From an uncultured Christensenella sp. (GTDB lineage: Bacteria > Bacillota > Clostridia > Christensenellales > UBA3700): a DNA stretch of 63,129 nt. The stretch covers positions 1-63,129 of the forward strand of contig CASDWJ010000034.1 of assembly GCA_949284695.1 (NCBI GenBank), given 5' to 3'. Below, one piece after another: positions 1-63,129 of this stretch (its first letter is position 1; the number at the start of each line of letters is the position of its first letter). The position numbers were made by a program, and so were the translations under genes. Below the pieces are notes generated by a model. The model made no database searches, was not told the origin of the DNA, and worked only from the letters and a program-made list of their open reading frames with translations.

Positions 1-378
1 CGCTACTTTTTTGCCCAATTTCGCGCGCCTCCCCCTCGGGGGAGGCAGACTGCTTTCTTTCACTTAAACGCTGCCTTGCTTCGCTTTTACCTCCTTTTCG
101 TTAACACCATGACTTTGTAACAATTGTATTGTAAACCTACACATCGGCATTTTGCGCCCGTTGCCCGCCTTTCGGCTTAGGACATATTGCCTTTGCCGCG
201 ATTAACGTCTCGCATTTAATTTCTTTTTAATGTAACTTATGTTATAATAAAATCAGATGAAGGAATCCGTCCATCTGTATTTTTACTTACGGGATATGCT
301 TTTGCCGTACTTTGTGCCCGCCTTTCCGTTTGCAGATATACGTCTCATCGAATATTCATATCAACGGCGGTCAGCTTT
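1..378. other. intergenic region with GC-rich hairpin and weak promoter
   Basis: No gene is visible in this stretch. Positions 27-46 form a perfect hairpin or palindrome (GCCTCCCCC, TC, GGGGGAGGC) that could end a transcript entering from the left or be a small dispersed repeat; it has no clear T-tract on the plus side. A TATAAT at 243-248, in an AT-rich stretch without a good -35, is the likely -10 box for the AraC gene, giving a leader of roughly 125 nt. Confidence 0.5.
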
Positions 379-1200
379 ATGAGTCTGGAAAACGAAAAAA
401 TTGTCTACAACGCGAGCAAAGCGCTCAACAACGTATGCTATATAAAAGCTGTCGGGACCGTCAGCCCCGACCCTTCGTGGTGCGCCCTCAGAGAGGATTC
501 AAAAGACGTCGTGATCTTTTACGTCGCCGACGGCAAAGCGCGTCTCACCGTATCGGGCGGAGACTACCCTCTGTACAGAGGCGACTGCGTGATTTTCCCT
601 CCCCGCAAATACAGCAAGATAACGAGCGACGCGAAAAATCCGCCCACAGTATATTGGTTGCGCTGCGGCGGCGATCTGGTCGACGCGATGATCAGATCTT
701 ACTTCCCCGATATGCGCGCCATCGTGGCGACCTGCGACGTGCAGAATTTCTTCACTCAGGCGGCAGACCTCATCACCCGCGCGTCAAAGGACGTGCCTGA
801 CACGCTTACACTGATGATACACAAACTTTTCATCACGGTCAGAAGCTCGCTGAGCACTTCTCCGTCAGGCAAGAGCAAAACGGGGATCGCGGGCAACAAA
901 TACGAAGAATATATCGTCACGCACATGTACGACAAACTCAACGTGCAGGACTTTGCCGCGCACTTCGGCATGACGGTCTCCGCGCTGACAAGCGTGATAA
1001 AGAGAAAATTCGGCAAAACGCCCTACCAGTTCTACCTCGCAGTAAAGATCAACCTCGCCAAACATATGCTGTCGTCCTCGCAGTCGTCTGTGGAGGACAT
1101 AGCTGCAAGGCTGTGCTTTACCGACCGCACCCATTTTTCAAAACTGTTCAAGCGCGAGACGGGCTTGTCCCCCGCGCAGTACCGCAACGGCAACAACTGA
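379..1200 (+). CDS. AraC-family transcriptional regulator
   Basis: A 273-aa cytoplasmic regulator. The first ~150 residues look like an AraC-type cupin sensing domain (a beta-rich stretch with YRGDCVIFPP near residue 70). The last ~100 residues carry two helix-turn-helix motifs of the HTH_18 type: NVQDFAAHFGMTVSALTSV, then VEDIAARLCFTDRTHFSKLF, ending in the family signature GLSPAQYR. Proteins of this build usually sense a sugar and control sugar-use genes. The only sugar genes here (GH38 at 7.5 kb, GH2/GH43 at 21 kb) are not adjacent, so the target is unknown. The ATG at 379 has only a weak ribosome site (GGCGGT). A hairpin terminator follows directly. Confidence 0.9.
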   Translation: MSLENEKIVYNASKALNNVCYIKAVGTVSPDPSWCALREDSKDVVIFYVADGKARLTVSGGDYPLYRGDCVIFPPRKYSKITSDAKNPPTVYWLRCGGDLVDAMIRSYFPDMRAIVATCDVQNFFTQAADLITRASKDVPDTLTLMIHKLFITVRSSLSTSPSGKSKTGIAGNKYEEYIVTHMYDKLNVQDFAAHFGMTVSALTSVIKRKFGKTPYQFYLAVKINLAKHMLSSSQSSVEDIAARLCFTDRTHFSKLFKRETGLSPAQYRNGNN

Positions 1201-1218
1201 CGCATTACGCGTTGTGAC

Positions 1219-1251
1219 AAAAAAGGAGAGGCTTGAAGTCTCTCCTTTTTT
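1219..1251. terminator. bidirectional intrinsic terminator
   Basis: AAAAAAGGAGAG, a 9-nt loop, then CTCTCCTTTTTT. The A-run and T-run make it work for both the AraC gene on plus and the converging InlB lipoprotein gene on minus. Confidence 0.85.
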
Positions 1252-1290
1252 ATCTCCGTCTTCTCTATGCCGCGCTTTGCGCTCCCCATA

Positions 1291-1746
1291 CTATCGGTAT
1301 CGGATTTGCGGCATAGGTGAAATTCCGGTTCTCATGCCAACCGTCGGGGATCTCGTCCTGCCCGCGCTCGTCAACACCCCGACTTTTTCTCCGAACGCGT
1401 AGAAGATTATGTCATATGAGACTTCTTCTTTCTTTTCAACATAATACGCATACACTTTTATGTCTGAAGTCAGGGCGGCAGTCGCATAACCGTTGCCGTC
1501 GAACGGCTTTTGCCATTGCCATCTGTCGAGATACCAGCCGACGAACTCGTACCCGTCCACGGCAGGTGCTTCGGGCAGTTCTATGACCTCGAAGCCGCTC
1601 GTCTCAACCGTCTTTATCTCCTTGCCGTCGGCAATGAACGTGACGGTATGCATGCTATCCTTTTCAGTGTCGCACGCCGTAAAAATCAACGCAAAAACGG
1701 TGATCGCAACGACCAGCAACGCAATAGTCCTCAAACTCTTTTTCAT
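1291..1746 (-). CDS. small InlB B-repeat lipoprotein, probably frameshifted at its C-terminus
   Basis: A 151-aa protein with a hydrophobic signal ending in the lipobox FTAC (Cys25), so it is predicted to be lipid-anchored on the outer face of the membrane. Residues ~33-103 form one InlB/Listeria-Bacteroides repeat (VTFIADG...LPEAPAVDGYEFVGWYLD...YAYY). A second repeat starts (YDIIFYAFGEKVGVLTSAG) but then becomes basic and repeat-unlike (RTRSPTVGMRTG). In the neighbouring frame the same DNA reads DEIPDGWHENRNFTYAANP and stops at 1265, just before the terminator. A one-base loss near 1355 would explain this. SD AAAAGGAAG precedes the ATG. Such small proteins are common near giant InlB/MBG proteins; its function is unknown. 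Confidence 0.7.
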   Translation of the reverse strand: MKKSLRTIALLVVAITVFALIFTACDTEKDSMHTVTFIADGKEIKTVETSGFEVIELPEAPAVDGYEFVGWYLDRWQWQKPFDGNGYATAALTSDIKVYAYYVEKKEEVSYDIIFYAFGEKVGVLTSAGRTRSPTVGMRTGISPMPQIRYR

Positions 1747-1824
1747 CGTTTGCTTCCTTTTCTCGTTCCTGAACGATCAGAAATCTTCAGGTATGGTTTG
1801 CGTCCCTCGCCGCATAATCATCAT

Positions 1825-1865
1825 ATAAAAATATGCCGCCCTTGTCAAACCCGACAAAGGCGGCA
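1825..1865 (-). terminator. terminator of the alkaline phosphatase gene
   Basis: On the minus strand TGCCGCCTTTGTC, loop GGGTTT, GACAAGGGCGGCA, then TATTTTTATA, about 30 nt after the phosphatase stop. Confidence 0.8.
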
Positions 1866-1895
1866 CGCGCTAATTTTACAATGCATTCCTTTGGC

Positions 1896-3011
1896 TTATC
1901 GCGCCGAAACGATCGCCTGACACAGTTTTGCTATCAGTGTGTTGTCGGTTATAGCAGAAAGATCGAAGTCTATATCCCCGAACACATAAAACGGCACGTC
2001 AGCCTTTGAGTGACTGCCCCTGGTATACATGCCGTCGGAGAGCTGCGCCGCGGTCTCGCCGTTATACTGCAATCCGCCCGTCTCGTGATCTGCGGTGACG
2101 ATGACTATCGTGTTGCCTATCTCTTTCGCATACTCGACGACCGCCTTTACCGCGTTGTCGTATGCCTTGACGTGCTCGAGCGCCTTGCTCAACTCGTTGT
2201 TGTGGCTGTATTTGTCGATGTGACTTTCTTCTATCATCAGGAAGAATCCGTCCTCGTCCCTGCTGAGTATATCGAGAGCCGCGACCGCGAGCGAAGCGAG
2301 CGTGGGACTGCTATCGCCGCCGCTTTCAAGCGGTATCTCGTCGAACGCCGCGAATATCCTGCCCTGCGCCGTCGCTATACCCGAAAACGCGTCCACATAG
2401 GTACGCCTCTTTTCTATCTGCTCCTTGAGCGGCGCATATCTTTCGACGTTACTGCCGAAAAAAAGGTCTATCCCGCTCGCGAGCTGATCTTGGAGTATTT
2501 CGTCAAGATTGCTTCTGGACGATGTGTGCGCCGAAAATCCTGCCGGAGTCGCGCCGTCCACTCCCTCTGTCGCGATAATGCCCGTTGCCATGCCGAGAGA
2601 CATCGCAAGTTCTGTCGTAGAAGTCAGATCTCTGCCGCCGTACGTTCCCACCTTGCCGTTGTCCGTCTTGCGCCCAGTTGCGAGCGCAGTCGCCGCCGCC
2701 GCGCTGTCTGTCGGACCGAACACGTCGCGCGAGAACGTCGTCACAGCCCCTGCATAATCGGCGTTGGTCGCAAAAAACAGATCTCCGTATTCCGCAGTCG
2801 CCGCCTTGACGTGGTTGAATCCCATGCCGTCGCCGATCATAAGTATTACGTTGAGTTTCTCGCCGTTGTACTCTATCTGTACAGACTCGACTTCCGATAC
2901 CTTTGCATAATGCGCCGCCGCCATTCCGCCGAGAGTGGCGGACATCGCGACTATCAGTACCGCGAGCACTATCGCGGCGATCTTCAACCATTTCTTTATC
3001 GTATTTTCCAT
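1896..3011 (-). CDS. membrane-anchored alkaline phosphatase
   Basis: A 371-aa metal-dependent phosphomonoesterase of the alkaline phosphatase superfamily. One N-terminal membrane segment (residues ~9-32) has no obvious cleavage site, so it is probably anchored outside the cell. Visible catalytic elements: Asp61 in MIGDGMG (metal), Ser103 nucleophile in PTDSAAAATA, Glu261 with Asp266 and His270 in EESHIDKYSH, Asp308-His309 in TADHE, and His334 in GSHSKADVPF, together matching the two-zinc-plus-magnesium site. It is shorter than the ~450-aa E. coli enzyme, lacking some surface insertions. It scavenges phosphate from external esters. It is monocistronic, with a sigmaA promoter at 3030-3059, SD GAGAGG and its own terminator. 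No Pho box could be recognised. Confidence 0.93.
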   Translation of the reverse strand: MENTIKKWLKIAAIVLAVLIVAMSATLGGMAAAHYAKVSEVESVQIEYNGEKLNVILMIGDGMGFNHVKAATAEYGDLFFATNADYAGAVTTFSRDVFGPTDSAAAATALATGRKTDNGKVGTYGGRDLTSTTELAMSLGMATGIIATEGVDGATPAGFSAHTSSRSNLDEILQDQLASGIDLFFGSNVERYAPLKEQIEKRRTYVDAFSGIATAQGRIFAAFDEIPLESGGDSSPTLASLAVAALDILSRDEDGFFLMIEESHIDKYSHNNELSKALEHVKAYDNAVKAVVEYAKEIGNTIVIVTADHETGGLQYNGETAAQLSDGMYTRGSHSKADVPFYVFGDIDFDLSAITDNTLIAKLCQAIVSAR

Positions 3012-3029
3012 AAACTACCTCTCGCGGTA

Positions 3030-3059
3030 ATTATACCACGCGGCACTCGTATTTTTCAA
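3030..3059 (-). promoter_or_regulatory. sigmaA promoter of the alkaline phosphatase gene
   Basis: Minus strand TTGAAA, 18-nt spacer, TATAAT; the ATG lies 18 nt beyond the -10. Confidence 0.8.
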
Positions 3060-3166
3060 TACGGATATAAAAAATTAAGCCGACGCATGTCGTTATTGCT
3101 TACTTCTTTGAACTTTCTCTGCCTGTTTCCGTTTTTTCTTTTTACCAAAACAAAACGCGTTTAACA

Positions 3167-3184
3167 TACACGGGCACGAAAAAA
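3167..3184 (+). repeat. dispersed ACACGGGCACG intergenic element, copy 1
   Basis: TACACGGGCACGAAAAAA, identical over all 18 nt to the copy at 18453. It lies between the phosphatase start and the GNAT stop. Related copies are at 20461, 25321, 31074 and 54297. Confidence 0.6.
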
Positions 3185-3250
3185 CAGCGTGACAATATCA
3201 AATGTGACAGAGATTGAATATGTCGGGATCTTCAAACTTCTTAGCTCGTT

Positions 3251-3697
3251 TTATTTTATTTTTTTAAAGAGGCACGCGCTCCAAAAATCCATACCGAGTT
3301 CGTCTACGTAAAAATGCAGTATGGCACGGAAATCTTTTGTAGCCGTAACAAGTTTAATAATGCTGACGTCGGATGAAACTGCCTTTTCGGCATACCGGAA
3401 CAACTTTTTGCCGATTCCGCAATTACGGTAATGCGGTTTAACGTATAACTCGTCAATCTCAAAATATTCTGTTCCCGTTTTATAAACAGAGGTATCTTCC
3501 TCGGCTATTTTGTTATGCCCGAATAAATATCCGCAAATCGAATCGCCGTCCGTTGCGACAAATATCCTTTTTCCTTTTAAGTCGTCATAATTATTTTTAC
3601 AATATCCGTAACAAGAATTTTCTTGTTCCCATTCTTTTGAAAGCGTAATCAACTGATTTACGACGGACTCAGAAAGTTCAATTTCTTTTATAATCAT
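3251..3697 (-). CDS. GNAT-family N-acetyltransferase
   Basis: A 148-aa acetyl-CoA-dependent acetyltransferase. The fold signature is the central strand FEIDELYVKPHYR, followed by the acetyl-CoA pyrophosphate loop NCGIGKKLF (R/QxxGxG/A) and helix RYAEKAV. The substrate cannot be told from sequence. The ATG at 3697 is chosen over one at 3715 because it sits 5 nt after a good SD (GGAGAG) that the longer start would place inside the coding region. It has its own promoter at 3733-3761. Its third positions are more AT-rich than those of its neighbours, which may mean it was acquired separately. Confidence 0.88.
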   Translation of the reverse strand: MIIKEIELSESVVNQLITLSKEWEQENSCYGYCKNNYDDLKGKRIFVATDGDSICGYLFGHNKIAEEDTSVYKTGTEYFEIDELYVKPHYRNCGIGKKLFRYAEKAVSSDVSIIKLVTATKDFRAILHFYVDELGMDFWSACLFKKIK

Positions 3698-3732
3698 AAT
3701 CTCTCCGCTAAGCAACTGTTTACTATATCATA

Positions 3733-3761
3733 ATTATATTATAAATCGCTCTGAAAGTAAA
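3733..3761 (-). promoter_or_regulatory. sigmaA promoter of the GNAT gene
   Basis: Minus strand TTTACT, 17-nt spacer, TATAAT, with a second overlapping TATAAT at 3738-3743. Confidence 0.65.
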
Positions 3762-3767
3762 ATAATA

Positions 3768-3801
3768 AGCGCACTGCCTTGCTCGCGAGGTAAAGTGCGC
3801 T
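3768..3801 (-). terminator. terminator of the cysE-cysS operon
   Basis: AGCGCACT and AGTGCGCT arms with an inner CCTCGCGAGCAAGG fold, followed on minus by TATTATTTTA. It lies 33 nt past the cysS stop; the plus-side T-run (TATATTTTTC) makes it possibly bidirectional. Confidence 0.75.
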
Positions 3802-3833
3802 ATATTTTTCTTCGTGTTAAATTCGTTTACGCT

Positions 3834-5222
3834 TTATGCTTTGTTGAGTACGTAGCCGTCCTTCGTGTCGGTGACGGTATATCCCGCCGCCGTTATCTGC
3901 GCGCGGAGCTCGTCCGCCAAAGCGTAGTTCTTCTCTTTCTTCGCGGCAACCCTCTTTTCGGCAAGTTCCACCACTTTGGAGGGAGCGTCCGTCTTGGGCT
4001 GTTCTTCGGGTTTAGCCTGATCGAGAGAAAGTCCGAGCACCTTGTCGAAGTCGAGCGCGAGGTCGTATATGTCGCGGCTCTTTGGCTCCTTGACCGCTTT
4101 CCACAAAATGCCGAGCGCGCGCGGCACGTTGAGGTCGTCGTTGATCGCCTCGACGAACTCGTCTTTGTATGCCTTTATCACGCTCTCGTCCGTCTTTGCA
4201 GAGCTCGTCTTGTGCTGATACAGCGCGCCGAGAAGTCTTGAGTAAGACACCTTCGCGCCGTCCATACCGTCGAACGTAAAGTTGAGTTTTTTGCGGTAAT
4301 GCGCGTTGAGGCAGAAATATCTGAAATCCATCGCGCTGTAGCCGCGTTTTTCAAGTTCAGCTATCGTATAGGTATTGCCGAGGCTCTTGCTCATCTTGCC
4401 GTTGTCGACGAGCATGAAGTCGCCGTGTACCCAGTAATTGACCGTCTTGCAACCGGTGATCGCCTCGTTCTGCGCGATCTCGTTCTCGTGGTGGACGGGG
4501 ATATGATCCACGCCGCCCGTATGGATATCGAACGGGAAGCCGAGGTACTTGCGGCTGAGCGCGGAACACTCGATATGCCAGCCGGGGTATCCCATTCCCC
4601 ACGGGCTTTCCCACTGCATTATGTGGTTGGGCTCCGCCTTTTTCCAGACCGCGAAGTCTGCGGGATGACGTTTCTGACTGTTGACCTCGACTCTCGCGCC
4701 CGCCTGCTGTTCGTCCAGATTGAGGCGCGACAGCTTGCCGTAGCCCGGAAATTTGCTGATGTCGTAATAGATGCCGTCGTCTATCTCGTACGCATAGCCC
4801 TTGTCGAGAAGTTCCTTAACGTACGCTATCGTCTCGGGGATATGGTCGGTGATCTTTTCTACGATCTCGGGTCTGCCTATGTTGAGTTTTTTCAGATCCT
4901 CGAAGAACACGCCCGCGTAGAACTCCGCTATCTCGTAAGGAGATTTCTTCTGCTCGCGGGAAGCCTTCTCCATCTTGTCCTCGCCCTCGTCCTCGTCGCT
5001 GGTCAGGTGTCCGACGTCGGTGATGTTCATGACACCCTTGATCTTGTAGCCGTCATACTTGAGCACGCGGCGGAACAAGTCCATAAAAACGTACGTCCTC
5101 AGGTTGCCGATATGCGCGAAACTGTAAACCGTGGGTCCGCAGCTGTACATGCAGACCTTGCCGTCTTTGATCGGCTTGAAATCCTCTTTTTTTCTCGTCA
5201 GAGTGTTGTAAATCCTCAGCAT
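3834..5222 (-). CDS. cysS: cysteinyl-tRNA synthetase
   Basis: A 462-aa class I aminoacyl-tRNA synthetase that charges tRNA-Cys in the cytoplasm. Visible: zinc-ligand Cys28 in MYSCGPTVY, the HIGH-type signature SFAHIGN (His37), the WHIECSALS zinc/substrate segment, the KMSKSLGN catalytic loop near residue 275, a DALR-type helical region, and a C-terminal helical anticodon-binding part (LADELRAQITAAGYTV...KDGY). Length fits the family. It is the second gene of an operon, 30 nt after cysE, with SD GGAGGAG. The upstream Cys T-box therefore matches charging demand to both cysteine synthesis and cysteinyl-tRNA formation. Confidence 0.97.
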   Translation of the reverse strand: MLRIYNTLTRKKEDFKPIKDGKVCMYSCGPTVYSFAHIGNLRTYVFMDLFRRVLKYDGYKIKGVMNITDVGHLTSDEDEGEDKMEKASREQKKSPYEIAEFYAGVFFEDLKKLNIGRPEIVEKITDHIPETIAYVKELLDKGYAYEIDDGIYYDISKFPGYGKLSRLNLDEQQAGARVEVNSQKRHPADFAVWKKAEPNHIMQWESPWGMGYPGWHIECSALSRKYLGFPFDIHTGGVDHIPVHHENEIAQNEAITGCKTVNYWVHGDFMLVDNGKMSKSLGNTYTIAELEKRGYSAMDFRYFCLNAHYRKKLNFTFDGMDGAKVSYSRLLGALYQHKTSSAKTDESVIKAYKDEFVEAINDDLNVPRALGILWKAVKEPKSRDIYDLALDFDKVLGLSLDQAKPEEQPKTDAPSKVVELAEKRVAAKKEKNYALADELRAQITAAGYTVTDTKDGYVLNKA

Positions 5223-5252
5223 AATATCTCCTCCCCGCCAAAGCGGGATACT

Positions 5253-5927
5253 TTATTCTTCGCCCTCGCCGTCTTCGTTTTGGTTGCTTATCGAGTAACG
5301 GCAACTCTTGACCTTGAGCATATCTTCGAGCGTGGCAATGCGCTTGTTGAGCCTCGCTATCTCGTCGAGTATCGGGTCGGGCAGCTTCTGCTGATCGAGA
5401 TCCTCGACCCTCTCGTTGTACTGCTTGACCACTCTGCCCGGTACGCCGACCACGGTACAATGCGGGGGCACGTCCTTGAGTACGACGCTGCCCGCGCCTA
5501 TCTTGCTGTCGTGCCCTATCGTGATCGCGCCGAGCACCTTCGCGCCCGAACTTATCATCACGTTGTCCTCTATCGTCGGGTGACGCTTGCCCGTCTGCTT
5601 GCCCGTGCCGCCCAGAGTCACGCCCTGATATATCACGACGTGCGTGCCCACTTTCGCGGTCTCGCCGATGACGACGCCCACTCCGTGATCGATGAAAACG
5701 CCGCCCGCGATGTCAGCCGCGGGGTGAATGTCCACGCCAGTCTTTTTGCGCGTGCCCTTTGCTATCAGAAATGCAAAAAACTTGCATCCGTGTTTATAAA
5801 ACCAATGTGCGAACCTGTGTCTCAGCAATGCGTTGAAACCGCCGTACGTCCAGAAAACCGTCCATTTGCTGGTCGCCGCGGGGTCGTTCTGCATCGCAAA
5901 TTCAAGATCCATTTTTATCTTTCCCAT
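5253..5927 (-). CDS. cysE: serine O-acetyltransferase
   Basis: A 224-aa enzyme that acetylates L-serine with acetyl-CoA, the first step of cysteine synthesis. It begins with the DPAATS element that orders the N-terminal helices, then has a left-handed beta-helix of hexapeptide repeats (about residues 65-175), with the catalytic histidine region FIDHGVGVVIGETA and the loop VTLGGTGKQTGKRHPTI. It is the short form, about 50 residues shorter at the N-terminus than E. coli CysE, as is usual in Firmicutes. The start is set by SD GGAGAG. It is the first gene after the Cys T-box and is followed by cysS. The C-terminal tail (RYSISNQNEDGEGEE) is acidic. Confidence 0.96.
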   Translation of the reverse strand: MGKIKMDLEFAMQNDPAATSKWTVFWTYGGFNALLRHRFAHWFYKHGCKFFAFLIAKGTRKKTGVDIHPAADIAGGVFIDHGVGVVIGETAKVGTHVVIYQGVTLGGTGKQTGKRHPTIEDNVMISSGAKVLGAITIGHDSKIGAGSVVLKDVPPHCTVVGVPGRVVKQYNERVEDLDQQKLPDPILDEIARLNKRIATLEDMLKVKSCRYSISNQNEDGEGEE

Positions 5928-5965
5928 TTATCTCTCCTTTTCACGCGTCAATGCGTAAAAATAAA

Positions 5966-6191
5966 AACAAGGCGTCAATGATTGCTCAAAGACGCCTTGG
6001 CGCGGTTCCACTCTGATTGCAGATTATCTGCCTCTCAACGTCTTTAACGGGACTGCCCGTCGCGGCATTTCCTCCGCGAAGCTACCGCCTGCACTTCACG
6101 CGCTCTGTCCGTAAAGGGCTTTCAGCCGCCGACCCTTCTCTCTGTCACGCACTCGGCGCGTTACTCTTGACGGAATAACGCCTGTATTTAT
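5966..6191 (-). promoter_or_regulatory. T-box riboswitch leader, cysteine-specific
   Basis: The minus strand reads AGAGTGGAACCGCG at 6014-6001, a perfect T-box match (AGRGUGGNACCGCG). It is followed by an intrinsic terminator: AAGGCGTC / GACGCCTT arms at 5969-5998, then GTTTTTATTTT. The long Stem I region upstream contains GTGAAG-UGC-A (UGC at 6093-6091), the position expected of the specifier loop. UGC is a cysteine codon, which agrees with the cysE-cysS genes it controls. Uncharged tRNA-Cys would stabilise the antiterminator and switch the operon on. The Stem I fold was judged by eye. Confidence 0.93.
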
Positions 6192-6197
6192 ATATGA

Positions 6198-6226
6198 AGT
6201 ATAAAATAATTGCGTGATTATGTCAA
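6198..6226 (-). promoter_or_regulatory. sigmaA promoter of the T-box cysE-cysS operon
   Basis: Minus strand TTGACA, 17-nt spacer, TATACT, placing the RNA start near 6191 and giving a leader of about 260 nt. Confidence 0.85.
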
Positions 6227-6340
6227 GTGTTTAGCGCCTTCTCGGGCGTGCCGCACGGAAAGCGACCGTTTTGCCCTCATCCGACCGACGTGCAAATGCC
6301 TCCGACTTCGCGCCGATATGTGCGCAAGTACCCGCGTCTG

Positions 6341-6369
6341 TTGCTTTTTTCCCGCCCCTATGCTATAAT
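6341..6369 (+). promoter_or_regulatory. sigmaA promoter of the ATP-grasp gene
   Basis: TTGCTT, 17-nt spacer, TATAAT; the ATG is 37 nt downstream. Confidence 0.8.
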
Positions 6370-6406
6370 TCTGCCGTCGGGAGACTGCGCTCTCCCGTCC
6401 GAGGTT

Positions 6407-7291
6407 ATGAAAAAAGGGCTCATTTTAATAAACGCATATTATACGATACCGTCTTATCTCAATCAGGCGACGAGGCTGAAAGAAGAACTCTTTAAGCTCG
6501 GCGTATCCTGCGACGTCGTAAAAAGCGACGCGCTGACACTCGCCATAGCAGGCGGCAATGTGACCGCGCTTGCCGACGACTACTCTTTCTGCATATATCT
6601 CGACAAGGACAAATATCTGTCGATGATGCTCGAAAAACTCGGGCTCAGACTATTCAATTCGCACGCGGCGGTATGTGCCTGCGACGACAAGATGACTACC
6701 GTGATACTGCTCGCGGGGAGCGGCATTCCGATGCCTGACACGGTGGCGGGTCCCCTCTGCTTCCTGAAAGACGAGACGGTCAAAGAGGATTTCCTCGACC
6801 GCGTTGAGAGACAGCTCGGGTATCCGCTGATCGCAAAGGAGAGTTTCGGATCGCTCGGCAAAGGCGTTTACAAGATAGACGACAGGGATAAACTGCGCCG
6901 CATATCGCAAAAACTAATGCGCGTCCCTCACCTGTTTCAGAAATACGTCGCGACGAGCTACGGCAAGGACGTACGCGTCACCGTCGTCGGCGGCAAAGTA
7001 GTAGCCGCGATGAAAAGAGAGTCCGACGGCGACTTCCGCTCCAATCTCGAACTGGGCGGCAAGGGCACTCCGTTCTTTCCCGACGAAAAGCTGAAAGCGC
7101 TCTCGGCGAAAACGGCTTCTCTGCTCGGTCTCGACTACTGCGGTATAGACTGGCTTTTCGGCGAAAACGGGGATTTCGTGCTGTGCGAAGTCAACTCCAA
7201 CGCGTTTTTCGGCGGCATAGAAAAGGTCACCGGCGTCAACGTCGCAAAGGCGTACGCAAGACACGTCGTCACGGAAATATACGCAAAATAA
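6407..7291 (+). CDS. RimK-like ATP-grasp ligase
   Basis: A 294-aa ATP-grasp enzyme of the RimK/alpha-L-glutamate ligase type, which joins a carboxylate to an amine through an acyl-phosphate. The N-terminal ~100 residues form the pre-ATP-grasp fold. The ATP-grasp part shows GYPLIAKESFGSLGKGVYKI (phosphate-binding lysine and glycine loop), FQKYVATSYGKDVRVTVVGGKVVAAMKRE, and the metal-binding end CEVNSNAFFGGIEKVTG. The substrate is unknown; family members modify ribosomal protein S6, coenzyme F420 or peptides. The open frame extends upstream to 6227, but the ATG at 6407 is chosen because the promoter at 6341-6369 lies inside the longer version. It appears monocistronic. Confidence 0.85.
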   Translation: MKKGLILINAYYTIPSYLNQATRLKEELFKLGVSCDVVKSDALTLAIAGGNVTALADDYSFCIYLDKDKYLSMMLEKLGLRLFNSHAAVCACDDKMTTVILLAGSGIPMPDTVAGPLCFLKDETVKEDFLDRVERQLGYPLIAKESFGSLGKGVYKIDDRDKLRRISQKLMRVPHLFQKYVATSYGKDVRVTVVGGKVVAAMKRESDGDFRSNLELGGKGTPFFPDEKLKALSAKTASLLGLDYCGIDWLFGENGDFVLCEVNSNAFFGGIEKVTGVNVAKAYARHVVTEIYAK

Positions 7292-7317
7292 ACTTACGCC
7301 CGTTGCAAAAGCGTTTT

Positions 7318-7345
7318 AAAACCCGCCTGCGCCGCGGGTTTTGTT
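7318..7345 (+). terminator. terminator of the ATP-grasp gene
   Basis: AAAACCCGC, 7-nt loop, GCGGGTTTT, then GTTATTTT. Confidence 0.8.
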
Positions 7346-7376
7346 ATTTTGTGAATAAAAAATCGAAAAAGTCCTA

Positions 7377-7406
7377 TTGTCCCCGTATATAGGTATATGA
7401 TATAAT
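7377..7406 (+). promoter_or_regulatory. sigmaA promoter of the alpha-mannosidase gene
   Basis: TTGTCC, 18-nt spacer, TATAAT. The leader is about 50 nt and contains an imperfect GTACGCG repeat (7418 and 7440) that could be an operator. Confidence 0.65.
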
Positions 7407-7461
7407 TTTGATATAGCGTACGCGCGCAATACGTTTCTGCGTACGCGTCGGAGGTAGAATT

Positions 7462-10407
7462 ATGGGTATGGACAAGCCCTTTGTCAAAGGAGCGATCGCG
7501 ACTCCGGGGCACGTGTTAAACATTCTGAACATCAAAAACCGCTGTTACACCAAGATCGCGGATCTTAAAGCGGAAGTCATCAAAAGCGACGAGCCGATAC
7601 GCTTCGAAGACCTTGACAAGAACGCGTTCAAGCCTGCGCACAAAATGGAAAAATGGGCGAAAAAGTTCGGGTGCGCCTGGTTCCGTTTTACGGGCAAAGT
7701 TCCCGAGACGGCGAAAGGCTCGCACGTCGTACTGCGCATAAAACTTCAGGGCGAAGGTCTCGTGTTCAACGAGGACGGCATCGTCCTGCAAGGCATAACT
7801 CAGATCGTCAGCAAGGGCGACATTTTCCACTCTCTCGTCGGCAAACAGGTCGTCGACGTCGCGGAATGTTCCACCGGCAACGAGGAGATCAAACTGTATA
7901 TCGACGCGGGTTTCAACGGCAAACTGCGTTTTGAAAACCTCGTCGCGAGACTGCGCCGTTGCGACATAAGCATACTCAACGAAGAAGTAAATCAATATTA
8001 TTACGACTATATCGACCTCTATTTCACGATGCTCAAACTGGACAAGTCCAACCCGCGCGTGGCGGAGATAGATAAAGTCCTCAAAGAGTCTTTCAAGGCG
8101 TTCAGAAAGCAGGGCGCGAAGGCGGCGAGAGCCGTGCTCGCTCCTCAGTTCGAAAAACCCGTCTTCGACAAGCAGACAGAATATTACTGCATAGGTCACG
8201 CGCATATCGACCTCGCCTGGCTGTGGCCTCTGCGCGAGACCAAGCGCAAGGTAGCGAGGACTTTTGCCAATCAGCTGCGCAACATAAAGCATTACGACGA
8301 CTTCATTTTCGCAGAATCGCAGCCGCAGATGTGGGTATGGCTCAAAGAGGGCTACCCCGATCTCTACGAAAAGGCGAAAAAAGCGGTAATGGACGGCAGG
8401 ATAGAGCTTCAGGGCAAGATGTGGGTCGAGAGCGACACCAACCTGACGGGCGGCGAGAGCTGGATAAGACAGTCGCTTTACGGCGACAGATTCTGGAAGG
8501 AGGAATTCGGCAAGGATGTCAACCTGTGCTGGCTCCCCGACGTGTTCGGCTTCCCCGCGTCTCTGCCGCAGGTCATCAAGGGTTGCGGCATGGATTACTT
8601 CATGACGATCAAGATCATCAGCAACACGGTCAATCAGTTCCCGTATAAGACTTTCAACTGGGTGGGCATAGACGGCACGACCCTGCTCGCGCACATGGAG
8701 CCGCTCGGCGACTACAACGCGGGCGCTTCTCCGCTTGCGATATTCAAAGGCAATATGCGCAATACCGAAAAGGACACGATCCCCAAAGCCTTGCTGATAT
8801 ACGGCGACGGAGACGGCGGCGGCGGTCCGGGCGAAGGACATATCGAGTACGTCAAGCGTCACAAAAAGCTGTTCAACTGCAAAGTCAGCAAGTCGGTCAA
8901 CCTCTTTGAAGATCTCGAGCCTTACCGCGAGATAATGCCGACGCACAAGGGCGAGCTTTACTACGAGCGCCATCAGGGTTGTTACACCTCGCAGGCGCGC
9001 TCCAAGAAGTTCAACCGCAAGATAGAATATCTGCTCCACAAGGTCGAATGGCTGGGCGCGGTCGCAAAACTGACGGGCGCGAAGTACGACTTCGACGAAA
9101 TGGAAAAGATATGGAAGGAGATCCTTCTCTATCAGTTCCACGACATACTGCCGGGCACCTCTATCAAGCGCGTCTACGACGAGAGCCTCGCAAGATATCA
9201 GATCCTCTACGACCGCCTCGACGAAATAGCGAAAAACATTTTGCTCGCGGGCAAGAAGGACGGCAAGCTCTGCGCGGTCAACCCGACCGACTTCGAAAGA
9301 ACGGAATGGGTCGAACGCGACGGCGAATGGTACAAACTCTCGCTCGCGCCGTACAGCGTATCGCTTCTCCCCGACCCCGTAAAGGCGGATTCGTCCTCCC
9401 TCTCCTTCGACGACTACACCATTCAGAACTCCAAAGTGCGCGTCGTGTTCGGCACCAAGGGCGAGATCACCTCTCTCTACGACAAAGAGGGCGGCAAGGA
9501 GATCGTCGGCAAGTACTTCAACAAGTTCACGGTATACAGTGACCCGTTCATGTACTACAATGCGTGGGATATCAACATCCACTATCCCGAAATGAAAAAG
9601 TGGGATATGAAACTGGTCGGCGTGCGCACCTACATCGACGGCGTGCGCGTCGTCAGAGAACAGACGTTCAAGTACGACAAATCCACGCTCGTGCAGAAAA
9701 TATCGCTCACCGTCGACGACAATATGGTCAGATTCGACACAACGGTCGACTGGGACGAGCGCTTCAGAATGCTCAGAGCCGACTTCATTCCCGCTTTCTT
9801 CGCGGACGAGGTCAACTGCGATATCCAGTTCGGCACCTTCAACCGCACGACAAAACAGGAGAACAGCGTAGACTGGGCGCAGTTCGAGATCTGCGCGCAC
9901 AAGTACGTCAACATCGACGGCGCGGATTACGGCTTCGCGCTCATCAACGACTGCAAATACGGTCACCGCGCGAAAGACGGCTTCCTCAGCCTGTGTCTGC
10001 TCCGCTCGCCCGAGTTCCCCGACCCGACCTGCGATATCTGCACGCATACGTTCAGCTATGCGATACTGCCGCACAAAGCGCCTCTCGCAGAGAGTGACGT
10101 TCTGGCGCGCGCATACTGCTTCAATCAGCCGATAGATATAGTCGGATCCAATATGAATATCGACACGTTCGTAAAGACGAGCAACGACGGCGTTGTTGTC
10201 GAGACCGTCAAACCCGCAGAAAGCGGCGAAGGCACGCTGCTGAGAATTTACGAATGCAAGGGAAAAGAGTGTTCTGTCGCGCTGACGCCGTCCGTAAAGT
10301 TTGATAAGGCTTACGACTGCGATATGCTCGAAAATATCAAAGGCGAAACCGATATAAGCAACCTCACGTTCAGACCGTGGGAGATCAAAACGATCATCCT
10401 CAAATAG
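7462..10407 (+). CDS. alpha-mannosidase, glycoside hydrolase family 38
   Basis: A 981-aa cytoplasmic GH38 enzyme without a signal peptide, expected to trim alpha-mannose residues from imported glycans. Catalytic zinc-site residues are visible: His246-x-His248-x-Asp250 in GHAHIDLAWLWP, the nucleophile Asp325 in WVESDTNLTGGES, and His560 in YQFHDILPGTS. The WLPDVFGFPASLPQ and GDGDGGGGPGEGH segments are typical of bacterial family members. After the catalytic and helical domains come the C-terminal beta-sandwich regions (about residue 640 on). The length is normal. The start has an excellent SD (GGAGGT, 6-7 nt before the ATG). It is monocistronic and no mannose transporter is adjacent. Confidence 0.95.
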   Translation: MGMDKPFVKGAIATPGHVLNILNIKNRCYTKIADLKAEVIKSDEPIRFEDLDKNAFKPAHKMEKWAKKFGCAWFRFTGKVPETAKGSHVVLRIKLQGEGLVFNEDGIVLQGITQIVSKGDIFHSLVGKQVVDVAECSTGNEEIKLYIDAGFNGKLRFENLVARLRRCDISILNEEVNQYYYDYIDLYFTMLKLDKSNPRVAEIDKVLKESFKAFRKQGAKAARAVLAPQFEKPVFDKQTEYYCIGHAHIDLAWLWPLRETKRKVARTFANQLRNIKHYDDFIFAESQPQMWVWLKEGYPDLYEKAKKAVMDGRIELQGKMWVESDTNLTGGESWIRQSLYGDRFWKEEFGKDVNLCWLPDVFGFPASLPQVIKGCGMDYFMTIKIISNTVNQFPYKTFNWVGIDGTTLLAHMEPLGDYNAGASPLAIFKGNMRNTEKDTIPKALLIYGDGDGGGGPGEGHIEYVKRHKKLFNCKVSKSVNLFEDLEPYREIMPTHKGELYYERHQGCYTSQARSKKFNRKIEYLLHKVEWLGAVAKLTGAKYDFDEMEKIWKEILLYQFHDILPGTSIKRVYDESLARYQILYDRLDEIAKNILLAGKKDGKLCAVNPTDFERTEWVERDGEWYKLSLAPYSVSLLPDPVKADSSSLSFDDYTIQNSKVRVVFGTKGEITSLYDKEGGKEIVGKYFNKFTVYSDPFMYYNAWDINIHYPEMKKWDMKLVGVRTYIDGVRVVREQTFKYDKSTLVQKISLTVDDNMVRFDTTVDWDERFRMLRADFIPAFFADEVNCDIQFGTFNRTTKQENSVDWAQFEICAHKYVNIDGADYGFALINDCKYGHRAKDGFLSLCLLRSPEFPDPTCDICTHTFSYAILPHKAPLAESDVLARAYCFNQPIDIVGSNMNIDTFVKTSNDGVVVETVKPAESGEGTLLRIYECKGKECSVALTPSVKFDKAYDCDMLENIKGETDISNLTFRPWEIKTIILK

Positions 10408-10424
10408 GTCGCGGGGTCGTGGGA

Positions 10425-10612
10425 CGACAGCCAAAGTAGCTTCGCGTATCGAGGTTTGTATCGCTTAGCGATAGCCCGCCATTGCTCCCGCCACGCGGGG
10501 CGACTGCCGAAGTGGGCTTCGCGTATTGAAACTTGTCACGCTTAGCGACAGCCTACCCTTGCTCCCCGTCACACGGGGCGACAGCCTACCATTGCTGCCG
10601 GTCACACCGGCC
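10425..10612 (+). repeat. intergenic repeat array with CAC-loop hairpins
   Basis: The stretch after the mannosidase stop has no gene but carries related units. The longer unit (CGACAGCC..., AGTxGCTTCGCGTAT, GCTTAGCGA) recurs at about 10425 and 10501. A shorter unit, GCGAYAGCCyrCCmTTGCT, recurs at 10468, 10545 and 10578. Each short unit ends in a small hairpin with a constant CAC loop but different paired stems: CCCGC/GCGGG (10487-10499), CCCCGT/ACGGGG (10564-10578) and CCGGT/ACCGG (10598-10610). The two-sided base changes suggest the fold matters. Confidence 0.7.
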
Positions 10613-10642
10613 TACTTATGCGCCCTTTCTATTACGTAGAAC

Positions 10643-10675
10643 AAAAAACCGCCGCTTTTCAGCGACGGTTTTTTT
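10643..10675. terminator. bidirectional terminator between mannosidase and nfeD-floA operon
   Basis: AAAAAACCGCCGCT, TTTC, AGCGACGGTTTTTT: 14-bp arms with one mismatch and A/T runs on both sides. Confidence 0.85.
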
Positions 10676-10687
10676 GTATTCAAACCG

Positions 10688-11245
10688 TTATTTTTTATAT
10701 GCGGGATCGTTGATGACTTCGCCGAGGATTATCGCCTTTCTGACGTCGTCGGGAGAGACCTCGATCTTTCCGCTGCCGCCGTCAGAAGCGTCTATCTTGA
10801 CGAACCTCAAGCCGTAATGCTCGCCGCACCCTTCGTCGCTTTTGCCGTCGATACTGCCCGATACGGGCACCTTTTCCACGATATAGAGATCGTCGTCCGA
10901 ATGGTCGACGTCGCAGTGCTCGTCGTGGTGCGATCTTGAGATCCCGACCACTTTTGCAGAAGTGCGCACCCTCGGCGCGGCTTCGTACAGACCTGTGCCT
11001 TCGACTTTTACGCGCTCCCTTCCCGCCGTCTTTCCGCCGTACGGGCCCGACTTTGCGGGCACGTTTTTGTCTCCCGTCACTTGTGCAAAAACGTCCTCGT
11101 CGTCAAGCCGCGTGCGCGTATCCTGCGCACGCCTGCTTTCCGATTCTTTCTTTTTCTTTTCCGATTTCACGCTCTGTGAGACGACGACGATCACCATCAC
11201 GAACACAAAGAATACGAATATCGGAATAAACGTCGAGAGCGTCAT
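10688..11245 (-). CDS. small membrane protein coupled to floA
   Basis: A 185-aa protein that I cannot assign to a named family. It has one N-terminal membrane helix (residues ~5-23, very rich in Val, Ile and Phe), then a highly charged, probably flexible cytoplasmic region ([31 protein letters not shown]). The C-terminal helix [24 protein letters not shown] resembles short tails of small proteins often found beside flotillin genes. Its ATG overlaps the floA stop (ATGA), so translation is coupled to floA. It is the third gene of nfeD-floA, suggesting a role at floA membrane domains; this is inference. Confidence 0.75.
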
Positions 11246-12261
11246 TTCTTCTTTTTACCGTCTCCCGCGGGAGCGTCCGTGCCGCCGGTCAGCGAATTTC
11301 TCATCGCTGTATCCGCCTGTATGTTCTGCATACGGTAATAGTCGAACACGCCTATCTTGCCGTCGCGGAGCGCCGCCGCCATTGCCTTGGGGATCTCGGC
11401 TTCCGCGGCTATGACGTTGGCTCTCATCTCCTGCGACTTCGCTTTCATCTCCTGCTCGAGAGCGACCGCCATTGCGCGGCGTTCTTCCGCCTTGGCTTCT
11501 GCGATCCTCTTGTCCGCTTCTGCCTGATCCATCTGCAGCTGTGCGCCTATGTTCCTGCCCACGTCGATATCTGCGATGTCTATCGAGAGTATCTCGAACG
11601 CGGTGCCGTTGTCAAGACCCTTGTTGAGGACTGTCTTGGAGATCTGATCGGGATTTTCGAGCACGTCCTTGTGGCTGTCTGCAGAGCCGACCGTGGTGAC
11701 GATGCCCTCGCCTATTCTCGCTATTATCGTATCCTCGCCCGCGCCGCCGATAAGACGGGTGATGTTGGCGCGCACGGTGACGCGCGCTTTTACGCGCAGT
11801 TCGATACCGTCCTTGGCTATCGCCGATATGCCCGGGGTCTCTATGACCTTGGGGTTGACGGAGACTTTGACCGCGTTGAGCACGTCTCTGCCCGCGAGGT
11901 CTATCGCTCTCGCAGTCTCGGGAGCAAGCTGTATATTGGCGCTGTGCGCGCTGATGAGCGCATTGACGACCTTTATCGCGTCGCCCTTGGCGAGCACGTG
12001 AGTCTCGAGTTCGTCTATCGTGACGTCGAGTCCCGCTTTCATCGCGCTGATATACGCGTCGACTATAGTCGCGACCTTGACCCCTCTCCACTTCATACCT
12101 ATGAGTCTCGCCATAGATACTTTTACGCCCGAGACGAGCGCTCTGAACCATATCCTGATCGGCAGGACTCCGAGTATGACCGCGAGCAGTACCAGAACGA
12201 CGACTACGGCGACGATGATCGCCGTGATCGCTCCGCCGCTCATTGCAAGAAGCATTAACAT
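11242..12261 (-). CDS. floA: flotillin-like protein FloA
   Basis: A 339-aa flotillin-like scaffold protein of bacterial functional membrane microdomains. An N-terminal membrane hairpin segment (residues ~10-32) is followed by the SPFH/band-7 region ([33 protein letters not shown]), a helical coiled-coil rich in Ala and Glu ([32 protein letters not shown]), and the conserved end [21 protein letters not shown]. Length fits Bacillus FloA (331 aa). SD GGAGGAG is 7 nt before the ATG. It follows an NfeD gene by 16 nt, the classic partnership, in which NfeD proteins help organise flotillin assemblies. Confidence 0.95.
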
Positions 12262-12277
12262 GTTGTTCTCCTCCGGG

Positions 12278-12811
12278 TTATTCTTTTATTTTTACCACGA
12301 TTTTGCCGCCCTCGACGTAATCGACGACGACCTTGCAGTCTTTTGCTATAAACATTGCGTTGGATACGACGTCGTATATTTTATCGTCTATCCTGACGCT
12401 TCCCGCAGGTCTCAACGCGCAAAGAGTCACGCCCTCTTTGCCGACGAGATGATCGTAATCCGCCGTACCCGCAGTATGACCGACCGACACCGCCGTATCC
12501 TTGTTGACAAAGCCCGTACGCGACAGATATCCGCGCTTCATTGAGAATACCATCACGGTAAATGCCGCGACGAGCACGAGCATTACCGCCGCGAGCAGTA
12601 TGAAAAGCTGGATTATAGGATTGCCGCCGCCGTGATTGTACACGCGTATGACAATACCGACTATCACGAGGACAGAACCCGTTATGCCGAAAAATCCGAA
12701 GCCGGGCTGGAATATCTCGACGACGATGAATATCAGTCCCACTATGAGACATATCGCCGCCGCCCAGCCTATCTCGGAAAACACCAAGGCGAATTCTTGC
12801 CAGAAAGTCAT
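12278..12811 (-). CDS. NfeD-family membrane protein
   Basis: A 177-aa short-form NfeD protein (no serine-protease domain). Three or so membrane helices lie at about residues 12-35, 38-57 and 66-90. A C-terminal OB-fold domain follows ([51 protein letters not shown]), with the family's LRPxGxVxIDGxxYxV pattern clear. It is the first gene of the operon with floA, with SD GGAGG and a consensus promoter. It probably helps set the position or number of FloA assemblies. Confidence 0.93.
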
Positions 12812-12859
12812 TTTTATTACCTCCGTACCGCAATTTTGTTACTGCGGGAGCTTTATATT

Positions 12860-12888
12860 ATAATACAATATAGGATACAAGTTGTCAA
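12860..12888 (-). promoter_or_regulatory. sigmaA promoter of the nfeD-floA operon
   Basis: Minus strand TTGACA, 17-nt spacer, TATTAT, about 48 nt before the nfeD ATG. Confidence 0.85.
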
Positions 12889-13054
12889 TAGCCGCTTCTT
12901 TTCCTGTTTTTCCCTCGCCGCGCATGTCGCGTAACGACAAAATACTTGCGTTTTTTGTATCGCAGATCGTGCTCTTTGCCCTCTCTGACGAAATATCTCA
13001 GCGTGCTTTTGTGCCCGTTTTCCCAATACGTATCGCGTTTTTCGGTTTTTATGA

Positions 13055-13082
13055 TAAAAAAAGCGACGGATAAATCCGTCGC
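13055..13082 (-). terminator. terminator of the SDR gene
   Basis: Minus strand GCGACGGA, TTTA, TCCGTCGC, then seven T, 22 nt after the stop. Confidence 0.9.
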
Positions 13083-13104
13083 CGTAAAGTCTTGTTTTTA
13101 TGTA

Positions 13105-13917
13105 TCAGGAAAGGAACATTTTGTACGCGGGATCGAGCAACTGGTGCGGGATAAGCTCCAACGCTCTCAGCATACCGCTGTTCTTGACCCTGTAACGCGC
13201 CTTCGGCTTCTTCTTGTTGAGTGCTTTCATCGTCGCCTTGATGAGATGCACGGGATCGTGCGCGTTCTTGAGTTCGTGCTCCATGATCGGCTTCATCTTG
13301 TTGAGAATGCCTTTGTAGAGCATCGTGCCCTCGTAAAGCGCCTTGAAAGACGCGGTCGCGCTGTCGTGCATACGCGTTTTGAATGATCCCGGAACGATCT
13401 GTATCACGGGGATACCTACGAACATGAGCTCTCTCCTCAGACTGTCGCAGTATGCGTCCACCGCATATTTGGACAGCGTATAAGGACCGTTGAACGGCTG
13501 AGGCGTCAGATATCCGCATTCGGAACCGCAGTTGACTATCCTGCCGTTGCCCTTCATTATCATATCTATAAAGGTGCGGTTGACTCTGACCATACCCATG
13601 ACGTTGATCATGAGACTCTTTTCGATAAGCTCTACGCAATCGCCCTCGATCATCGAACACATCTTCTGATAACCCGCAAAGTTGATGACTGCGTCCAGCT
13701 TGTCCGTGACCTTGAGGATCTCCTCTTTCGCTCTGTCGAGATCTTCCTGAATGACGACGTCGCACGACATCGGCACCATATTCTCGATCTCGGCAAGTTT
13801 TTCAAGTTCTTTCTTGTTTCTTCCGAGTGCGAAAACCGTCCAGCCCGTCTTCGTCATCTCTCTTGCGACGGCTCCTCCGAGACCGCCCGTTACGCCTGTG
13901 AATACAGCATACTTCAT
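13105..13917 (-). CDS. short-chain dehydrogenase/reductase
   Basis: A 270-aa NAD(P)-dependent oxidoreductase of the classical SDR type. The dinucleotide loop is TGVTGGLGGAVA (TGxxxGxG) near residue 8. Asp/Val of the cofactor pocket lie in MSCDVV, the NAG-like strand is INFAGYQ, the catalytic Ser is in NCGSECGY, and the YxxxK pair is in PYTLSKYAVDAY. The C-terminal part is less conserved and rich in Lys, so the substrate cannot be told. The ATG at 13917 is chosen over 13938 because SD GGAGG lies 8 nt before it. It is monocistronic, with a near-perfect promoter and its own terminator. Confidence 0.92.
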   Translation of the reverse strand: MKYAVFTGVTGGLGGAVAREMTKTGWTVFALGRNKKELEKLAEIENMVPMSCDVVIQEDLDRAKEEILKVTDKLDAVINFAGYQKMCSMIEGDCVELIEKSLMINVMGMVRVNRTFIDMIMKGNGRIVNCGSECGYLTPQPFNGPYTLSKYAVDAYCDSLRRELMFVGIPVIQIVPGSFKTRMHDSATASFKALYEGTMLYKGILNKMKPIMEHELKNAHDPVHLIKATMKALNKKKPKARYRVKNSGMLRALELIPHQLLDPAYKMFLS

Positions 13918-13964
13918 AATCAAAACCTCCGTCCACACACCGACTCTTGTCGGACAACAAACTA

Positions 13965-13993
13965 ATTATAAATAGGCTGTCGTTTTTTGTCAA
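13965..13993 (-). promoter_or_regulatory. sigmaA promoter of the SDR gene
   Basis: Minus strand TTGACA, 17-nt spacer, TATAAT: full consensus. A small CCGAC/GTCGG hairpin lies in the leader. Confidence 0.9.
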
Positions 13994-14156
13994 ACTTTTA
14001 ACAACAAAATTTGACGTTTTCTGCCACATTTGTATAATTTTTTACACATTTTATACATAAAGGCTCATTATATGCATGCATAATTGCATAAAAAATACTT
14101 AATGTTATACAACATTGCCAATCAATGTAAAATCGCGTTTTTTTCTTCCTTATTTG

Positions 14157-14185
14157 TTGCATAAATATGCGGCGCGGATTATAAT
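14157..14185 (+). promoter_or_regulatory. sigmaA promoter of the amino-acid ABC operon
   Basis: TTGCAT, 17-nt spacer, TATAAT, about 43 nt before the ATG. The AT-rich stretch upstream holds TGCATGCATAATTGCAT (14074-14090) and AATGTT/AACATT arms (14101-14116), possible operator sites; no known regulator motif was recognised. Confidence 0.75.
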
Positions 14186-14228
14186 GTACTCACGCGTAAC
14201 AGATATTAACGCGCAAGGAGATGTTTTT

Positions 14229-15095
14229 ATGAAAAAGAAAATGATTTTGTGCACGGTCGTTGCGATCGTTGCGGCTCTCTCTCTGAGCGTGCTCCTCGCA
14301 GGTTGCACCACCGTCGACATGTCCAAAGCAGGTCCCGAGGACATTAAGGCATACGGCAAACTCGTCGTTGCGACTTCCCCCGATTTTCCCCCGTTTGAGA
14401 ATCTTGAAGGCGACGAGATAGTAGGTTGGGATATCGACGTTGCCAAGGCTCTTGCCGAAAAACTGGGCGTAGAACTTGAGATTCAGTCCATGAGTTTTGA
14501 CGCAGTTCTCTCCGCCGTCGCGACAGGCAAAGTGCATATGGGCATGGCGGGCATAAGTTACTCCGCTAAGCGCGACGAGACGATGGATTTCAGCGTCAAC
14601 GTATACGACAGCCAACAGATGATTGTTGTAAGAGCCGATGACACTTCCATCACCGGTCCTATGGATCTTGCCGGCAAGACCGTTGCCGTACAGGCAGGCA
14701 CGATAGGCAACTTGCTTGCAAATATGGACGAGAATTACGCTTACACCACCGATGACGACGGTAACTCCGTTGCGATCCTCGGCAAGCCCGGTTCCGTCAA
14801 CGCTCTCGAAAGCGGCATGCTCGCTTGCCAGCAGCTGAAGAACGGCACCGCAAACAGTTATCAGGCTGACGCGGTCATCCTCGACAAACTGCCCGCTCAG
14901 GAAATAGTTGAAAAACTCAACGCAGAAGGCGGAACTCAACTCAGGATTCTCGATGACAGCGTTTACGGCGACGCTTACGCGTTCGCTATCGGCGAAGGCA
15001 ACAAAGCACTCAAAGAGTGGATCGACGCCGCTTATCAGGAACTCGTTGACGACGGCACGATCGCAAGACTCAACGAAAAGTGGGACATAGAGTAA
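14229..15095 (+). CDS. amino-acid ABC transporter substrate-binding lipoprotein
   Basis: A 288-aa solute-binding protein (SBP_bac_3) that captures a polar amino acid outside the membrane. The signal ends in lipobox LLAGC (Cys at about residue 22). The mature protein shows LVVATSPDFPPFE, GWDIDVAKALAEKLG, the ligand-contact segment MGMAGISYSAKRDETMDFS with its conserved Arg, and KTVAVQAGTIGN. Whether it binds cystine, glutamine, arginine or another amino acid is unclear. The ATG at 14229 follows SD AAGGAG by 9 nt; a longer in-frame start at 14115 lies before the promoter. It is the first gene of the importer operon. Confidence 0.94.
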   Translation: MKKKMILCTVVAIVAALSLSVLLAGCTTVDMSKAGPEDIKAYGKLVVATSPDFPPFENLEGDEIVGWDIDVAKALAEKLGVELEIQSMSFDAVLSAVATGKVHMGMAGISYSAKRDETMDFSVNVYDSQQMIVVRADDTSITGPMDLAGKTVAVQAGTIGNLLANMDENYAYTTDDDGNSVAILGKPGSVNALESGMLACQQLKNGTANSYQADAVILDKLPAQEIVEKLNAEGGTQLRILDDSVYGDAYAFAIGEGNKALKEWIDAAYQELVDDGTIARLNEKWDIE

Positions 15096-15120
15096 TCAAG
15101 AAACAAATAGGATAATTTTA

Positions 15121-15151
15121 CGCCCGTCCGCGTATATTGCGCGGACGGGCG
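15121..15151 (+). other. intercistronic GC-rich stem-loop
   Basis: CGCCCGTCCGCG and CGCGGACGGGCG form a perfect 12-bp stem with a 7-nt loop and no T-run after it. Its place between the binding-protein and permease genes fits a 3' stabiliser or partial terminator that keeps binding-protein mRNA in excess. Confidence 0.75.
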
Positions 15152-15163
15152 CAAACGGTATTT

Positions 15164-15859
15164 ATGAAACTCGATCTAAGCATTATATTCAACGCAAAAA
15201 CTTTTAAGATGCTCGCCGAAGCGTACGGCTGGACGATCTTTATCACCGTATTTGCGTTGCTGATAGGAATAATACTAGGCACACTGCTCGCGGTATGCAG
15301 AGTGATTCCTCAGACCAATATCGTCAGTAAAGCGCTCAACAAGATAGCAGGAGCGTATATTTCGATATTCCGCGGCACTCCTCTGATGGTGCAGCTGTTT
15401 ATCTTTTCTTTTGTTATCTTCGCCAATGTGATCTTCATCAATTCAAAAGTCAGCGCATATCTTATCGCGGTGATAGGCTTCGGACTCAACTCTGCGGCGT
15501 ACGTATCCGAAAACATACGCGCAGGCATACTCAGCATTGACAAAGGACAGATGGAAGCGGGACGCGCTCTCGGACTTTCTTACGGTAAGACGATGTGGAA
15601 CGTTATCCTGCCTCAGGCGGCGAAGAACATAATCCCGCCCCTCGGCAACGAAGCGATAACGCTCGTCAAAGACACGTCGGTCGCGCTGATAATCGGCGTC
15701 AACGAATTTTTCTATGTCATTAAAGGACTTACGGCAAGCACCTACAACGTGCTCACCCCTTACCTGTTCGCGGCTGTCGTCTACTATATCACGGTTGCGA
15801 TCATGTCGTTCGGACTTAACAAACTCGAAAAGAGGCTGAGAAGAAGCGATGCAAGATAA
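15164..15859 (+). CDS. amino-acid ABC transporter permease
   Basis: A 231-aa inner-membrane subunit of the HisMQ/GlnP type with about five helices. The ATPase-docking EAA loop is [38 protein letters not shown]. The N-terminal transporter segment [19 protein letters not shown] and PxxxR-like [11 protein letters not shown] are typical. The ATG at 15164 is preferred to one at 15137, which lies inside the intercistronic hairpin; no strong SD is seen at either. Only one permease is present, so it likely works as a homodimer. Its 3' end overlaps the ATPase gene by 11 nt. Confidence 0.93.
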
Positions 15860-17153
15860 AACTTTGAAAACAAGCGCGGCAAGCGCAGAAAATAAAAATC
15901 CGATAATCACGACGCGCGGTCTTGTCAAAAAGTTCAACGGTAAGACGGTGCTTCGCGGCATAGACGCAGACATATACGAGGGTGAAAAAGTCGCGGTAAT
16001 AGGTCCGAGCGGAAGCGGCAAAAGCACCTTCCTGCGCTGTCTCAATCTGCTCGAGATACCGACGGCGGGCACGATCGCGTTCGGCGACGAGATCATTTAC
16101 GAAAGCGACTATTACGCGCAAAAGGACAAGCTGAAAGAACTCGAAGCCAAAAAGCGCGTTTACACGAGCGGCTCGGACGACGAACAAGTCGAAAAGCTGA
16201 CGAAAAAACTCGAAACGCTCAAAAACGACAAAAAAGAAAGCGAAAGACTGACCAAAGAGCTGAAGAATCATCTGAAACTGCTCAAGGCGACCTCCTACCG
16301 CGACGGCGCGCAGGCAGAAGCGGAAGAAACTGCCGCAAAGATAAGCGCGACAAAGGCGGAGACGGCTGCTCTGACCGTTGAAATAAAAAAGGCAAAAGCG
16401 GATATAAAAGCGCGCAAAGCAGAAGTCAAATCCTCGCTGGACGCAAGCGTTACCGCAAGCCTTCAGGCGGAGATAAACAAGCAGAGAAAGATCACGGCGC
16501 AGTCGAGAGCGCGTCACAAGAAATTTATCGCGCAGATGGAAAAGACGATCGACTCGCACAGAAGGACGACGGGCATGGTCTTTCAGCACTTCAATCTGTT
16601 CAACAACCTCAGCGTACTCGACAACATCACTCTCGCGCCGATAAAGACGGGGCTCGAAGCGGTCAAGGCGCGCAAGAAGCTGCTCAAAGCCGCCGCAAGA
16701 AAGGGCGACGAAAACGCAAAAGAGGAACTGCTCTCTCTGCCCCACAAGCTGGAGATAATAGAAAACGCGCGCAAGCAGGCTTACGAACTGCTCGACCGCG
16801 TGGGACTCAAGGACAAGGCAGACGTATATCCCGTCACTCTGTCGGGCGGTCAGAAACAGCGTATCGCGATAGTCAGAGCGCTTGCGATGAATCCCAAAAT
16901 TATGCTTTTCGACGAGCCTACTTCCGCTCTCGACCCCGAGATGGTCGGAGAGGTGTTGCAGGTCATAAAAAAGCTCGCGGACGACGGCATGACAATGGTG
17001 ATCGTCACTCACGAAATGGGTTTTGCAAGAGAAGTCGCGACCCGCGTGCTGTTTATCGACGAAGGTCAGATAAAAGAGGACGCTCCGCCCAAAGAACTGT
17101 TCGGTGACCCGAAAAACGAAAGACTCCAAGAGTTTTTGTCAAAAGTTCTTTAA
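15849..17153 (+). CDS. amino-acid ABC transporter ATPase with a long coiled-coil insertion
   Basis: A 434-aa ATPase; family members (GlnQ type) are about 240 aa. All core motifs are intact: Walker [10 protein letters not shown] (52-60), Q-loop Gln246 in MVFQHFNLF, signature LSGGQ (331-335), Walker B IMLFDEP (351-357) and switch His388. The extra length lies in two places. Residues ~85-237, between the Walker A strand region and the Q-loop, are a Lys/Glu/Ala-rich heptad-like stretch predicted to form a long coiled coil. A second insert of ~30 residues (about 270-300, [21 protein letters not shown]) follows the LAPIK segment. The frame is continuous, with no decay. It overlaps the permease gene. 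The inserts could bind a partner or cross-link transporters. Confidence 0.93.
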
Positions 17154-17177
17154 ACAAGAAAATCCTTATATGGACAT

Positions 17178-17213
17178 GACCCCGCAAACCAACGTTTGCG
17201 GGGTCCTCTTTTT
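17178..17213 (+). terminator. terminator of the amino-acid ABC operon
   Basis: GACCCCGCAAAC, 4-nt loop, GTTTGCGGGGTC, then CTCTTTTTCTTT. Confidence 0.9.
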
Positions 17214-17373
17214 CTTTATGCCGTTTACGGGTCAAGCCGTCAACAAGCCGTCTTATACTTTTTGCAGAACAAATTGCATTTTACCGTTCGTTTCGCTTTC
17301 GCCACTATAAATTACGCCTGTCGCAGATTTAAATAAAACAGCGAGTATTTTGACTGAAAAACTTTCACCGCCG

Positions 17374-18423
17374 TTATCTTTTCTGATCAAAAAGCCATTC
17401 CTGCCACTTTTCGCCCGCATAAAAACTTTTCATCATCTTATGCCCGCCTTTTTCGTAAAGACTAAACCTTACGTCGCATACGTCTTTGAGTTTTTCGCAG
17501 GAGCTGACGTCGCTGTCCGACGGCACGACGTCGTCGTCTTTCGCGTGACCCGCCCATATCTTTGCGCCCTTGAACGCGTCGACGTCGAAAGTGTCGGAAT
17601 CGGCGTCCGGGAAATATCCCATGAGAGGTATTGCCGCCGCGTAAAAACCGGGATTGTCGTATAGCGAATACCAGGTGCACGCTCCGCCGTGCGAAATACC
17701 GGTAACGTATATCCTGTCCGCATCTATCGGGTAAGTCTCCTTAAGTTGCCCGACAAGTCGTCTGAGCGCCTTGGCGAACACGTTGATAGTACTGAGATTG
17801 TCGCAAGTCAGATTGTCGCATTGAGGCAGAAGGACGAAGCAGTCCTCTTTGAGATCTATGCCGACCGTCGTAAATTCCACGAGCTGTCTGACGTTGTCGT
17901 GCCCGAGGCAACCCGCGCCGTGCAGATAGATGAAAAGCGGCTTCTTCCCCTCTCCTTTGCATTCTTTCATTCTGAAAGGAATCTCGATGCCCGCGTCCAC
18001 GTCGAAATAAGAAAACTTCTTGTATCCCGAGATATTCAACCTTTTGCGCACGACCGTATTTTTGTCGTACTTTGCTCTTATCGCCGCCGCTTTGTCCGCG
18101 ATCTTTATCATCTCGACGTTTTCTTTTTCTATCGCCTTGAAGAAATCGGACTTGTCCATCACGCCGTATTCGTAAAACCTGTTTTTATCGAAATATACGA
18201 GAAAGAGAACTCCGTTTTCGTGCAATATGCCGGCATAATACCATTTGAGAATCTTGTCCCCTTCGGCATAACCGGGATGCTCTTTGAAAAACTGCTCGAG
18301 AAGCAGGTCGTATATCTTGTCCCTGTCCTTTTCTTCAAACGCAGCCACAGACAGACGCTCGTGTTCTTTATACAGATATTCACGAAAGATCTCTTTGTCT
18401 CTTACCACGACGAAATATCTCAC
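17374..18423 (-). CDS. alpha/beta-hydrolase (esterase/prolyl-oligopeptidase-like)
   Basis: A 349-aa serine hydrolase with no signal peptide. The N-terminal ~130 residues are unlike known domains by eye. The catalytic domain starts near 150 (YLHGAGCLGHDN, oxyanion region), with nucleophile Ser244 in GISHGGACTW, an acid among Asp296-298 in GHAKDDDVVP, and His328 in EKGGHKM. This resembles Esterase_phd/LpqC or feruloyl-esterase-like enzymes; the substrate is unknown. The start is GTG at 18423 with SD GAGGA 8 nt upstream. It lies 47 nt after the DUF2779 gene and may be cotranscribed with it. The ACACGGGCACG element sits between the two genes. Confidence 0.85.
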   Translation of the reverse strand: MRYFVVVRDKEIFREYLYKEHERLSVAAFEEKDRDKIYDLLLEQFFKEHPGYAEGDKILKWYYAGILHENGVLFLVYFDKNRFYEYGVMDKSDFFKAIEKENVEMIKIADKAAAIRAKYDKNTVVRKRLNISGYKKFSYFDVDAGIEIPFRMKECKGEGKKPLFIYLHGAGCLGHDNVRQLVEFTTVGIDLKEDCFVLLPQCDNLTCDNLSTINVFAKALRRLVGQLKETYPIDADRIYVTGISHGGACTWYSLYDNPGFYAAAIPLMGYFPDADSDTFDVDAFKGAKIWAGHAKDDDVVPSDSDVSSCEKLKDVCDVRFSLYEKGGHKMMKSFYAGEKWQEWLFDQKR

Positions 18424-18452
18424 CTTATCTTCCTCTATAATGTCATATTATC

Positions 18453-18470
18453 TACACGGGCACGAAAAAA
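18453..18470 (+). repeat. dispersed ACACGGGCACG intergenic element, copy 2
   Basis: TACACGGGCACGAAAAAA, identical to copy 1 (3167). It directly abuts the stop codon of the DUF2779 gene and lies 30 nt before the esterase start. Confidence 0.6.
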
Positions 18471-19961
18471 TCAAACTCTTTTCCTGATGTCCTCAAGTAT
18501 CGTGATCATAGAGAGCGTGTCCAGCTTGCAATATTCCCACAGCGCCGCGCGCCTCTCCTCTCTCTCCTTTTCGCTCATCACGGGAAACATCAGGTAGGTC
18601 GCCATCGCGTCCGCGCCGTTGTGCACCGCCCCGACCTCGTAGCCGTGCGCGCCCTCGGGGTCTACGCACCTGTATATCGTCTTGAGAGAGCGCGAGCCGA
18701 GCGACTCGCCGTAATAGACGGTATCGCTTGCGAATACCGCGCCGATGTCGCGGACGTTGTTGCGCGCGGTCAGAAGTTTTACGCGCACGTCGGGGAACAT
18801 CTGCGCGAGCTGACCCAGCACCTTGCACTCGAGGAATTTGCCGAAAGCGAGTATGCACGAATTGGCGGGTATCTGCTCGGCAAGCCGTCTTGCGATCTCC
18901 TCTCTGCCGTCCTCTCCGTCGGGGGCGATATAGCCGTAATGCACGGGCGCGTCGCCCTCTTTTTCTATCACGTGCAGGGAATACTGGAACGCGACCGTCT
19001 CGAGCGGTCTGACCCCGCGGTATCTCGGAATGCACGACTGAAGCGACTCGAAGTCGAGAAAGCAAAGCGGATACCACAGCCCCGACAAGAACTTCTGCAA
19101 CTCCTTTTTGTTGACCGAGACCGCCTTTTCGTCATACAGCTTTATCAGGTTGGCAACTTTGGGTTTGAGCAGATGCGCGTTGGCTCTGAGATCGTCCATC
19201 GAGACGATGCCGTCCGCGTACAGCCTGTATCTTGTCGCGGAGTCAACGCCGTGCAGAGTGAAAAGCGACGGCTTGTCCAGCCACTTGCCGAAACAGTCGG
19301 CAAAATACTCGCACCCGAACTGTCTCTCGCAGTTGGCGCAAAGCTCAGCGTCGGGAAAGTCGTTTTTCTGCACGAAAGCGGCAAGTTCTTCGCAATTCTT
19401 CGCGACCTTGTCGGCATAGCGCGCGACGCGCCTTGTCAGATCTATCTTCCTGAGCAATGCGGATTCCTTGACGACTTTGCCGCGCATATAGTTCTGATCT
19501 GTGACGACGAGAGAGATCTTGGAGACCTTGATCCCTTTGAGTTTCGCGACGTGCGCGAGATATGCAAGCTCTCTGATATAATTTTCTGAAGGAGCCGTCG
19601 CACATTTGACGATATAAAAATTGACGCCGTCCTCAGCGGGTACCGCGACGTCGAAAGCGCAACTGAAATTCTTCGCGAGAAGCACGCCGTCGTAAACCGT
19701 CCTGCCCTCGGACAACAAAGAGTCCGTCTTTTTCGCAAGTTCGGTCAGCGCGACGTAATCGTCTGCACGACTGCCGACTTCTTCTCCTCCCGTGAAAAGC
19801 GAACGGGCGAGACGTGAGAGCTGTCTCGTCTCCTCTCTCCTCTGCCTTATCGTAAGACTGAGTTTTGCCGAATCGGGGCTGCTCGCCTCGTATCTCGCCG
19901 CACGGCGGCATCTCGTGTATTTTACGTATAACCTTTTGGTAACTATCCCTTTTATAGCCAT
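18471..19961 (-). CDS. DUF2779-type protein with nuclease-like fold
   Basis: A 496-aa protein matching the DUF2779 pattern. The N-terminal TKRLYVKYTRCRRAARYEA resembles the CxR entry of such proteins, then comes a PD-(D/E)XK-like region (about 90-190). A cysteine cluster CANCERQFGCEYFADC (near 230) may bind iron-sulfur or zinc. The C-terminal exonuclease-like domain has FLDFESLQ (acidic pair), RPLETVAFQYSLHVIE, and YCKLDTLSMITIL (final acidic residue). A role in DNA or RNA processing is likely but unproven. The ATG at 19961 is preferred over 20030: the N-terminal motif starts there and a consensus promoter ends 6 nt before it, which implies a leaderless mRNA. Confidence 0.8.
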   Translation of the reverse strand: MAIKGIVTKRLYVKYTRCRRAARYEASSPDSAKLSLTIRQRREETRQLSRLARSLFTGGEEVGSRADDYVALTELAKKTDSLLSEGRTVYDGVLLAKNFSCAFDVAVPAEDGVNFYIVKCATAPSENYIRELAYLAHVAKLKGIKVSKISLVVTDQNYMRGKVVKESALLRKIDLTRRVARYADKVAKNCEELAAFVQKNDFPDAELCANCERQFGCEYFADCFGKWLDKPSLFTLHGVDSATRYRLYADGIVSMDDLRANAHLLKPKVANLIKLYDEKAVSVNKKELQKFLSGLWYPLCFLDFESLQSCIPRYRGVRPLETVAFQYSLHVIEKEGDAPVHYGYIAPDGEDGREEIARRLAEQIPANSCILAFGKFLECKVLGQLAQMFPDVRVKLLTARNNVRDIGAVFASDTVYYGESLGSRSLKTIYRCVDPEGAHGYEVGAVHNGADAMATYLMFPVMSEKEREERRAALWEYCKLDTLSMITILEDIRKRV

Positions 19962-19967
19962 AGATAT

Positions 19968-19996
19968 AGTATACCATACCGCGGCGGTTTTTTCAA
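19968..19996 (-). promoter_or_regulatory. sigmaA promoter giving a leaderless DUF2779 transcript
   Basis: Minus strand TTGAAA (19996-19991), 17-nt spacer, TATACT (19973-19968), then 6 nt to the A of the ATG at 19961. No SD is present. Confidence 0.8.
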
Positions 19997-20060
19997 CGGC
20001 TGAGACGCGCTGTATAATATTACTCGTCAATTTTGCGATCGAAGCCTGTTTTATCCGGTA

Positions 20061-20089
20061 TTGACACTTTGTGCCGCAGATGTTATCAT
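20061..20089 (+). promoter_or_regulatory. sigmaA promoter of the DUF898-like gene
   Basis: TTGACA, 17-nt spacer, TATCAT. A perfect TATAAT at 20095-20100 is badly spaced from this -35. Confidence 0.65.
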
Positions 20090-20121
20090 TTGACTATAAT
20101 GCGACAAGGAGGGAATTATTT

Positions 20122-20439
20122 ATGTCGGATTCAGACAAGTCGAGATCCGGGTTCGACGGAGGAGTGCTCGGTTATATCGGCATACACCTGCTCGCAACGC
20201 TCGTATCGGTGTGCACGCTTTTCATAGGTTACCCCTGGGCGGCGTGCATGACGTACAGATGGGAGATCAAACATACGACGATTGACGGCAAAAGGCTTGT
20301 GTTTGACGGCACGGGCGCGCAACTGTTCGGCACGTATATCAAGTGGTTTTTGCTGTGCATAATCACTATCGGTATATATACGCTGTGGCTTCCCGTCAAG
20401 ATGACCGCATGGAGGGTCAAACATACCCGCTTCGCCTGA
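20122..20439 (+). CDS. small DUF898-like membrane protein
   Basis: A 105-aa membrane protein with two helices (about residues 14-33 and 67-88). FIGYPWAACMTYRWEIKHTTIDGKRLVFDGTGAQLFGTYIKW and the repeat-like end LPVKMTAWRVKHTRF resemble DUF898/YjgN-type proteins, which repeat a (W/Y)xxKHTxxxG block. It is far shorter than YjgN, so it looks like a minimal one-unit form. The function is unknown. The ATG at 20122 is chosen over 20071 because of SD AAGGAGGG; the longer form would overlap the promoter. It is monocistronic, with a strong terminator. Confidence 0.78.
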   Translation: MSDSDKSRSGFDGGVLGYIGIHLLATLVSVCTLFIGYPWAACMTYRWEIKHTTIDGKRLVFDGTGAQLFGTYIKWFLLCIITIGIYTLWLPVKMTAWRVKHTRFA

Positions 20440-20460
20440 GCGCTAAAACGGATATAACAG

Positions 20461-20497
20461 ACACGGGCACGTAAAATTTACGTGCCCGTGTCGTTTT
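20461..20497. terminator. perfect 15-bp hairpin terminator built from the ACACGGGCACG element
   Basis: ACACGGGCACGTAAA, one base, TTTACGTGCCCGTGT, then TCGTTTTG. It lies between the converging DUF898-like and GH43 genes and so may serve both. Each arm is a copy of the dispersed element seen singly at 3167, 18453, 25321, 31074 and 54297. Confidence 0.8.
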
Positions 20498-20510
20498 GTA
20501 GCGCCTTATA

Positions 20511-21437
20511 TTATTCCGTTTTCCTCTTTGAGTCGTACCTGATGAGTACAGGTCTTTCGTATTTTTTCGTAAAAGCCGTGCGCGCGTCGGGACTGTGAAG
20601 TATAAGATATCTCTGCCCGACGTAATCGTCGAATATCATTCCGTGCCCGCCGTCCGAGGTATAGACCGCGCCTTCCTGCACCCACCTGCCGTCTATCCTG
20701 CCGTCCTGCGCGAGCGCGACAAGCTGGACGTATTGTCTGTCAGCCGTCCTCGTCGACCACAGCATTTTCAAATGCCCGTTTTCTCTGAAGCAGAACGGAC
20801 CGTCCGTTATCTTCTTTTTCGATCTGACGGGGCGGTATACGTTATCCGACGCGCGGAAAAGAAGCACGTCGGTATTTTCCTCTACGCCCGACATGTCCTC
20901 TTTGAGTCTGACGGCGCGTATCTCCCCGTCGTCGCACTCGATATATTCTCTGCAATACACGCACCAGTATCTGCCGTCCTGCTCTGCGAGCGTACCGTCG
21001 AGACAGGAAGTGTCCTGCGGGGTCAGCCTCACACCGTCAGTGTACATTCCGTCTACGCTGTCGCACGAAAACATATAAGCCCCCCGCTTTCCACCCTCGG
21101 GAGACAGAGTGACGAGAAGGCGGTATCTGCCGCCCGCGAAATGTATCTCGGGCGCCCAGAAGTCGCGGTATACCGTATCGAGCGCGCTTTTTTCGAGCAC
21201 CGTGAACGGTCCTTTCCACGTGACGAGATCTTCCGACCTGTAGATCACGGTACCGTAGCTGTCGTTGAAGTTGTAACGATAGATAGTGCCTGTCATTATA
21301 TAACCGCTCTTCCCGTCCTTTATCACGAACGGGTCGCGAACGGTTATGTCGTTAAACGTCAGACCTTCGCGGTACGGTATCGGCCATTCAAGCCGTCTGC
21401 CGCCCATATATTTCCTGAATTTTTTCAAAAGTCCCAT
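20511..21437 (-). CDS. glycoside hydrolase family 43 protein
   Basis: A 308-aa five-bladed beta-propeller glycosidase without a signal peptide, so it acts on imported oligosaccharides. Visible: catalytic-base Asp35 in ITVRDPFVIK, DFWAPEIHFAGGRYRLLVT (blade with the pKa-tuning Asp region), SCLDGTLAEQDGRYWCVY, and ITDGPFCFRENGHLKMLWS, where the usual EGP acid motif reads DGP. GGHGMIF closes the propeller. Activity is probably arabinosidase, xylosidase or a related exo-acting type; which one cannot be told. SD GGGAGG. It is divergent from the GH2-symporter genes and shares their intergenic region. Confidence 0.9.
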   Translation of the reverse strand: MGLLKKFRKYMGGRRLEWPIPYREGLTFNDITVRDPFVIKDGKSGYIMTGTIYRYNFNDSYGTVIYRSEDLVTWKGPFTVLEKSALDTVYRDFWAPEIHFAGGRYRLLVTLSPEGGKRGAYMFSCDSVDGMYTDGVRLTPQDTSCLDGTLAEQDGRYWCVYCREYIECDDGEIRAVRLKEDMSGVEENTDVLLFRASDNVYRPVRSKKKITDGPFCFRENGHLKMLWSTRTADRQYVQLVALAQDGRIDGRWVQEGAVYTSDGGHGMIFDDYVGQRYLILHSPDARTAFTKKYERPVLIRYDSKRKTE

Positions 21438-21562
21438 GCCTTCCTCCCTTTTTTATTTTCTCATAAGCGGCGTGATTTTGCAACCGTCGCGGACGATGAG
21501 CGCGATTTGTATAAATCTCACCCGTTTTGCTGATAAAAATAATATCGGCGCAAAATCGGTTA

Positions 21563-21591
21563 TTGACCCGCGCGCATATAAAACTTATAAT
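21563..21591 (+). promoter_or_regulatory. sigmaA promoter of the GH2-symporter operon
   Basis: TTGACC, 17-nt spacer, TATAAT, with a second overlapping TATAAT at 21591-21596. It sits in the 200-bp region divergent from GH43. Confidence 0.85.
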
Positions 21592-21637
21592 ATAATTGTA
21601 AAGCGCAAAAGTCGGTCTGAGACCGCGGAGGTATCAT

Positions 21638-23797
21638 TTGAATAAGATCAACATCAACAAAGACTGGGAATTTGAAAAAGAAGGCGTAAAGACCAACGTC
21701 TCTCTGCCTCATACCTGGAACGGGCTTGACGGGCAGAACGGCGAAAACGGCTATTATCAGGGCAAATGCGTTTACCGCAAGACGATAGGCAGAACGGGCA
21801 GCGCCTGCTATATCGAATTCAACGGCGCGAACAGCGTGACCGAAGTTTTCATCAACGGCATCCCCGTCGGCACGCACAAGGGCGGCTACTCAATGTTCCG
21901 CTACAGGATAGACGAATATCTGATAAGAGAGGAAAATCTGCTCGAAGTGTTCGTCGACAACACCGTCGTGCCCGAAGTCTTCCCCACTTCTGCCGACTTC
22001 ACTTTCTACGGCGGCATTTACCGCGACGTGAATCTGATATTCCCCGGCAAGACCCACTTCTCTCTCGACGACGGGAGCCGCGACGGGATCTCTGCCGTGC
22101 CGAGAAAAGAGGGAGACGTCTGGAAGCTGGATATAAAGGCTTCGGTCACAGGCGCCTGCGACGACTGCGTATGCGTTTACGAACTCAAAAACGCTGACGG
22201 CGAAATAGTCGCCAAAACTACCCGCCCGTCCGACAAGCCCGATGCCTCGCTTACGATCGAAACCCCGCACCTGTGGAACGGAGTCAAAGACCCATACCTG
22301 TACTCGCTCGTCTGCTCCGTCGTCAGAAACGCAAAGACGGAGGACGAGAGGACGGTCAACGTCGGCTTCCGCGAGATCGTGTTCACAAGCGACAAGGGCT
22401 GTTTTCTCAACGGAGAGCATATCAAACTGAAGGGCGTGTCACGTCATCAGGACAGAGAGAAGATAGGCAACGCGCTTACGCTCAAAGAACATGCCGAGGA
22501 CATAGATCTGATACTCGAAGTCGGGGCAAACTCTGTCAGGCTGGCACACTATCAGCAGGCGGAAGAATTTTATACGCTCTGCGACGAAAAGGGTCTGCTC
22601 GTCTGGGCGGAAGTCCCCGTGATAACGATATACTCCAAAGCGCGTCAGCAGAATGCGGAAGAACAGCTGACCTCTCTTATAAAACAGAATATCAATCACC
22701 CCTGCATCTTCTGCTGGGGCATAGAAAACGAGATCACGCTGTCAGGCGAACGCAACAAAAAACTGATCGAAGGACTTCGCCGTCTCAACGACCTCGCGCA
22801 TACTCTCGACCCGTCGCGCGTCACGACGTGCGCGCAGGTAGCTATGACGAAGCCCGATTCTCAGCTCAACAGACTGACCGACATACTCGGCTACAACCAC
22901 TACTTCGGCTGGTATATGCAGACGGTCTATGCGCTCGACAAGTGGCTGGACGATTTTCACGCGTTGAATCCCGACGCGAAACTGTGCCTTTCCGAATACG
23001 GCGCCGAAGCCGTGATAGGCTATTACAGCGAAAACCCTGTGCAGGGAGACTACTCCGAAGGGTATCAGGCGATCTATCACGAACACTATATCGACGCTGT
23101 GAACGCTCGGGAATGGATGTGGGGATCGTACGTCTGGAACATGTTCGACTTCGGCTCTGCGGCGCGCAACGAGGGCGGCGTGCGAGGCAGGAACAACAAG
23201 GGTCTCGTCACGATAGACAGAAAGATCAGAAAAGACGCGTTCTATCTGTACAAGGCGACCTGGAGCGACGAAAAATTTGTGCATATCACCGCAAAACGCT
23301 ATCCTCAGCGTCTGGTCGGCACGACTAAGATAAAGGTATACTCCAACCTGTCCGAAGTCACTTTAAAAACCGAGGGCTACGAAAAGACGCTGAAAGCGGA
23401 CAGAGTTTTCGTATTCGACGACGTACCCGTCAAAGCGGGCGAGAACAAGATCGTAGCGACGGCTGGCAAATACTCTGACGAAATCTCCGTCAACGGCACC
23501 GATGCTCTGCCCGCAAGCTACGCTTTAGGAGAAGGCGTGCCCACATTGGTGCGCAACTGGTTCGGGACTGACGGCTCGTTCAAAGAGGACTGCCTCTCCG
23601 TAAACGACCGCGTCGGCACCCTGCTCGACAACAAGGAAGCGCAGGGCATGCTCAGACTCGCCGCGGGCAATACGGTCAACAAATGGTACGTAAAACTCCT
23701 GCGCCCGTTCAAGGTCAAAACCCTAATCAGAATCGCGGGAATAGATCCGCAGATGGCGGATATAATAAACGGATTTTTGCAGACGATAAAAAAATAA
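21638..23797 (+). CDS. glycoside hydrolase family 2 (beta-galactosidase/beta-glucuronidase-like)
   Basis: A 719-aa cytoplasmic GH2 enzyme. An N-terminal jelly-roll (SLPHTWNGLDGQ...YYQGKCVYRKTI) is followed by an Ig-like domain, then the TIM barrel with GVSRHQDREKIGNAL and NSVRLAHYQQ. The acid/base is Glu365 in WGIENEIT and the nucleophile Glu453 in LSEYGAEA. MWGSYVWNMFDFGS is typical of beta-galactosidases. A final domain follows after residue ~560. The start codon is TTG, 6 nt after SD GGAGG. It is followed after 19 nt by a GPH sugar symporter, giving an uptake-and-cleavage pair for a beta-linked oligosaccharide. Confidence 0.93.
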   Translation: MNKININKDWEFEKEGVKTNVSLPHTWNGLDGQNGENGYYQGKCVYRKTIGRTGSACYIEFNGANSVTEVFINGIPVGTHKGGYSMFRYRIDEYLIREENLLEVFVDNTVVPEVFPTSADFTFYGGIYRDVNLIFPGKTHFSLDDGSRDGISAVPRKEGDVWKLDIKASVTGACDDCVCVYELKNADGEIVAKTTRPSDKPDASLTIETPHLWNGVKDPYLYSLVCSVVRNAKTEDERTVNVGFREIVFTSDKGCFLNGEHIKLKGVSRHQDREKIGNALTLKEHAEDIDLILEVGANSVRLAHYQQAEEFYTLCDEKGLLVWAEVPVITIYSKARQQNAEEQLTSLIKQNINHPCIFCWGIENEITLSGERNKKLIEGLRRLNDLAHTLDPSRVTTCAQVAMTKPDSQLNRLTDILGYNHYFGWYMQTVYALDKWLDDFHALNPDAKLCLSEYGAEAVIGYYSENPVQGDYSEGYQAIYHEHYIDAVNAREWMWGSYVWNMFDFGSAARNEGGVRGRNNKGLVTIDRKIRKDAFYLYKATWSDEKFVHITAKRYPQRLVGTTKIKVYSNLSEVTLKTEGYEKTLKADRVFVFDDVPVKAGENKIVATAGKYSDEISVNGTDALPASYALGEGVPTLVRNWFGTDGSFKEDCLSVNDRVGTLLDNKEAQGMLRLAAGNTVNKWYVKLLRPFKVKTLIRIAGIDPQMADIINGFLQTIKK

Positions 23798-23816
23798 AGC
23801 CAATGGGGTAAATCAT

Positions 23817-25304
23817 ATGACAGATACCGCCGCCGTGCGCCCGTTCGGAGTGCGCGACAAGATAGGATACGCGTTGGGCGACTTCGCCTGCAACCTGAGT
23901 TTCACGCTGCTGTCCACCTATATGATGCTGTACTATATGCAGTATATGCTGATCAAGGAGACGGACTGGGCGTGGATAATCATCGTAGGCAAGCTGTGGG
24001 ACGCGATCAACGACCCGATCATCGGAGGCTTGACCGATCGCGTAAAAATAGGAAAAAGTAAATACAAGTCGTGGATTTCAATCGGCTCTATAGGTCTCGT
24101 CATATGTACGACGCTGGTATTTCTTCCGATACCTCAGGCAAGCTATGCGGTAAAAGTCCTGCTCTGTCTGCTTTCGTATATGGTTTGGTCTGTGTTCTAC
24201 ACTATGGTCAACGTGCCTTACGGCTCTCTGCACTCTGCGATAAGCGACGACCCCGTGCACCGCTCCTCGCTGTCTACGTTCAGAAGCGTGGGCGCGGGCG
24301 TGTCCATGCTGATAATAATGCTCCTTCCCTCTTTCGTCTACGACGAAAACGAAAATCTCAAGGGAGGAATGTTCGTCTGGCTCGCGCTCGGCTTTTCGGT
24401 AGTCGCCTTCTTTGCCCTCATCGGCGTCAAAAAGCTGACCACCGAACGCGTCAACGTCGGTCAGCCGATAGAAAAGAAGAAGCAGAATTACTTCGAGGTC
24501 CTGATCGCCTTCGCAAAAAACAGACCTATATGGGCGCTTACGATCGCCTCGATGGTGCAGGCGATCTGCTTCGTGGGCGCAAACAGCATGAATCAGATAG
24601 TGTTCCAGTCCTACTTCCGCAATACGGATATACTCACCGTAGTCACGATAGCTTCTTATGTGCCGATGATAGTGGTTATGTTTATGCTGAGCAAACTGGT
24701 CGCGCGCTTCGGCAAACGCAACTGCGTTATAGTTTCGTGCGCGATAAGCCTCGTAGGCGCGCTCGGCATGCTCGTATTCCCGTTTAAATACACCGAGGTC
24801 GGCGCGAGCGTGGACGTACTGTCCATTGTCATGTGGACGCTCTTTCTGATGATCGCCAATATCGGCAACGGCTTGTTCGGCGTCATCGTCTGGGCAATGG
24901 TCGTAGACTGTATAGATTATCAGAATATAAAGACGGGACAGCGCGACGAAGGCTCGATATACTCGCTGTATTCCTTCTTCCGCAAACTCGCGCAGGGCAT
25001 AGGATCTTCGCTTGTCGCTCTGGTACTCGGCTGGCTCGGATATCAGAAAGAACTGGGCGCTTCTCAGCCTTTTGAAGTGGCGAGCGACATAAAAACCGGA
25101 TACGTGCTGTTTCTGCTGATAGGTCTTGCGATAATGCTCGTGTCTATACTTGCAATCTACAATATAAAGAAATCCGACGAAGGTCGCATACACGACACCT
25201 TGTACAACAAAAAAGACGAGCCCGCCCTCGCGCTCGAAGGAGACGGCGCGATCGTTCCTCCGCAAGCCGGAGAAGCGACTTCTTCGCCCGAGGAAGAAGA
25301 ATGA
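23817..25304 (+). CDS. GPH-family sugar:cation symporter (MelB-like)
   Basis: A 495-aa membrane transporter with about 12 helices. The GPH/MelB signature is clear: DKIGYALGDFACNLSFTLLSTYMMLYYMQYM at the start and LWDAINDPIIGGLTDR in the cation-site loop. The helix pair near residues 360-380 contains the conserved GQRDEGSIYSLYSFFRKL. It imports a glycoside together with Na+ or H+. It is in an operon with the upstream GH2 gene. The cytoplasmic C-terminal tail of ~40 residues is acidic (ending SSPEEEE). Confidence 0.93.
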   Translation: MTDTAAVRPFGVRDKIGYALGDFACNLSFTLLSTYMMLYYMQYMLIKETDWAWIIIVGKLWDAINDPIIGGLTDRVKIGKSKYKSWISIGSIGLVICTTLVFLPIPQASYAVKVLLCLLSYMVWSVFYTMVNVPYGSLHSAISDDPVHRSSLSTFRSVGAGVSMLIIMLLPSFVYDENENLKGGMFVWLALGFSVVAFFALIGVKKLTTERVNVGQPIEKKKQNYFEVLIAFAKNRPIWALTIASMVQAICFVGANSMNQIVFQSYFRNTDILTVVTIASYVPMIVVMFMLSKLVARFGKRNCVIVSCAISLVGALGMLVFPFKYTEVGASVDVLSIVMWTLFLMIANIGNGLFGVIVWAMVVDCIDYQNIKTGQRDEGSIYSLYSFFRKLAQGIGSSLVALVLGWLGYQKELGASQPFEVASDIKTGYVLFLLIGLAIMLVSILAIYNIKKSDEGRIHDTLYNKKDEPALALEGDGAIVPPQAGEATSSPEEEE

Positions 25305-25320
25305 CAATATGCCTGTAACA

Positions 25321-25336
25321 GACACGGGAAGGAAAA
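25321..25336 (+). repeat. dispersed ACACGGG intergenic element, divergent copy
   Basis: GACACGGGAAGGAAAA, preceded by TGTAACA, similar to the TATAACAG context of the 20461 copy. It lies between the symporter stop and the EamA start. Confidence 0.45.
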
Positions 25337-25349
25337 TTTAAACGACCAT

Positions 25350-26489
25350 ATGGACAACGGATCCTTGAAAGACGAAAAACGCGGCGCCATCACTGGCATA
25401 TTTGCGGCGATCCTCGCCGCCGCACTGTACGCGCTCAACGTGCCTCTTTCAAAACTCCTGCTCGACTATCTGCCGCCGACTCTGACGGCAGGTTTTCTCT
25501 ACATAGGCGCGGGCATAGGAATGTCCGCGGTCGCTGTCGTCAGAAAGGCTCGCGGCAACGCCGTCACAGAAAGCCGTCTCACCAAAAAGGAGCTGCCCTA
25601 CACCGTCGCGATGGTGCTTCTCGATATCGCAGCGCCGATACTCCTGATGTTCGGACTTAAAAAGACGTCGGCGGCAAGCGCGTCGCTCCTCAACAACTTC
25701 GAAATAGTCGCGACGGCTCTCGTCGCGCTGCTCGTGTTCAAAGAGCGGATAAGCCCGCGGCTCTGGGCGGGAATCGTCGTCGTCACGGTCTCGTGCGCAC
25801 TCCTGTCTTTTGAAGACATGGCGGGCGACATGAAATTCTCGTACGGCGCTTTGCTCGTTCTCCTCGCCTGCGTCTGCTGGGGCTTTGAAAACAACTGCAC
25901 GCGCAAGATATCGTCCAAAGACCCGATGCAGATCGTCCTGATAAAAGGCGTGTTCTCGGGCGGTGCGTCGGTCGTCACGGGCTTTTGCATAGGCGAGAGG
26001 ATAACCTCTGCGTGGAGCGTGTTCGCCGTGCTCGCGGTGGGGTTTGTAGCGTACGGACTAAGCATATTCTTTTACGTGCACGCCCAACGCAGACTGGGCG
26101 CGGCAAGGACTGGCGCGTATTATGCGATCGCCCCGTTCATAGGCACCGCGCTTTCTCTCGCGATATTCAGAGATATGCCCGACGTCACCTTCTTCATCGC
26201 GCTCGCGGTAATGCTGGCAGGCGCATGGCTGTGCGCTTCCGACACCCCGATAAAACTGTCTCTGCTCGCTTTCGCGGCGCGCGTCCGCGGCGCGTTTTCC
26301 CGCACGTCGGGATCGTCGTCCGACGTCGGAACGCCCGAAAACGACAACTCCTCCGCACGCGACGAGGAACGGGAAGCGCGGAGCGGACGTGACGGGCAGG
26401 AAGTTCCCCCGCAGGACGACGAGACGAGTCAAGCCGAAAAAACAGACGACGGCACGGACGACCGGTCCACCCGACCCGACGCGCAATAA
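25350..26489 (+). CDS. EamA/DMT-family transporter with charged C-terminal tail
   Basis: A 379-aa protein with two EamA repeats (10 helices, residues ~14-300): ALYALNVPLSKLLLDYLPPTLTAGFLYIGAGIGM, ASASLLNNFEIVATALVALLVFKERISPRLWAGI, and CVCWGFENNCTRKISSKDP. Such transporters export small metabolites; the substrate is unknown. From about residue 312 comes a ~70-residue hydrophilic, strongly charged tail rich in Asp, Glu, Arg and Ser that is predicted disordered and is not part of the family. It starts 46 nt after the symporter, probably in the same transcript. No good SD at normal distance is seen. Confidence 0.9.
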   Translation: MDNGSLKDEKRGAITGIFAAILAAALYALNVPLSKLLLDYLPPTLTAGFLYIGAGIGMSAVAVVRKARGNAVTESRLTKKELPYTVAMVLLDIAAPILLMFGLKKTSAASASLLNNFEIVATALVALLVFKERISPRLWAGIVVVTVSCALLSFEDMAGDMKFSYGALLVLLACVCWGFENNCTRKISSKDPMQIVLIKGVFSGGASVVTGFCIGERITSAWSVFAVLAVGFVAYGLSIFFYVHAQRRLGAARTGAYYAIAPFIGTALSLAIFRDMPDVTFFIALAVMLAGAWLCASDTPIKLSLLAFAARVRGAFSRTSGSSSDVGTPENDNSSARDEEREARSGRDGQEVPPQDDETSQAEKTDDGTDDRSTRPDAQ

Positions 26490-26508
26490 AAAACTCCCTT
26501 TCGGGAGT
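26487..26508 (-). terminator. terminator of the DUF5131 gene
   Basis: Minus strand ACTCCC, GAAA, GGGAGT, then TTTTT. Confidence 0.75.
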
Positions 26509-26537
26509 CGTGTCGCATACCGCATCGGAACGCTTGC

Positions 26538-27263
26538 TTATTTCTCCGGGAAGTAATCTATCCCCGCTTTCTTCGCCTGAACGTGTTGCAGACTTCTCGG
26601 CACGGCGTAATATCTGCCGTCCTTTCTGAATATCGCGCCCGTCTGTTTGAATCTGAACGCGACCCCGGCGCTCTCGCATTGACGTCTCAGGTCGAGCACC
26701 CAGTCGTAGTCGCACTCGCGCGCGTTGTCACCCGATTCTCCGCCCGCTATAACCAGTTCCGTCCTGCCGTCGAGCCACGGCGACAGATCTGTCTTTTCGA
26801 GAAGCGGCTCGCAACATACTAACCTGTGCTTTATCGGCGCGTTGACGAAAACGGGCATACGCCTTGCCGCCTCGAGCTGATTTTCTACCGTACACCCTAT
26901 CGTCACGTTGTCCCAGCCGTCGCCCCAGTCGGGCGGCAGACATTGTTCTATCCGCGCTATGCGCTTGGTGATGAACATGAACTCACAGTCCGACCTCTCG
27001 CGTATTATATCCCACGCCCGCTCTCTCCAGCCGTCTGCGTCCTCGATGAAGAAATCGGACGTAAAACAAGTGGGGAAACTCGTGCCGGAAGGGTATTTAT
27101 ACTGCCCGTCTCTGCCACGTTCGACCGGAAGGGAGAAGTTTTTCGTCTTTCTCACCTTGGTGCTGTCGATATCGTATTTGCCGTCCCTTCTGTAGACGTA
27201 GCAGTTCCTGCAACCCGCGCTGTATTTGCGACAGCCGTGCCAGAGATTCCAGAATTTTTCCAT
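26538..27263 (-). CDS. DUF5131-type protein (phage Gp37/Gp68-like)
   Basis: A 241-aa protein of the DUF5131 family. The N-terminal cysteine motif C11-x6-C18-x2-C21 lies in WNLWHGCRKYSAGCRNCYVYRRD. ITKRIARIEQCLPPDWGDGWDNVTIGCTVENQ and GGESGDNARECDYDWVLDLRRQC follow the family pattern, and FKQTGAIFRKDG lies near the end. The cysteines suggest a metal or iron-sulfur site; activity is unknown. Homologues occur in phages and in scattered chromosomes. The ATG is right at the conserved motif, has no SD, and is 6 nt after a TATAAT, implying a leaderless mRNA. Confidence 0.88.
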   Translation of the reverse strand: MEKFWNLWHGCRKYSAGCRNCYVYRRDGKYDIDSTKVRKTKNFSLPVERGRDGQYKYPSGTSFPTCFTSDFFIEDADGWRERAWDIIRERSDCEFMFITKRIARIEQCLPPDWGDGWDNVTIGCTVENQLEAARRMPVFVNAPIKHRLVCCEPLLEKTDLSPWLDGRTELVIAGGESGDNARECDYDWVLDLRRQCESAGVAFRFKQTGAIFRKDGRYYAVPRSLQHVQAKKAGIDYFPEK

Positions 27264-27269
27264 GATTAT

Positions 27270-27298
27270 ATTATACCAGACCTGAATGATGCGAACAA
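27270..27298 (-). promoter_or_regulatory. sigmaA promoter giving a leaderless DUF5131 transcript
   Basis: Minus strand TTGTTC (27298-27293), 17-nt spacer, TATAAT (27275-27270), then 6 nt to the ATG at 27263. Confidence 0.8.
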
Positions 27299-27361
27299 GG
27301 GCTTGTTCGATAAATGCATTTTAGTACACCCTTTTTCCGCCGCCTTGTCTGTCGTGAAGGC

Positions 27362-27390
27362 AAAAAAACACGCGGCGTTTCCGCCGCGTG
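27362..27390 (-). terminator. terminator of the 496-aa lipoprotein gene
   Basis: Minus strand CACGCGGCG, GAAA, CGCCGCGTG, then seven T. Confidence 0.9.
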
Positions 27391-27410
27391 CCAGTATCGC
27401 TTTGAAAAAC

Positions 27411-28901
27411 TTATTCCTCAGCCTTGGGGTTGTTGGTGATATAAGTCTCTTTGTCGGTATCCGTCATGAACTTGGGGATCGTGCCGTCCTCAGTCTTGTC
27501 GGAAGTCTCGTATCCGCTTGCGAACTTGCCTTCGAGAAGCGTTACGTTGTTATTCTCGAACACGAAGTCGTTGATATTGACGACCTTGGTGTAGCCGTAG
27601 GTATTGTCGATATACAGCATCAGATCGCCGACGAAAGTCGGAGCAAGCCAGGTGGTATTGATATCTGCCGCCATCATGTTGATCTCGACGGATTTCTCGT
27701 CGGTGACGACTCTCTTCATCAGCTTGTTGGAAATGACGTAATAGACGGTGACTCCCTCGTCTGCGATATCCGTTCTGACCACGGACGGAGTGCCGCTGAA
27801 TGTGACCGCTGTCTTGGTCTGCGTGCCGTCCTCTTTCATCTTGTAGACATAAGAAGTGGTGGAATTTGCCACGAGCACGCCGTTGTCAATGCCGATGTGA
27901 GTGATCGAGGTCAGCGCGTCTATCGAGACCTTTACCTCTTTGGTCGTATCGAAAGCGGGTTTCTCGCCGCTGAACTTGTATGCGAACGTGCCCGCCGTCT
28001 CGCTGGCGCCGTTCACGGTAGAGCTCTTGCTGTAATAGACGACCGTGCCGTCGCTCTCGTTGGTCGCGTTGACGAGCGTGAACGAGAACTGCTTGTCTCT
28101 GCCCGCGTCGTTGCCGTCTGTGCCGTAAGTCTTGCTGTCGACGAGCAGTACGGGATCTCCGCCGTCGGTCGCGTATACCTTGTTGCCGCTGAGCATGGAG
28201 TCGGAATCGTAGCTCTGCGTATAATACACATAGTCCGCTATGCTCGCCTGTCCCTTCTTGTAAGTGGAAGAATGATTGAACAGCACGTCGGTGACGTTTT
28301 CTGCGATCACGGTCGCGTCCTTGTCGACCTTGTCGGCGGTGTAACCTATCTTGTAGAGCGTGCTGGACGTATAATAAAGAAGCGCGTCGTCGGTGAACAC
28401 GTATTCTACGCTCGAGCCTTCGATCATCGTGATCTGCTGAGTCTCGGTGCCGTCGGTCTTAGTGCGGTAATACTCGAGATAACTGACCTGCACCACGCCG
28501 CTGTTGTCGGTCTTGGTCGTCGGGGTGACGTAGTATATCCAGTCGCCGAACACGTAGATGCCGCCGCTGAGATAAGCGGTGTAGAACATCTTGGGCACGA
28601 CCACCGCCGCATCCTTGAGCGTGCCGTCCTCGGCGATCTCGCTCTTCATGATGCTGCCTTTTACCGAAGCCTTGCCGAAATAGTTGTCCTCGGGCTCGGT
28701 AATGTTGGCGGTATCGTCCTTGCCGTTGATATAGTACAGATACTTGCCCTGCTGTACCGCGAGCGAGCCGTTGTTGATGACGTCTGCGTCGCCGTCCGTG
28801 GTACCGACGGGGCCCCATTTATAGCTCTGGCAACCTGCGAAAAGAACGCCGATGACGACTGCCACCGCAAGTATCAAAGCTATCTTTTTAGTTTTTGTCA
28901 T
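27411..28901 (-). CDS. lipoprotein with DUF5050-like beta-propeller repeats
   Basis: A 496-aa secreted lipoprotein: a basic start, hydrophobic helix and lipobox LFAGC (Cys24). The rest is beta-rich and Thr/Ser/Asp-rich with repeated blades of the form GxWIYYVxP...YYRTKTDGTETQQIT, LLYYTSSTLYKIG, YVYYTQSYDSDS, VVYYSKSS and TVYYVISNKLMKRV. This resembles DUF5050/propeller-type extracellular proteins. The function is unknown; surface sensing or binding is plausible. SD AGGAG is 7 nt before the ATG. It is monocistronic, with a promoter at 28997-29025 and a strong terminator. Confidence 0.8.
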   Translation of the reverse strand: MTKTKKIALILAVAVVIGVLFAGCQSYKWGPVGTTDGDADVINNGSLAVQQGKYLYYINGKDDTANITEPEDNYFGKASVKGSIMKSEIAEDGTLKDAAVVVPKMFYTAYLSGGIYVFGDWIYYVTPTTKTDNSGVVQVSYLEYYRTKTDGTETQQITMIEGSSVEYVFTDDALLYYTSSTLYKIGYTADKVDKDATVIAENVTDVLFNHSSTYKKGQASIADYVYYTQSYDSDSMLSGNKVYATDGGDPVLLVDSKTYGTDGNDAGRDKQFSFTLVNATNESDGTVVYYSKSSTVNGASETAGTFAYKFSGEKPAFDTTKEVKVSIDALTSITHIGIDNGVLVANSTTSYVYKMKEDGTQTKTAVTFSGTPSVVRTDIADEGVTVYYVISNKLMKRVVTDEKSVEINMMAADINTTWLAPTFVGDLMLYIDNTYGYTKVVNINDFVFENNNVTLLEGKFASGYETSDKTEDGTIPKFMTDTDKETYITNNPKAEE

Positions 28902-28996
28902 ATCTAACTCCTGTAGTGATTATTGACTGTCCTGCGCACGGATCAAACGCCGATAACGAAAAAATCGGATAATTTAAGACCTCGCGCGTATAATTT

Positions 28997-29025
28997 ATTA
29001 TAGTATATAAAAAAACAATATGCAA
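28997..29025 (-). promoter_or_regulatory. sigmaA promoter of the 496-aa lipoprotein gene
   Basis: Minus strand TTGCAT, 17-nt spacer, TATAAT; leader about 90 nt. Confidence 0.8.
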
Positions 29026-29383
29026 TTATTTTGAGAAATTATTTTGACAAGCGGGGGTACCTTGTATGAAAAAATGCGCTTTCAGCTCCTCTTTTGCAAG
29101 CGGCAAAGGAGAAAAAAGACAGGATTTTTCTCTGCTCGACTCTCTGCTGTCCGTCGTCGGCGCGTCCCGTGCAACACGGACTCAGAAAACGGGAGCCGTC
29201 GTCGACAGTCGTACAGACGGCGAAGAAAGGAGCGCGAGCGATACGGCTGCCGCCTCGGACGACGGTTTTGCAAAAAGTGTGGAAATTGCAAAAAACCGAT
29301 CGCACGAAAACGGAAAAACGTCAAAAACCGTGCAAAACCCGCGTTACGACGATCGGAATTTTTCACAAAACGGCGAAAATCGC
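29026..29383. other. gap with A-rich low-complexity DNA, no convincing gene
   Basis: No recognisable gene. The right half is low-complexity, with repeated AAAAC/CG words (for example GCAAAAAACCG, GGAAAAACG, CAAAAACCG, CGCAAAAACGG). Open frames on the plus strand (for example 29066-29431, starting MKKCAFSSSF) have no family resemblance and run through the ung terminator hairpin, so they are not called. Confidence 0.5.
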
Positions 29384-29413
29384 AAAAACGGCGGGGATTA
29401 TTACTCCCCGCCG
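29384..29413 (-). terminator. terminator of ung
   Basis: Minus strand CGGCGGGG, AT-rich loop, CCCCGCCG, then TTTTT. Confidence 0.85.
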
Positions 29414-29436
29414 CCGTGTTACCGCATCTGAACGCC

Positions 29437-30135
29437 TTATTTTTCGCCCGCTTCGTACTCCGCGAGAGAACGTCTGATCCAATCGATCGGTTTTACCCCG
29501 TGCGCCTCGAGAAACGCGTTGGCTTTTGAAAAATGTCTGCACTCGAGAAATCCCTGATAGAACGAAAGCGGACTGGGATGCACGCTCGTCAGCACGAGAT
29601 GAGCGGGGTTTTTCACGAGTTTTCCTTTGGCTTTCGCATAGCCTCCCCACAGCATGAACACCATCGGCGCGGGTGACTTGTCGAGAAGCTCTATCACCTC
29701 GTCGGTAAACCTTTCCCAGCCCTTTCCCGCGTGGCTCTGCGCCTCTCCCGCACGTACGGTCAGCACGCTGTTGAGAAGAAGCACGCCCTGCTTTGCCCAG
29801 CCCCGCAGATCGCCGTCGTCTGTCGGCGGTATCCCGAGGTCGTACTCGAGAGCCTTGTAGATGTTGACGAGAGAGGGCGGGCACTTGGTGCCGCTGTTGA
29901 CCGAAAAGCACAGCCCGTTGGCTTGCCCCGCGCCGTGATACGGGTCCTGACCGAGTATCACGACTTTGACGTCCTCGTACGCCGTATTCTCGAACGCCGC
30001 GAGCATTTTACTCTTGGGCGGATATACGACCGCGCTCTTGTACTGCGCGCGGAGATATTCTCTCAGTTCTCCCATATAACCGCTTCTCCATTGCGGCTCG
30101 AGCAGTTTATCCCAGCTGTTTTTCAGATCGGACAT
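29437..30135 (-). CDS. ung: uracil-DNA glycosylase
   Basis: A 232-aa family 1 UDG that removes uracil from DNA in base excision repair. The water-activating loop is GQDPYHGAGQANGLCFS (Asp64, His67). LLNSVLTVRAG holds the uracil-recognition Asn region, and HPSPLS (His186) is the minor-groove intercalation loop. Length and motifs are fully typical. SD GGAGGG precedes the ATG. The gene has its own promoter and terminator. It is divergent from the PHP phosphatase gene, with the two promoters separated by about 20 nt. Confidence 0.97.
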   Translation of the reverse strand: MSDLKNSWDKLLEPQWRSGYMGELREYLRAQYKSAVVYPPKSKMLAAFENTAYEDVKVVILGQDPYHGAGQANGLCFSVNSGTKCPPSLVNIYKALEYDLGIPPTDDGDLRGWAKQGVLLLNSVLTVRAGEAQSHAGKGWERFTDEVIELLDKSPAPMVFMLWGGYAKAKGKLVKNPAHLVLTSVHPSPLSFYQGFLECRHFSKANAFLEAHGVKPIDWIRRSLAEYEAGEK

Positions 30136-30155
30136 AGATCCCTCCGTTTCTCAAA

Positions 30156-30184
30156 TGATAACACCGCGTGTTGCGCTCTGTCAA
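30156..30184 (-). promoter_or_regulatory. sigmaA promoter of ung
   Basis: Minus strand TTGACA, 17-nt spacer, TTATCA (or TATCAT with 18). Confidence 0.7.
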
Positions 30185-30205
30185 GCGCGTATACGCCTGC
30201 TGTAA

Positions 30206-30234
30206 TTGACTTTGCCCGACGCATACGCTATACT
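30206..30234 (+). promoter_or_regulatory. sigmaA promoter giving a leaderless PHP transcript
   Basis: TTGACT, 17-nt spacer, TATACT, then 7 nt to the ATG at 30242; no SD. Confidence 0.8.
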
Positions 30235-30241
30235 TTGAATT

Positions 30242-31060
30242 ATGGAATACAAGTTCGACACACACACTCATTCAAACTATTCGCACGACGGCGTGCCGCC
30301 GCTCGGGACGCTGGTAAAGGAAGCCGTCGCCCGCGGGCTGAAATACCTCGCCGTCACCGACCACTGCGACAAGGACTGCGTCGCCCTGCCCGGCTTCGGC
30401 TGGGTCAGACAGATAGACCTGACAAGCCGCAAACGCGAGATGACCTCGCTCAAAGCCGAGTACGCAGACAGGATATTTCTCGCGGATTCGCTCGAGTACG
30501 GCTACGCGCCCGAGGCGGACGCTCTCTATCTCGACGTGCAGGAGTCGTACCCGACAGATTATGTGATAAACTCGGTGCACATCGTCGAAGGCATAGACGT
30601 CTACTTCAGAGAATATTTTGACGCACGCACCAAAAAACAGGCTTACACCGCATACCTCGAAGCGGTGCGCGCGAGCGTTGACGCTCCATACCGCTACGAC
30701 GCGATAGGACACCTCGGGTATATCGCACGTTGCGCGACTTACCCGGACAAGCGACTTCTCTACGGCGATTTCGCCGATCTCGTCGACGATATCCTCAAAG
30801 CGGTGATACAAAAGGGAAAGGCGCTTGAAGTCAACACCGCTTCCAAGGGCACGAAGTGCGACCTTTTCCACGACACGACGATACTCAGAAGATACCGTCA
30901 GCTCGGCGGGGAACTGGTCACGCTCGGCTCGGACGCGCACGACCCGTCAAGGCTGTGCGCCGACTTTGAAGAAGCGTCCGCCGCGCTGCTGAGCTCGGGC
31001 TTTAACTACGCGTTCGTATACAAAGAGCACAAGCCGCACGCGGTCGCACTTGACAAATAA
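30242..31060 (+). CDS. PHP-domain phosphatase, histidinol-phosphatase (HisJ)-like
   Basis: A 272-aa cytoplasmic metal-dependent phosphoesterase of the PHP family. Metal ligands: Asp6-x-His8-x-His10 and His15 in FDTHTHSNYSHDG, TDHCD (His near 40), SLEYG, NSVHI, GHLGY, EVNT and the closing GSDAHDP. It resembles HisJ histidinol-phosphate phosphatases, but no his genes are nearby, so another sugar or nucleotide phosphate is possible. The start is fixed by the HxH motif at the very N-terminus. The -10 box sits 7 nt before the ATG with no SD, implying a leaderless mRNA. The next gene starts 32 nt downstream. Confidence 0.9.
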   Translation: MEYKFDTHTHSNYSHDGVPPLGTLVKEAVARGLKYLAVTDHCDKDCVALPGFGWVRQIDLTSRKREMTSLKAEYADRIFLADSLEYGYAPEADALYLDVQESYPTDYVINSVHIVEGIDVYFREYFDARTKKQAYTAYLEAVRASVDAPYRYDAIGHLGYIARCATYPDKRLLYGDFADLVDDILKAVIQKGKALEVNTASKGTKCDLFHDTTILRRYRQLGGELVTLGSDAHDPSRLCADFEEASAALLSSGFNYAFVYKEHKPHAVALDK

Positions 31061-31073
31061 TACTGCTTTAACC

Positions 31074-31089
31074 TACACGGGCAGGAAAA
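31074..31089 (+). repeat. dispersed ACACGGGCA intergenic element, copy with SD
   Basis: TACACGGGCAGGAAAA. Here the variable base makes AGGA, which is correctly spaced to act as the SD for the TTG start of the next gene. Confidence 0.55.
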
Positions 31090-31092
31090 TTT

Positions 31093-32475
31093 TTGCAACA
31101 AAACCAACTTGTGGTCATTATGGAAGAATATCTTAACCCGACATTCAAAGACAACGTCTATGCTCTGCTCGGAGACGGAGCGGACGCGTTTTTTGCGTCT
31201 TACGGCAAACCTCCTGTGCGCTCTTTGAGAGTCAACACTCTCAAGCGCGCGGATCTCGGCGCACTCTTTCCCGACGTTCATTTTTCCCCCGTGCCGTGGT
31301 GTAAGGACGCGTTTTATTATCCCGGCTCCTTTTCTGCGGGCAAGACGGCGGCGCACCTTGCGGGAGCGTACTACGTGCAGGAAGCGAGCGCGACCTTCCC
31401 CGTCACGGCTCTCGAAGTCTGTCCGGGCGACAAGGTCCTCGATCTCTGCGCCGCTCCGGGAGGCAAATCCACGCAGATAGCCGCGGCTCTGAACGGCGAA
31501 GGGCTTCTCGTAGCCAACGAGATCGTGCCGTCGCGAGCGGCAGTCCTCTCTCAGAATATCGAACGCATGGGCGTAAAGAACGCGGTCGTGCTCAACCACG
31601 ACCCGAGAGACCTCGAGGACAGGTTCTGCGGCTGGTTCGACAAAATACTCGTGGACGCGCCTTGTTCGGGAGAAGGAATGTTCCGCAAGTCGCCCGACGC
31701 CGCGCGCGAATGGACGCCCGACTCTCCCGCGATATGCGCCGCGAGACAGGCGGAAATACTCGCAAGCGCGTTCCGCATGCTGAAGCCGGGCGGCACGCTC
31801 GTATACAGCACCTGCACTCTCAACGCGCGTGAAAACGAGGAGACGGTCGCGCGTGTGCTCTACGCGCACGCGAATATAAAATTATATCCTATTAAAACCG
31901 ATATCCCCCAACCCGCGCTTTTAGGCGTAAACGCAAGCGACGAGGTAAAGGAAGGCACGGTAAGGATAATGCCTCATCTCGCGGACGGCGAGGGGCATTT
32001 CTGCGCGCGCTTTGTCAAAACGGACGGCGAAGTCGTCAGAGTAAAGCCCCTCAGGCGCGCAAAAAACGGCGCGTTCGACAAGGCTTTTACAAAGTTCTGC
32101 GCTCAATATCTCAACACGCGTCCCGCAGCGGATCTGTTTTTCGGCGAATACGGATATTCCGCGCCTCCCGACTGCCCCGACCTCGACAGACTCAGAGTCC
32201 TGCGCGCGGGCGTTCAGCTCGGCAGGCTCGTCAAGGACAGGTTCGAGCCGTCGCATTCGTTCGCGCTCGCGCTCAACGAGGGCGAGACGGTGAACGTCCT
32301 ATCTTTCGACGAGGGCGCAAAAGAGCTGACCGCTTATCTCGGCGGCGCGACCCTCTCTTGCGATTTCGACGGCTGGGCGACCGTATGCGTGAACGGACTT
32401 CCTCTCGGCTGGGGCAAGGCAAGCGGCGGAGTGCTCAAGAATCATATCCCCAAAGGGCTGAGAATAAACCACTGA
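31093..32475 (+). CDS. RsmF-like RNA (cytosine-5)-methyltransferase
   Basis: A 460-aa SAM-dependent m5C RNA methyltransferase of the RsmB/NOP family. SAM loop: VLDLCAAPGGKSTQIAAAL (about residue 120). NEIVPSRA, the catalytic/helper Cys motifs DAPCSGEGMFRK and YSTCTLNARENE follow. The C-terminal ~180 residues contain the RsmF-type extension and a PUA-like end (LSCDFDGWATVCVNGLPLGWGKASGGVLKNHIPKGLR). It likely modifies 16S rRNA. The start is uncertain: TTG at 31093 has SD AGGA 6 nt upstream, supplied by the dispersed element, while ATG at 31120 has no SD but better fits the family N-terminus. Confidence 0.93.
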   Translation: MQQNQLVVIMEEYLNPTFKDNVYALLGDGADAFFASYGKPPVRSLRVNTLKRADLGALFPDVHFSPVPWCKDAFYYPGSFSAGKTAAHLAGAYYVQEASATFPVTALEVCPGDKVLDLCAAPGGKSTQIAAALNGEGLLVANEIVPSRAAVLSQNIERMGVKNAVVLNHDPRDLEDRFCGWFDKILVDAPCSGEGMFRKSPDAAREWTPDSPAICAARQAEILASAFRMLKPGGTLVYSTCTLNARENEETVARVLYAHANIKLYPIKTDIPQPALLGVNASDEVKEGTVRIMPHLADGEGHFCARFVKTDGEVVRVKPLRRAKNGAFDKAFTKFCAQYLNTRPAADLFFGEYGYSAPPDCPDLDRLRVLRAGVQLGRLVKDRFEPSHSFALALNEGETVNVLSFDEGAKELTAYLGGATLSCDFDGWATVCVNGLPLGWGKASGGVLKNHIPKGLRINH

Positions 32476-32531
32476 ACATTTACCCCCGTTTTGCGTCCGC
32501 TTCGTACGTCAAAAGGCGGCGTACGGGACGC

Positions 32532-32557
32532 CGCGCCTGATACGGCGCGATTTTTTT
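32532..32557 (+). terminator. terminator of the PHP/RNA methyltransferase transcript
   Basis: CGCGCC, TGATAC, GGCGCG, then ATTTTTTT; a second overlapping GC-rich fold lies just before it. Confidence 0.7.
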
Positions 32558-32578
32558 CTCCAATTTCCGACAAATACA

Positions 32579-32608
32579 TTGACTTAGTTCGTGCGCGTGT
32601 TCTAAAAT
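32579..32608 (+). promoter_or_regulatory. sigmaA promoter of the xpt-nucleoside transporter genes
   Basis: TTGACT, 18-nt spacer, TAAAAT. The leader is only ~25 nt, too short for a purine riboswitch, and none is seen upstream. Confidence 0.65.
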
Positions 32609-32636
32609 ATAAATATATTCTTTTGAGGAAGTGTTT

Positions 32637-33212
32637 ATGCAATTACTGGAAGAAGCGATAAAAAACCGCGGTACCGTTTACCCCGGCAACATACTCAAGG
32701 TTGACGGTTTTCTCAACCACCAGATAGACCCCGACATCCTGCGCGCGATAGGCGAAGAAGTTTTCAGACTTTACAAGGACGCGGGCGTCACCAAGATCCT
32801 GACCATAGAGGCTTCGGGCATCGCGATCGCCGCGATCTGCGCCCAGTTCTTCAACGTGCCCATGGTCTTTGCCAAAAAGAGCGCGACTTCCAATATATCC
32901 AAGACAGTTTACAAGACTACCGTGCACTCGTACACGCACAACCGCGACTACGAGGTGCTCGTCAGCAAGGACTACCTCAAGTCCGACGACGTGGTGCTCA
33001 TCATCGACGACTTCCTGTCCAACGGCGCCGCCCTTACCGGTCTCATCGACCTCGTCTCTCAGGCGGGCGCAACCCTCGCGGGCGCCGCGATTGCGATAGA
33101 AAAACGCTTCCAGCCGGGCGGGAACATGCTCCGCGCCAAAGGCATACGCATCGAAAGCCTTGCGGTCGTCGAAAGTATGGACGACGGCAAGATCGTGTTC
33201 GCGCGCGACTGA
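32637..33212 (+). CDS. xpt: xanthine phosphoribosyltransferase
   Basis: A 191-aa purine salvage enzyme converting xanthine and PRPP to XMP. It matches Bacillus Xpt throughout: MQLLEEAIKNRGTVYPGNILKVDGFLNHQIDP at the start, TIEASGIAIA, FAKKSATSNI, and the PRPP-binding loop VLIIDDFLSNGAALTGLIDL. The end is GIRIESLAVVESMDDGKIVF. The ATG at 32637 has SD GAGGA at the right distance. It lies directly upstream of a BMP/Nup nucleoside importer, so uptake and salvage of purines are linked. A hairpin overlaps its stop codon and could reduce read-through into the transporter genes. Confidence 0.96.
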   Translation: MQLLEEAIKNRGTVYPGNILKVDGFLNHQIDPDILRAIGEEVFRLYKDAGVTKILTIEASGIAIAAICAQFFNVPMVFAKKSATSNISKTVYKTTVHSYTHNRDYEVLVSKDYLKSDDVVLIIDDFLSNGAALTGLIDLVSQAGATLAGAAIAIEKRFQPGGNMLRAKGIRIESLAVVESMDDGKIVFARD

Positions 33213-33230
33213 GTCTGCGCGCTCTTTTTT
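33201..33230 (+). terminator. weak terminator or attenuator at the end of xpt
   Basis: GCGCGC, a 10-nt loop containing the xpt stop codon, GCGCGC, then TCTTTTTTATTTT. Confidence 0.6.
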
Positions 33231-33282
33231 ATTTTCGGAATAAGTTATCTCAAGGATAACGAAATATATGGAGGTTTTTAAT

Positions 33283-34476
33283 ATGAAGAAAAAAATCACA
33301 GTTCTTCTGCTCGTGTTCGTACTGCTCGTCGCGAGCCTCGGAACACTCGTTGCGTTCACGGGTTGCACTGACAGCGAAAGCAACTTCAAAGTCGGCGCAA
33401 TCTACATCAACAGCAAGAGCGACACGTCCGGCTATACATACGCTCACCACAACGGTATCGTAAAAGCCATGGAACAACTCGGTCTCGACGTTAACAGGCA
33501 GCTCAAGATAGTCGACAATGTCCCTGAGGATTACACTCAGGTCTCCAACGCAATCGATACTCTTGCAGGACAGGGATGCAACATCATCATCGGTATCAGC
33601 TTCGGATATATCGAGGCAATGGCTGCCGCAGCTAAAAAGCCCGAGTACAGCGACATAATTTTCACTCACGCTACCGGCTATATGAGCAGCCTTGACAGCG
33701 ACGAATACACCGCCACTTTCAACAACTATTTCGGCAGGATTTACCAGGCGAGATATCTCTCCGGTATCGCCGCAGGTCTGAAGGCAAGCCGGGGTGGTAA
33801 GATAGGTTACGTTGCCGCATACGGTACCCAATATGCAGAGACCTGTTCCGGCATCAACGCGTTCACGCTCGGCGTACAGTCGGTAAATCCGACCGCTCAG
33901 GTCATAGTTTCCGAACTCGGCACCTGGGGCGACGAGACCAAGGAAAGACAAGCGGCCAACGAGCTTATCAGCCTCGGTTGCGAAGTCATCACCCAGCACT
34001 GCGACAGCGCTCAGCCTCAGATGGCGGCAGAAGAAGCGGGCAAATTCGGATGCGGATACAACAGCGATATGACCGCTGCCGCTCCCAACGCTCACCTTAC
34101 CGCTCCGATCTGGAACTGGGACGTCTATTATAAACTCGCCATCGGCACCGCGATGAACGAGCCCGAAAACTTCATGACCAAGGTCGACAACTACTACGGC
34201 GGTCTCAAAGAAGGTTTCGTCGACATCTCCCCGCTTTCCAAGAACTGCACCGAGGACACCGCAGATAAGATCGCTCAGGTCAAAGACCTGATCATCAACG
34301 GCGAGTGGGACGTCTTCACCGACGTCAAACTTACTTTCGACGCTGAAGGCAAAGTCGTTATGACCGACAATTCGCCGATCCTCAAAGCTGACGGAACTCC
34401 CACAGGCGAAATCGACGACGCGGTCATCAAAGGCTCGATGAACTACTTTGTGCAGGGCGTAGTCGTAAACGAATAA
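33283..34476 (+). CDS. BMP-family nucleoside-binding lipoprotein
   Basis: A 397-aa substrate-binding lipoprotein of the basic membrane protein (Med/PnrA) family, which binds purine nucleosides. Signal and lipobox FTGC (Cys near residue 28) are followed by KVGAIYINSKSDTSGYTYAHHNGI, QGCNIIIGISFGYIEAM, NNYFGRIYQARYLSGIAAG, and GYVAAYGTQYAETCSGINAFTLGVQSVNP. Length is normal. The ATG at 33283 is used because SD GGAGG is 9 nt upstream; the longer frame from 33268 includes the SD. It is the first component of the importer, followed by the ATPase after 31 nt. Confidence 0.94.
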   Translation: MKKKITVLLLVFVLLVASLGTLVAFTGCTDSESNFKVGAIYINSKSDTSGYTYAHHNGIVKAMEQLGLDVNRQLKIVDNVPEDYTQVSNAIDTLAGQGCNIIIGISFGYIEAMAAAAKKPEYSDIIFTHATGYMSSLDSDEYTATFNNYFGRIYQARYLSGIAAGLKASRGGKIGYVAAYGTQYAETCSGINAFTLGVQSVNPTAQVIVSELGTWGDETKERQAANELISLGCEVITQHCDSAQPQMAAEEAGKFGCGYNSDMTAAAPNAHLTAPIWNWDVYYKLAIGTAMNEPENFMTKVDNYYGGLKEGFVDISPLSKNCTEDTADKIAQVKDLIINGEWDVFTDVKLTFDAEGKVVMTDNSPILKADGTPTGEIDDAVIKGSMNYFVQGVVVNE

Positions 34477-34507
34477 TAAACATATAAGCAAAACCGGAGA
34501 TAAAAGA

Positions 34508-36235
34508 ATGAGCGAATACGCTGTTCAATTAAAAAACATCACGAAATCGTTCGGCTCTGTTGTCGCAAACAACAGAGTCGACCTCAACGTCAGGAGGGGC
34601 GAGATCCTCGCCCTTCTTGGCGAAAACGGAAGCGGAAAAACCACGCTCATGAATATGCTGAGCGGAATTTACCGCCCCGATAAAGGTCAGATATTCATAG
34701 ACGGCATAAAGATGTATATCGACTCTCCCGAGGATGCAAAAAAACTCGGTATAGGCATGATACACCAGCATTTCAAGCTGATAGAAAAATTTACCGCCGC
34801 CGACAACATCTGGATGGGCATAGAGAACGAGCCTTTCCTGCTTAAGACGAAATTTTCTTACGTCGACTCCCTCTACCCTTGTGAAGGACTCGACGCTTCT
34901 TCCTGTCGCGTACAGAGATGGACGCGATTCAAAATCAAGACAAAGCTGTGCCTTTCGGCACTCAATTATAAAATTGTGCAATTTATCAGAAGCGCTTTTC
35001 TCAACGCTTCGCGCTTCGACAAGGTAAACAAGGTGGCGCACGATTTCGGTTTCGAGCTGGATTCCCGCAAACGCGTATGCGACATGGCGGTCAGCGAAAA
35101 GCAGACTCTCGAAATAGTTAAAGTCCTGTATTACGGCGCAGACATACTGATACTCGACGAACCTACCGCCGTACTTACCGCGCAGGAGACGCAGAAGCTG
35201 TTCTCTATACTGCGCAAAATGAAAGAGAAAGGTTGCGCAATAATCATTATTACTCACAAACTCAACGAAGTGCTCGAAATAAGCGACCGCGTTACCGTTC
35301 TCAGAAAAGGAGAAAACGTCGGCACTATCGACACAAAGGACGCCAACGAACAAATCCTCACCGAAATGATGGTTGGTGAAAAAGTCGACCTCAAGATAGA
35401 CTGCGAAAAGACTGATTTCGACGAAACGCTGCTTTCCGTGCGCGGTCTCACCGTGGTCAACAGCGAGGGCACCAACGCGATAGAAGATGTGAATTTCGAC
35501 CTGCGAAGCGGCGAAATACTGGGCGTAGCAGGTATATCGGGTTGCGGTCAGAAAGAGCTGTGCGAATCTATAGCGGGACTTCTTCACGTCAAGAGCGGCG
35601 AGATATTGTATTCAGGCGAAAACATAGCGGGAAAACAGCCCCTCGACATAATCAATATGGGTATTTCGATGAGCTTTATCCCCGAGGACAGACTCGGTAT
35701 GGGTCTTGCGGGAAGCATGAACGTCGCAGACAATATGATACTCAAGACTTACCGCAATGCCAAAGGAAAACTTCCTTCCCCCCGCCTCTATCCGTTCGTA
35801 GACAGAAAGAGCGCAAGATCGCTTGCCGAAAAGGTTGTCAAAGAACTCGAGGTCTCGACCCCCGACGTGGATAAGACACCCGTACGCAGACTTTCGGGCG
35901 GCAACGTGCAGAAAGTCCTTCTCGGCAGAGAGATCGAAGGCAATCCGCGCGTTATAATCACGGCATATCCCGTCAGAGGACTCGACATCAACTCGTCTTA
36001 CTGCATTTACGATATTCTGAGCCGCGAAAAGAAGAAGGGCACCGGCGTGCTTTTCGTAGGCGAGGACCTCGACGTCATGCTAGCGCTATGCGATCGCATA
36101 ATGGTGCTCTGCCACGGCAAGGTCATGGGCACCGTACAACACAATCAATCCACAAAAGAACAACTCGGTCTGATGATGACCGGTACGCCGTACTCGAATA
36201 TTTTCGGCAACGGAGAGGAGGTTTCCAATGGCTGA
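34508..36235 (+). CDS. nupO: nucleoside ABC transporter ATPase (NupO-like) with an insertion in NBD1
   Basis: A 575-aa protein with two fused ATP-binding domains; relatives are ~510 aa. NBD1: Walker A GENGSGKTT (38-46), Q-loop Gln87, signature-like MAVSEKQTLEI (about 193), Walker B ILILDEPT (213-220). NBD2: degenerate Walker A GISGCGQKE, signature RRLSGGNVQKVLLGRE, Walker B variant VIITAYPVRGLD. The extra length is mainly residues ~111-168 (34838-35012), a Cys- and Lys-containing segment after GIENEPF that family members lack. SD GGAG. The gene overlaps the next permease by 8 nt. It powers purine nucleoside uptake together with the BMP lipoprotein and two permeases. Confidence 0.92.
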   Translation: MSEYAVQLKNITKSFGSVVANNRVDLNVRRGEILALLGENGSGKTTLMNMLSGIYRPDKGQIFIDGIKMYIDSPEDAKKLGIGMIHQHFKLIEKFTAADNIWMGIENEPFLLKTKFSYVDSLYPCEGLDASSCRVQRWTRFKIKTKLCLSALNYKIVQFIRSAFLNASRFDKVNKVAHDFGFELDSRKRVCDMAVSEKQTLEIVKVLYYGADILILDEPTAVLTAQETQKLFSILRKMKEKGCAIIIITHKLNEVLEISDRVTVLRKGENVGTIDTKDANEQILTEMMVGEKVDLKIDCEKTDFDETLLSVRGLTVVNSEGTNAIEDVNFDLRSGEILGVAGISGCGQKELCESIAGLLHVKSGEILYSGENIAGKQPLDIINMGISMSFIPEDRLGMGLAGSMNVADNMILKTYRNAKGKLPSPRLYPFVDRKSARSLAEKVVKELEVSTPDVDKTPVRRLSGGNVQKVLLGREIEGNPRVIITAYPVRGLDINSSYCIYDILSREKKKGTGVLFVGEDLDVMLALCDRIMVLCHGKVMGTVQHNQSTKEQLGLMMTGTPYSNIFGNGEEVSNG

Positions 36236-37868
36236 AAAAGATCTGACTCAAAAGAAAAAGGCTCCTCTTATCAGAATATCAAAACGCGCTTCTGCCAACA
36301 AGTGGCAAAGCGTGGGCATTTATGTTGGTGCAATAGTTTTTGCTCTCCTCATAGGAGCCGTATTGATCGCGTCTGTAGGCGTCAACCCTTTCTCATTCTA
36401 TACGAAAATGCTGACGATAGGCACTCTGGGCAATAAATTCGCATACAAAAACGTGGAAAACCTCATCGTCGTATTCGTTCCCCTGTTGCTCACTTCGCTC
36501 GGTCTGTCCCTTTCGTTCAAAATGCGTTTCTGGAACATAGGCGGAGAAGGTCAGTTCATAGTCGGAGCGATAACTTCCGCCGCGATAGCCATTGCTATGG
36601 ATGACGCCCTGAGTCCCGTTCTCATGATAATCCTCATGGCTCTCGGTGGAGGCCTGGCGGCAGGCGTTTACGGTCTGTTTACGGCTGTACTCAAAGTTAA
36701 ATTCGGCACCAACGAAACGCTGATGACGCTGATGCTCAACTACGTTGCTCTATACCTGCTCAAGTATTTTCAGACAAAGCACGGCACGGATTTCTTCCTC
36801 AACCCCACTTCCGAACGCCCGATATTCAATCTTATCCCCGAAAATTCGTGGATGATCACGATAGGGATAGGCAAGTTTTCTCTGAATATTTCGTTGATCA
36901 TCGCGATCCTGTTCACAGTGTTTATTTACATCTATCTCAGCAAAACCAAGCACGGTTACGAGATATGCGTGGTCGGAGACAGCAAACGTACCGCACAATA
37001 CGCGGGCATGAACGTCGGCAAAGTCGTTTTGCGCACGATGTTCTTCTCCGCTTTCATTATCGGCATGGCAAGCGCATTCCACGTCTCGACCTCTCATACG
37101 CTGTCCGAAACGATCACCAATGACGTCGGTTGGACGGGCATCGTTGTCGCGTGGCTCGCAAGACTCAACCCGATAGGCGTTTTCATTGCTTCACTGCTTA
37201 TAAGCGTGCTTCAGTTCGGCTGTACGCAAGCATGTGCGACCTATACGGCTATAGACTCAAATATCGCAGACCTTTTGCAAGGTATAATTCTGTTCGTAGT
37301 TCTCGCGTGCGATTTCTTCATCAGATATAAAGTCAATATCGATATGAATTATTTCAAGCGCAAAAAAACTCCGGTAGCCGCGACTCAGACGGCGACGGCA
37401 GGCGTTTCCGCCGCAGTCGAAGCGGCAAACGAGAATCCAGACCTATCGCAAGACAGCACTGACGCGTCCTCTCAAGCGATTCCCGCCGAAAGTGCAGACG
37501 AGCGCTCCGTTGCAAAGCAGGACGAGGCGATAGCGGAAGGTCCTTCTCCTCTCCCTTCAACGGAACAAAATACCATTCCCGAAGCGGCAGCGGAAGCCGA
37601 CCAAACGGCTCCGGCAACGTCTGCGGAAGCAGAGCCAACCGTTTCTGAAGCGACATATTCCGAACAAGCACAAGAACCGGTCGGACCCGCAAAGCCCCGC
37701 AAACAGTCAAGATCAGCATCCGCAACGACCAAAACCAAAGCGGAAAATAAAACAACAACATCTAAAAAAACCTCCGCGAATAAATCCTCATCTACAGGTT
37801 CCAGGAAAACCACAACAAGGAAATCAAGCGGAAGCAATACGAAAAAATCGGACAAGGAGGGCAAATAA
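36228..37868 (+). CDS. nupP: nucleoside ABC transporter permease (NupP-like) with long disordered tail
   Basis: A 546-aa membrane subunit; family members are ~350 aa. Residues 1-376 are a normal BPD_transp_2 permease with about 9 helices (FKMRFWNIGGEGQFIVGA, FGTNETLMTLMLNYVALYLL, GYEICVVGDSKRTAQYAGMNV, GWTGIVVAWLARLNPIGV). From ~377 a 170-residue hydrophilic tail follows. Its first part is acidic and Ala/Pro-rich; its last ~60 residues are extremely Lys/Thr/Ser-rich (TKTKAENKTTTSKKTSANKSSS). This should lie in the cytoplasm and be disordered. SD AGGAGG. It overlaps the ATPase gene and abuts the next permease directly. Confidence 0.93.
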   Translation: MAEKDLTQKKKAPLIRISKRASANKWQSVGIYVGAIVFALLIGAVLIASVGVNPFSFYTKMLTIGTLGNKFAYKNVENLIVVFVPLLLTSLGLSLSFKMRFWNIGGEGQFIVGAITSAAIAIAMDDALSPVLMIILMALGGGLAAGVYGLFTAVLKVKFGTNETLMTLMLNYVALYLLKYFQTKHGTDFFLNPTSERPIFNLIPENSWMITIGIGKFSLNISLIIAILFTVFIYIYLSKTKHGYEICVVGDSKRTAQYAGMNVGKVVLRTMFFSAFIIGMASAFHVSTSHTLSETITNDVGWTGIVVAWLARLNPIGVFIASLLISVLQFGCTQACATYTAIDSNIADLLQGIILFVVLACDFFIRYKVNIDMNYFKRKKTPVAATQTATAGVSAAVEAANENPDLSQDSTDASSQAIPAESADERSVAKQDEAIAEGPSPLPSTEQNTIPEAAAEADQTAPATSAEAEPTVSEATYSEQAQEPVGPAKPRKQSRSASATTKTKAENKTTTSKKTSANKSSSTGSRKTTTRKSSGSNTKKSDKEGK

Positions 37869-38858
37869 ATGAGTATCACCGACGCACTTGCAAGTTTTTT
37901 ATATGCGGTAATAGCTTACAATATCGCCCTTCTTTACGGCACCGTAGGCGAGATCCTCAACGAAAAATCAGGCTCTCTCAACCTCGGCGTCGAGGGAATC
38001 ATGGCGATGGGCGGCATGGGCGGCTATCTGATCGGTTGCGCGACAAACAGTATGTTCATGGGACTTCTGGGCGCTTTCCTCGTAGGAGGATTGTTCGGTT
38101 TGCTGTTCTCTTTCCTCACCGTCACGTTGCAGGCAAATCAGAACGTAATCGGTCTTACGATAACCACGTTCGGAATCGCATTGTATTTCTTTATCGGCAG
38201 AGGCCTCGGAGACAAATTCCCCGCTTTTGCCGACTCGCCTTCGTTCAAAGCTGCTTTCCAACCCGTAGACATGGGCTTTTTGAGCGATATCCCGATTATC
38301 GGTAAAGCATTGTTCTCGCAGTCGCCGCTCGTCTATCTCGCGATGGTCATAGCGATAATAGCAGGTATTTACCTCAAACGCACCAAGTCGGGTCTGCGCA
38401 CCCGTGCGGTAGGAGAAAACCCCGCCGCAGCAGACAGCGCAGGCATCAACATCAAAGCAGTCAAATACGTCAACATCATCTGCGGAACGGGCATCATGGG
38501 CATCGGAGGACTTTATCTCGGACTTTACATGGGAGGCTCTTTCGAAGGAAGCGCAACGTGGACAAACGGTATGGGCTGGATTGCGATCGCTCTCGTAATT
38601 TTCGCCAACTGGAAGCCGATTGCGGCGATTCTCGGCACTTTTCTGTTCGGTCTGTTCTTCACTCTCGACACAAGCAAACTGGTACTCGTCGACGCCATTC
38701 CGTCGCTCTCTTTCCTGACGAAGATCCCCACTCAGCTCTACTCGGCTCTGCCGTTTATCATCACGGCGATAGTCCTGATAATCTCGTCGGTCAGCAAGAG
38801 GAAAAACAACAACGAGCCTTCTGCGATAGGTCTCAACTACTTCAGAGAAGAACGCTGA
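37869..38858 (+). CDS. nupQ: nucleoside ABC transporter permease (NupQ-like)
   Basis: A 329-aa second permease of the importer with about 8-9 helices. The family signature GEILNEKSGSLNLGVEGIMAMGGMGGYLIG lies near the start, followed by NVIGLTITTFGIALYFFIGRGLG and the coupling-loop region KRTKSGLRTRAVGENPAAADSAGINIKAVKYVNIICGTGIMGIGG. Length is typical. The ATG immediately follows the nupP stop, with SD AAGGAGGG inside the end of nupP. It forms the membrane channel as a heterodimer with NupP and ends the operon before a terminator. Confidence 0.94.
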   Translation: MSITDALASFLYAVIAYNIALLYGTVGEILNEKSGSLNLGVEGIMAMGGMGGYLIGCATNSMFMGLLGAFLVGGLFGLLFSFLTVTLQANQNVIGLTITTFGIALYFFIGRGLGDKFPAFADSPSFKAAFQPVDMGFLSDIPIIGKALFSQSPLVYLAMVIAIIAGIYLKRTKSGLRTRAVGENPAAADSAGINIKAVKYVNIICGTGIMGIGGLYLGLYMGGSFEGSATWTNGMGWIAIALVIFANWKPIAAILGTFLFGLFFTLDTSKLVLVDAIPSLSFLTKIPTQLYSALPFIITAIVLIISSVSKRKNNNEPSAIGLNYFREER

Positions 38859-38886
38859 CAAGGTCAAAAACTCAAAACATATTGAT

Positions 38887-38912
38887 AAAAGCGCGGAGAT
38901 CCGCGCTTTTTT
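38887..38912 (+). terminator. terminator of the nucleoside importer operon
   Basis: AAAAGCGCGG, AGAT, CCGCGCTTTT, then TTG. Confidence 0.85.
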
Positions 38913-38973
38913 GTTTGACGATTTTTTTGAGACGTTTCGACGGGTTTTCGTCGGCTCGCAATGCTTGTCGCCG

Positions 38974-39209
38974 TCAATCGGTTATGTTCTCCGCTCTGAA
39001 TAACCCGCCGTCGAAAAACTCAGGCAGATCAATTCCCGGTCCGGACGCAATGGTATACCGGATATGTTGGTGCATTTGTTACGTTTGAGACGTATGTCGG
39101 CAATCGAACTTTGCGATACTCCGCTTAGTCGAGATAGTCTGTATTGAGTGATCCCCTTTTGTTCAAGCAATTCTTCAAGTCTTGCAGATAATGCTTCCGC
39201 TAAAGTCAT
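38974..39209 (-). pseudogene. XRE-type helix-turn-helix regulator with a frameshift
   Basis: From 39209 the minus strand encodes a normal XRE DNA-binding start: SARLEELLEQKGITQYRLSRLSGVSQSSIADIRLKRNK. After NKCTNIS the frame turns to non-family sequence and stops at 38982. In the next frame the same DNA gives the expected family ending: YTIASGPGIDLPEFFDGGLFRAENITD, stop at 38974. Loss of one C in the run near 39067 would explain this. It is either a recent pseudogene or a sequence error; intact it would be ~78 aa. It is a solitary regulator next to a direct repeat. Confidence 0.75.
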
Positions 39210-39236
39210 ATTACGTCTTTCCTGCCTTTAGCCACG

Positions 39237-39380
39237 GGGTGGTTGCCGTATCGGCTTCGCAAACCGCAACAACCGACGATCTGCGAAGCGACCGGTGCTC
39301 TCGGTAAAAGACACGGGTGGTTGCCGTATCGGCTTCGCGAAGCGCAACAACCGACGATCTGCGAAGCGACTTATGCTCTC
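39237..39380 (+). repeat. 78-bp-spaced direct repeat (two copies)
   Basis: Two ~66-bp copies start at 39237 and 39315: GGGTGGTTGCCGTATCGGCTTCGC, a short variable part, CGCAACAACCGACGATCTGCGAAGCGAC, then GCTCTC. They differ at only a few bases (AAACCG versus GAAGCG; CGG versus TTA). Self-complementary words (GGTTG/CAACC, GCTTCGC/GCGAAGC) let each fold. No protein is encoded. The second copy is preceded by GACACGGG, like the dispersed element. Confidence 0.8.
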
Positions 39381-39388
39381 ACACAGAG

Positions 39389-39411
39389 AAAAAGCGGCGC
39401 ATAAGCGCCGC
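39389..39411 (-). terminator. terminator of the giant surface-protein operon
   Basis: Minus strand GCGGCGC, TTAT, GCGCCGC, then TTTTT, 25 nt after the small lipoprotein stop. Confidence 0.85.
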
Positions 39412-39435
39412 CTTAAGGTTTAAACCGCGTTGTCG

Positions 39436-39921
39436 TCAGACGAGAGTGATCTCGACGTCGAAGCCGTTGTGCTGATAGGTTATCGTGTATATCTCAACTT
39501 TATTGCTGAGGTAGTTACCCTTGAGGTGCACGTTTGCCTGCACGTCGATCCCGAGCACCGACTTGGCGTCCGCGAGCGCGCCTTCGATCTCGAAGGAACC
39601 TGTGACTTCCTCGAAAGACGCTTTGACTCCCTCGGCGAAATCGGAGAGCGCGAGGGTTTTGCCCGCGTTTTCCGCCACCTGTATATACGCGTCGGCGTCG
39701 ACGTCTATCCCCTCGTAGTCGCTCGAGCCCACGCCGTCCTTGTATGTGTAAACGGTATATTCTCCGCTTTTGACGGTCACGGCGAGGTTGTTTTGTTTTG
39801 CGCAAAGCGCGAATATCTGCTCGTAGACCTGCTCCTCGGTATTGCAAGCGGTCAGGAGCGTTGCCGCCAACGTCACGACCGCGACGAGCGCGATCGCCAG
39901 AACGATTTTCTTATTTTTCAT
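39436..39921 (-). CDS. small lipoprotein coupled to the 1803-aa MBG protein
   Basis: A 161-aa lipoprotein: signal helix and lipobox LLTAC (Cys26), then NTEEQVYEQIFALCAKQNNLAVTVKSGEYTVYTYKDG and a C-terminal VEIYTITYQHNGFDVEITLV. I recognise no family. It is paralogous in layout to the lipoprotein at 55290: same size, a helix with ALAAK/ALCAK after the lipobox, a GEYTVYTYKDG/GVFYIYDNG strand pair, and a final SYTDGNGYKVRISLA-like strand. Its start overlaps the end of the giant MBG gene by 11 nt, so the two are translationally coupled and presumably work together at the cell surface. Confidence 0.85.
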   Translation of the reverse strand: MKNKKIVLAIALVAVVTLAATLLTACNTEEQVYEQIFALCAKQNNLAVTVKSGEYTVYTYKDGVGSSDYEGIDVDADAYIQVAENAGKTLALSDFAEGVKASFEEVTGSFEIEGALADAKSVLGIDVQANVHLKGNYLSNKVEIYTITYQHNGFDVEITLV

Positions 39922-42900
39922 TGTCGCATCCTCCCTTGCGCTTCTTGATTATCACAGAGCCGACCGCGCACGCGCCGAGCGCGAGGGTCAGACCGCCGAC
40001 GGACACCGATATCACGGTCGCCGCGAGTTTCTGATAGCCCGACATCGTCGCGCCTGCCTTAAGAGCCGCCACGACGGTATCCGTCGCGCTGTTCATCAGC
40101 TCTGTATATTTTGCCTCGAGTCTGCCGACCACGTCCTCGTAAGTCGCGCTCTTGTCGCCCTCGGCGTTTGCCTGCCATGCGAGCACTCCCGCTATTTCGT
40201 TGGCGTTGTCAAAGCCGACCTCGACGTTGAGGTAGTTCCTGCCGACGTATTCTTCGAGCACGTCGAAGGTGATATTGGCGGTCACGGCTTTCGCCCCGCT
40301 TGCATTGTAATTAGCCGACTGCACGTAGCGCAGATATACGGTCACGGTATCGTTGACCGCAGTCGCGATCCTGCCGTTCGAAGCGAGCGCCTGCCACGAA
40401 GCGTTGTCGAGCGAATATTCGACCTCGCTCCTCTCGTTGACGGTGATCTCAATATAGCCGTAACCCATGCGCGCGGTAGCCTCGATCTCTCTGTCCGCAC
40501 GGCTGACGACGACGTCAATCATCACAGCCTCTGCGTCGTTGTAGTTTTTGAGACCATTGAGCACGAGCCCGACCCTGTAATTTCCTGCCGCAAGAATGGT
40601 CTGACCGCAATAAGCGTTCACGCTGTCAACCAAAGCCTCGTCGCCGTCGATAAGACCCTCGACGGCAACTTCTACCATATCGGCGGGATTGATTATGCTG
40701 CCGCTGTAAACGACGTGCTTTGCGGTCGCGTTGATGACGGGAGCCGTCGCCTTGGCGATCGTGAACGTCGCCGTAGCGAGCGCGTTGACCTGATAGTTGT
40801 CGTTGGCGACGACTTCTGCCGCCCTGACGTAATAGGTGCCCGCGTCGACGGGAGCGGTCGTCGAGAAGTTCCTGCCGTCGGTCGAATATTCAAACGTAAC
40901 GCCGATTTCGTCCTCTCCTACGAGGTTGTCCCAGACCGCCGTAGCGCCGCCGTAAGCAACGCCGTCATACGTCTTGCCCTCTACGCTGACGGTGCCCTGA
41001 AGCACGCGTTTTTCGACGTAAAGCGCCGCTTTGAGCGGAGCGCCGCCGTTGATCTCGTAATTGCTCTCGTTGTCGAGCGTATATTCGATTGTCACCTCTA
41101 TCACGGTGCCCGCCTGAGTTTCGCACGCGACGTACTCCTCGGAATAGCCGTAACCCGTGACCGCGAAATTGTCGCCGCCTATCATGCCGTCCGCACCGAC
41201 GAAGTATACTTCGTTGCCGCCGAGCTCATTGCCGTAGATAACGCTGTTATCCTTGAGCGTCACCGTGACGGGAGCTTGGGCGATGACGACCGTGACGATC
41301 GCCTGTTCGGTATTTTCGTAGTTTCTGAGACCGTTGAGGTTGGCGAACACGGTATATTCGCCCGCGTCGACGATATTGACCGCATAGCACACGGGCTGGA
41401 TATTGCCGAGAGACTCGTCGCCCTCGAACAAGCCGCTGACGCTGACGTCGACGATGTCGTTGACGCTCCATTGTTTGCCGTTGTAGACGAGGCCGTCTTT
41501 CGCCGTGAGAGTGATCACGGGAGCCGCCGCCTTGACGATATTGAACGCTACGCTGTCGCCGATGTCGCCGAGCGAGTAGTTGTCGTTGTCGATCGCGGTG
41601 ACTCTGACGTAGTATGTGCCGACGTCTACGGGCGCATTGTTGACGAACGAGACGTTGTCTATCGAATACTGCACGATGCAGTTGACGACGTCGCCTTCGA
41701 GTATTCCCTCGCTGTCGATGTACGCGCTGTCGTACGGTTTGCCGTCATAGCTCGCCTCGGGAGCGACGACGGAGCCGTTGACCTGTCTCTTGTCCACCGT
41801 CAGCCCGGCGACAACCGCTTCGCCGCCGTTGATCAGGTAATTGTCTGCGTTGCCGCTTGTGAACGTGAAGTTGAGCACGACGTCGACCACGCTTCCCGCC
41901 GCCGTTTTAACGACGTAATCGGTCGTATATTCAGCCGCGACCGCATCTTCGCCGACGAGTCCGACGACCGCGCTGTAGAAGTCTGAAGCGGCGTAAGTCA
42001 GCTCGTCGCCGTAAGTGACCTTCTTGTCGACCGTAGTCACAGTCACCGCCGCCTTGTCGACGGTCACCTCTTTGGATATTATCTCGGGCGCGTTGTAGTT
42101 GCCCGCGAAAGTCTCGCCTATCGCGAAGTCCTTGGTCGTAACGACTACCTTGCCGCCGGCATTGACTGCCGCCGCCTGATAAGCCTCGCCGCTGTCCGTC
42201 AGCGTGACGACCGTGAACGTGTAGGCGTTGTCGTCATAGACTCCGCTTACCGTCGGAGCGGTATCGCCCGTGACAGCCGCCTGACCGTATGCGAGCGTGA
42301 CCTGAATATTCGAGAAATCAACTTTGGGAGTCGACTTTTCGACGTAATATTCACCTATGCCCGCCGCGGAGTCGACTATCTCGTAGTTGGCGTTTGCCGA
42401 AGTCGCGGTTATCTTATAATATCCCGCGTTCTTCACGGAAGCCACGTTCGTAAACTCTCCGTCCTCGGTCGCGCTGTAAGTTATCGCGTAAGTTTTGTCG
42501 AACGTATCCGCCGTCGTCAGTCCGAAAGAGGTCTTGTCCTCGCCGTCATAGACCTTGTTCTGCAAAGCCGCCCAGCTCGCGTTGGGGGTCTCGCCGGTGA
42601 TATAGATCTTCTGCGTGACGATCATGACGCTGAACTCGACGCTCGCTTCTTCATAACGCGCGCTCATGAGAGTCGCCTTGACCGTATAAGCCGTCTCGCT
42701 GACGTTGAGCGCGTCCTCTATGACCGCGTCGCCTATCGAAAATTCGAAATAGTCGGTCTCCTCTTTGACCTCTGCGTCGTAATCGACCGCGCCGGAGAGT
42801 ATCTGCACGAGTTTGTCGACCGTGTTGACGTATTCGGTCGTAAAGACTCCGTCCACAACTTTATCCGTCGTGTTGACCGTTACGACCGTCGTGACCGTAA

Positions 42901-45322
42901 ACGTGTAGACGTTCGTTTCCAGGTTGTAGTTGGCATTGTCGAAAGTCACCCTGACGTAATATCTGTTCGATTCCGTCGGCATCGTATCCGACCACTCTGT
43001 CGCGTCCGCGCTCGTCGCGTAACCGTAGACGAACGTGAGCTCGTCGGGAAGGACTGTCGACGGTACGAACACCGCCGTCGCGCCGTCCGCGATCTGCTGA
43101 TTGGTAAACCTGTCGTTCTCGAGCGCGCCTGTGATCTGATACTGCGCAATGACCGCCGTCGCGTTGCCTGAAGTGAACTCATAGCTTCCCTCGTTGCCGT
43201 TCATAAGTACGTTGGCAATGCCGAGAGTGACCTCTGTGCCGGCATCCGTCATTTCGGTATATCCCGTTATCTCATAGCCCGTGAACGCGTCGGGAGCCTG
43301 CACGGTCTCGCTTACCTCAACGCCGCCGACGGAAACTATGCTGACGGGGTTATTGGTCTTGACAGTAGCAAGGCTGTCGCCGTAAGTGATATTGCCCGCG
43401 CCGTCGAACGCGATCTCAAGCGCGAGTTTTTCGATGCTTATCTGAATTTTCGCGCCGTCCTTGACGTTCATCTTATAGATAGCGCCGTTGGCGGTATCGA
43501 CGAGATAATTGCCCTCGGCGTTGGTCAATTGCACTTCGGTGAGTCCTGCCGCCGCGTAAAGTCCTTTGTTGAGAGTGAACTCGTATTCGCCCGCCGCGCC
43601 GCTGTTGGCTATGCTTCCGCTGAATACGTTTATGCTGCCAGTCTTGTCGCCCGCAGCCGTCTTGACGCTGATATCCTTGAGGTTGTTCACGCCGTCATAA
43701 GTCTTTGAGTACGAATAGACGTTGGTGTCCTTGTCATAAGTGAAGCCGTCCGCGATATCGGCGCTTCCCATAGTCAGGAAGTTCAGCGTATACAGCTTGC
43801 CGTAATTCTGTTGTCCGTTTGTGGAAAAAGGCACGTTCTCAAACATATCCATCGCAAGATATACGCTTCCCGTCTGACTCTCGTCCACGACTATAGTATA
43901 ATTCTCGACGTTCAGCACCTGATTGTTTTTGTCGGTAACGGAATAGAGCACGTCTTTGCCCTCCGTCCACACGGTGGACTGCTGTGCGGGAATTACCAGT
44001 TTACCGCTGCTTACGTACACGGGCGCGGAAATATCGTAAATTATACCGCCCGTATACCATTGCGCGCCGGTATCTCCCATAATATACTCGTCGCCCTGTT
44101 TGCTGTCAGAGGAGAAGTATGCGTTCATGACCGTCGTCTTGTTCGTGTCCATTCCTCCGGAGCCGACGATCGCACCGGTAGCGTTGGACTTGTTCATATT
44201 CGTCTTTTCGAGTACGCCCTTGAACATATAGTTGAGACCGTTAATGGAAAGAGTCCCGCCCGCCGTACCGCCGACTTCGCCTACAAATCCGCCTGCAAAG
44301 CCGTAATTGTTGCGGTGTTTAGCACCGATTCCCCATACACCGCCCGAAGATGCGCTGCTCTCGTTAAAGTTGTATATCTTTCCCGATCCTTCGAGATTGA
44401 CGTTGGTCATCGTCAGAAGTCCGCTGTTCACTCTGCCGACAAAGCCTCCCAGAATATAATATCTGTCTGCGTCGTCTGCCTGTCGCCAGCCGCTTATGCC
44501 GAAGCCCGCAACGGTCGATGCAGAAAGATTGGCATTGCCCGCGTTCGCGTTGACAGAGACAGTGGTCTCGTCTATCGTCGTATTGCCTGCGATATCGCCT
44601 ACAACGCCGCCGAGTATCAGATAATTGGGGGCACTTGATCCTCTTTGATTATAATCGTACAGATAAGTGACGTTTCTGTCCTGGTCATCCGCCTGATCCA
44701 TGCTTTCGGAAGATCCGTAGTTGAGATCAATGCGCACGTTCTCTATCTTCGCGTTGTTTGTTGCCTGACCCGCAATAATGCCCGCGATAGCGCCCACGTT
44801 ATCCGCACCTATCGCAAAGAGACTGACCTTTATCCTGACGTTCTTTATCGTGCCGCCGTCTATCGCTTTGAACAGACCTCCGACGACCTGATCTGTGCCT
44901 CCGCTCGAAGTCAACGGATTCTGACCCGTTGCTATGCTCAGCGTTATCGTGTGTCCGTTGCCGTCGAGAATACCTTTGAGCGTGGTGACCGCATCGTAAC
45001 TGCTGACGGCAACGTCCTCGGTCAGGTAGTAATACATATTCGTATTGTCTTTGCCGGGGATATAACTGTTCCAGCCTGTCTGTGTGATCGCCCGCGCCGT
45101 ATATCCTTCAGGCACGTTGGCGGTCGGGTCGTAATCCGAAGCGACGTCGCCGTTGGAGACGTAGCCTTCGTCCACGGCTATCTCTGCCGCGTAAGCCGAC
45201 TGCGCGCCGCCGCCCGTCACGATATTTTCAACGGTTGCGCCGAGTATGAACGTCAGCGCGACCGCGACTATTAAGAGCAATGCGGTGATGACCGCCGCGA
45301 TATTGTATCTTTTTCTTGTCAT
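39911..45322 (-). CDS. giant MBG-repeat surface protein (1803 aa)
   Basis: A signal-bearing surface protein. N-terminal membrane helix (about residues 7-30), then a GLUG/beta-helix-like region to ~500 (LKGILDGNGHTITLS, VVGGLFKAIDGGTIKNVRI, LGGFVGRVNSGLLTMTNVNLEGSG, AGGFVGEVGG). About ten MBG/YDG-type beta repeats follow with endings like VDVGTYYVRVTA, VDAGEYTVFANLN and VDAGTYYVRAAEV. At the end lie a helical segment, one membrane helix (LAATVISVSVGGLTLALGACAVGSVII) and KKRKGG. No LPxTG is present, so it is held by the terminal helix. The ATG at 45322 has SD GAGGAGG; the 45340 start contains that SD. It follows the 2616-aa lipoprotein directly and is likely an adhesin. Confidence 0.9.
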   Translation of the reverse strand: MTRKRYNIAAVITALLLIVAVALTFILGATVENIVTGGGAQSAYAAEIAVDEGYVSNGDVASDYDPTANVPEGYTARAITQTGWNSYIPGKDNTNMYYYLTEDVAVSSYDAVTTLKGILDGNGHTITLSIATGQNPLTSSGGTDQVVGGLFKAIDGGTIKNVRIKVSLFAIGADNVGAIAGIIAGQATNNAKIENVRIDLNYGSSESMDQADDQDRNVTYLYDYNQRGSSAPNYLILGGVVGDIAGNTTIDETTVSVNANAGNANLSASTVAGFGISGWRQADDADRYYILGGFVGRVNSGLLTMTNVNLEGSGKIYNFNESSASSGGVWGIGAKHRNNYGFAGGFVGEVGGTAGGTLSINGLNYMFKGVLEKTNMNKSNATGAIVGSGGMDTNKTTVMNAYFSSDSKQGDEYIMGDTGAQWYTGGIIYDISAPVYVSSGKLVIPAQQSTVWTEGKDVLYSVTDKNNQVLNVENYTIVVDESQTGSVYLAMDMFENVPFSTNGQQNYGKLYTLNFLTMGSADIADGFTYDKDTNVYSYSKTYDGVNNLKDISVKTAAGDKTGSINVFSGSIANSGAAGEYEFTLNKGLYAAAGLTEVQLTNAEGNYLVDTANGAIYKMNVKDGAKIQISIEKLALEIAFDGAGNITYGDSLATVKTNNPVSIVSVGGVEVSETVQAPDAFTGYEITGYTEMTDAGTEVTLGIANVLMNGNEGSYEFTSGNATAVIAQYQITGALENDRFTNQQIADGATAVFVPSTVLPDELTFVYGYATSADATEWSDTMPTESNRYYVRVTFDNANYNLETNVYTFTVTTVVTVNTTDKVVDGVFTTEYVNTVDKLVQILSGAVDYDAEVKEETDYFEFSIGDAVIEDALNVSETAYTVKATLMSARYEEASVEFSVMIVTQKIYITGETPNASWAALQNKVYDGEDKTSFGLTTADTFDKTYAITYSATEDGEFTNVASVKNAGYYKITATSANANYEIVDSAAGIGEYYVEKSTPKVDFSNIQVTLAYGQAAVTGDTAPTVSGVYDDNAYTFTVVTLTDSGEAYQAAAVNAGGKVVVTTKDFAIGETFAGNYNAPEIISKEVTVDKAAVTVTTVDKKVTYGDELTYAASDFYSAVVGLVGEDAVAAEYTTDYVVKTAAGSVVDVVLNFTFTSGNADNYLINGGEAVVAGLTVDKRQVNGSVVAPEASYDGKPYDSAYIDSEGILEGDVVNCIVQYSIDNVSFVNNAPVDVGTYYVRVTAIDNDNYSLGDIGDSVAFNIVKAAAPVITLTAKDGLVYNGKQWSVNDIVDVSVSGLFEGDESLGNIQPVCYAVNIVDAGEYTVFANLNGLRNYENTEQAIVTVVIAQAPVTVTLKDNSVIYGNELGGNEVYFVGADGMIGGDNFAVTGYGYSEEYVACETQAGTVIEVTIEYTLDNESNYEINGGAPLKAALYVEKRVLQGTVSVEGKTYDGVAYGGATAVWDNLVGEDEIGVTFEYSTDGRNFSTTAPVDAGTYYVRAAEVVANDNYQVNALATATFTIAKATAPVINATAKHVVYSGSIINPADMVEVAVEGLIDGDEALVDSVNAYCGQTILAAGNYRVGLVLNGLKNYNDAEAVMIDVVVSRADREIEATARMGYGYIEITVNERSEVEYSLDNASWQALASNGRIATAVNDTVTVYLRYVQSANYNASGAKAVTANITFDVLEEYVGRNYLNVEVGFDNANEIAGVLAWQANAEGDKSATYEDVVGRLEAKYTELMNSATDTVVAALKAGATMSGYQKLAATVISVSVGGLTLALGACAVGSVIIKKRKGGCDNEK

Positions 45323-45339
45323 TTTCTCGCCTCCTCTCA

Positions 45340-48300
45340 TCAGCCTTCTACGGGCGCGTCGACCGCCGCCGTCTTCTGCACGTACACGGTCAGAGATACC
45401 GTCTGCGTATTGCCCGCGCCGTCATATACGGTTGCGGTCACCGCAAACTCAGTCGCGCCCTGCTCTGCGGGTGTAGTCCCGGGAGCGGCGTCAAAGAATA
45501 CCGTTTCGTCTGTCACTATCACGTTGCCGAAGCCGAACAGAACGTCCGTCGTCGACGAACCGCCGTCAGCCAGCGTGGCTGTCAGCGTGACCGTAGCTTC
45601 TCCGTCCGCGACGTCGTAACTCTCGCCGTCGAGCACGATAGTGATCTCGCCCGTGGTCTCGTCGTATACTGCGACGTAGTATTCGTCTGCAAGTTCTTCA
45701 AATCCGACCACCTGCGCCGCGTTCACTTTTACGGGGATCTCAATCGAATAATCCTTGCCGTTGAGCGTGAACGAAGCAGTCGCCGCATATTCTCCGCCCG
45801 GGCTCGAGAACACGACGTCGTCCGTATTCCAGCTGACTTCGACGTCCTGCTCACCGCTTGCGGAGTTGCCAACCTTTATCGTGGACGGGAACTGCGCCGC
45901 GCCCGTCTCTCCCAGCGGATCGACGGCGATGACGCCGCCCTTGTAAACCACTTTGTCCACGGTCACGTTGACGGTGATCTCAACGCTATGCGCGACGTTT
46001 GCCGTGTCGGTTATGGAAATCGTCGCTTTGTATGCGCCCTCTGCTTCCGTCACCTGACCGAAGTCGAGAGTCGCCTCTCTCTGCAACGTCGTATTGTCGG
46101 AGAACTTCGCCGTCAGCGTCGCGGTCGCCGTCTTGTTCGCTGACAGATCGTACTCCGTGCCGCCTACGGTCACCTTGAAGGTGCCCGCCATCTCGTCGTA
46201 AACCGCGGTGTACGCTTCGTCAATACCCTCGAAGCCGACGAGTTCTCTCGCCGTGACCGTAACGGGTACGACCACGGTGTAAACTCTGCCGTTGTAAGTG
46301 AAGTTGGCAAGCGCGATATATTCGCCGCCCTTTGCCGAGAAGTCGACACCCGCGGTAAACCAGCTGTCTACCGCGATCTCACCGACTACCGTCGTCGAAT
46401 TGCCGACGTTGACCGTGGTCGGGAACTGCGCCGCGCCGCCCTCGCCGTAAGGATCGACGGTCACGCCGCTGCCGAGGTATTCGAGCGCGCCGGTGACTTT
46501 GACGGTCATCGCGCATCTCTGATAGAACGCGCTCTCTATCGCCGCGTCGTCGGAATAACCTATCTCTGCGTACATCACGACGTCGTAATTTGCCGCGTCG
46601 AAGGTCAGGCTCGCGAAGTCGAGCGCGTAGCCGTTCCTGTCAGTCCAGCGTATGGGCAGGACTTCGGTATATCCGTTTTCAAACTTCACCCATGCCGTGG
46701 TCGGGAACAGAGCCTGTTTTTCTTCCGCGGTCATCGCGTTGAAGCTGAGCGCGTCGACGCTGATCGTATTTCTTCTGAGCGCTCTGTCGAAGTAGATGCC
46801 CTCTATCACGTTGCTCTGCACGTCTATCGACACCTCTCTGCTCCAGCCGAAGTAATTGCCGTAAGCCTCCTTATCGAGGGTCGCGGTAGCCGTATAGACG
46901 CCGGGAGCGTTGTAGCCGAGCGTGGAGAAGTCGAAGTCGGTCGAGAAGATCACTTTGACGCTCTCGCTCCACGCCTCTCCGTTGAACAAGTAATTCGCGT
47001 CCACGTTCGTCGGCCACGGCGAATAGGTCGAGCCTTCCGCCGCCGTCAGCGTGTAGAGATAGTAGTCGTACGGGTTGATCACGACCTTGTCTTCCTCTCC
47101 GTCAATCGTCAGAGAAGTGACCTCTTTGCCCCTTATGCGCACGGTGATGTCAAGATCCTGTGCAAGGTTGCCTTCGCCTACGGTCGCTGTAGCGGTGAAT
47201 TCGAAGTCACCGAGGTCGGACGGCTGTCTCGTCGCGAACGCTTCGAGCACTTCTGCGTCCACAGCCCAGTTCTCAACGTCTATCGCGCCGTACTTGCCGT
47301 CGGAATAGGAGAAGAACAACTGCGTCGGGAGCTGACTCATTATATCGAGCGCGCTGTCGAACGTATACAGATCGAGCTCGTAAACTCCGCTCTCTCCGTC
47401 GCTTCCGAGAGTCGTGATCGTGCTGTCGAGATATTCGATATTCATCGTTATCTCTGCGCCGTTCCTGAACGTGACGGTCGCCTCGTAAGTGCCGCCCTCT
47501 ATCATGGGAGTGGGCATGTCGAGCTCCTTGATCGCAGACAGCTCTACTCTGCGCGACGACATATTCCTGAAGTAGACGATTATCGAGGACGGAGCGTCGT
47601 CGTATGCGTGCAGCCTCACCGTATCTATCAGTGCGGGCGCGAGGTTGGGATAAACCGTGATCGTGAATTCTCTCGACCTTGTCACTCCGTTGGGGAAGGA
47701 TACTTCTGCTTTGCCTTTGAGCGTTACCGTCTCGAGATTGTCGTTGTTCGCGTAATTCAGCAGTCCGAGAGACGTAGTGCCGAGAGTGATCTCCCCTCCG
47801 TAACTTCCCGTCTCCTCATTCCACATATAGAACTTGACGTTTGCTTTCATGACCGTCGTGCCCTGCTGATAGACTGCGATCTTGTCGTAGAAATAATTCT
47901 GTATGAACTCGTAGTCGCTGGTCACAACGTCGTTTTCGTATGCGAGCGGTTCAAACGACATATCGAATTCCATATTTCCCCAGTTGACGACTCCCGCCGT
48001 ATTGCTGCCGTCGACCGTATTGTCCGGGTCTCCCACCGACGAGAAGCAATCGTACAGATTGATCTCCGTCTTGTAGTTGTTGCTGCGATGATTCGCGTCG
48101 TAGACCAGATCGGTGGAGACGATATTGCTTTCGTTGTTCACGCAATACTTGCCGTGATATTCGAGCACTTCACCGTCTTCGTTCGTGACAGCCTGGTTGT
48201 AATCGTAACCCTCTATATAGATATTGGTCAGCGTGCCGTCCACGAGGTTGACTCCTGCGTTGACTTCGTTGTACACGGGGAGCGGCAATATCGCTTTGAC

Positions 48301-51300
48301 TATATCGTAGACTATGCCGTTGAGGAGATCTCCGATAGCTCCGTCGAGCGCGCCCGCCACGATACCGCCTACGCCGTCGACGTTGTTCTCTATCAACGTC
48401 TTGACGATCTGTTTGAGTTCGTTGCTGAGCGTGGACCAGAACGCGTTGTAGTTGAGTCTGTCCCAGTTGACGTACTTCAGATAGTGCGCGCCGAACATAT
48501 CGGGAGCGAGTTTGCTGAGGTCTATCTGAGACTCGGCTCCGAACACGAGGTTGCCCATCAGGTCGTCGATCAGCTTGTTGAACGTATACGGGTCGAGCCC
48601 GACGTTGATGTTCAGCGTGCCAGTAGAGCGCAGAGATATGTCAATGCCTCCGCTGAGCAGCTCGTTGATATCGAGGTTGTCGAAGATGTCGGTCTCTATC
48701 GTGAGTCCGCCTTCCTCGCCGGTCGTTTCGTCCTCTGCCGCCGATATCTCGGGCACTTCGACTTCAACGCCGTCCTCTGTGAACACGAGCGAATCGATTA
48801 TGCTCTGCATCGCGCCCGAGAGCATGCCGACGATATCCATCTGGAACTCAAGCATGCTTCCTACTATGCTTGCAAGATCGATCGTAAACAAGACCTGCAC
48901 CGTGAACTTGCCGGGCACAAGCACTATCTTCATATTCTTGCCCGTTCCGTCCGCGCCGAGAGCGTCGTCAGAATAGTCGAGCGTAATGTGAAGGAGCGCG
49001 TCGTCTGCGTAGTTCTGAGTAGTATTGTTGAACCTGTCTTCACTGCTTATCAGATAGAGCGATATGACGAGCGTCTCTGGCGCAACGCTGTCGCTCGTAC
49101 CGTCGAGCGCGAAGTTGCCCTCGCCTTTGACGACGTTCTTTATCCTGACGCGCAGGTAGCTGTTGCCGCCGCTTTCGACGCTGTTGTTGAGAATGTCGAG
49201 GTTGAAGTCCATATTCAGGCACTTGAGCAGACTTCTTGCCATAGCTTCGCCGTCGGTAGCGTCAAGCACTTTGTCCGAACCGCTCGTCACGGAGAATTCC
49301 TCTGCGGGGCTGAGTTTTAATTCTGCCGTCATATTGAACGTCTCGTTGACGGATACGGGCAGTTTTATCGTGCCGCTGTCGAGATCTATCTCTCCTCCTT
49401 CGACGCTGATGTCTACCCCGAGCGAAGTGCCGAGGAGCATATCGAAGATCGTATTGAACGTCGCCGCGGCGATATCCGCCCTGATCACTCCGTCGTATAT
49501 CGAAACGTCGCCGAGGATAGCCGCAAGGATAGCCATCGTATCGTTGCTCTGCTCTCCGCCCGAAGTCTCGCCGTCTGCAACTTCGCCGACAACGTCACCG
49601 CTCTCGGACATCGTGCCCGTACCGGTAACGAGTCCCGTCAGAAGCGCGCCGAGATCGGTATCCCTGAGCACGCCCAACTGTTCGTCGAGCATCGTGAACA
49701 GGCTGGTCGCAAGCTCGCTGTTGACGACCCTGAACTCGAACAGTCCGAGGCCTTCGAGGTCGACGTAGAGGTCGTCTTCCTGTATGCCGAGCGAGATTAT
49801 CTTCTTCTGTCCGTAACGCAGCTCGAGATAGATCTTGGTGTAGAACGGGCTGTCGAGATGTATATCCCATTTCAGATCGAGATAAAGATCGGCTTCGTTC
49901 TTGTCGAGGACGAGATTGATCGGGAAGCCGATATAGCTGCCCTCTTTCGCAAGAATGTTGTTGATCATGGACGCGATGTCGATCGTATCCTTTTCGTTGG
50001 CGATGTTGATCGTCATGCTCGCCTGCATAGAGTTGGCGAAGCCGAACACGACGTCGTACAGGCTGTCTTCAGCCGTCGCCGCCTTTGCCTTGCCTCTTGA
50101 TATTGCCGCGTCGAGGTTTGTCGTGTTGCCTATCGAGATCGGATACGCCGAGGTGCCCGTCTCGAGCGCGAGAGTGAAGTCTCCGTATTCTGTCGGCAGA
50201 GCGTTCTCTCCGTCGTAAGTCGTGACCTTGGGCAGTTTGCCGTCGAGGTCGAGCGTCACGCCGTGAGTGCTGAGCATAAGGTCCGCCGCAAGATCGAGCG
50301 CGTCGGGGCTGATGCCCGTGTCTACGTTGAGATTTTCAAGAAGGGTTATCAGCGCGGCGAAAGTCACGCTCGCGGTGATCTTGTCTGCGCTGAGTCCTAT
50401 CAGCACGGCGCCCGCCTGCGTCAGTTCCGTACCGCCCGCAGTGCCGTCGCTCTCTGCCATTATCAGAGCTTCGGCTTCGGCTGAGCCGCCTATCAGACCG
50501 CCGAGGTCGAACGCAAGCGACGTGTCGACGAGAGCGTTGCCGTTTATGCTGATATTGTCTATAAGTTCGATGACGATGTTGGCGAAGTCGAATTCAAACT
50601 TGTATATCGGCAGGGTCACGAACTGCGTCTTGATGCCGCTGAGATCGAGCAGTACCGTAGAAATGCCGTCCTCGTAGTAGCCGTATACGGCAAGCAGGGG
50701 TTCGTCCTCGCCCGTCTTTTTGAGTTCGAGCGCGAGCTTGCTTGCGGCAGGGTTCTCCTTGTCGATCGAGAACGCCGCGAGAAGTTCTATTCCCGCCTCG
50801 TATCTGTCGCCTCCCGCGTTGTTCGCGGAAAGTCCGAGCACGGGGTTGTCTTTGCCTGTATCGAGACCGAACTTGGCAAGAAGTTTGCCGAGCGCGTATT
50901 CAGCCGCCTCGATACTGAGAGTTCCGTGCGCGTTTATTTCTGCGCCCGCAAGTACCGAATATATAAGGTCGCCGAGATTGGAAGTGTAATCGTCGCCCTG
51001 CGTGCGCTCTGCGATATAGCTCTCAAGATCCTGCATCGAGCCCTCGAGGAAGCCCACTTTGAAGTTGTGCGCCCTCAGCTCCGCTTCGAGCGGATCCGCT
51101 TCGTCGCCGAGGTTGACCGTAGCGACAACGTCCGCAAGACCGTAGTCCGCAAAGTTGATCGAAAGTCCCATATTGCTGAGACCCGCGGGCAAAACGATCT
51201 TCTGATCCTCTCCGAGGAAACCGTTTATCACGTCGAAGAACTTCTGATTGACGTCTATGACTATGCTGTCTCCCGCCTCGTCGACGTAGACGTTTTCCTG

Positions 51301-53190
51301 AAGTCCTATCACTCCGACGACCGCGGCGAGAAGTCCGCTTATGGTCGGGCTGATCACAGTCCTGATCTCGTCGCCGTCGGCGACGAGAGTCGCCTCGTAT
51401 ACGTTGCCGTAAGACAGCGACAGCGACTTGGCCTCGTCGAAATCAGTGCCGAGCGCTTCGTCGATCGCCTTTGTGATGAGGTTTACGAGATCGCCGATAA
51501 GCGCGTCGAGGTTTGCTTCTATCTTTATGTTTTTCGCGTTCCAGTAATCGGGAATGAGGTCGGACAAAGAGATATAGAACGCGCCGTCTCTGTAATAAAT
51601 GCCCAGAGTCGGTGTCTCGCTCGTCGGATTGCCGTCCGCGCCGAGCACGTACAGATCGAGAGCGATGAGATTGTCGTCAGAAGACGACCCTTCGTAGTTG
51701 AGGTCGAGGTCGACCCTTGCGGACAGCCTGAACCCGAACTGCCCCTGAATGACGAGCGTATCCTCGGGAATGGGTACGTTGTCGGTGAACAGACCTATCA
51801 GCTTGGCGACGTCAAGCCCGTTCTCGGGAGCCGCAAGCGTAAGATCTACGTCGAACGCGAGATTGGTGAACGAGAATTCTCTCGAATTGCCCGCAAGATC
51901 GGTGGGCATATCGATATAGACCGGGAAGTCGTAATACCCTATCCTGGTACTGCTCCAGTCGAGCAATTCGTCGCCCTCCGATCCGCTCGCATTGTCTGCG
52001 ACGCTGACGGTAATGTCGGTTATCGTGTCGTATTCGCAGTCGACCTGTATATACATTTTGATCTGCGGGATCGCCGCGTCAAGCCAGTTGAACAGCGAAT
52101 TCAGATCGAGATTGATGCCGATCAGAGATTCAAGCAACGACCCGACGTTGAACAGATCGAGAAGCTCCTTGATACCCGTGATGAGACTGTTGACTTTCAC
52201 CTCTCCGAGGAAGCTCTCTCTGACGATCTCTCCGGTCGCAACGCGCGTCGTCACGGTGTGCAGAGGATTGGAGAAGATAAGGTTGAGCAACATGTTGTAA
52301 ACGTTAATGCCGCCCAGGTTGCCGAGAAGCTCCTCAAGATCGATCTCGGCACCCGCTTTCTCGAGGATCGCAAGCAAATACTCCGGCTTGAAGTCGGTCA
52401 GATGTACGTACGCTTCGCCGTTGCCGAAATCGAGATACATCTCTCCGTTGACGACGTAGAGCCCGATCGCTACGCGCTCGTCCTCCTGCATGGTTACTCT
52501 GAACATGAACTCCGTGCTCTGCCCTTCTGCAAGGTTAGCCTGCAGCTGTACGCGCGCGGTGCCCGCGGTCGTGGTAAGCAGAGAATCGAATTCAAACGCC
52601 GTGCCGTTCATCGCCGCAAAATATTCCTTGATCTGGGATACAACAGATGCGGGAGACTCGTTCTTGGACGTCTCGCTGTACTCTGCAGACCCTGAATCTT
52701 CGGTCCACTTGGCGTACAACGTCACGTTCGCCGTCGGCGTGTAGGGGAATTTTACCTGCGCCCCCGTAAGCCTCGGCGAGGTGTACCAACCCGCGAATAC
52801 GAACCCGTCGCGGTAAGTGCGCGGCGAAGTCCCGATCACGTCTGTGGTTATGCTCTCAAGCTCGCTTCCTCCGTTTTCTTCAAAGGTGACCGTGAACAAC
52901 TGCGTCCATCTGGCATACAGCGTCACGTCCGCCGTCAGTACGAGCGGATAGGTCGGTTCCTGAGTAAACTCAGGGTCGAGATACCAGCCTTCGAAGCGGT
53001 ACCCGTCGCGCGTGGGCGCGTCGGGCGCGGTAGCGAGGACCGACTGGTCTGTCATAGTAGTCGCCGTCTCAGAGCCCGTTTCGAGCGTGACCGTGAAAGT
53101 TTTCGTAGTCCCGTCGCAAGCGGCAAAGATCAATCCGGCAAGCAGAATAACAACCAGTACGGATGCTATCAACAATGCTTTCTTTCTCAT
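45340..53190 (-). CDS. giant InlB/Ig-repeat lipoprotein (2616 aa)
   Basis: One of the largest genes here. Lipobox FAAC puts lipidated Cys at residue 25. Two InlB repeats follow (TLETGS...GYRFEGWYLDPEF...LYARW; VTFEENGG...FVFAGWYTSPRL...LYAKW), then a very long beta-rich region (about 180-1750) with recurring LxxLLxxLNVDTG and LDLAADLMLSTHGVTLDLDG blocks that I cannot assign. The last ~750 residues are Ig-like repeats. The final two are tandem and ~179 residues apart: VDPYGEGGAAQFPTTVNVGNS (2243) and VDPLGETGAAQFPSTIKVGNS (2422), each with a VGFEE...YxAVYDExxG segment. No C-terminal anchor. It heads the operon with the 1803-aa protein. Confidence 0.9.
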   Translation of the reverse strand: MRKKALLIASVLVVILLAGLIFAACDGTTKTFTVTLETGSETATTMTDQSVLATAPDAPTRDGYRFEGWYLDPEFTQEPTYPLVLTADVTLYARWTQLFTVTFEENGGSELESITTDVIGTSPRTYRDGFVFAGWYTSPRLTGAQVKFPYTPTANVTLYAKWTEDSGSAEYSETSKNESPASVVSQIKEYFAAMNGTAFEFDSLLTTTAGTARVQLQANLAEGQSTEFMFRVTMQEDERVAIGLYVVNGEMYLDFGNGEAYVHLTDFKPEYLLAILEKAGAEIDLEELLGNLGGINVYNMLLNLIFSNPLHTVTTRVATGEIVRESFLGEVKVNSLITGIKELLDLFNVGSLLESLIGINLDLNSLFNWLDAAIPQIKMYIQVDCEYDTITDITVSVADNASGSEGDELLDWSSTRIGYYDFPVYIDMPTDLAGNSREFSFTNLAFDVDLTLAAPENGLDVAKLIGLFTDNVPIPEDTLVIQGQFGFRLSARVDLDLNYEGSSSDDNLIALDLYVLGADGNPTSETPTLGIYYRDGAFYISLSDLIPDYWNAKNIKIEANLDALIGDLVNLITKAIDEALGTDFDEAKSLSLSYGNVYEATLVADGDEIRTVISPTISGLLAAVVGVIGLQENVYVDEAGDSIVIDVNQKFFDVINGFLGEDQKIVLPAGLSNMGLSINFADYGLADVVATVNLGDEADPLEAELRAHNFKVGFLEGSMQDLESYIAERTQGDDYTSNLGDLIYSVLAGAEINAHGTLSIEAAEYALGKLLAKFGLDTGKDNPVLGLSANNAGGDRYEAGIELLAAFSIDKENPAASKLALELKKTGEDEPLLAVYGYYEDGISTVLLDLSGIKTQFVTLPIYKFEFDFANIVIELIDNISINGNALVDTSLAFDLGGLIGGSAEAEALIMAESDGTAGGTELTQAGAVLIGLSADKITASVTFAALITLLENLNVDTGISPDALDLAADLMLSTHGVTLDLDGKLPKVTTYDGENALPTEYGDFTLALETGTSAYPISIGNTTNLDAAISRGKAKAATAEDSLYDVVFGFANSMQASMTINIANEKDTIDIASMINNILAKEGSYIGFPINLVLDKNEADLYLDLKWDIHLDSPFYTKIYLELRYGQKKIISLGIQEDDLYVDLEGLGLFEFRVVNSELATSLFTMLDEQLGVLRDTDLGALLTGLVTGTGTMSESGDVVGEVADGETSGGEQSNDTMAILAAILGDVSIYDGVIRADIAAATFNTIFDMLLGTSLGVDISVEGGEIDLDSGTIKLPVSVNETFNMTAELKLSPAEEFSVTSGSDKVLDATDGEAMARSLLKCLNMDFNLDILNNSVESGGNSYLRVRIKNVVKGEGNFALDGTSDSVAPETLVISLYLISSEDRFNNTTQNYADDALLHITLDYSDDALGADGTGKNMKIVLVPGKFTVQVLFTIDLASIVGSMLEFQMDIVGMLSGAMQSIIDSLVFTEDGVEVEVPEISAAEDETTGEEGGLTIETDIFDNLDINELLSGGIDISLRSTGTLNINVGLDPYTFNKLIDDLMGNLVFGAESQIDLSKLAPDMFGAHYLKYVNWDRLNYNAFWSTLSNELKQIVKTLIENNVDGVGGIVAGALDGAIGDLLNGIVYDIVKAILPLPVYNEVNAGVNLVDGTLTNIYIEGYDYNQAVTNEDGEVLEYHGKYCVNNESNIVSTDLVYDANHRSNNYKTEINLYDCFSSVGDPDNTVDGSNTAGVVNWGNMEFDMSFEPLAYENDVVTSDYEFIQNYFYDKIAVYQQGTTVMKANVKFYMWNEETGSYGGEITLGTTSLGLLNYANNDNLETVTLKGKAEVSFPNGVTRSREFTITVYPNLAPALIDTVRLHAYDDAPSSIIVYFRNMSSRRVELSAIKELDMPTPMIEGGTYEATVTFRNGAEITMNIEYLDSTITTLGSDGESGVYELDLYTFDSALDIMSQLPTQLFFSYSDGKYGAIDVENWAVDAEVLEAFATRQPSDLGDFEFTATATVGEGNLAQDLDITVRIRGKEVTSLTIDGEEDKVVINPYDYYLYTLTAAEGSTYSPWPTNVDANYLFNGEAWSESVKVIFSTDFDFSTLGYNAPGVYTATATLDKEAYGNYFGWSREVSIDVQSNVIEGIYFDRALRRNTISVDALSFNAMTAEEKQALFPTTAWVKFENGYTEVLPIRWTDRNGYALDFASLTFDAANYDVVMYAEIGYSDDAAIESAFYQRCAMTVKVTGALEYLGSGVTVDPYGEGGAAQFPTTVNVGNSTTVVGEIAVDSWFTAGVDFSAKGGEYIALANFTYNGRVYTVVVPVTVTARELVGFEGIDEAYTAVYDEMAGTFKVTVGGTEYDLSANKTATATLTAKFSDNTTLQREATLDFGQVTEAEGAYKATISITDTANVAHSVEITVNVTVDKVVYKGGVIAVDPLGETGAAQFPSTIKVGNSASGEQDVEVSWNTDDVVFSSPGGEYAATASFTLNGKDYSIEIPVKVNAAQVVGFEELADEYYVAVYDETTGEITIVLDGESYDVADGEATVTLTATLADGGSSTTDVLFGFGNVIVTDETVFFDAAPGTTPAEQGATEFAVTATVYDGAGNTQTVSLTVYVQKTAAVDAPVEG

Positions 53191-53853
53191 TGTCCGTCCT
53201 CCTGTTCGCGTTTTAATCGCAATTTAATATTTTATTATAAAAGTTAAAACTAACTTAAAAATTTAAAGGAAAATTACGGCAAATGAGTTTGCGGGTAAGA
53301 TACTTGCCGTAACAAGATTTACAAGAAGTGTCATTATGTACATAAAATATTGATATTATACAATAATTTTATCCAAAAATCGGATTTCAGGCAGAATTTC
53401 CAATATTTTACATCATAATCATCGCTTTTTTTGAATATGCGCTCTCATAGCGCATACATGTGTAAAAAACATTATTGAGAATTTCTTCGTTTATTACACA
53501 TAAAAATTTATATAAGCGGGTAAATTACATAGGATTTTCCTCGGCCTTCCGCCCCGGAGTAAATATGTATTTTTACCGAATATTTCTGAATTTTACCCGC
53601 CTGTTTTTTACGAAACGGCACGTTTTGAAAGAAAGCAGGGTTTTCAGAGAAAATTTTACATTCAATTGTCAAAATTTTGACACACACGTTACAACTTTTG
53701 ACTATAATTAAGCCGCATTTGTTTTTTACGATACGATATCTGCGTTTTTGTCCGATCTTACAAAAGCCGCCGAAGAGACCGATCCACTACTCCGTTCCCT
53801 GCTCCCGCGACCCCGTTTTCACCCGTTTTCTTTTTCTGGCATATCATTAAATT
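53191..53853. other. 660-bp AT-rich regulatory gap
   Basis: No gene. This is the longest non-coding stretch, between the divergent giant operon and cwlJ. It contains a TATAAT on minus about 50 nt before the giant lipoprotein gene, a TATGCGCT/AGCGCATA hairpin (53436-53456), long-range GCGGGTAAATT / AATTTTACCCGC arms (about 53516 and 53588), and a perfect palindrome at 53667-53682. Many AT-rich words suggest long leaders or several regulator sites. Confidence 0.6.
53667..53682. promoter_or_regulatory. perfect 16-bp palindrome, candidate operator
   Basis: TGTCAAAATTTTGACA. It contains a TTGACA on each strand. On plus a TATAAT lies 20 nt further (53703-53708), so a bound dimeric regulator would cover a -35 box. 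Confidence 0.5.
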
Positions 53854-54282
53854 ATGACGGATCTGGAGTTGTTGGCAAGGATAATCCAATGCGAAGCGGG
53901 CGGCGAAGGCGATACGGGCATGCGCGCCGTCGCGACCGTGATCATGAACAGAGTCGAAACGCTTCAGGGAGAGTACGGGCGGTATCCTACCCTGCGCGAC
54001 GTGATCTTCGCACCCTACCAGTTCGACTGCGCGATGACTTCTCTCGGAGGAAGCTATAACCCGCAGAACATATACAATATGAACCCCACGGGTCAGCATT
54101 ACGAGATAGCGGAATGGGCGACGGGAGGAGGCAAACTCAACGCGGTGGGCAACGCGCTGTGGTATTTCAACCCGTTCTCGGACGAATGCAGAGCGTCTTT
54201 CCCCAACGCCTCGGGCGCGTTTGCCACACGCATAGGCAAACATTGCTTTTATACCCCGACAGAGGCGTACTATTCAACATAA
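53854..54282 (+). CDS. cwlJ: cell-wall hydrolase CwlJ (spore germination)
   Basis: A 142-aa SleB/CwlJ-type hydrolase that degrades spore cortex peptidoglycan during germination. It consists of the hydrolase domain alone, with no signal peptide or binding domain, the same layout and size as B. subtilis CwlJ. The catalytic Glu14 lies in LLARIIQCEAGGEGDTGMRAVATVIMNRV, followed by FAPYQFDCAM and ALWYFNPF. The next gene is GerQ-like, the known partner needed to place CwlJ in the coat. No SD is seen. CATATCAT ends 6 nt before the ATG, with an AC 17 nt further upstream, which resembles a late sporulation sigma site better than sigmaA. Confidence 0.9.
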   Translation: MTDLELLARIIQCEAGGEGDTGMRAVATVIMNRVETLQGEYGRYPTLRDVIFAPYQFDCAMTSLGGSYNPQNIYNMNPTGQHYEIAEWATGGGKLNAVGNALWYFNPFSDECRASFPNASGAFATRIGKHCFYTPTEAYYST

Positions 54283-54296
54283 AATATGCGCTTACC

Positions 54297-54313
54297 TACA
54301 CGGGCGCAACAAA
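54297..54313 (+). repeat. dispersed ACACGGGC intergenic element, divergent copy
   Basis: TACACGGGCGCAACAAA, in the CTTACC context also seen as TTAACC at 31068. It lies between cwlJ and gerQ. Confidence 0.45.
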
Positions 54314-54327
54314 TATAGGAGATAAAT

Positions 54328-54594
54328 ATGGTAGACTTCAAACCCGAAAGACCCGAGGACTTCAACGAAAATCCTTATATCGGGTCGATACAGCAAGTGC
54401 TGTCGATGAACAAAGGCGAAGCGGTGATATGCGAATTTCTGATCGGCGCTTCAAACCTCGTGAACAAATCGGGGATACTCAATGCAGTGGCGGACAAATA
54501 CTTCGTGCTGTATCACCCCAACAACAATACTTATACCGTATGCGACATATATTCGGTAAAATTCATCACGTTCATCAACCGCTCGACGAGCTGA
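54328..54594 (+). CDS. gerQ: GerQ-like spore coat protein
   Basis: An 88-aa protein resembling the conserved C-terminal half of B. subtilis GerQ: YIGSIQQVLSMNKGEAVICEF, an NxSGILNAVADKYFVLYHPNNNTYTVCDIYSVKFITFI stretch matching the GerQ pattern xIENILRLNxGKxATVYM...G.IEAAGRDHIILSDPxTGxRYLLxxVYLDYVTF. It lacks GerQ's Gln/Pro-rich N-terminus. GerQ is a coat protein required for CwlJ localisation, and in Bacillus the two genes are also neighbours. SD AGGAGA is 8 nt before the ATG. It is followed by a strong terminator, ending a two-gene sporulation unit. Confidence 0.8.
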   Translation: MVDFKPERPEDFNENPYIGSIQQVLSMNKGEAVICEFLIGASNLVNKSGILNAVADKYFVLYHPNNNTYTVCDIYSVKFITFINRSTS

Positions 54595-54604
54595 AAACCC
54601 GTCA

Positions 54605-54629
54605 AAAAATCCCCTCAACGGGGATTTTT
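54605..54629 (+). terminator. terminator of cwlJ-gerQ
   Basis: AAAAATCCCC, TCAAC, GGGGATTTTT. Confidence 0.9.
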
Positions 54630-54674
54630 CGTCGCTTTAAAAACAACCGTGCCTTCGTCAAGGACAACCGTACG

Positions 54675-55166
54675 TCAGACCCAGTTCACGCCCCAGCCCA
54701 CGCCTGCCGTCAGAGCGATGATCGCCAGTATACCCAGCAAGGAAAAAATCACTCTTGCCCAGTCCTGCACGTCCTCAGGGTCTTTGACGATAAATTCCAG
54801 ATCCATACCGACGATCATACATAGCATGCCGCACGACCATACCGTGGCGGCGCCGAACACTATCGCCAATATCGCCTTGAGGAACTCCAGCCCTTCCCTG
54901 CAAAAATCCGCCGCCGCGAATATGTAAACGAGCGCGTATGCCAGAAAAAGCACGACGGCAAGGATCTTGCCTGTCACGGCGCTGCACTTGTTCAGGTTTA
55001 TTGTGTATCCGGATTGATACGTCGTCGAAATCGTGCCTGTGAACGGATTCCGCGAAATTTCTATTTTGCGTCCGTTGTAGACCAGAGTGACTCTGTACTC
55101 GTATCTTTTTTCGTATTTTTGGTGTACGTTGGAGATCCTGATGTTGCTCGAAGATCCGTCGATCAC
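54675..55166 (-). CDS. uncharacterised membrane protein
   Basis: A 163-aa protein of no recognised family. Residues 1-65 are a hydrophilic beta-rich domain (YRVTLVYNGRKIEISRNPFTGTISTTYQSGYTIN). Three or four membrane helices follow at about 70-90, 93-122 and 138-160. The start is GTG at 55166, just after GGGAAGGAA; the spacing is short, so the start is uncertain. It stands alone, converging on gerQ and upstream of the second MBG module's terminator. It may be a membrane stress or signalling protein, but nothing in the sequence shows it. Confidence 0.7.
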   Translation of the reverse strand: MIDGSSSNIRISNVHQKYEKRYEYRVTLVYNGRKIEISRNPFTGTISTTYQSGYTINLNKCSAVTGKILAVVLFLAYALVYIFAAADFCREGLEFLKAILAIVFGAATVWSCGMLCMIVGMDLEFIVKDPEDVQDWARVIFSLLGILAIIALTAGVGWGVNWV

Positions 55167-55230
55167 TTCCTTCCCGTTACAATCATATCACTTTTAAACG
55201 CCGCGGTCAATAAAACCAAGTGTTTTTTAT

Positions 55231-55262
55231 AAAAACCGCGGCTCCCCGCAAAGAGAGCCGCG
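55231..55262 (-). terminator. terminator of the second MBG module
   Basis: Minus strand CGCGGCTC, 10-nt loop, GAGCCGCG, then GTTTTTATAAAAA. Confidence 0.85.
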
Positions 55263-55289
55263 AAAAAAAGCGGTTTGCCTATATACCTT

Positions 55290-55766
55290 TTATGCAAGCG
55301 ATATCCTGACCTTGTAGCCGTTGCCGTCGGTATAGCTGATTATGAAAGTCGACAGTTTACTTGCCGCGGTGTCCGCTTCGAGAGTCACCTTTGCGCCGTC
55401 GATCCCGAGAGCGCCCGTGCCGACAAGTTCACCCGCAAGAGATATCCTGCCCGTGGTCTCGTCTGTTTCGCAGACGTATCCTTCCTTGAGGTTGTCGCGC
55501 TTTAAGACGACAGCCTCTCCCTTTGCCCCGACAACGTCCTCGAATTTTATGCCGAGGTTGTAGGTATCGGTGACCGTACCGTTGTCGTATATATAGAATA
55601 CGCCGTTGTCGTCAGACACTTCCACTTTGAGATATCCGCTTTTTGCCGCTAAGGCAAACGCGTCGTTGATACGGGATTCCTCGCTCGTCGTGCAAGCCGA
55701 AGCGCACAGCGCGACGACGATCAGGATTGCGGCGACCGCCGCGATGATTGCCTTACTTTTCTTCAT
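55290..55766 (-). CDS. small lipoprotein coupled to the second MBG protein
   Basis: A 158-aa lipoprotein with lipobox CASAC (Cys25), then TTSEESRINDAFALAAKSGYLKVEVSDDNGVFYIYDNG and a C-terminal TFIISYTDGNGYKVRISLA. It has the same build as the lipoprotein at 39436 and occupies the same place: it starts inside the last codons of a giant MBG gene, overlapping by 14 nt. This conserved coupling suggests the two proteins are made in fixed ratio and interact. The function is unknown. A terminator follows. Confidence 0.85.
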   Translation of the reverse strand: MKKSKAIIAAVAAILIVVALCASACTTSEESRINDAFALAAKSGYLKVEVSDDNGVFYIYDNGTVTDTYNLGIKFEDVVGAKGEAVVLKRDNLKEGYVCETDETTGRISLAGELVGTGALGIDGAKVTLEADTAASKLSTFIISYTDGNGYKVRISLA

Positions 55767-58700
55767 CTTTTTTTCCTCCCTTGCGTTTTACAGCCACGCC
55801 CAGCGCCGCCGCCGCGCACAGCGATACTCCGCCCAGCGCGAGCGCAACGGTCGTTGCGACCTGATATCCAGCGAGCTTGCCGCCCGTAGTCAGCGCGTTT
55901 CTGACCGCCTCGGAAGCGCCGCTCACAAGCGCTTCTCTCTCCTCGGACAGAGTTTTCAACGCCGCGTCGAACTCTGCATTGTCGCCGTCCGCATTTGCCG
56001 CGAGCGTTTCGAGGAACGCTATGTCCTCTGCGTCGGCAAGCGTGGTCTCTCCGTCAAACCTCTCGTTGACGTACTGCATCAACGCCGCCTTGGTCACGTT
56101 GGCAGATACCTTGACGGGCGCGCTTGCGTTGTAATTGGAATTTTCGGCATATCTGACGTAATAGGTATATTCAGCCTGCAATTCTACGTCAATAGCGCCG
56201 TCGTAGACCTCCCAGACGTTGCCGTCGAGCGAATACTCGATCTCTGTCGAAGCTACGCCCTCCGCGCTTATTTCGACCGTCCTGTAGCCGACCGTCACGG
56301 TCGCGTCGACCTCTCTCGTACCCTTTCTGACCGTGAACCTGTAGCTGACGGGTGTCGCAGTATAATTGGTGTTGGAAGGATCGATCTGCGCGGTCACGGT
56401 ATAAGTGCCCACGCTGAGGACCGTGCCGCTCACGGTGACTTTTATATTCAGACCGTCCGTCACGGTGAAGTTTTCTGCAAGCTGCGCTTCGCTGACCGTA
56501 ACGCCGTCGTAATACTTCTCTCTGTCGCCGTTGGTCGTGATCGTTACCGCCTTTTTCGCGATCGTCATATTCACCGCATAATCGGTATCTGCCGAGAAGC
56601 GGTAGTTGACGGTGTCGGGCAGTTTGGCGACGACCACGTATTCTCCCGCATTGACGGCCGCGCCGTCGAGGACGGTGCCGTTCCTGAGTTCGTAAGCGAG
56701 AGAGATCTGCGCGCCGCCGTAAAGCGTGCCGTCCGTAAGCGCGAACGTCGCGACCTTTGCCGTACCGTCGTAGACGAGGTTGTCGGGAAGCGTGATCTCA
56801 ACCGACAACGTTACGGGAGTGATCTTCCACGCGAGCTCCTTGTTGGCGGTCGTGCCGTCGCTCCACTCGTAGTTTGTCTTATCGGTCAGCGCGACTGCAA
56901 CGTTGTAATTGCCGACGTTGGTGCCGACGTTGCCTGCGACTACGTAATAGCGCGCGTCCTCGGGCACGCCGACCGTCTGTGCCGCGGCATTGTATTCAAC
57001 CGACGTATTGTCGAGCGCGGGCACTTCTACCCTGAGCCTGTTGACCGTTATATTGAACGATACCGTCATGTTGCCGTAAGCAAGGGTTACGGTCGTGACC
57101 TTTGCGGTCAGTCTGTCGACGCTTGCGTCTGCGTCGTCAAAGGAGATCTCACACTCCGCGACCGTGACCGTCTGCGCTTCATCGACGCCCTCGAAGGTCG
57201 CCGTGAGCGCGATACCCGTCGTATCGAACGCGTCGAACGCGTCGTAGACCGTCTTGTCGGGTCCGCTGACGAGCTCGAAGCCTGTCAGTATCTCGTTGCC
57301 GACGGTGAGGGTCACTTTGCCGCTCGTTCCCGTGTAATTTACAGTATCGTCGGGCGTAAATATCCAGGTCACCTCGTTCTCGCCCTCGACGAGCAACAGA
57401 TCGGGGGTCTCCCATTCGATCGTACCCGCAGTGCTTCCGTCGTCGAGCGAAATGCCGACCGTGGAGAGTTTGTCTCCTATCTGCATGAGTTTTTCCTGTA
57501 CTTTTACGTTGACAGTCGGCGACGCGATCGTGACGGTATAGGTCACCTTGCACGCGACTGCGCTATAGTTGATATCGTCTACGTTTGCGGTTATTTCGTA
57601 GCTGCCCGTGCCGAGCACTTCAACGCCGTCCGCTACGGTCACGGAGATCGCAACTTTGCCGCCGCCTATCGCGTCGGGAGCGACGAACAGCGCCTTGAGT
57701 TCGTCCTCTGTCAGCGCGTTGCCGTCGTAGACTTTTGTCATATCGGCGCCGCTTGCCGCGATCTGTACGCTCGCGGGCGCGACGTTCCACTTTACGGTCA
57801 AAGCGCGCACGTCGTCATTGAGACCCGACCACTTGTAGTTGTCGTCGATCAGGGTAAATTCCGCCGTATATCCGTCAGCCGACACTTCGGTAGCCTTGAA
57901 CGTACCGCCCACCGTATATCTGTTTTCAACGTCGTTGTCGAAAGCCGTCTGCTCCTCGCCGTTGTAGGTAAGGCTCTTTGCCGTCGGGGTCGTAACGCTC
58001 GCCCTCGCGACGGTCATCTGATAGCTCAAACCGTCCGCCACCGCGTAGTTGTTGTCGACGCAGACAAAGGTCACCGTATAAGCGCCCGCGTTTACGGGAG
58101 CGGTCTCCTCGCCGTTGTAGAAGGTCTTGAGCGTCACGTCCTCGCCCTTTACTCCGATACCCGTCGCGGTCACCTTGTTGGACGTGCCGCTGTATGTAAA
58201 TCCGAGACCGCCCACGGAAATATCGTCCGCGGAGAGAACTTTCTTCTGCACGGTCATCTTCCTGCTGACGTTTTCGACCAGGTTTATCTTGATATTCTTA
58301 TATACGTATACGGTATATTCGCCCGCGTCAACCGCTTCGTCCAGATAGGACGTGCCGTTGAAATAGACGATGCCGTACGTGTTGCCGTCCGTCGCCGTAT
58401 AATTCAGCGTTGCGACGTGCGCCTTGCCGTCATAGACCATATCGTCGTCCGCGGGGAGCACGATGCTGTCGCTCGTCATACCGTCGGGCGCGGTAGCTGT
58501 GGGCGCGACTATCTCGACGCGCACTCCCGTCGGCGCGACGTAATAGTCCGCCTGCGCGCCTGTCAGCGTAAATTCTACGTCATATGCGCCCATTTCGATC
58601 GCGGCAACGGCAGAACCCGCCTGCCTGTACGTCACGGTGCCGATCGCGACATCGTCGCCGTCGACCTTGCCTCCTGTGATCGAGAATACGAACGTCAGCT

Positions 58701-61700
58701 CTTTTCCCGTATATTCAAGGGTCGCTTCCTCTGCGGAAATCTCAAGGACTGCGTTGTTTATCGTAAGCGTTGCCTGCGTTTCTTCAACGGTCACGTTGTA
58801 GTTGTCGTTTGCGTTGTGGCTGACGGTCAGAGAGTAACTGCCCGGGGTATAGGCGGCGCCCGCGCCGACGGTCACCTTCACGTCGTCCGTCTCATAGAAG
58901 CCGTCCGCACCCGTCACGGTGTAGCCGCTGAAATCGTACGCATTGCCGTCATACGTCTTGTCCACGTTCGTTTCCGCCTTGAGCGTCACGTTCTTCGCAA
59001 CGACGGTGAACGTATATTCGCTCTGAGATTCGTCTATCGAATAGTTGGGATCGCTGTAACCGACGACTTTTACCGTCGCGACGTCTTCCGCGTTCAGAGC
59101 CGCCGTATTATTATAGGATATTTCTATAATAAAGTCCGACCAGTTGCCTTCGCCGAACACCGCGTTCTTTATCTCGTCATCGGTGTAAGCCTCGCCTTTG
59201 TATGCCGCCGTCTTGTTTTCGCCCTCAAGGCTGACCGTGCCCTCAGTTACGGTAAACGTATAAGAGGTCACCGCTCCCTGAGCAAACTCGTAGTTGTCCG
59301 CGTCCTTGAGCGTAAGGGTCACGGTCGCGACGTCTCCCGCCTGTTCTGCCTTGCCGCTCTCGCCGTAAGTTATCTCAACGTTTACGAGAGAGAGGTCAGC
59401 ATCTTTGAATACCGCGGCTTTGATCTGCTCCTCGGTAAACGCTTCGCCCTTATAGACCGCGGTCGCGTTGCTTCCCGCGATATTGACCGTCGCTTTGTAT
59501 ATTTCGAGTTCCGCGGTGTTGTCAGTGCCCAGCACATAGTTATCGTTGCCAGATATCTTCAGAGAAATCTCGTATTCGCCTGCATTGACGGGCTTTTCTT
59601 CGCTTCCGTTATAAAGCACGGTGACCGTCAGCGTATCGTCGCCGATGAGCGACCCGTCTTTCACCGTCACGTCCACACCGTGCGGTTTGCCGTCGTAAAC
59701 GATGTCGGCACCCGCATTTTCGTACACGAATACGAAATCGCTATGAGTCAGCTCTTTGGGCGAAATCATGAGAACGACTTCACCGTCCGCCGTCTTAATA
59801 TCGTAGTTGCCGACCGCCGCGCCGCCGTAGGACTGTACGGTTACGGTATACGAACCCGCGTTTACGGGGACTGCCGCTTGCCCGTTGTAAAGAAGATCCG
59901 CGGTCAGCTCGTCGTCTGCGAGCTTGCCGTCGAAAGATACCGCGGCGACGTGAGCCGAGCCGTCGTACGTCGCGTTGCTTGCGGTGACGGTCGCGGTGAT
60001 CGCCTTCTTTGCTATCTCAAATTCTTTTTCTGCCGTCGCGCCGAGATAATTCTCGGTCTCTGCAACGGTCGCGGTCACCTTGTAAGTACCCGCGTTTATC
60101 GGAGCGTTCGCGCTCGCAACGTATTCCGTATTGCCCGTGCCGACGTAAGAACACGTCACCTCTCCGCTCTCGGTATTGCCGCTGACAGAAGGCTCGTTTG
60201 CGACATCGCCGTACGTCCAGCCGTCGATCGAGACGGTCACGCTTCTCTGCGCCTTTGCGACGGTAAATTCGACGACTGCGGAAAGTCCAGTATAGCTCTC
60301 TCCGCCGTCGGGATCGATTGACGCCGCAACGCTGAATCTCATCAGATATACGCCTGCGTCAAGTGCGGAGAGATCTCCTGCGTCAACGTAGTCGGTATCG
60401 CTGCCCGACTTGAGCCTGATCTGCTTGACGACCGTATCGTTGCCGTATGCCGCCTGATATACGGGCGCGTTTTCTTCGGTATAGCCGCCGTAAGTCCAGC
60501 CCTTTACCGCAGGATTGACCGTCCAGGAGTTGATATTCACGTCCTGCGCGACGATTTCGTACTGCACCTTTATAACGCCGTCGTTGTCGTCGTCGCCGCT
60601 TGCCCACGCGTAGTTATCGCCGTTTTTCAACGTAAGCGTTGCGAAATAGACGTTGATCTCCGTGCCTCCGTCGTCCTGCACGGTATAATACTCGTTGTCG
60701 ACGAGACCCGACGTAATCGTTTCTCCCGTATACTGTTTGTCCTCTACGACGGGCACCTCTACAATCTCTTTTTCTATCGTAAAGTCCGCGCTGACTACTT
60801 TCTGAGCATAGTTGCCGTTTGCCGCTATCGTCGCGGTCACGGTATAGGCTCCCGCGTTTTTCGGCGCGGTCTCGCTTTCTTCATAGACGGTTTCTCCTCT
60901 GCCCGTGTACTTATAAGTGACGTTGCCGCTGCCCGGGTTGTTCGTCACCGTCGGCTGAGAAGCCGCCTGACCGAAAGTCCAGCCGCTTATCTGCACCGCC
61001 GCGTCGAAGTCTGCCGCGGTGATCTCAAAGTTATCTGCGGTTTCGCCCGTAAGCACATAGTTGGTATCGCTCGTCGTAGCGACTGCGCCGTATATGCCGA
61101 CGTTGATCGCCTCTGCGTCCAGACCGTCCCGCGTCGTCTTTACTGTAAGTTCGAGAAGGTCGTCTCCTTCGAGTTCTTCATCTGACACGGTAGCCGTAGG
61201 TTTGAGAGGATCTCCCGTGTAGGACTGCGACATATCGCTCCATACCACCTCGACGGATTTAGCGTTGACGGTTATCGTCCTGCTGCCCGTTACAGTATTA
61301 TAATTGTCGAAAGTTATCTGATAATAAACGGTGACCGCCCCGCCCGCGTTCGTAACGCCGTAGCTGTCAAGCGTATAATCGTTTTCAGTCGTGCCGTATT
61401 TTACAACGCCGCCCGAACTTGCAAGATCTTCATTGTTCTTGAAGCCTTCAAGTGCTATCTCAAGCGAATAATCCGCCGCTTTATATGTGCCGACTACGTT
61501 TTGCGTATTGTCGAGCAATTCGGCTTTTGCGACGGTAAATATCGCGCTTACGGCATTGCCGCCCTCGTAGTTTTCGGTTGCGTCAACTGCAACGGTGACT
61601 TTATATCTGCCCGCCGCCTCAGGCGCGTCGGCAGAGCTGTACACCGTGCCTTCTACTCCTTCATACAGGAAAGACTCTGCGCCGCCGCCCTCGTTGCCCG

Positions 61701-63129
61701 AGACAACGGGAACGCTTGCCGTGTCGCCATACGTCCAGCCCGCTACGGTAACGCCGACGCTTATCGCCTTTTTGGTGATTTCAAACTCTTTGGTCGCGTT
61801 TGTTAGAGTGTAATTTGCGTTGTCGGTGGTCGCCTCTGCGGTATATGTGCCGGCATTGACCGCGCCGCCCGCCTGAACTTCGCCCTGCGCGTTCTTTATC
61901 GTCAATACGATATTGACGCTTTCCTGCCCTACTCCCGTCGCGGCAGCCGTCGGAGCCTGAGCCATGCCGCTGTATTCAAATGAGCTCGTATCGCTCCACG
62001 TCACGGCAACGCTTAGCTTGGTGACCGTAGCCGTAACGACGGGCTGAGAAGCAAGCTCGTAGTTGCCCGCTTTCTCGCCGTTGAGAACAGCCGTGACGTT
62101 GACCGTCTTGCCTTCGCCTGCGTCTGCGCTGTCGAGCGTACCCGTTATATCAAATCCTACCTTGCCTTCGTCCGCCGTAACGACGCCCGAAAGGGTTCCT
62201 CCGCTAAGCGTGACGTCGGTCGTGCCGTCGTAGGGGCGCTCCTGAGCCGTAACGCCCTCTATCGAGACCGCCTTTTTAGCCACGCTGAATTCAATAGTCT
62301 TTGTCTGAGAATCGTCACCGAACGAGTAATCGTTCAGAAGCGTTACGGTGATGACGTAATCGCCCGCATTTACCGGCTTATTATTCGACACGCTGCCCGT
62401 GCCGCCCTCTTTAGCGGTAACGGTTACCGTGTAATCTCCGCTCTGCAGCGCCGTCGTGCCCGACGTGAGCTGACCTATCTGCACCTCTATCTCTCCGCCG
62501 TTGTATACGAGATCTTCTGAAGAAGTCGTGATCGTCGGATCGTTTACGGGTGCCTTGCCCTGAACGAGCGTGACTGTAGTATTTGCCGATATAGCGGTTT
62601 TGGGGATCGTAACGATCGTGAAATTGTCTTCTTGCACTCCGACTATATCGTCATATGATACCAGCGGACATTCGCTTTTACCGTCTCCTGCAACGAGCAC
62701 GAGTTCTCCGTTGTTAGTTACGGGGAAATACGGGGTCACGGGGATATCGCTGTCCGCGACAGTGGTCTCTATCACGATCTTGTCGCACGCGACGGGTTTG
62801 CCGTAAGTCATAGAACCCGTATATGTCGTTACGTTTCCGTACGTATAGACGTTACTGATATTCACGGTATTGCCGGACTGAGCGTTGCGCACGACCACTT
62901 CGTACGCGCTTCTGCCGCTTGACAACGTGCCGTTGAACGAATTGATAAAGCCGTTGACGTTCACCGCGCTTACGCCTCCGCCGACAACGCCTGCGCCTGC
63001 CGTATGTACGCCCTCGCCGGCATTAGCTACGCCGTCCAGCATTCCGTTGCCTTTGAACGTAAGATCGGTATAATTGACGCTTCCGCCGTTCAGATGTCCG
63101 ACAAAGCCCGCGATAAACGTATATTGCGC
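55753..63129 (-). CDS. giant MBG-repeat surface protein, 5' end beyond the window
   Basis: At least 2458 residues; the frame is open to the right edge, and the upstream codons read TFIAGFVGHLNGGSVNYTDLTFKGNG, which is GLUG-like, so the gene is cut off. About 22 MBG/YDG-type beta repeats of ~80-95 residues fill it (endings VNAGTYTAEATT, KNAGAYTVTATIA, INAGTYKVTATVA, VNAGEYVVVAKLP), many preceded by SGWTYGDxAxxPxV blocks. The C-terminus repeats the 1803-aa protein: a helical region, ALTTGGKLAGYQVATTVALALGGVSLCAAAALGVAV, then KRKGGKKDEEK. No LPxTG. It is expected to be a long fibrous adhesin or matrix protein held by the terminal helix. Paired with the lipoprotein at 55290. Confidence 0.88.
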   Translation of the reverse strand, partial: AQYTFIAGFVGHLNGGSVNYTDLTFKGNGMLDGVANAGEGVHTAGAGVVGGGVSAVNVNGFINSFNGTLSSGRSAYEVVVRNAQSGNTVNISNVYTYGNVTTYTGSMTYGKPVACDKIVIETTVADSDIPVTPYFPVTNNGELVLVAGDGKSECPLVSYDDIVGVQEDNFTIVTIPKTAISANTTVTLVQGKAPVNDPTITTSSEDLVYNGGEIEVQIGQLTSGTTALQSGDYTVTVTAKEGGTGSVSNNKPVNAGDYVITVTLLNDYSFGDDSQTKTIEFSVAKKAVSIEGVTAQERPYDGTTDVTLSGGTLSGVVTADEGKVGFDITGTLDSADAGEGKTVNVTAVLNGEKAGNYELASQPVVTATVTKLSVAVTWSDTSSFEYSGMAQAPTAAATGVGQESVNIVLTIKNAQGEVQAGGAVNAGTYTAEATTDNANYTLTNATKEFEITKKAISVGVTVAGWTYGDTASVPVVSGNEGGGAESFLYEGVEGTVYSSADAPEAAGRYKVTVAVDATENYEGGNAVSAIFTVAKAELLDNTQNVVGTYKAADYSLEIALEGFKNNEDLASSGGVVKYGTTENDYTLDSYGVTNAGGAVTVYYQITFDNYNTVTGSRTITVNAKSVEVVWSDMSQSYTGDPLKPTATVSDEELEGDDLLELTVKTTRDGLDAEAINVGIYGAVATTSDTNYVLTGETADNFEITAADFDAAVQISGWTFGQAASQPTVTNNPGSGNVTYKYTGRGETVYEESETAPKNAGAYTVTATIAANGNYAQKVVSADFTIEKEIVEVPVVEDKQYTGETITSGLVDNEYYTVQDDGGTEINVYFATLTLKNGDNYAWASGDDDNDGVIKVQYEIVAQDVNINSWTVNPAVKGWTYGGYTEENAPVYQAAYGNDTVVKQIRLKSGSDTDYVDAGDLSALDAGVYLMRFSVAASIDPDGGESYTGLSAVVEFTVAKAQRSVTVSIDGWTYGDVANEPSVSGNTESGEVTCSYVGTGNTEYVASANAPINAGTYKVTATVAETENYLGATAEKEFEIAKKAITATVTASNATYDGSAHVAAVSFDGKLADDELTADLLYNGQAAVPVNAGSYTVTVQSYGGAAVGNYDIKTADGEVVLMISPKELTHSDFVFVYENAGADIVYDGKPHGVDVTVKDGSLIGDDTLTVTVLYNGSEEKPVNAGEYEISLKISGNDNYVLGTDNTAELEIYKATVNIAGSNATAVYKGEAFTEEQIKAAVFKDADLSLVNVEITYGESGKAEQAGDVATVTLTLKDADNYEFAQGAVTSYTFTVTEGTVSLEGENKTAAYKGEAYTDDEIKNAVFGEGNWSDFIIEISYNNTAALNAEDVATVKVVGYSDPNYSIDESQSEYTFTVVAKNVTLKAETNVDKTYDGNAYDFSGYTVTGADGFYETDDVKVTVGAGAAYTPGSYSLTVSHNANDNYNVTVEETQATLTINNAVLEISAEEATLEYTGKELTFVFSITGGKVDGDDVAIGTVTYRQAGSAVAAIEMGAYDVEFTLTGAQADYYVAPTGVRVEIVAPTATAPDGMTSDSIVLPADDDMVYDGKAHVATLNYTATDGNTYGIVYFNGTSYLDEAVDAGEYTVYVYKNIKINLVENVSRKMTVQKKVLSADDISVGGLGFTYSGTSNKVTATGIGVKGEDVTLKTFYNGEETAPVNAGAYTVTFVCVDNNYAVADGLSYQMTVARASVTTPTAKSLTYNGEEQTAFDNDVENRYTVGGTFKATEVSADGYTAEFTLIDDNYKWSGLNDDVRALTVKWNVAPASVQIAASGADMTKVYDGNALTEDELKALFVAPDAIGGGKVAISVTVADGVEVLGTGSYEITANVDDINYSAVACKVTYTVTIASPTVNVKVQEKLMQIGDKLSTVGISLDDGSTAGTIEWETPDLLLVEGENEVTWIFTPDDTVNYTGTSGKVTLTVGNEILTGFELVSGPDKTVYDAFDAFDTTGIALTATFEGVDEAQTVTVAECEISFDDADASVDRLTAKVTTVTLAYGNMTVSFNITVNRLRVEVPALDNTSVEYNAAAQTVGVPEDARYYVVAGNVGTNVGNYNVAVALTDKTNYEWSDGTTANKELAWKITPVTLSVEITLPDNLVYDGTAKVATFALTDGTLYGGAQISLAYELRNGTVLDGAAVNAGEYVVVAKLPDTVNYRFSADTDYAVNMTIAKKAVTITTNGDREKYYDGVTVSEAQLAENFTVTDGLNIKVTVSGTVLSVGTYTVTAQIDPSNTNYTATPVSYRFTVRKGTREVDATVTVGYRTVEISAEGVASTEIEYSLDGNVWEVYDGAIDVELQAEYTYYVRYAENSNYNASAPVKVSANVTKAALMQYVNERFDGETTLADAEDIAFLETLAANADGDNAEFDAALKTLSEEREALVSGASEAVRNALTTGGKLAGYQVATTVALALGGVSLCAAAALGVAVKRKGGKKDEEK

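Follow-up and report, generated by a model that had tools for sequence, protein, structure and literature searches.

The window analysed here, a stretch of 63,129 nt from an uncultured Christensenella sp., contains two genes for very large surface proteins, each followed by a gene for a small lipoprotein, which raises the question of whether the two products form a unit and what the lipoprotein does for the giant. Both modules lie on the minus strand. In module 1, lipoprotein 1 (P0001; 39436..39921; 161 aa) consists of a signal peptide, the lipobox LTAC with Cys26, and a predicted LolA/LprG-like domain, and giant 1 (P0002; 39911..45340; 1809 aa) ends in a C-terminal helix region, a transmembrane helix (TM), and the tail KKRKGGCDNEK. 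The signal peptide and repeats of giant 1 were read by eye, and its translation may alternatively start at the second ATG at 45322, which is preceded by AGAGGAGG. In module 2, lipoprotein 2 (P0004; 55290..55766; 158 aa) has the lipobox ASAC with Cys25, and giant 2 (P0005; 55753..63129) carries MBG_3 and YDG domains and the same C-terminal anchor as giant 1; its open frame of 2458 aa reaches the contig end, so that its 5' end is missing. The C-terminal 190 residues that the modules have in common are encoded at 39914..40483 in giant 1 and at 55756..56325 in giant 2 (helix region, TM, and tail KRKGGKKDEEK), minus strand in both. The stop codon of the giant lies 11 nt within the lipoprotein gene in module 1 and 14 nt within it in module 2, in agreement with the initial annotation, which had described a lipoprotein of about 160 aa starting inside the last codons of the giant gene at both loci. 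Terminator-like hairpins were found 3' of lipoprotein 1 (39391..39414, minus strand, 10 pairs) and lipoprotein 2 (55236..55263, minus strand, 12 pairs), each of which taken alone is at chance level (one found against a shuffle mean of 1.5, and two in the region against 3.2, respectively). The two lipoproteins are homologous (31% identity over 140 aa, E 6e-10) and thus not unrelated in fold, and so are the C-termini of the giants (29% over 407 aa, E 1e-27). Since the source genome contains two additional modules outside the window, the pairing seen within it exceeds chance.

The KRKGG tail had been taken as a feature of the protein. Its codons AAG GGA GG, however, hold the Shine-Dalgarno sequence of the lipoprotein gene, AAGGGAGG, located 8 nt before the ATG in both module 1 (39930..39937, minus strand) and module 2 (55775..55782, minus strand). 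All 21 tails with KGG or NGG have GGAGG 8 nt before the lipoprotein start, and four g3 tails read KEE or KED because AAGGAGG is there placed in another frame. In pairs that do not overlap, GAGG or AGGAGG is found at or just after the stop codon and KGG is absent, and in the 13 fusions examined the 40 nt leading up to the lipoprotein match are free of GGAGG; in G042, one occurs farther upstream. We therefore rejected the idea that KRKGG acts as a sorting tag of the protein, and from its sequence context the motif is not evidently a protein signal. This serves as a warning that a conserved C-terminal motif may be a ribosome-binding site instead of a sorting signal. Overlap or very short spacing, together with a Shine-Dalgarno sequence in the upstream gene, is the arrangement of translationally coupled pairs, and the giant and its lipoprotein are probably coupled in this way.

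The exposed part of the giants is far less constant. The annotation of the giants as MBG/GLUG proteins holds for giant 2 with respect to MBG (MBG_3 at 85.7 bits, above the Pfam cut-off of 25, plus YDG), but giant 1 matches zero Pfam families, even at E 5, and Pfam calls no GLUG family, so that GLUG is a reading only. Among the other giants of the source genome, P0010 matches MBG_2 at 19.5 bits, below the Pfam cut-off of 25, and P0011 contains YDG and Big_3; the giants of families f19 and f3 have, by eye, other exposed parts. A tie of the module to MBG repeats is thus not supported: the exposed repeats differ among giants, and the helix domain, the TM, and the short basic tail are what stays constant. 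Nor is the 2616-aa giant lipoprotein (P0003; 45340..53190, minus strand), directly upstream of giant 1 and with two List_Bact repeats near its N-terminus, supported as a part of the module. A relative of it is found close ahead of the giant, at a distance of up to about 100 nt, in some cases only, namely six same-genus modules, G014:C12, G034:C46, and perhaps G027:C3, in a survey in which many loci end before the 5' flank of the giant. A repeat of the small lipoprotein domain inside P0003 was also considered and rejected, the match being limited to the P0003 signal peptide.

To what extent the pairing is kept was assessed in both directions across related genomes. Among 149 genomes, 57 strong lipoprotein matches (E<=1e-7) were found, four in the source genome and 53 in relatives, and all 57 lie at the 3' end of a giant, two of them with caveats concerning contig ends or Ns. 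In 42 cases the lipoprotein match begins -14 to +16 nt from the giant's stop codon and in 13 it is fused to the giant; one locus (G038) is interrupted by Ns and is probably fused, and in one (G008:C62) the upstream sequence spans 731 nt only and reads as the tail of a giant. As 76 weaker rows were left out of the count, the statement that the lipoprotein is always behind a giant is valid for strong matches; many of these rows span only the signal peptide and some cover at least 100 columns, and G018:C6 and G100:C3 were inspected. Conversely, in the own family f1 (46 genomes), 68 of 73 giants, i.e., those of 100 rows whose C-terminal match reaches profile position 180, are paired (17 by fusion) and five are unpaired, and in families f19 and f3 (14 genomes) 33 of 34 are paired; these counts are not independent, given that the genomes are related to one another and many of them are drafts. 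Outside f1, the 14 matches that reach profile position 147 or beyond were inspected. The five unpaired f1 giants form one class with a different linker before the membrane helix, and the sixth unpaired giant is G313:C10. Related giants elsewhere thus usually do have the small lipoprotein, and together with the natural fusions the constant pairing proposed initially is borne out; the partnership is well supported.

Partners identified by position or by weak matches were scored with a profile built from the mature parts of the other 73 lipoproteins. Twenty-six of 28 score 28–86 bits, against 22.7 bits for the best of 26 controls, and the downstream lipoproteins G025:C20 (20.8 bits) and G021:C16 (11.1 bits) score below a control lipoprotein of unrelated appearance at 22.7 bits and are thus at most putative homologues. 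When at most nine candidates per genome were scored, such that distant relatives may be missed, a class-wide search of 391 genomes (some within the order) gave four matches besides the source genome, and in a phylum-wide search of 398 genomes the source genome was the sole match. By eye, the four are a foldase-like protein, two solute-binding proteins, and a 110-aa lipoprotein (L163). With the later profile this lipoprotein scores 22.7 bits, more than G025:C20 or G021:C16 do; it is a remote relative or else marks the noise level.

In 17 of the 68 paired f1 giants, giant and lipoprotein are joined into a single reading frame, and the lipoprotein tree requires a minimum of three switches between fused and separate forms. 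The fused layout, which occurs in some genera, is giant, TM, lysine-rich loop, a second hydrophobic segment with a lipobox, and the lipoprotein domain. In bacterial lipoproteins the signal peptide terminates in a Cys-containing lipobox (PMC5817068); LTAC of P0001 and ASAC of P0004 agree with this consensus for SPase II processing, and the small partners are accordingly predicted lipoproteins by signal peptide and lipobox. The lipobox Cys is kept in 17/17 fusions (in four, which had been trimmed with the loose lipobox pattern described next, the Cys was seen in the sequences themselves), and in one clade of 12 fused rows it is the sole invariant residue between K172 and A211 (first-row numbering). 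A loose lipobox pattern matches all 17 fused partners and 63 of the 65 separate ones. The miss in G385f19 (CSAC) is an artefact of the pattern and that in G018:C6 is genuine, and G013:C12 passes the pattern with a lipobox that looks doubtful. As G018:C6 and G013:C12 have no normal lipobox and yet score as relatives, lipid anchoring may not be strictly needed. LspA was found in 28 of 30 genomes searched, G000 included. The bacterial fbcH precursor of cytochrome b/c1, which is cut at an internal signal peptide, resembles the fused giants in carrying an export signal within the chain; in the fused giants this signal has a lipobox, and the predicted cut would therefore be made by LspA.

With regard to the fold, the confidently predicted model of P0001 (pLDDT 86, pTM 0.78) resembles LprG/LolA most, if weakly: the top eight Foldseek matches in the PDB are LprG or LolA, with E values from 1.2e-3 to 0.1 (none at E<=0.001) and TMq 0.34-0.45. 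LprG, LolA, and RseB belong to the LolA fold superfamily (PMC6363788). By prediction, the lipoprotein studied here may share this fold; it differs in being paired with a surface protein and in that, at E 0.1, Pfam and NCBIfam contain no family that recognises more than two of the 20 lipoproteins scanned (best E values 6.6e-4 and 8.8e-4). A profile search of PDB sequences gave three chance-level matches (best E 0.27). For a model of a fused form, Foldseek returned nothing clear, with LprG and LolA absent among the 50 matches listed; its TM and loop stretches have pLDDT <50, so no contact between the halves can be read from it.

Sortase substrates are anchored to the cell wall via LPxTG, and they are like the giants in having a signal peptide, a long extracellular part, a C-terminal hydrophobic helix, and a basic tail. 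The giants differ in carrying a dedicated lipoprotein instead: as noted initially for LPxTG, the five large source-genome proteins tested contain neither LP.T[GAN] nor NP.T[NG], and no sortase was found in 29 f1 genomes (G000 included). The sortase model matches nine of 18 genomes of the other families and three of 14 control genomes; since the other nine of the 18 also have no sortase, a link to sortase loss is only suggestive. We know of no dedicated anchoring machinery for surface giants of family f1.

On balance, we lean towards a co-translated two-part membrane anchor or assembly unit in which a LolA/LprG-like lipoprotein sits at the giant's base. The giant would be exported via Sec and halted in the membrane by its C-terminal helix, with the short basic tail inside, as its sequence suggests. 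The lipoprotein, made at the same place and in linked amount via the Shine-Dalgarno sequence inside or at the end of the giant gene if the two are indeed coupled, would be lipidated and retained in the outer leaflet; from there, its LolA/LprG-like domain may dock on the juxtamembrane helix region of the giant or at the TM exit; the docked base would then fold, hold, or protect the giant. In fused forms, for which the retained lipobox predicts a cut by LspA, the same two mature proteins would result as from separate genes. We infer docking, LspA cutting, and an anchor or assembly role from this arrangement; the lipoprotein may in principle be an anchor, a chaperone, or a sensor, and both the fusions and the LolA/LprG-like model speak for a partner close to the membrane, at the foot of the giant.

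An export or folding chaperone, i.e., a dedicated foldase or holdase that meets the giant at the Sec exit and is absent from the finished fibre, is considered unlikely. Its position would be comparable to that of PrsA, its gene is directly behind the giant with the Shine-Dalgarno sequence in or at the end of the giant gene, proteins as long as the giants (about 550 to 4,400 aa) may require assistance, and LolA folds hold hydrophobic segments (PMC6363788). Nevertheless, C-terminal fusion, at least three times on the tree, gives 1:1 amounts, a fused lipoprotein would emerge last and thus late for most of a multi-thousand-residue chain, and what the pairing tracks is the anchor at the C-terminus, rather than the exposed part. 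Slightly less probable still is a sensor or regulator on the juxtamembrane part that controls cutting, shedding, or signalling, by analogy with RseB-RseA and GerS-CwlD; the fold class is similar, the partner is single-pass, and Gly and Pro are scarcer in the 25-residue stretch preceding the TM when a giant is paired (mean 2.6, n=82) than when it is not (5.5, n=10), but the tails of separate giants after the best hydrophobic stretch, at about 2-26 residues, offer no room for a signalling domain. Least probable is an operon that merely balances the expression of two surface proteins that make no contact. The overlap and internal Shine-Dalgarno sequence would suffice for such coupling, but the pairing is kept over three families despite changes in the exposed part, with one anchor type and at least three fusions.

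Among known systems, GerS-CwlD of C. difficile, in which a LolA-like lipoprotein of Clostridia binds an exported partner and activates this amidase, is close to the preferred anchor or assembly unit: a small lipoprotein with a LolA-like fold is the dedicated partner of an exported protein there too (PMC8496864). It differs in that the partner is an amidase, and Pfam finds no amidase family in P0002, P0005, P0010, and P0011. The open-access literature yielded nothing on the giant-lipoprotein pair, on internal lipoboxes, or on bacterial polyproteins with lipoproteins.

A broader possibility, put forward tentatively, is that part of one Clostridia order has its own kind of sortase-independent anchoring, in which any large exoprotein with the helix domain, TM, and basic tail could be a client, each with its own clamping LolA-fold lipoprotein, and the fused pair would be a polyprotein cut by LspA. 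Neither the giant anchor nor the lipoprotein is named by Pfam, and the lipoproteins are unnamed by NCBIfam as well, so profiles of the two could help to identify many surface proteins now listed as 'hypothetical'. With the natural fusions, constructs for asking whether LspA can cut within a polyprotein already exist. A one-to-one lipoprotein partner that is kept through swaps of the exposed part and was fused several times is a testable candidate for anchoring machinery, and suggests that a group of uncultured Clostridia builds or holds its surface fibres in a manner not yet described.

Both modules of the window, each consisting of a giant surface protein followed by a small lipoprotein on the minus strand, have the same gene order. 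The 3' end of giant 1 (P0002, 1809 aa) overlaps the start of lipoprotein 1 (P0001, 161 aa) by 11 nt, and that of giant 2 (P0005), which is truncated at the contig edge, overlaps the start of lipoprotein 2 (P0004, 158 aa) by 14 nt. Both parts are homologous between the loci (lipoproteins, 31%, E 6e-10; giant C-termini, 29% over 407 aa), confirming the repeated order described in the initial annotation. Inspection by eye 3' of lipoprotein 1 (window about 39,180-39,380) shows a direct repeat (CGCTTCGCAGATCGTCGGTTGTTGCG...CGGCAACCACCC) that is imperfect, measures roughly 55 bp and has inverted symmetry within it. In the source genome G000, a draft of 1.85 Mb that is 81% complete, the lipoprotein profile gave four good matches (E 3e-6 or better), two of them being those of the window and the others P0008 (contig 26) and P0009 (contig 29). 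Directly 5' of each lies a giant, the new ones being P0011 (2555 aa) and P0010 (2227 aa). The 2616-aa lipoprotein P0003 (45340-53190, minus strand), which contains two Listeria-Bacteroides repeats, immediately precedes giant 1, and its stop codon overlaps the first possible ATG of P0002. Orthologues (64-75% identity) occupy the corresponding place ahead of this module at six loci of the same genus, and more remote relatives (24-25%) stand directly before two g3 giants; no P0003 relative stands directly upstream of the remaining fetched modules, many of which stop short of that point.

The pairing, described earlier as constant, was confirmed and extended from both sides. A profile of the four lipoproteins was searched against 149 whole genomes, G000 included, and all 57 matches with E<=1e-7 were examined along with one weak match (G018:C6), 76 weaker rows remaining uncounted. 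Among the 57, 42 begin from 14 nt before to 16 nt after a giant's stop, 13 are in-frame fusions to the C-terminus of a giant, one (G038) is interrupted by Ns and probably fused, and one (G008:C62) has just 731 nt of upstream sequence, where the giant profile matches too. In f19 and one f3 genome, other families of the same order, all 14 inspected lipoprotein matches (those reaching profile position 147) lie directly 3' of a surface protein. Among the named genomes scanned, 13 loci matching a fused relative are labelled uncultured Clostridia, Clostridiales, Christensenellaceae or Christensenella. Among 391 genomes of the class and 398 of the phylum that were searched, none outside the order yielded a convincing member. 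A 110-aa lipoprotein from another family of the class (L163, G672:C46) reaches 22.7 bits against the lipoprotein profile once its signal peptide is removed, and is either a distant relative or a chance match. Two very long open frames from a further family within the order, 9552 aa (G255:C89) and 9802 aa (G247:C58), match the signal-peptide part of the profile.

In the reverse direction, a profile from the last 190 residues of 17 giants was run against 46 genomes of the source family, f1, and 68 of the 73 giant matches reaching profile position 180 have a lipoprotein-like partner (17 fused, one with Ns, 50 separate). Two of the 50 separate partners (G013:C12, L128; G018:C6, L085) have a hydrophobic N-terminus without a normal lipobox cysteine, yet score as relatives; the giants at these loci are short (open frames of 629 and 662 aa). 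Position and lipobox mark another two (G025:C20, G021:C16) as lipoproteins, and their profile scores did not establish homology to the other partners. For f19 and f3, a profile of their giants' C-termini was searched against 14 genomes, 12 of them picked for having a lipoprotein match, and found 34 giants, 20 previously unseen. Of these 20, all except G313:C10 have a lipoprotein, whose start falls between -35 and +15 nt relative to the giant's stop. On a profile built from other lipoproteins all 19 score 28.9-53 bits, against a maximum of 22.7 bits among 26 controls. A partner is present at 101 of the 107 giants in the combined set; within the families searched, giant and lipoprotein form a nearly obligate pair.

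The five f1 giants without a partner and five similar proteins with shorter profile matches constitute one family (29-86% identity over the last 400 residues), about 3,080-3,120 aa long where complete, and no lipoprotein of this kind was found within 1 kb downstream of any of the ten. Their 25 residues before the transmembrane segment (TM) hold a mean of 5.5 Gly + Pro (n=10) versus 2.6 in paired giants (n=82; Mann-Whitney p 3e-5, a guide only, as the rows are related). The G000 member (3,093-aa frame; G000:C44, L119, C-terminus near 9,440-11,112, minus strand) has a C-terminal TM and a Gly-rich linker, as well as nine relatives in same-genus genomes by comparison of the last 400 residues; this class is a useful negative control. 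The exposed parts of the giants vary: MBG_3 and YDG in P0005, YDG and Big_3 in P0011, no recognisable family in P0002, and, by eye, different sequences again in f19. The part that is kept consists of a single TM, preceded by a helix-rich region and followed by a short basic tail, with the lipoprotein behind. No Pfam family matches more than two members of the giant C-termini or lipoproteins at E 0.1, and no NCBIfam family more than two of 20 lipoproteins. The pairing tracks the anchor type, not the exposed part.

The KRKGG-type motif in the giants' tail is a ribosome-binding site that lies within the gene of the giant, because its core, GAGG, is kept in another frame and in non-overlapping pairs, and GGAGG is gone near the lipoprotein in fusions. 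In the 21 pairs examined in which KGG or NGG and a few further residues close the giant, the tail codons are AAGGGAGG, AAAGGAGG or AACGGAGG, and in all 21 GGAGG stands 8 nt ahead of the lipoprotein start. The first Gly codon of the tail is GGA in 21/21, the pairs being related and so not 21 independent cases; background use is 218/1082 Gly codons (20%) in five large genes of the own genome. Four g3 pairs carry AAGGAGG in another frame, giving a tail of KEE or KED, and non-overlapping pairs have GAGG or AGGAGG on the stop codon or immediately 3' of it, with a tail of KKKFVF or similar. The fusions contain no GGAGG within 40 nt. Unidirectional overlapping gene pairs are described in PMC10666635 as often encoding subunits of a complex.

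The 17 known fusions comprise the 13 of the lipoprotein search and four more (in G035, G037, G041, and G043). A tree built from 81 lipoprotein domains, with few columns and many unresolved forks, places fusions in a clade of 13, a clade of three, and G027; a minimum of 3 fused/separate changes, and at least three fusion events, are indicated on this tree. An HI0933-like flavoprotein (L014:7831-9003, minus strand) follows the P0009 module, and was found by eye behind the fused modules of these four g4 genomes and behind all three separate g6 modules read. Because the flavoprotein follows both forms, the clade of 13 seems to occupy the place in the genome where the unfused P0009 module lies, and the two may descend from one ancestral locus. 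The lipobox Cys is retained in 17/17 fusions and, in 12 fused C-termini, all from the large clade, is the sole invariant residue between K172 and A211 (first row), as expected if lipidation, and probably also cleavage by the lipoprotein signal peptidase LspA, persists. LspA was found in 28/30 genomes, G000 among them; the fused forms are predicted still to be lipidated and cut by LspA.

An AlphaFold2 model of mature P0001 with 12 relatives (pLDDT 86, pTM 0.78) has a helix at the N-terminus and then a mostly beta domain. The top Foldseek hit in the PDB is LprG of M. tuberculosis (E 1.2e-3, probability 1.00), and rows 1-8 are all LprG or LolA, with TM-scores of 0.34-0.45 and none reaching E 0.001; the modelled lipoprotein is therefore described as LolA/LprG-like, not as a proven superfamily member. 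According to PMC6363788, the superfamily members LolA, LprG, and RseB either carry lipid or have another protein as binding partner. GerS, a lipoprotein of this superfamily from Clostridia, binds and activates CwlD according to PMC8496864.

No description of the giant/lipoprotein pair was found in the literature searched. In the proposed mechanism, the two proteins would be encoded for linked production and would be expected on the same membrane face, and fusion at the giant's C-terminus would place the lipoprotein beside the giant's membrane exit. Possible alternatives are that the lipoprotein is a chaperone or a sensor. The fusion site and the pairing with the anchor type point to the helix region or the TM exit as the place of action. 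Sortase was found in none of 29 f1 genomes and in 9 of the 18 genomes searched from other families, which fits, and does not prove, an alternative anchoring unit in f1. Beyond partnership, we infer that the lipoprotein may act as the base of the fibre.
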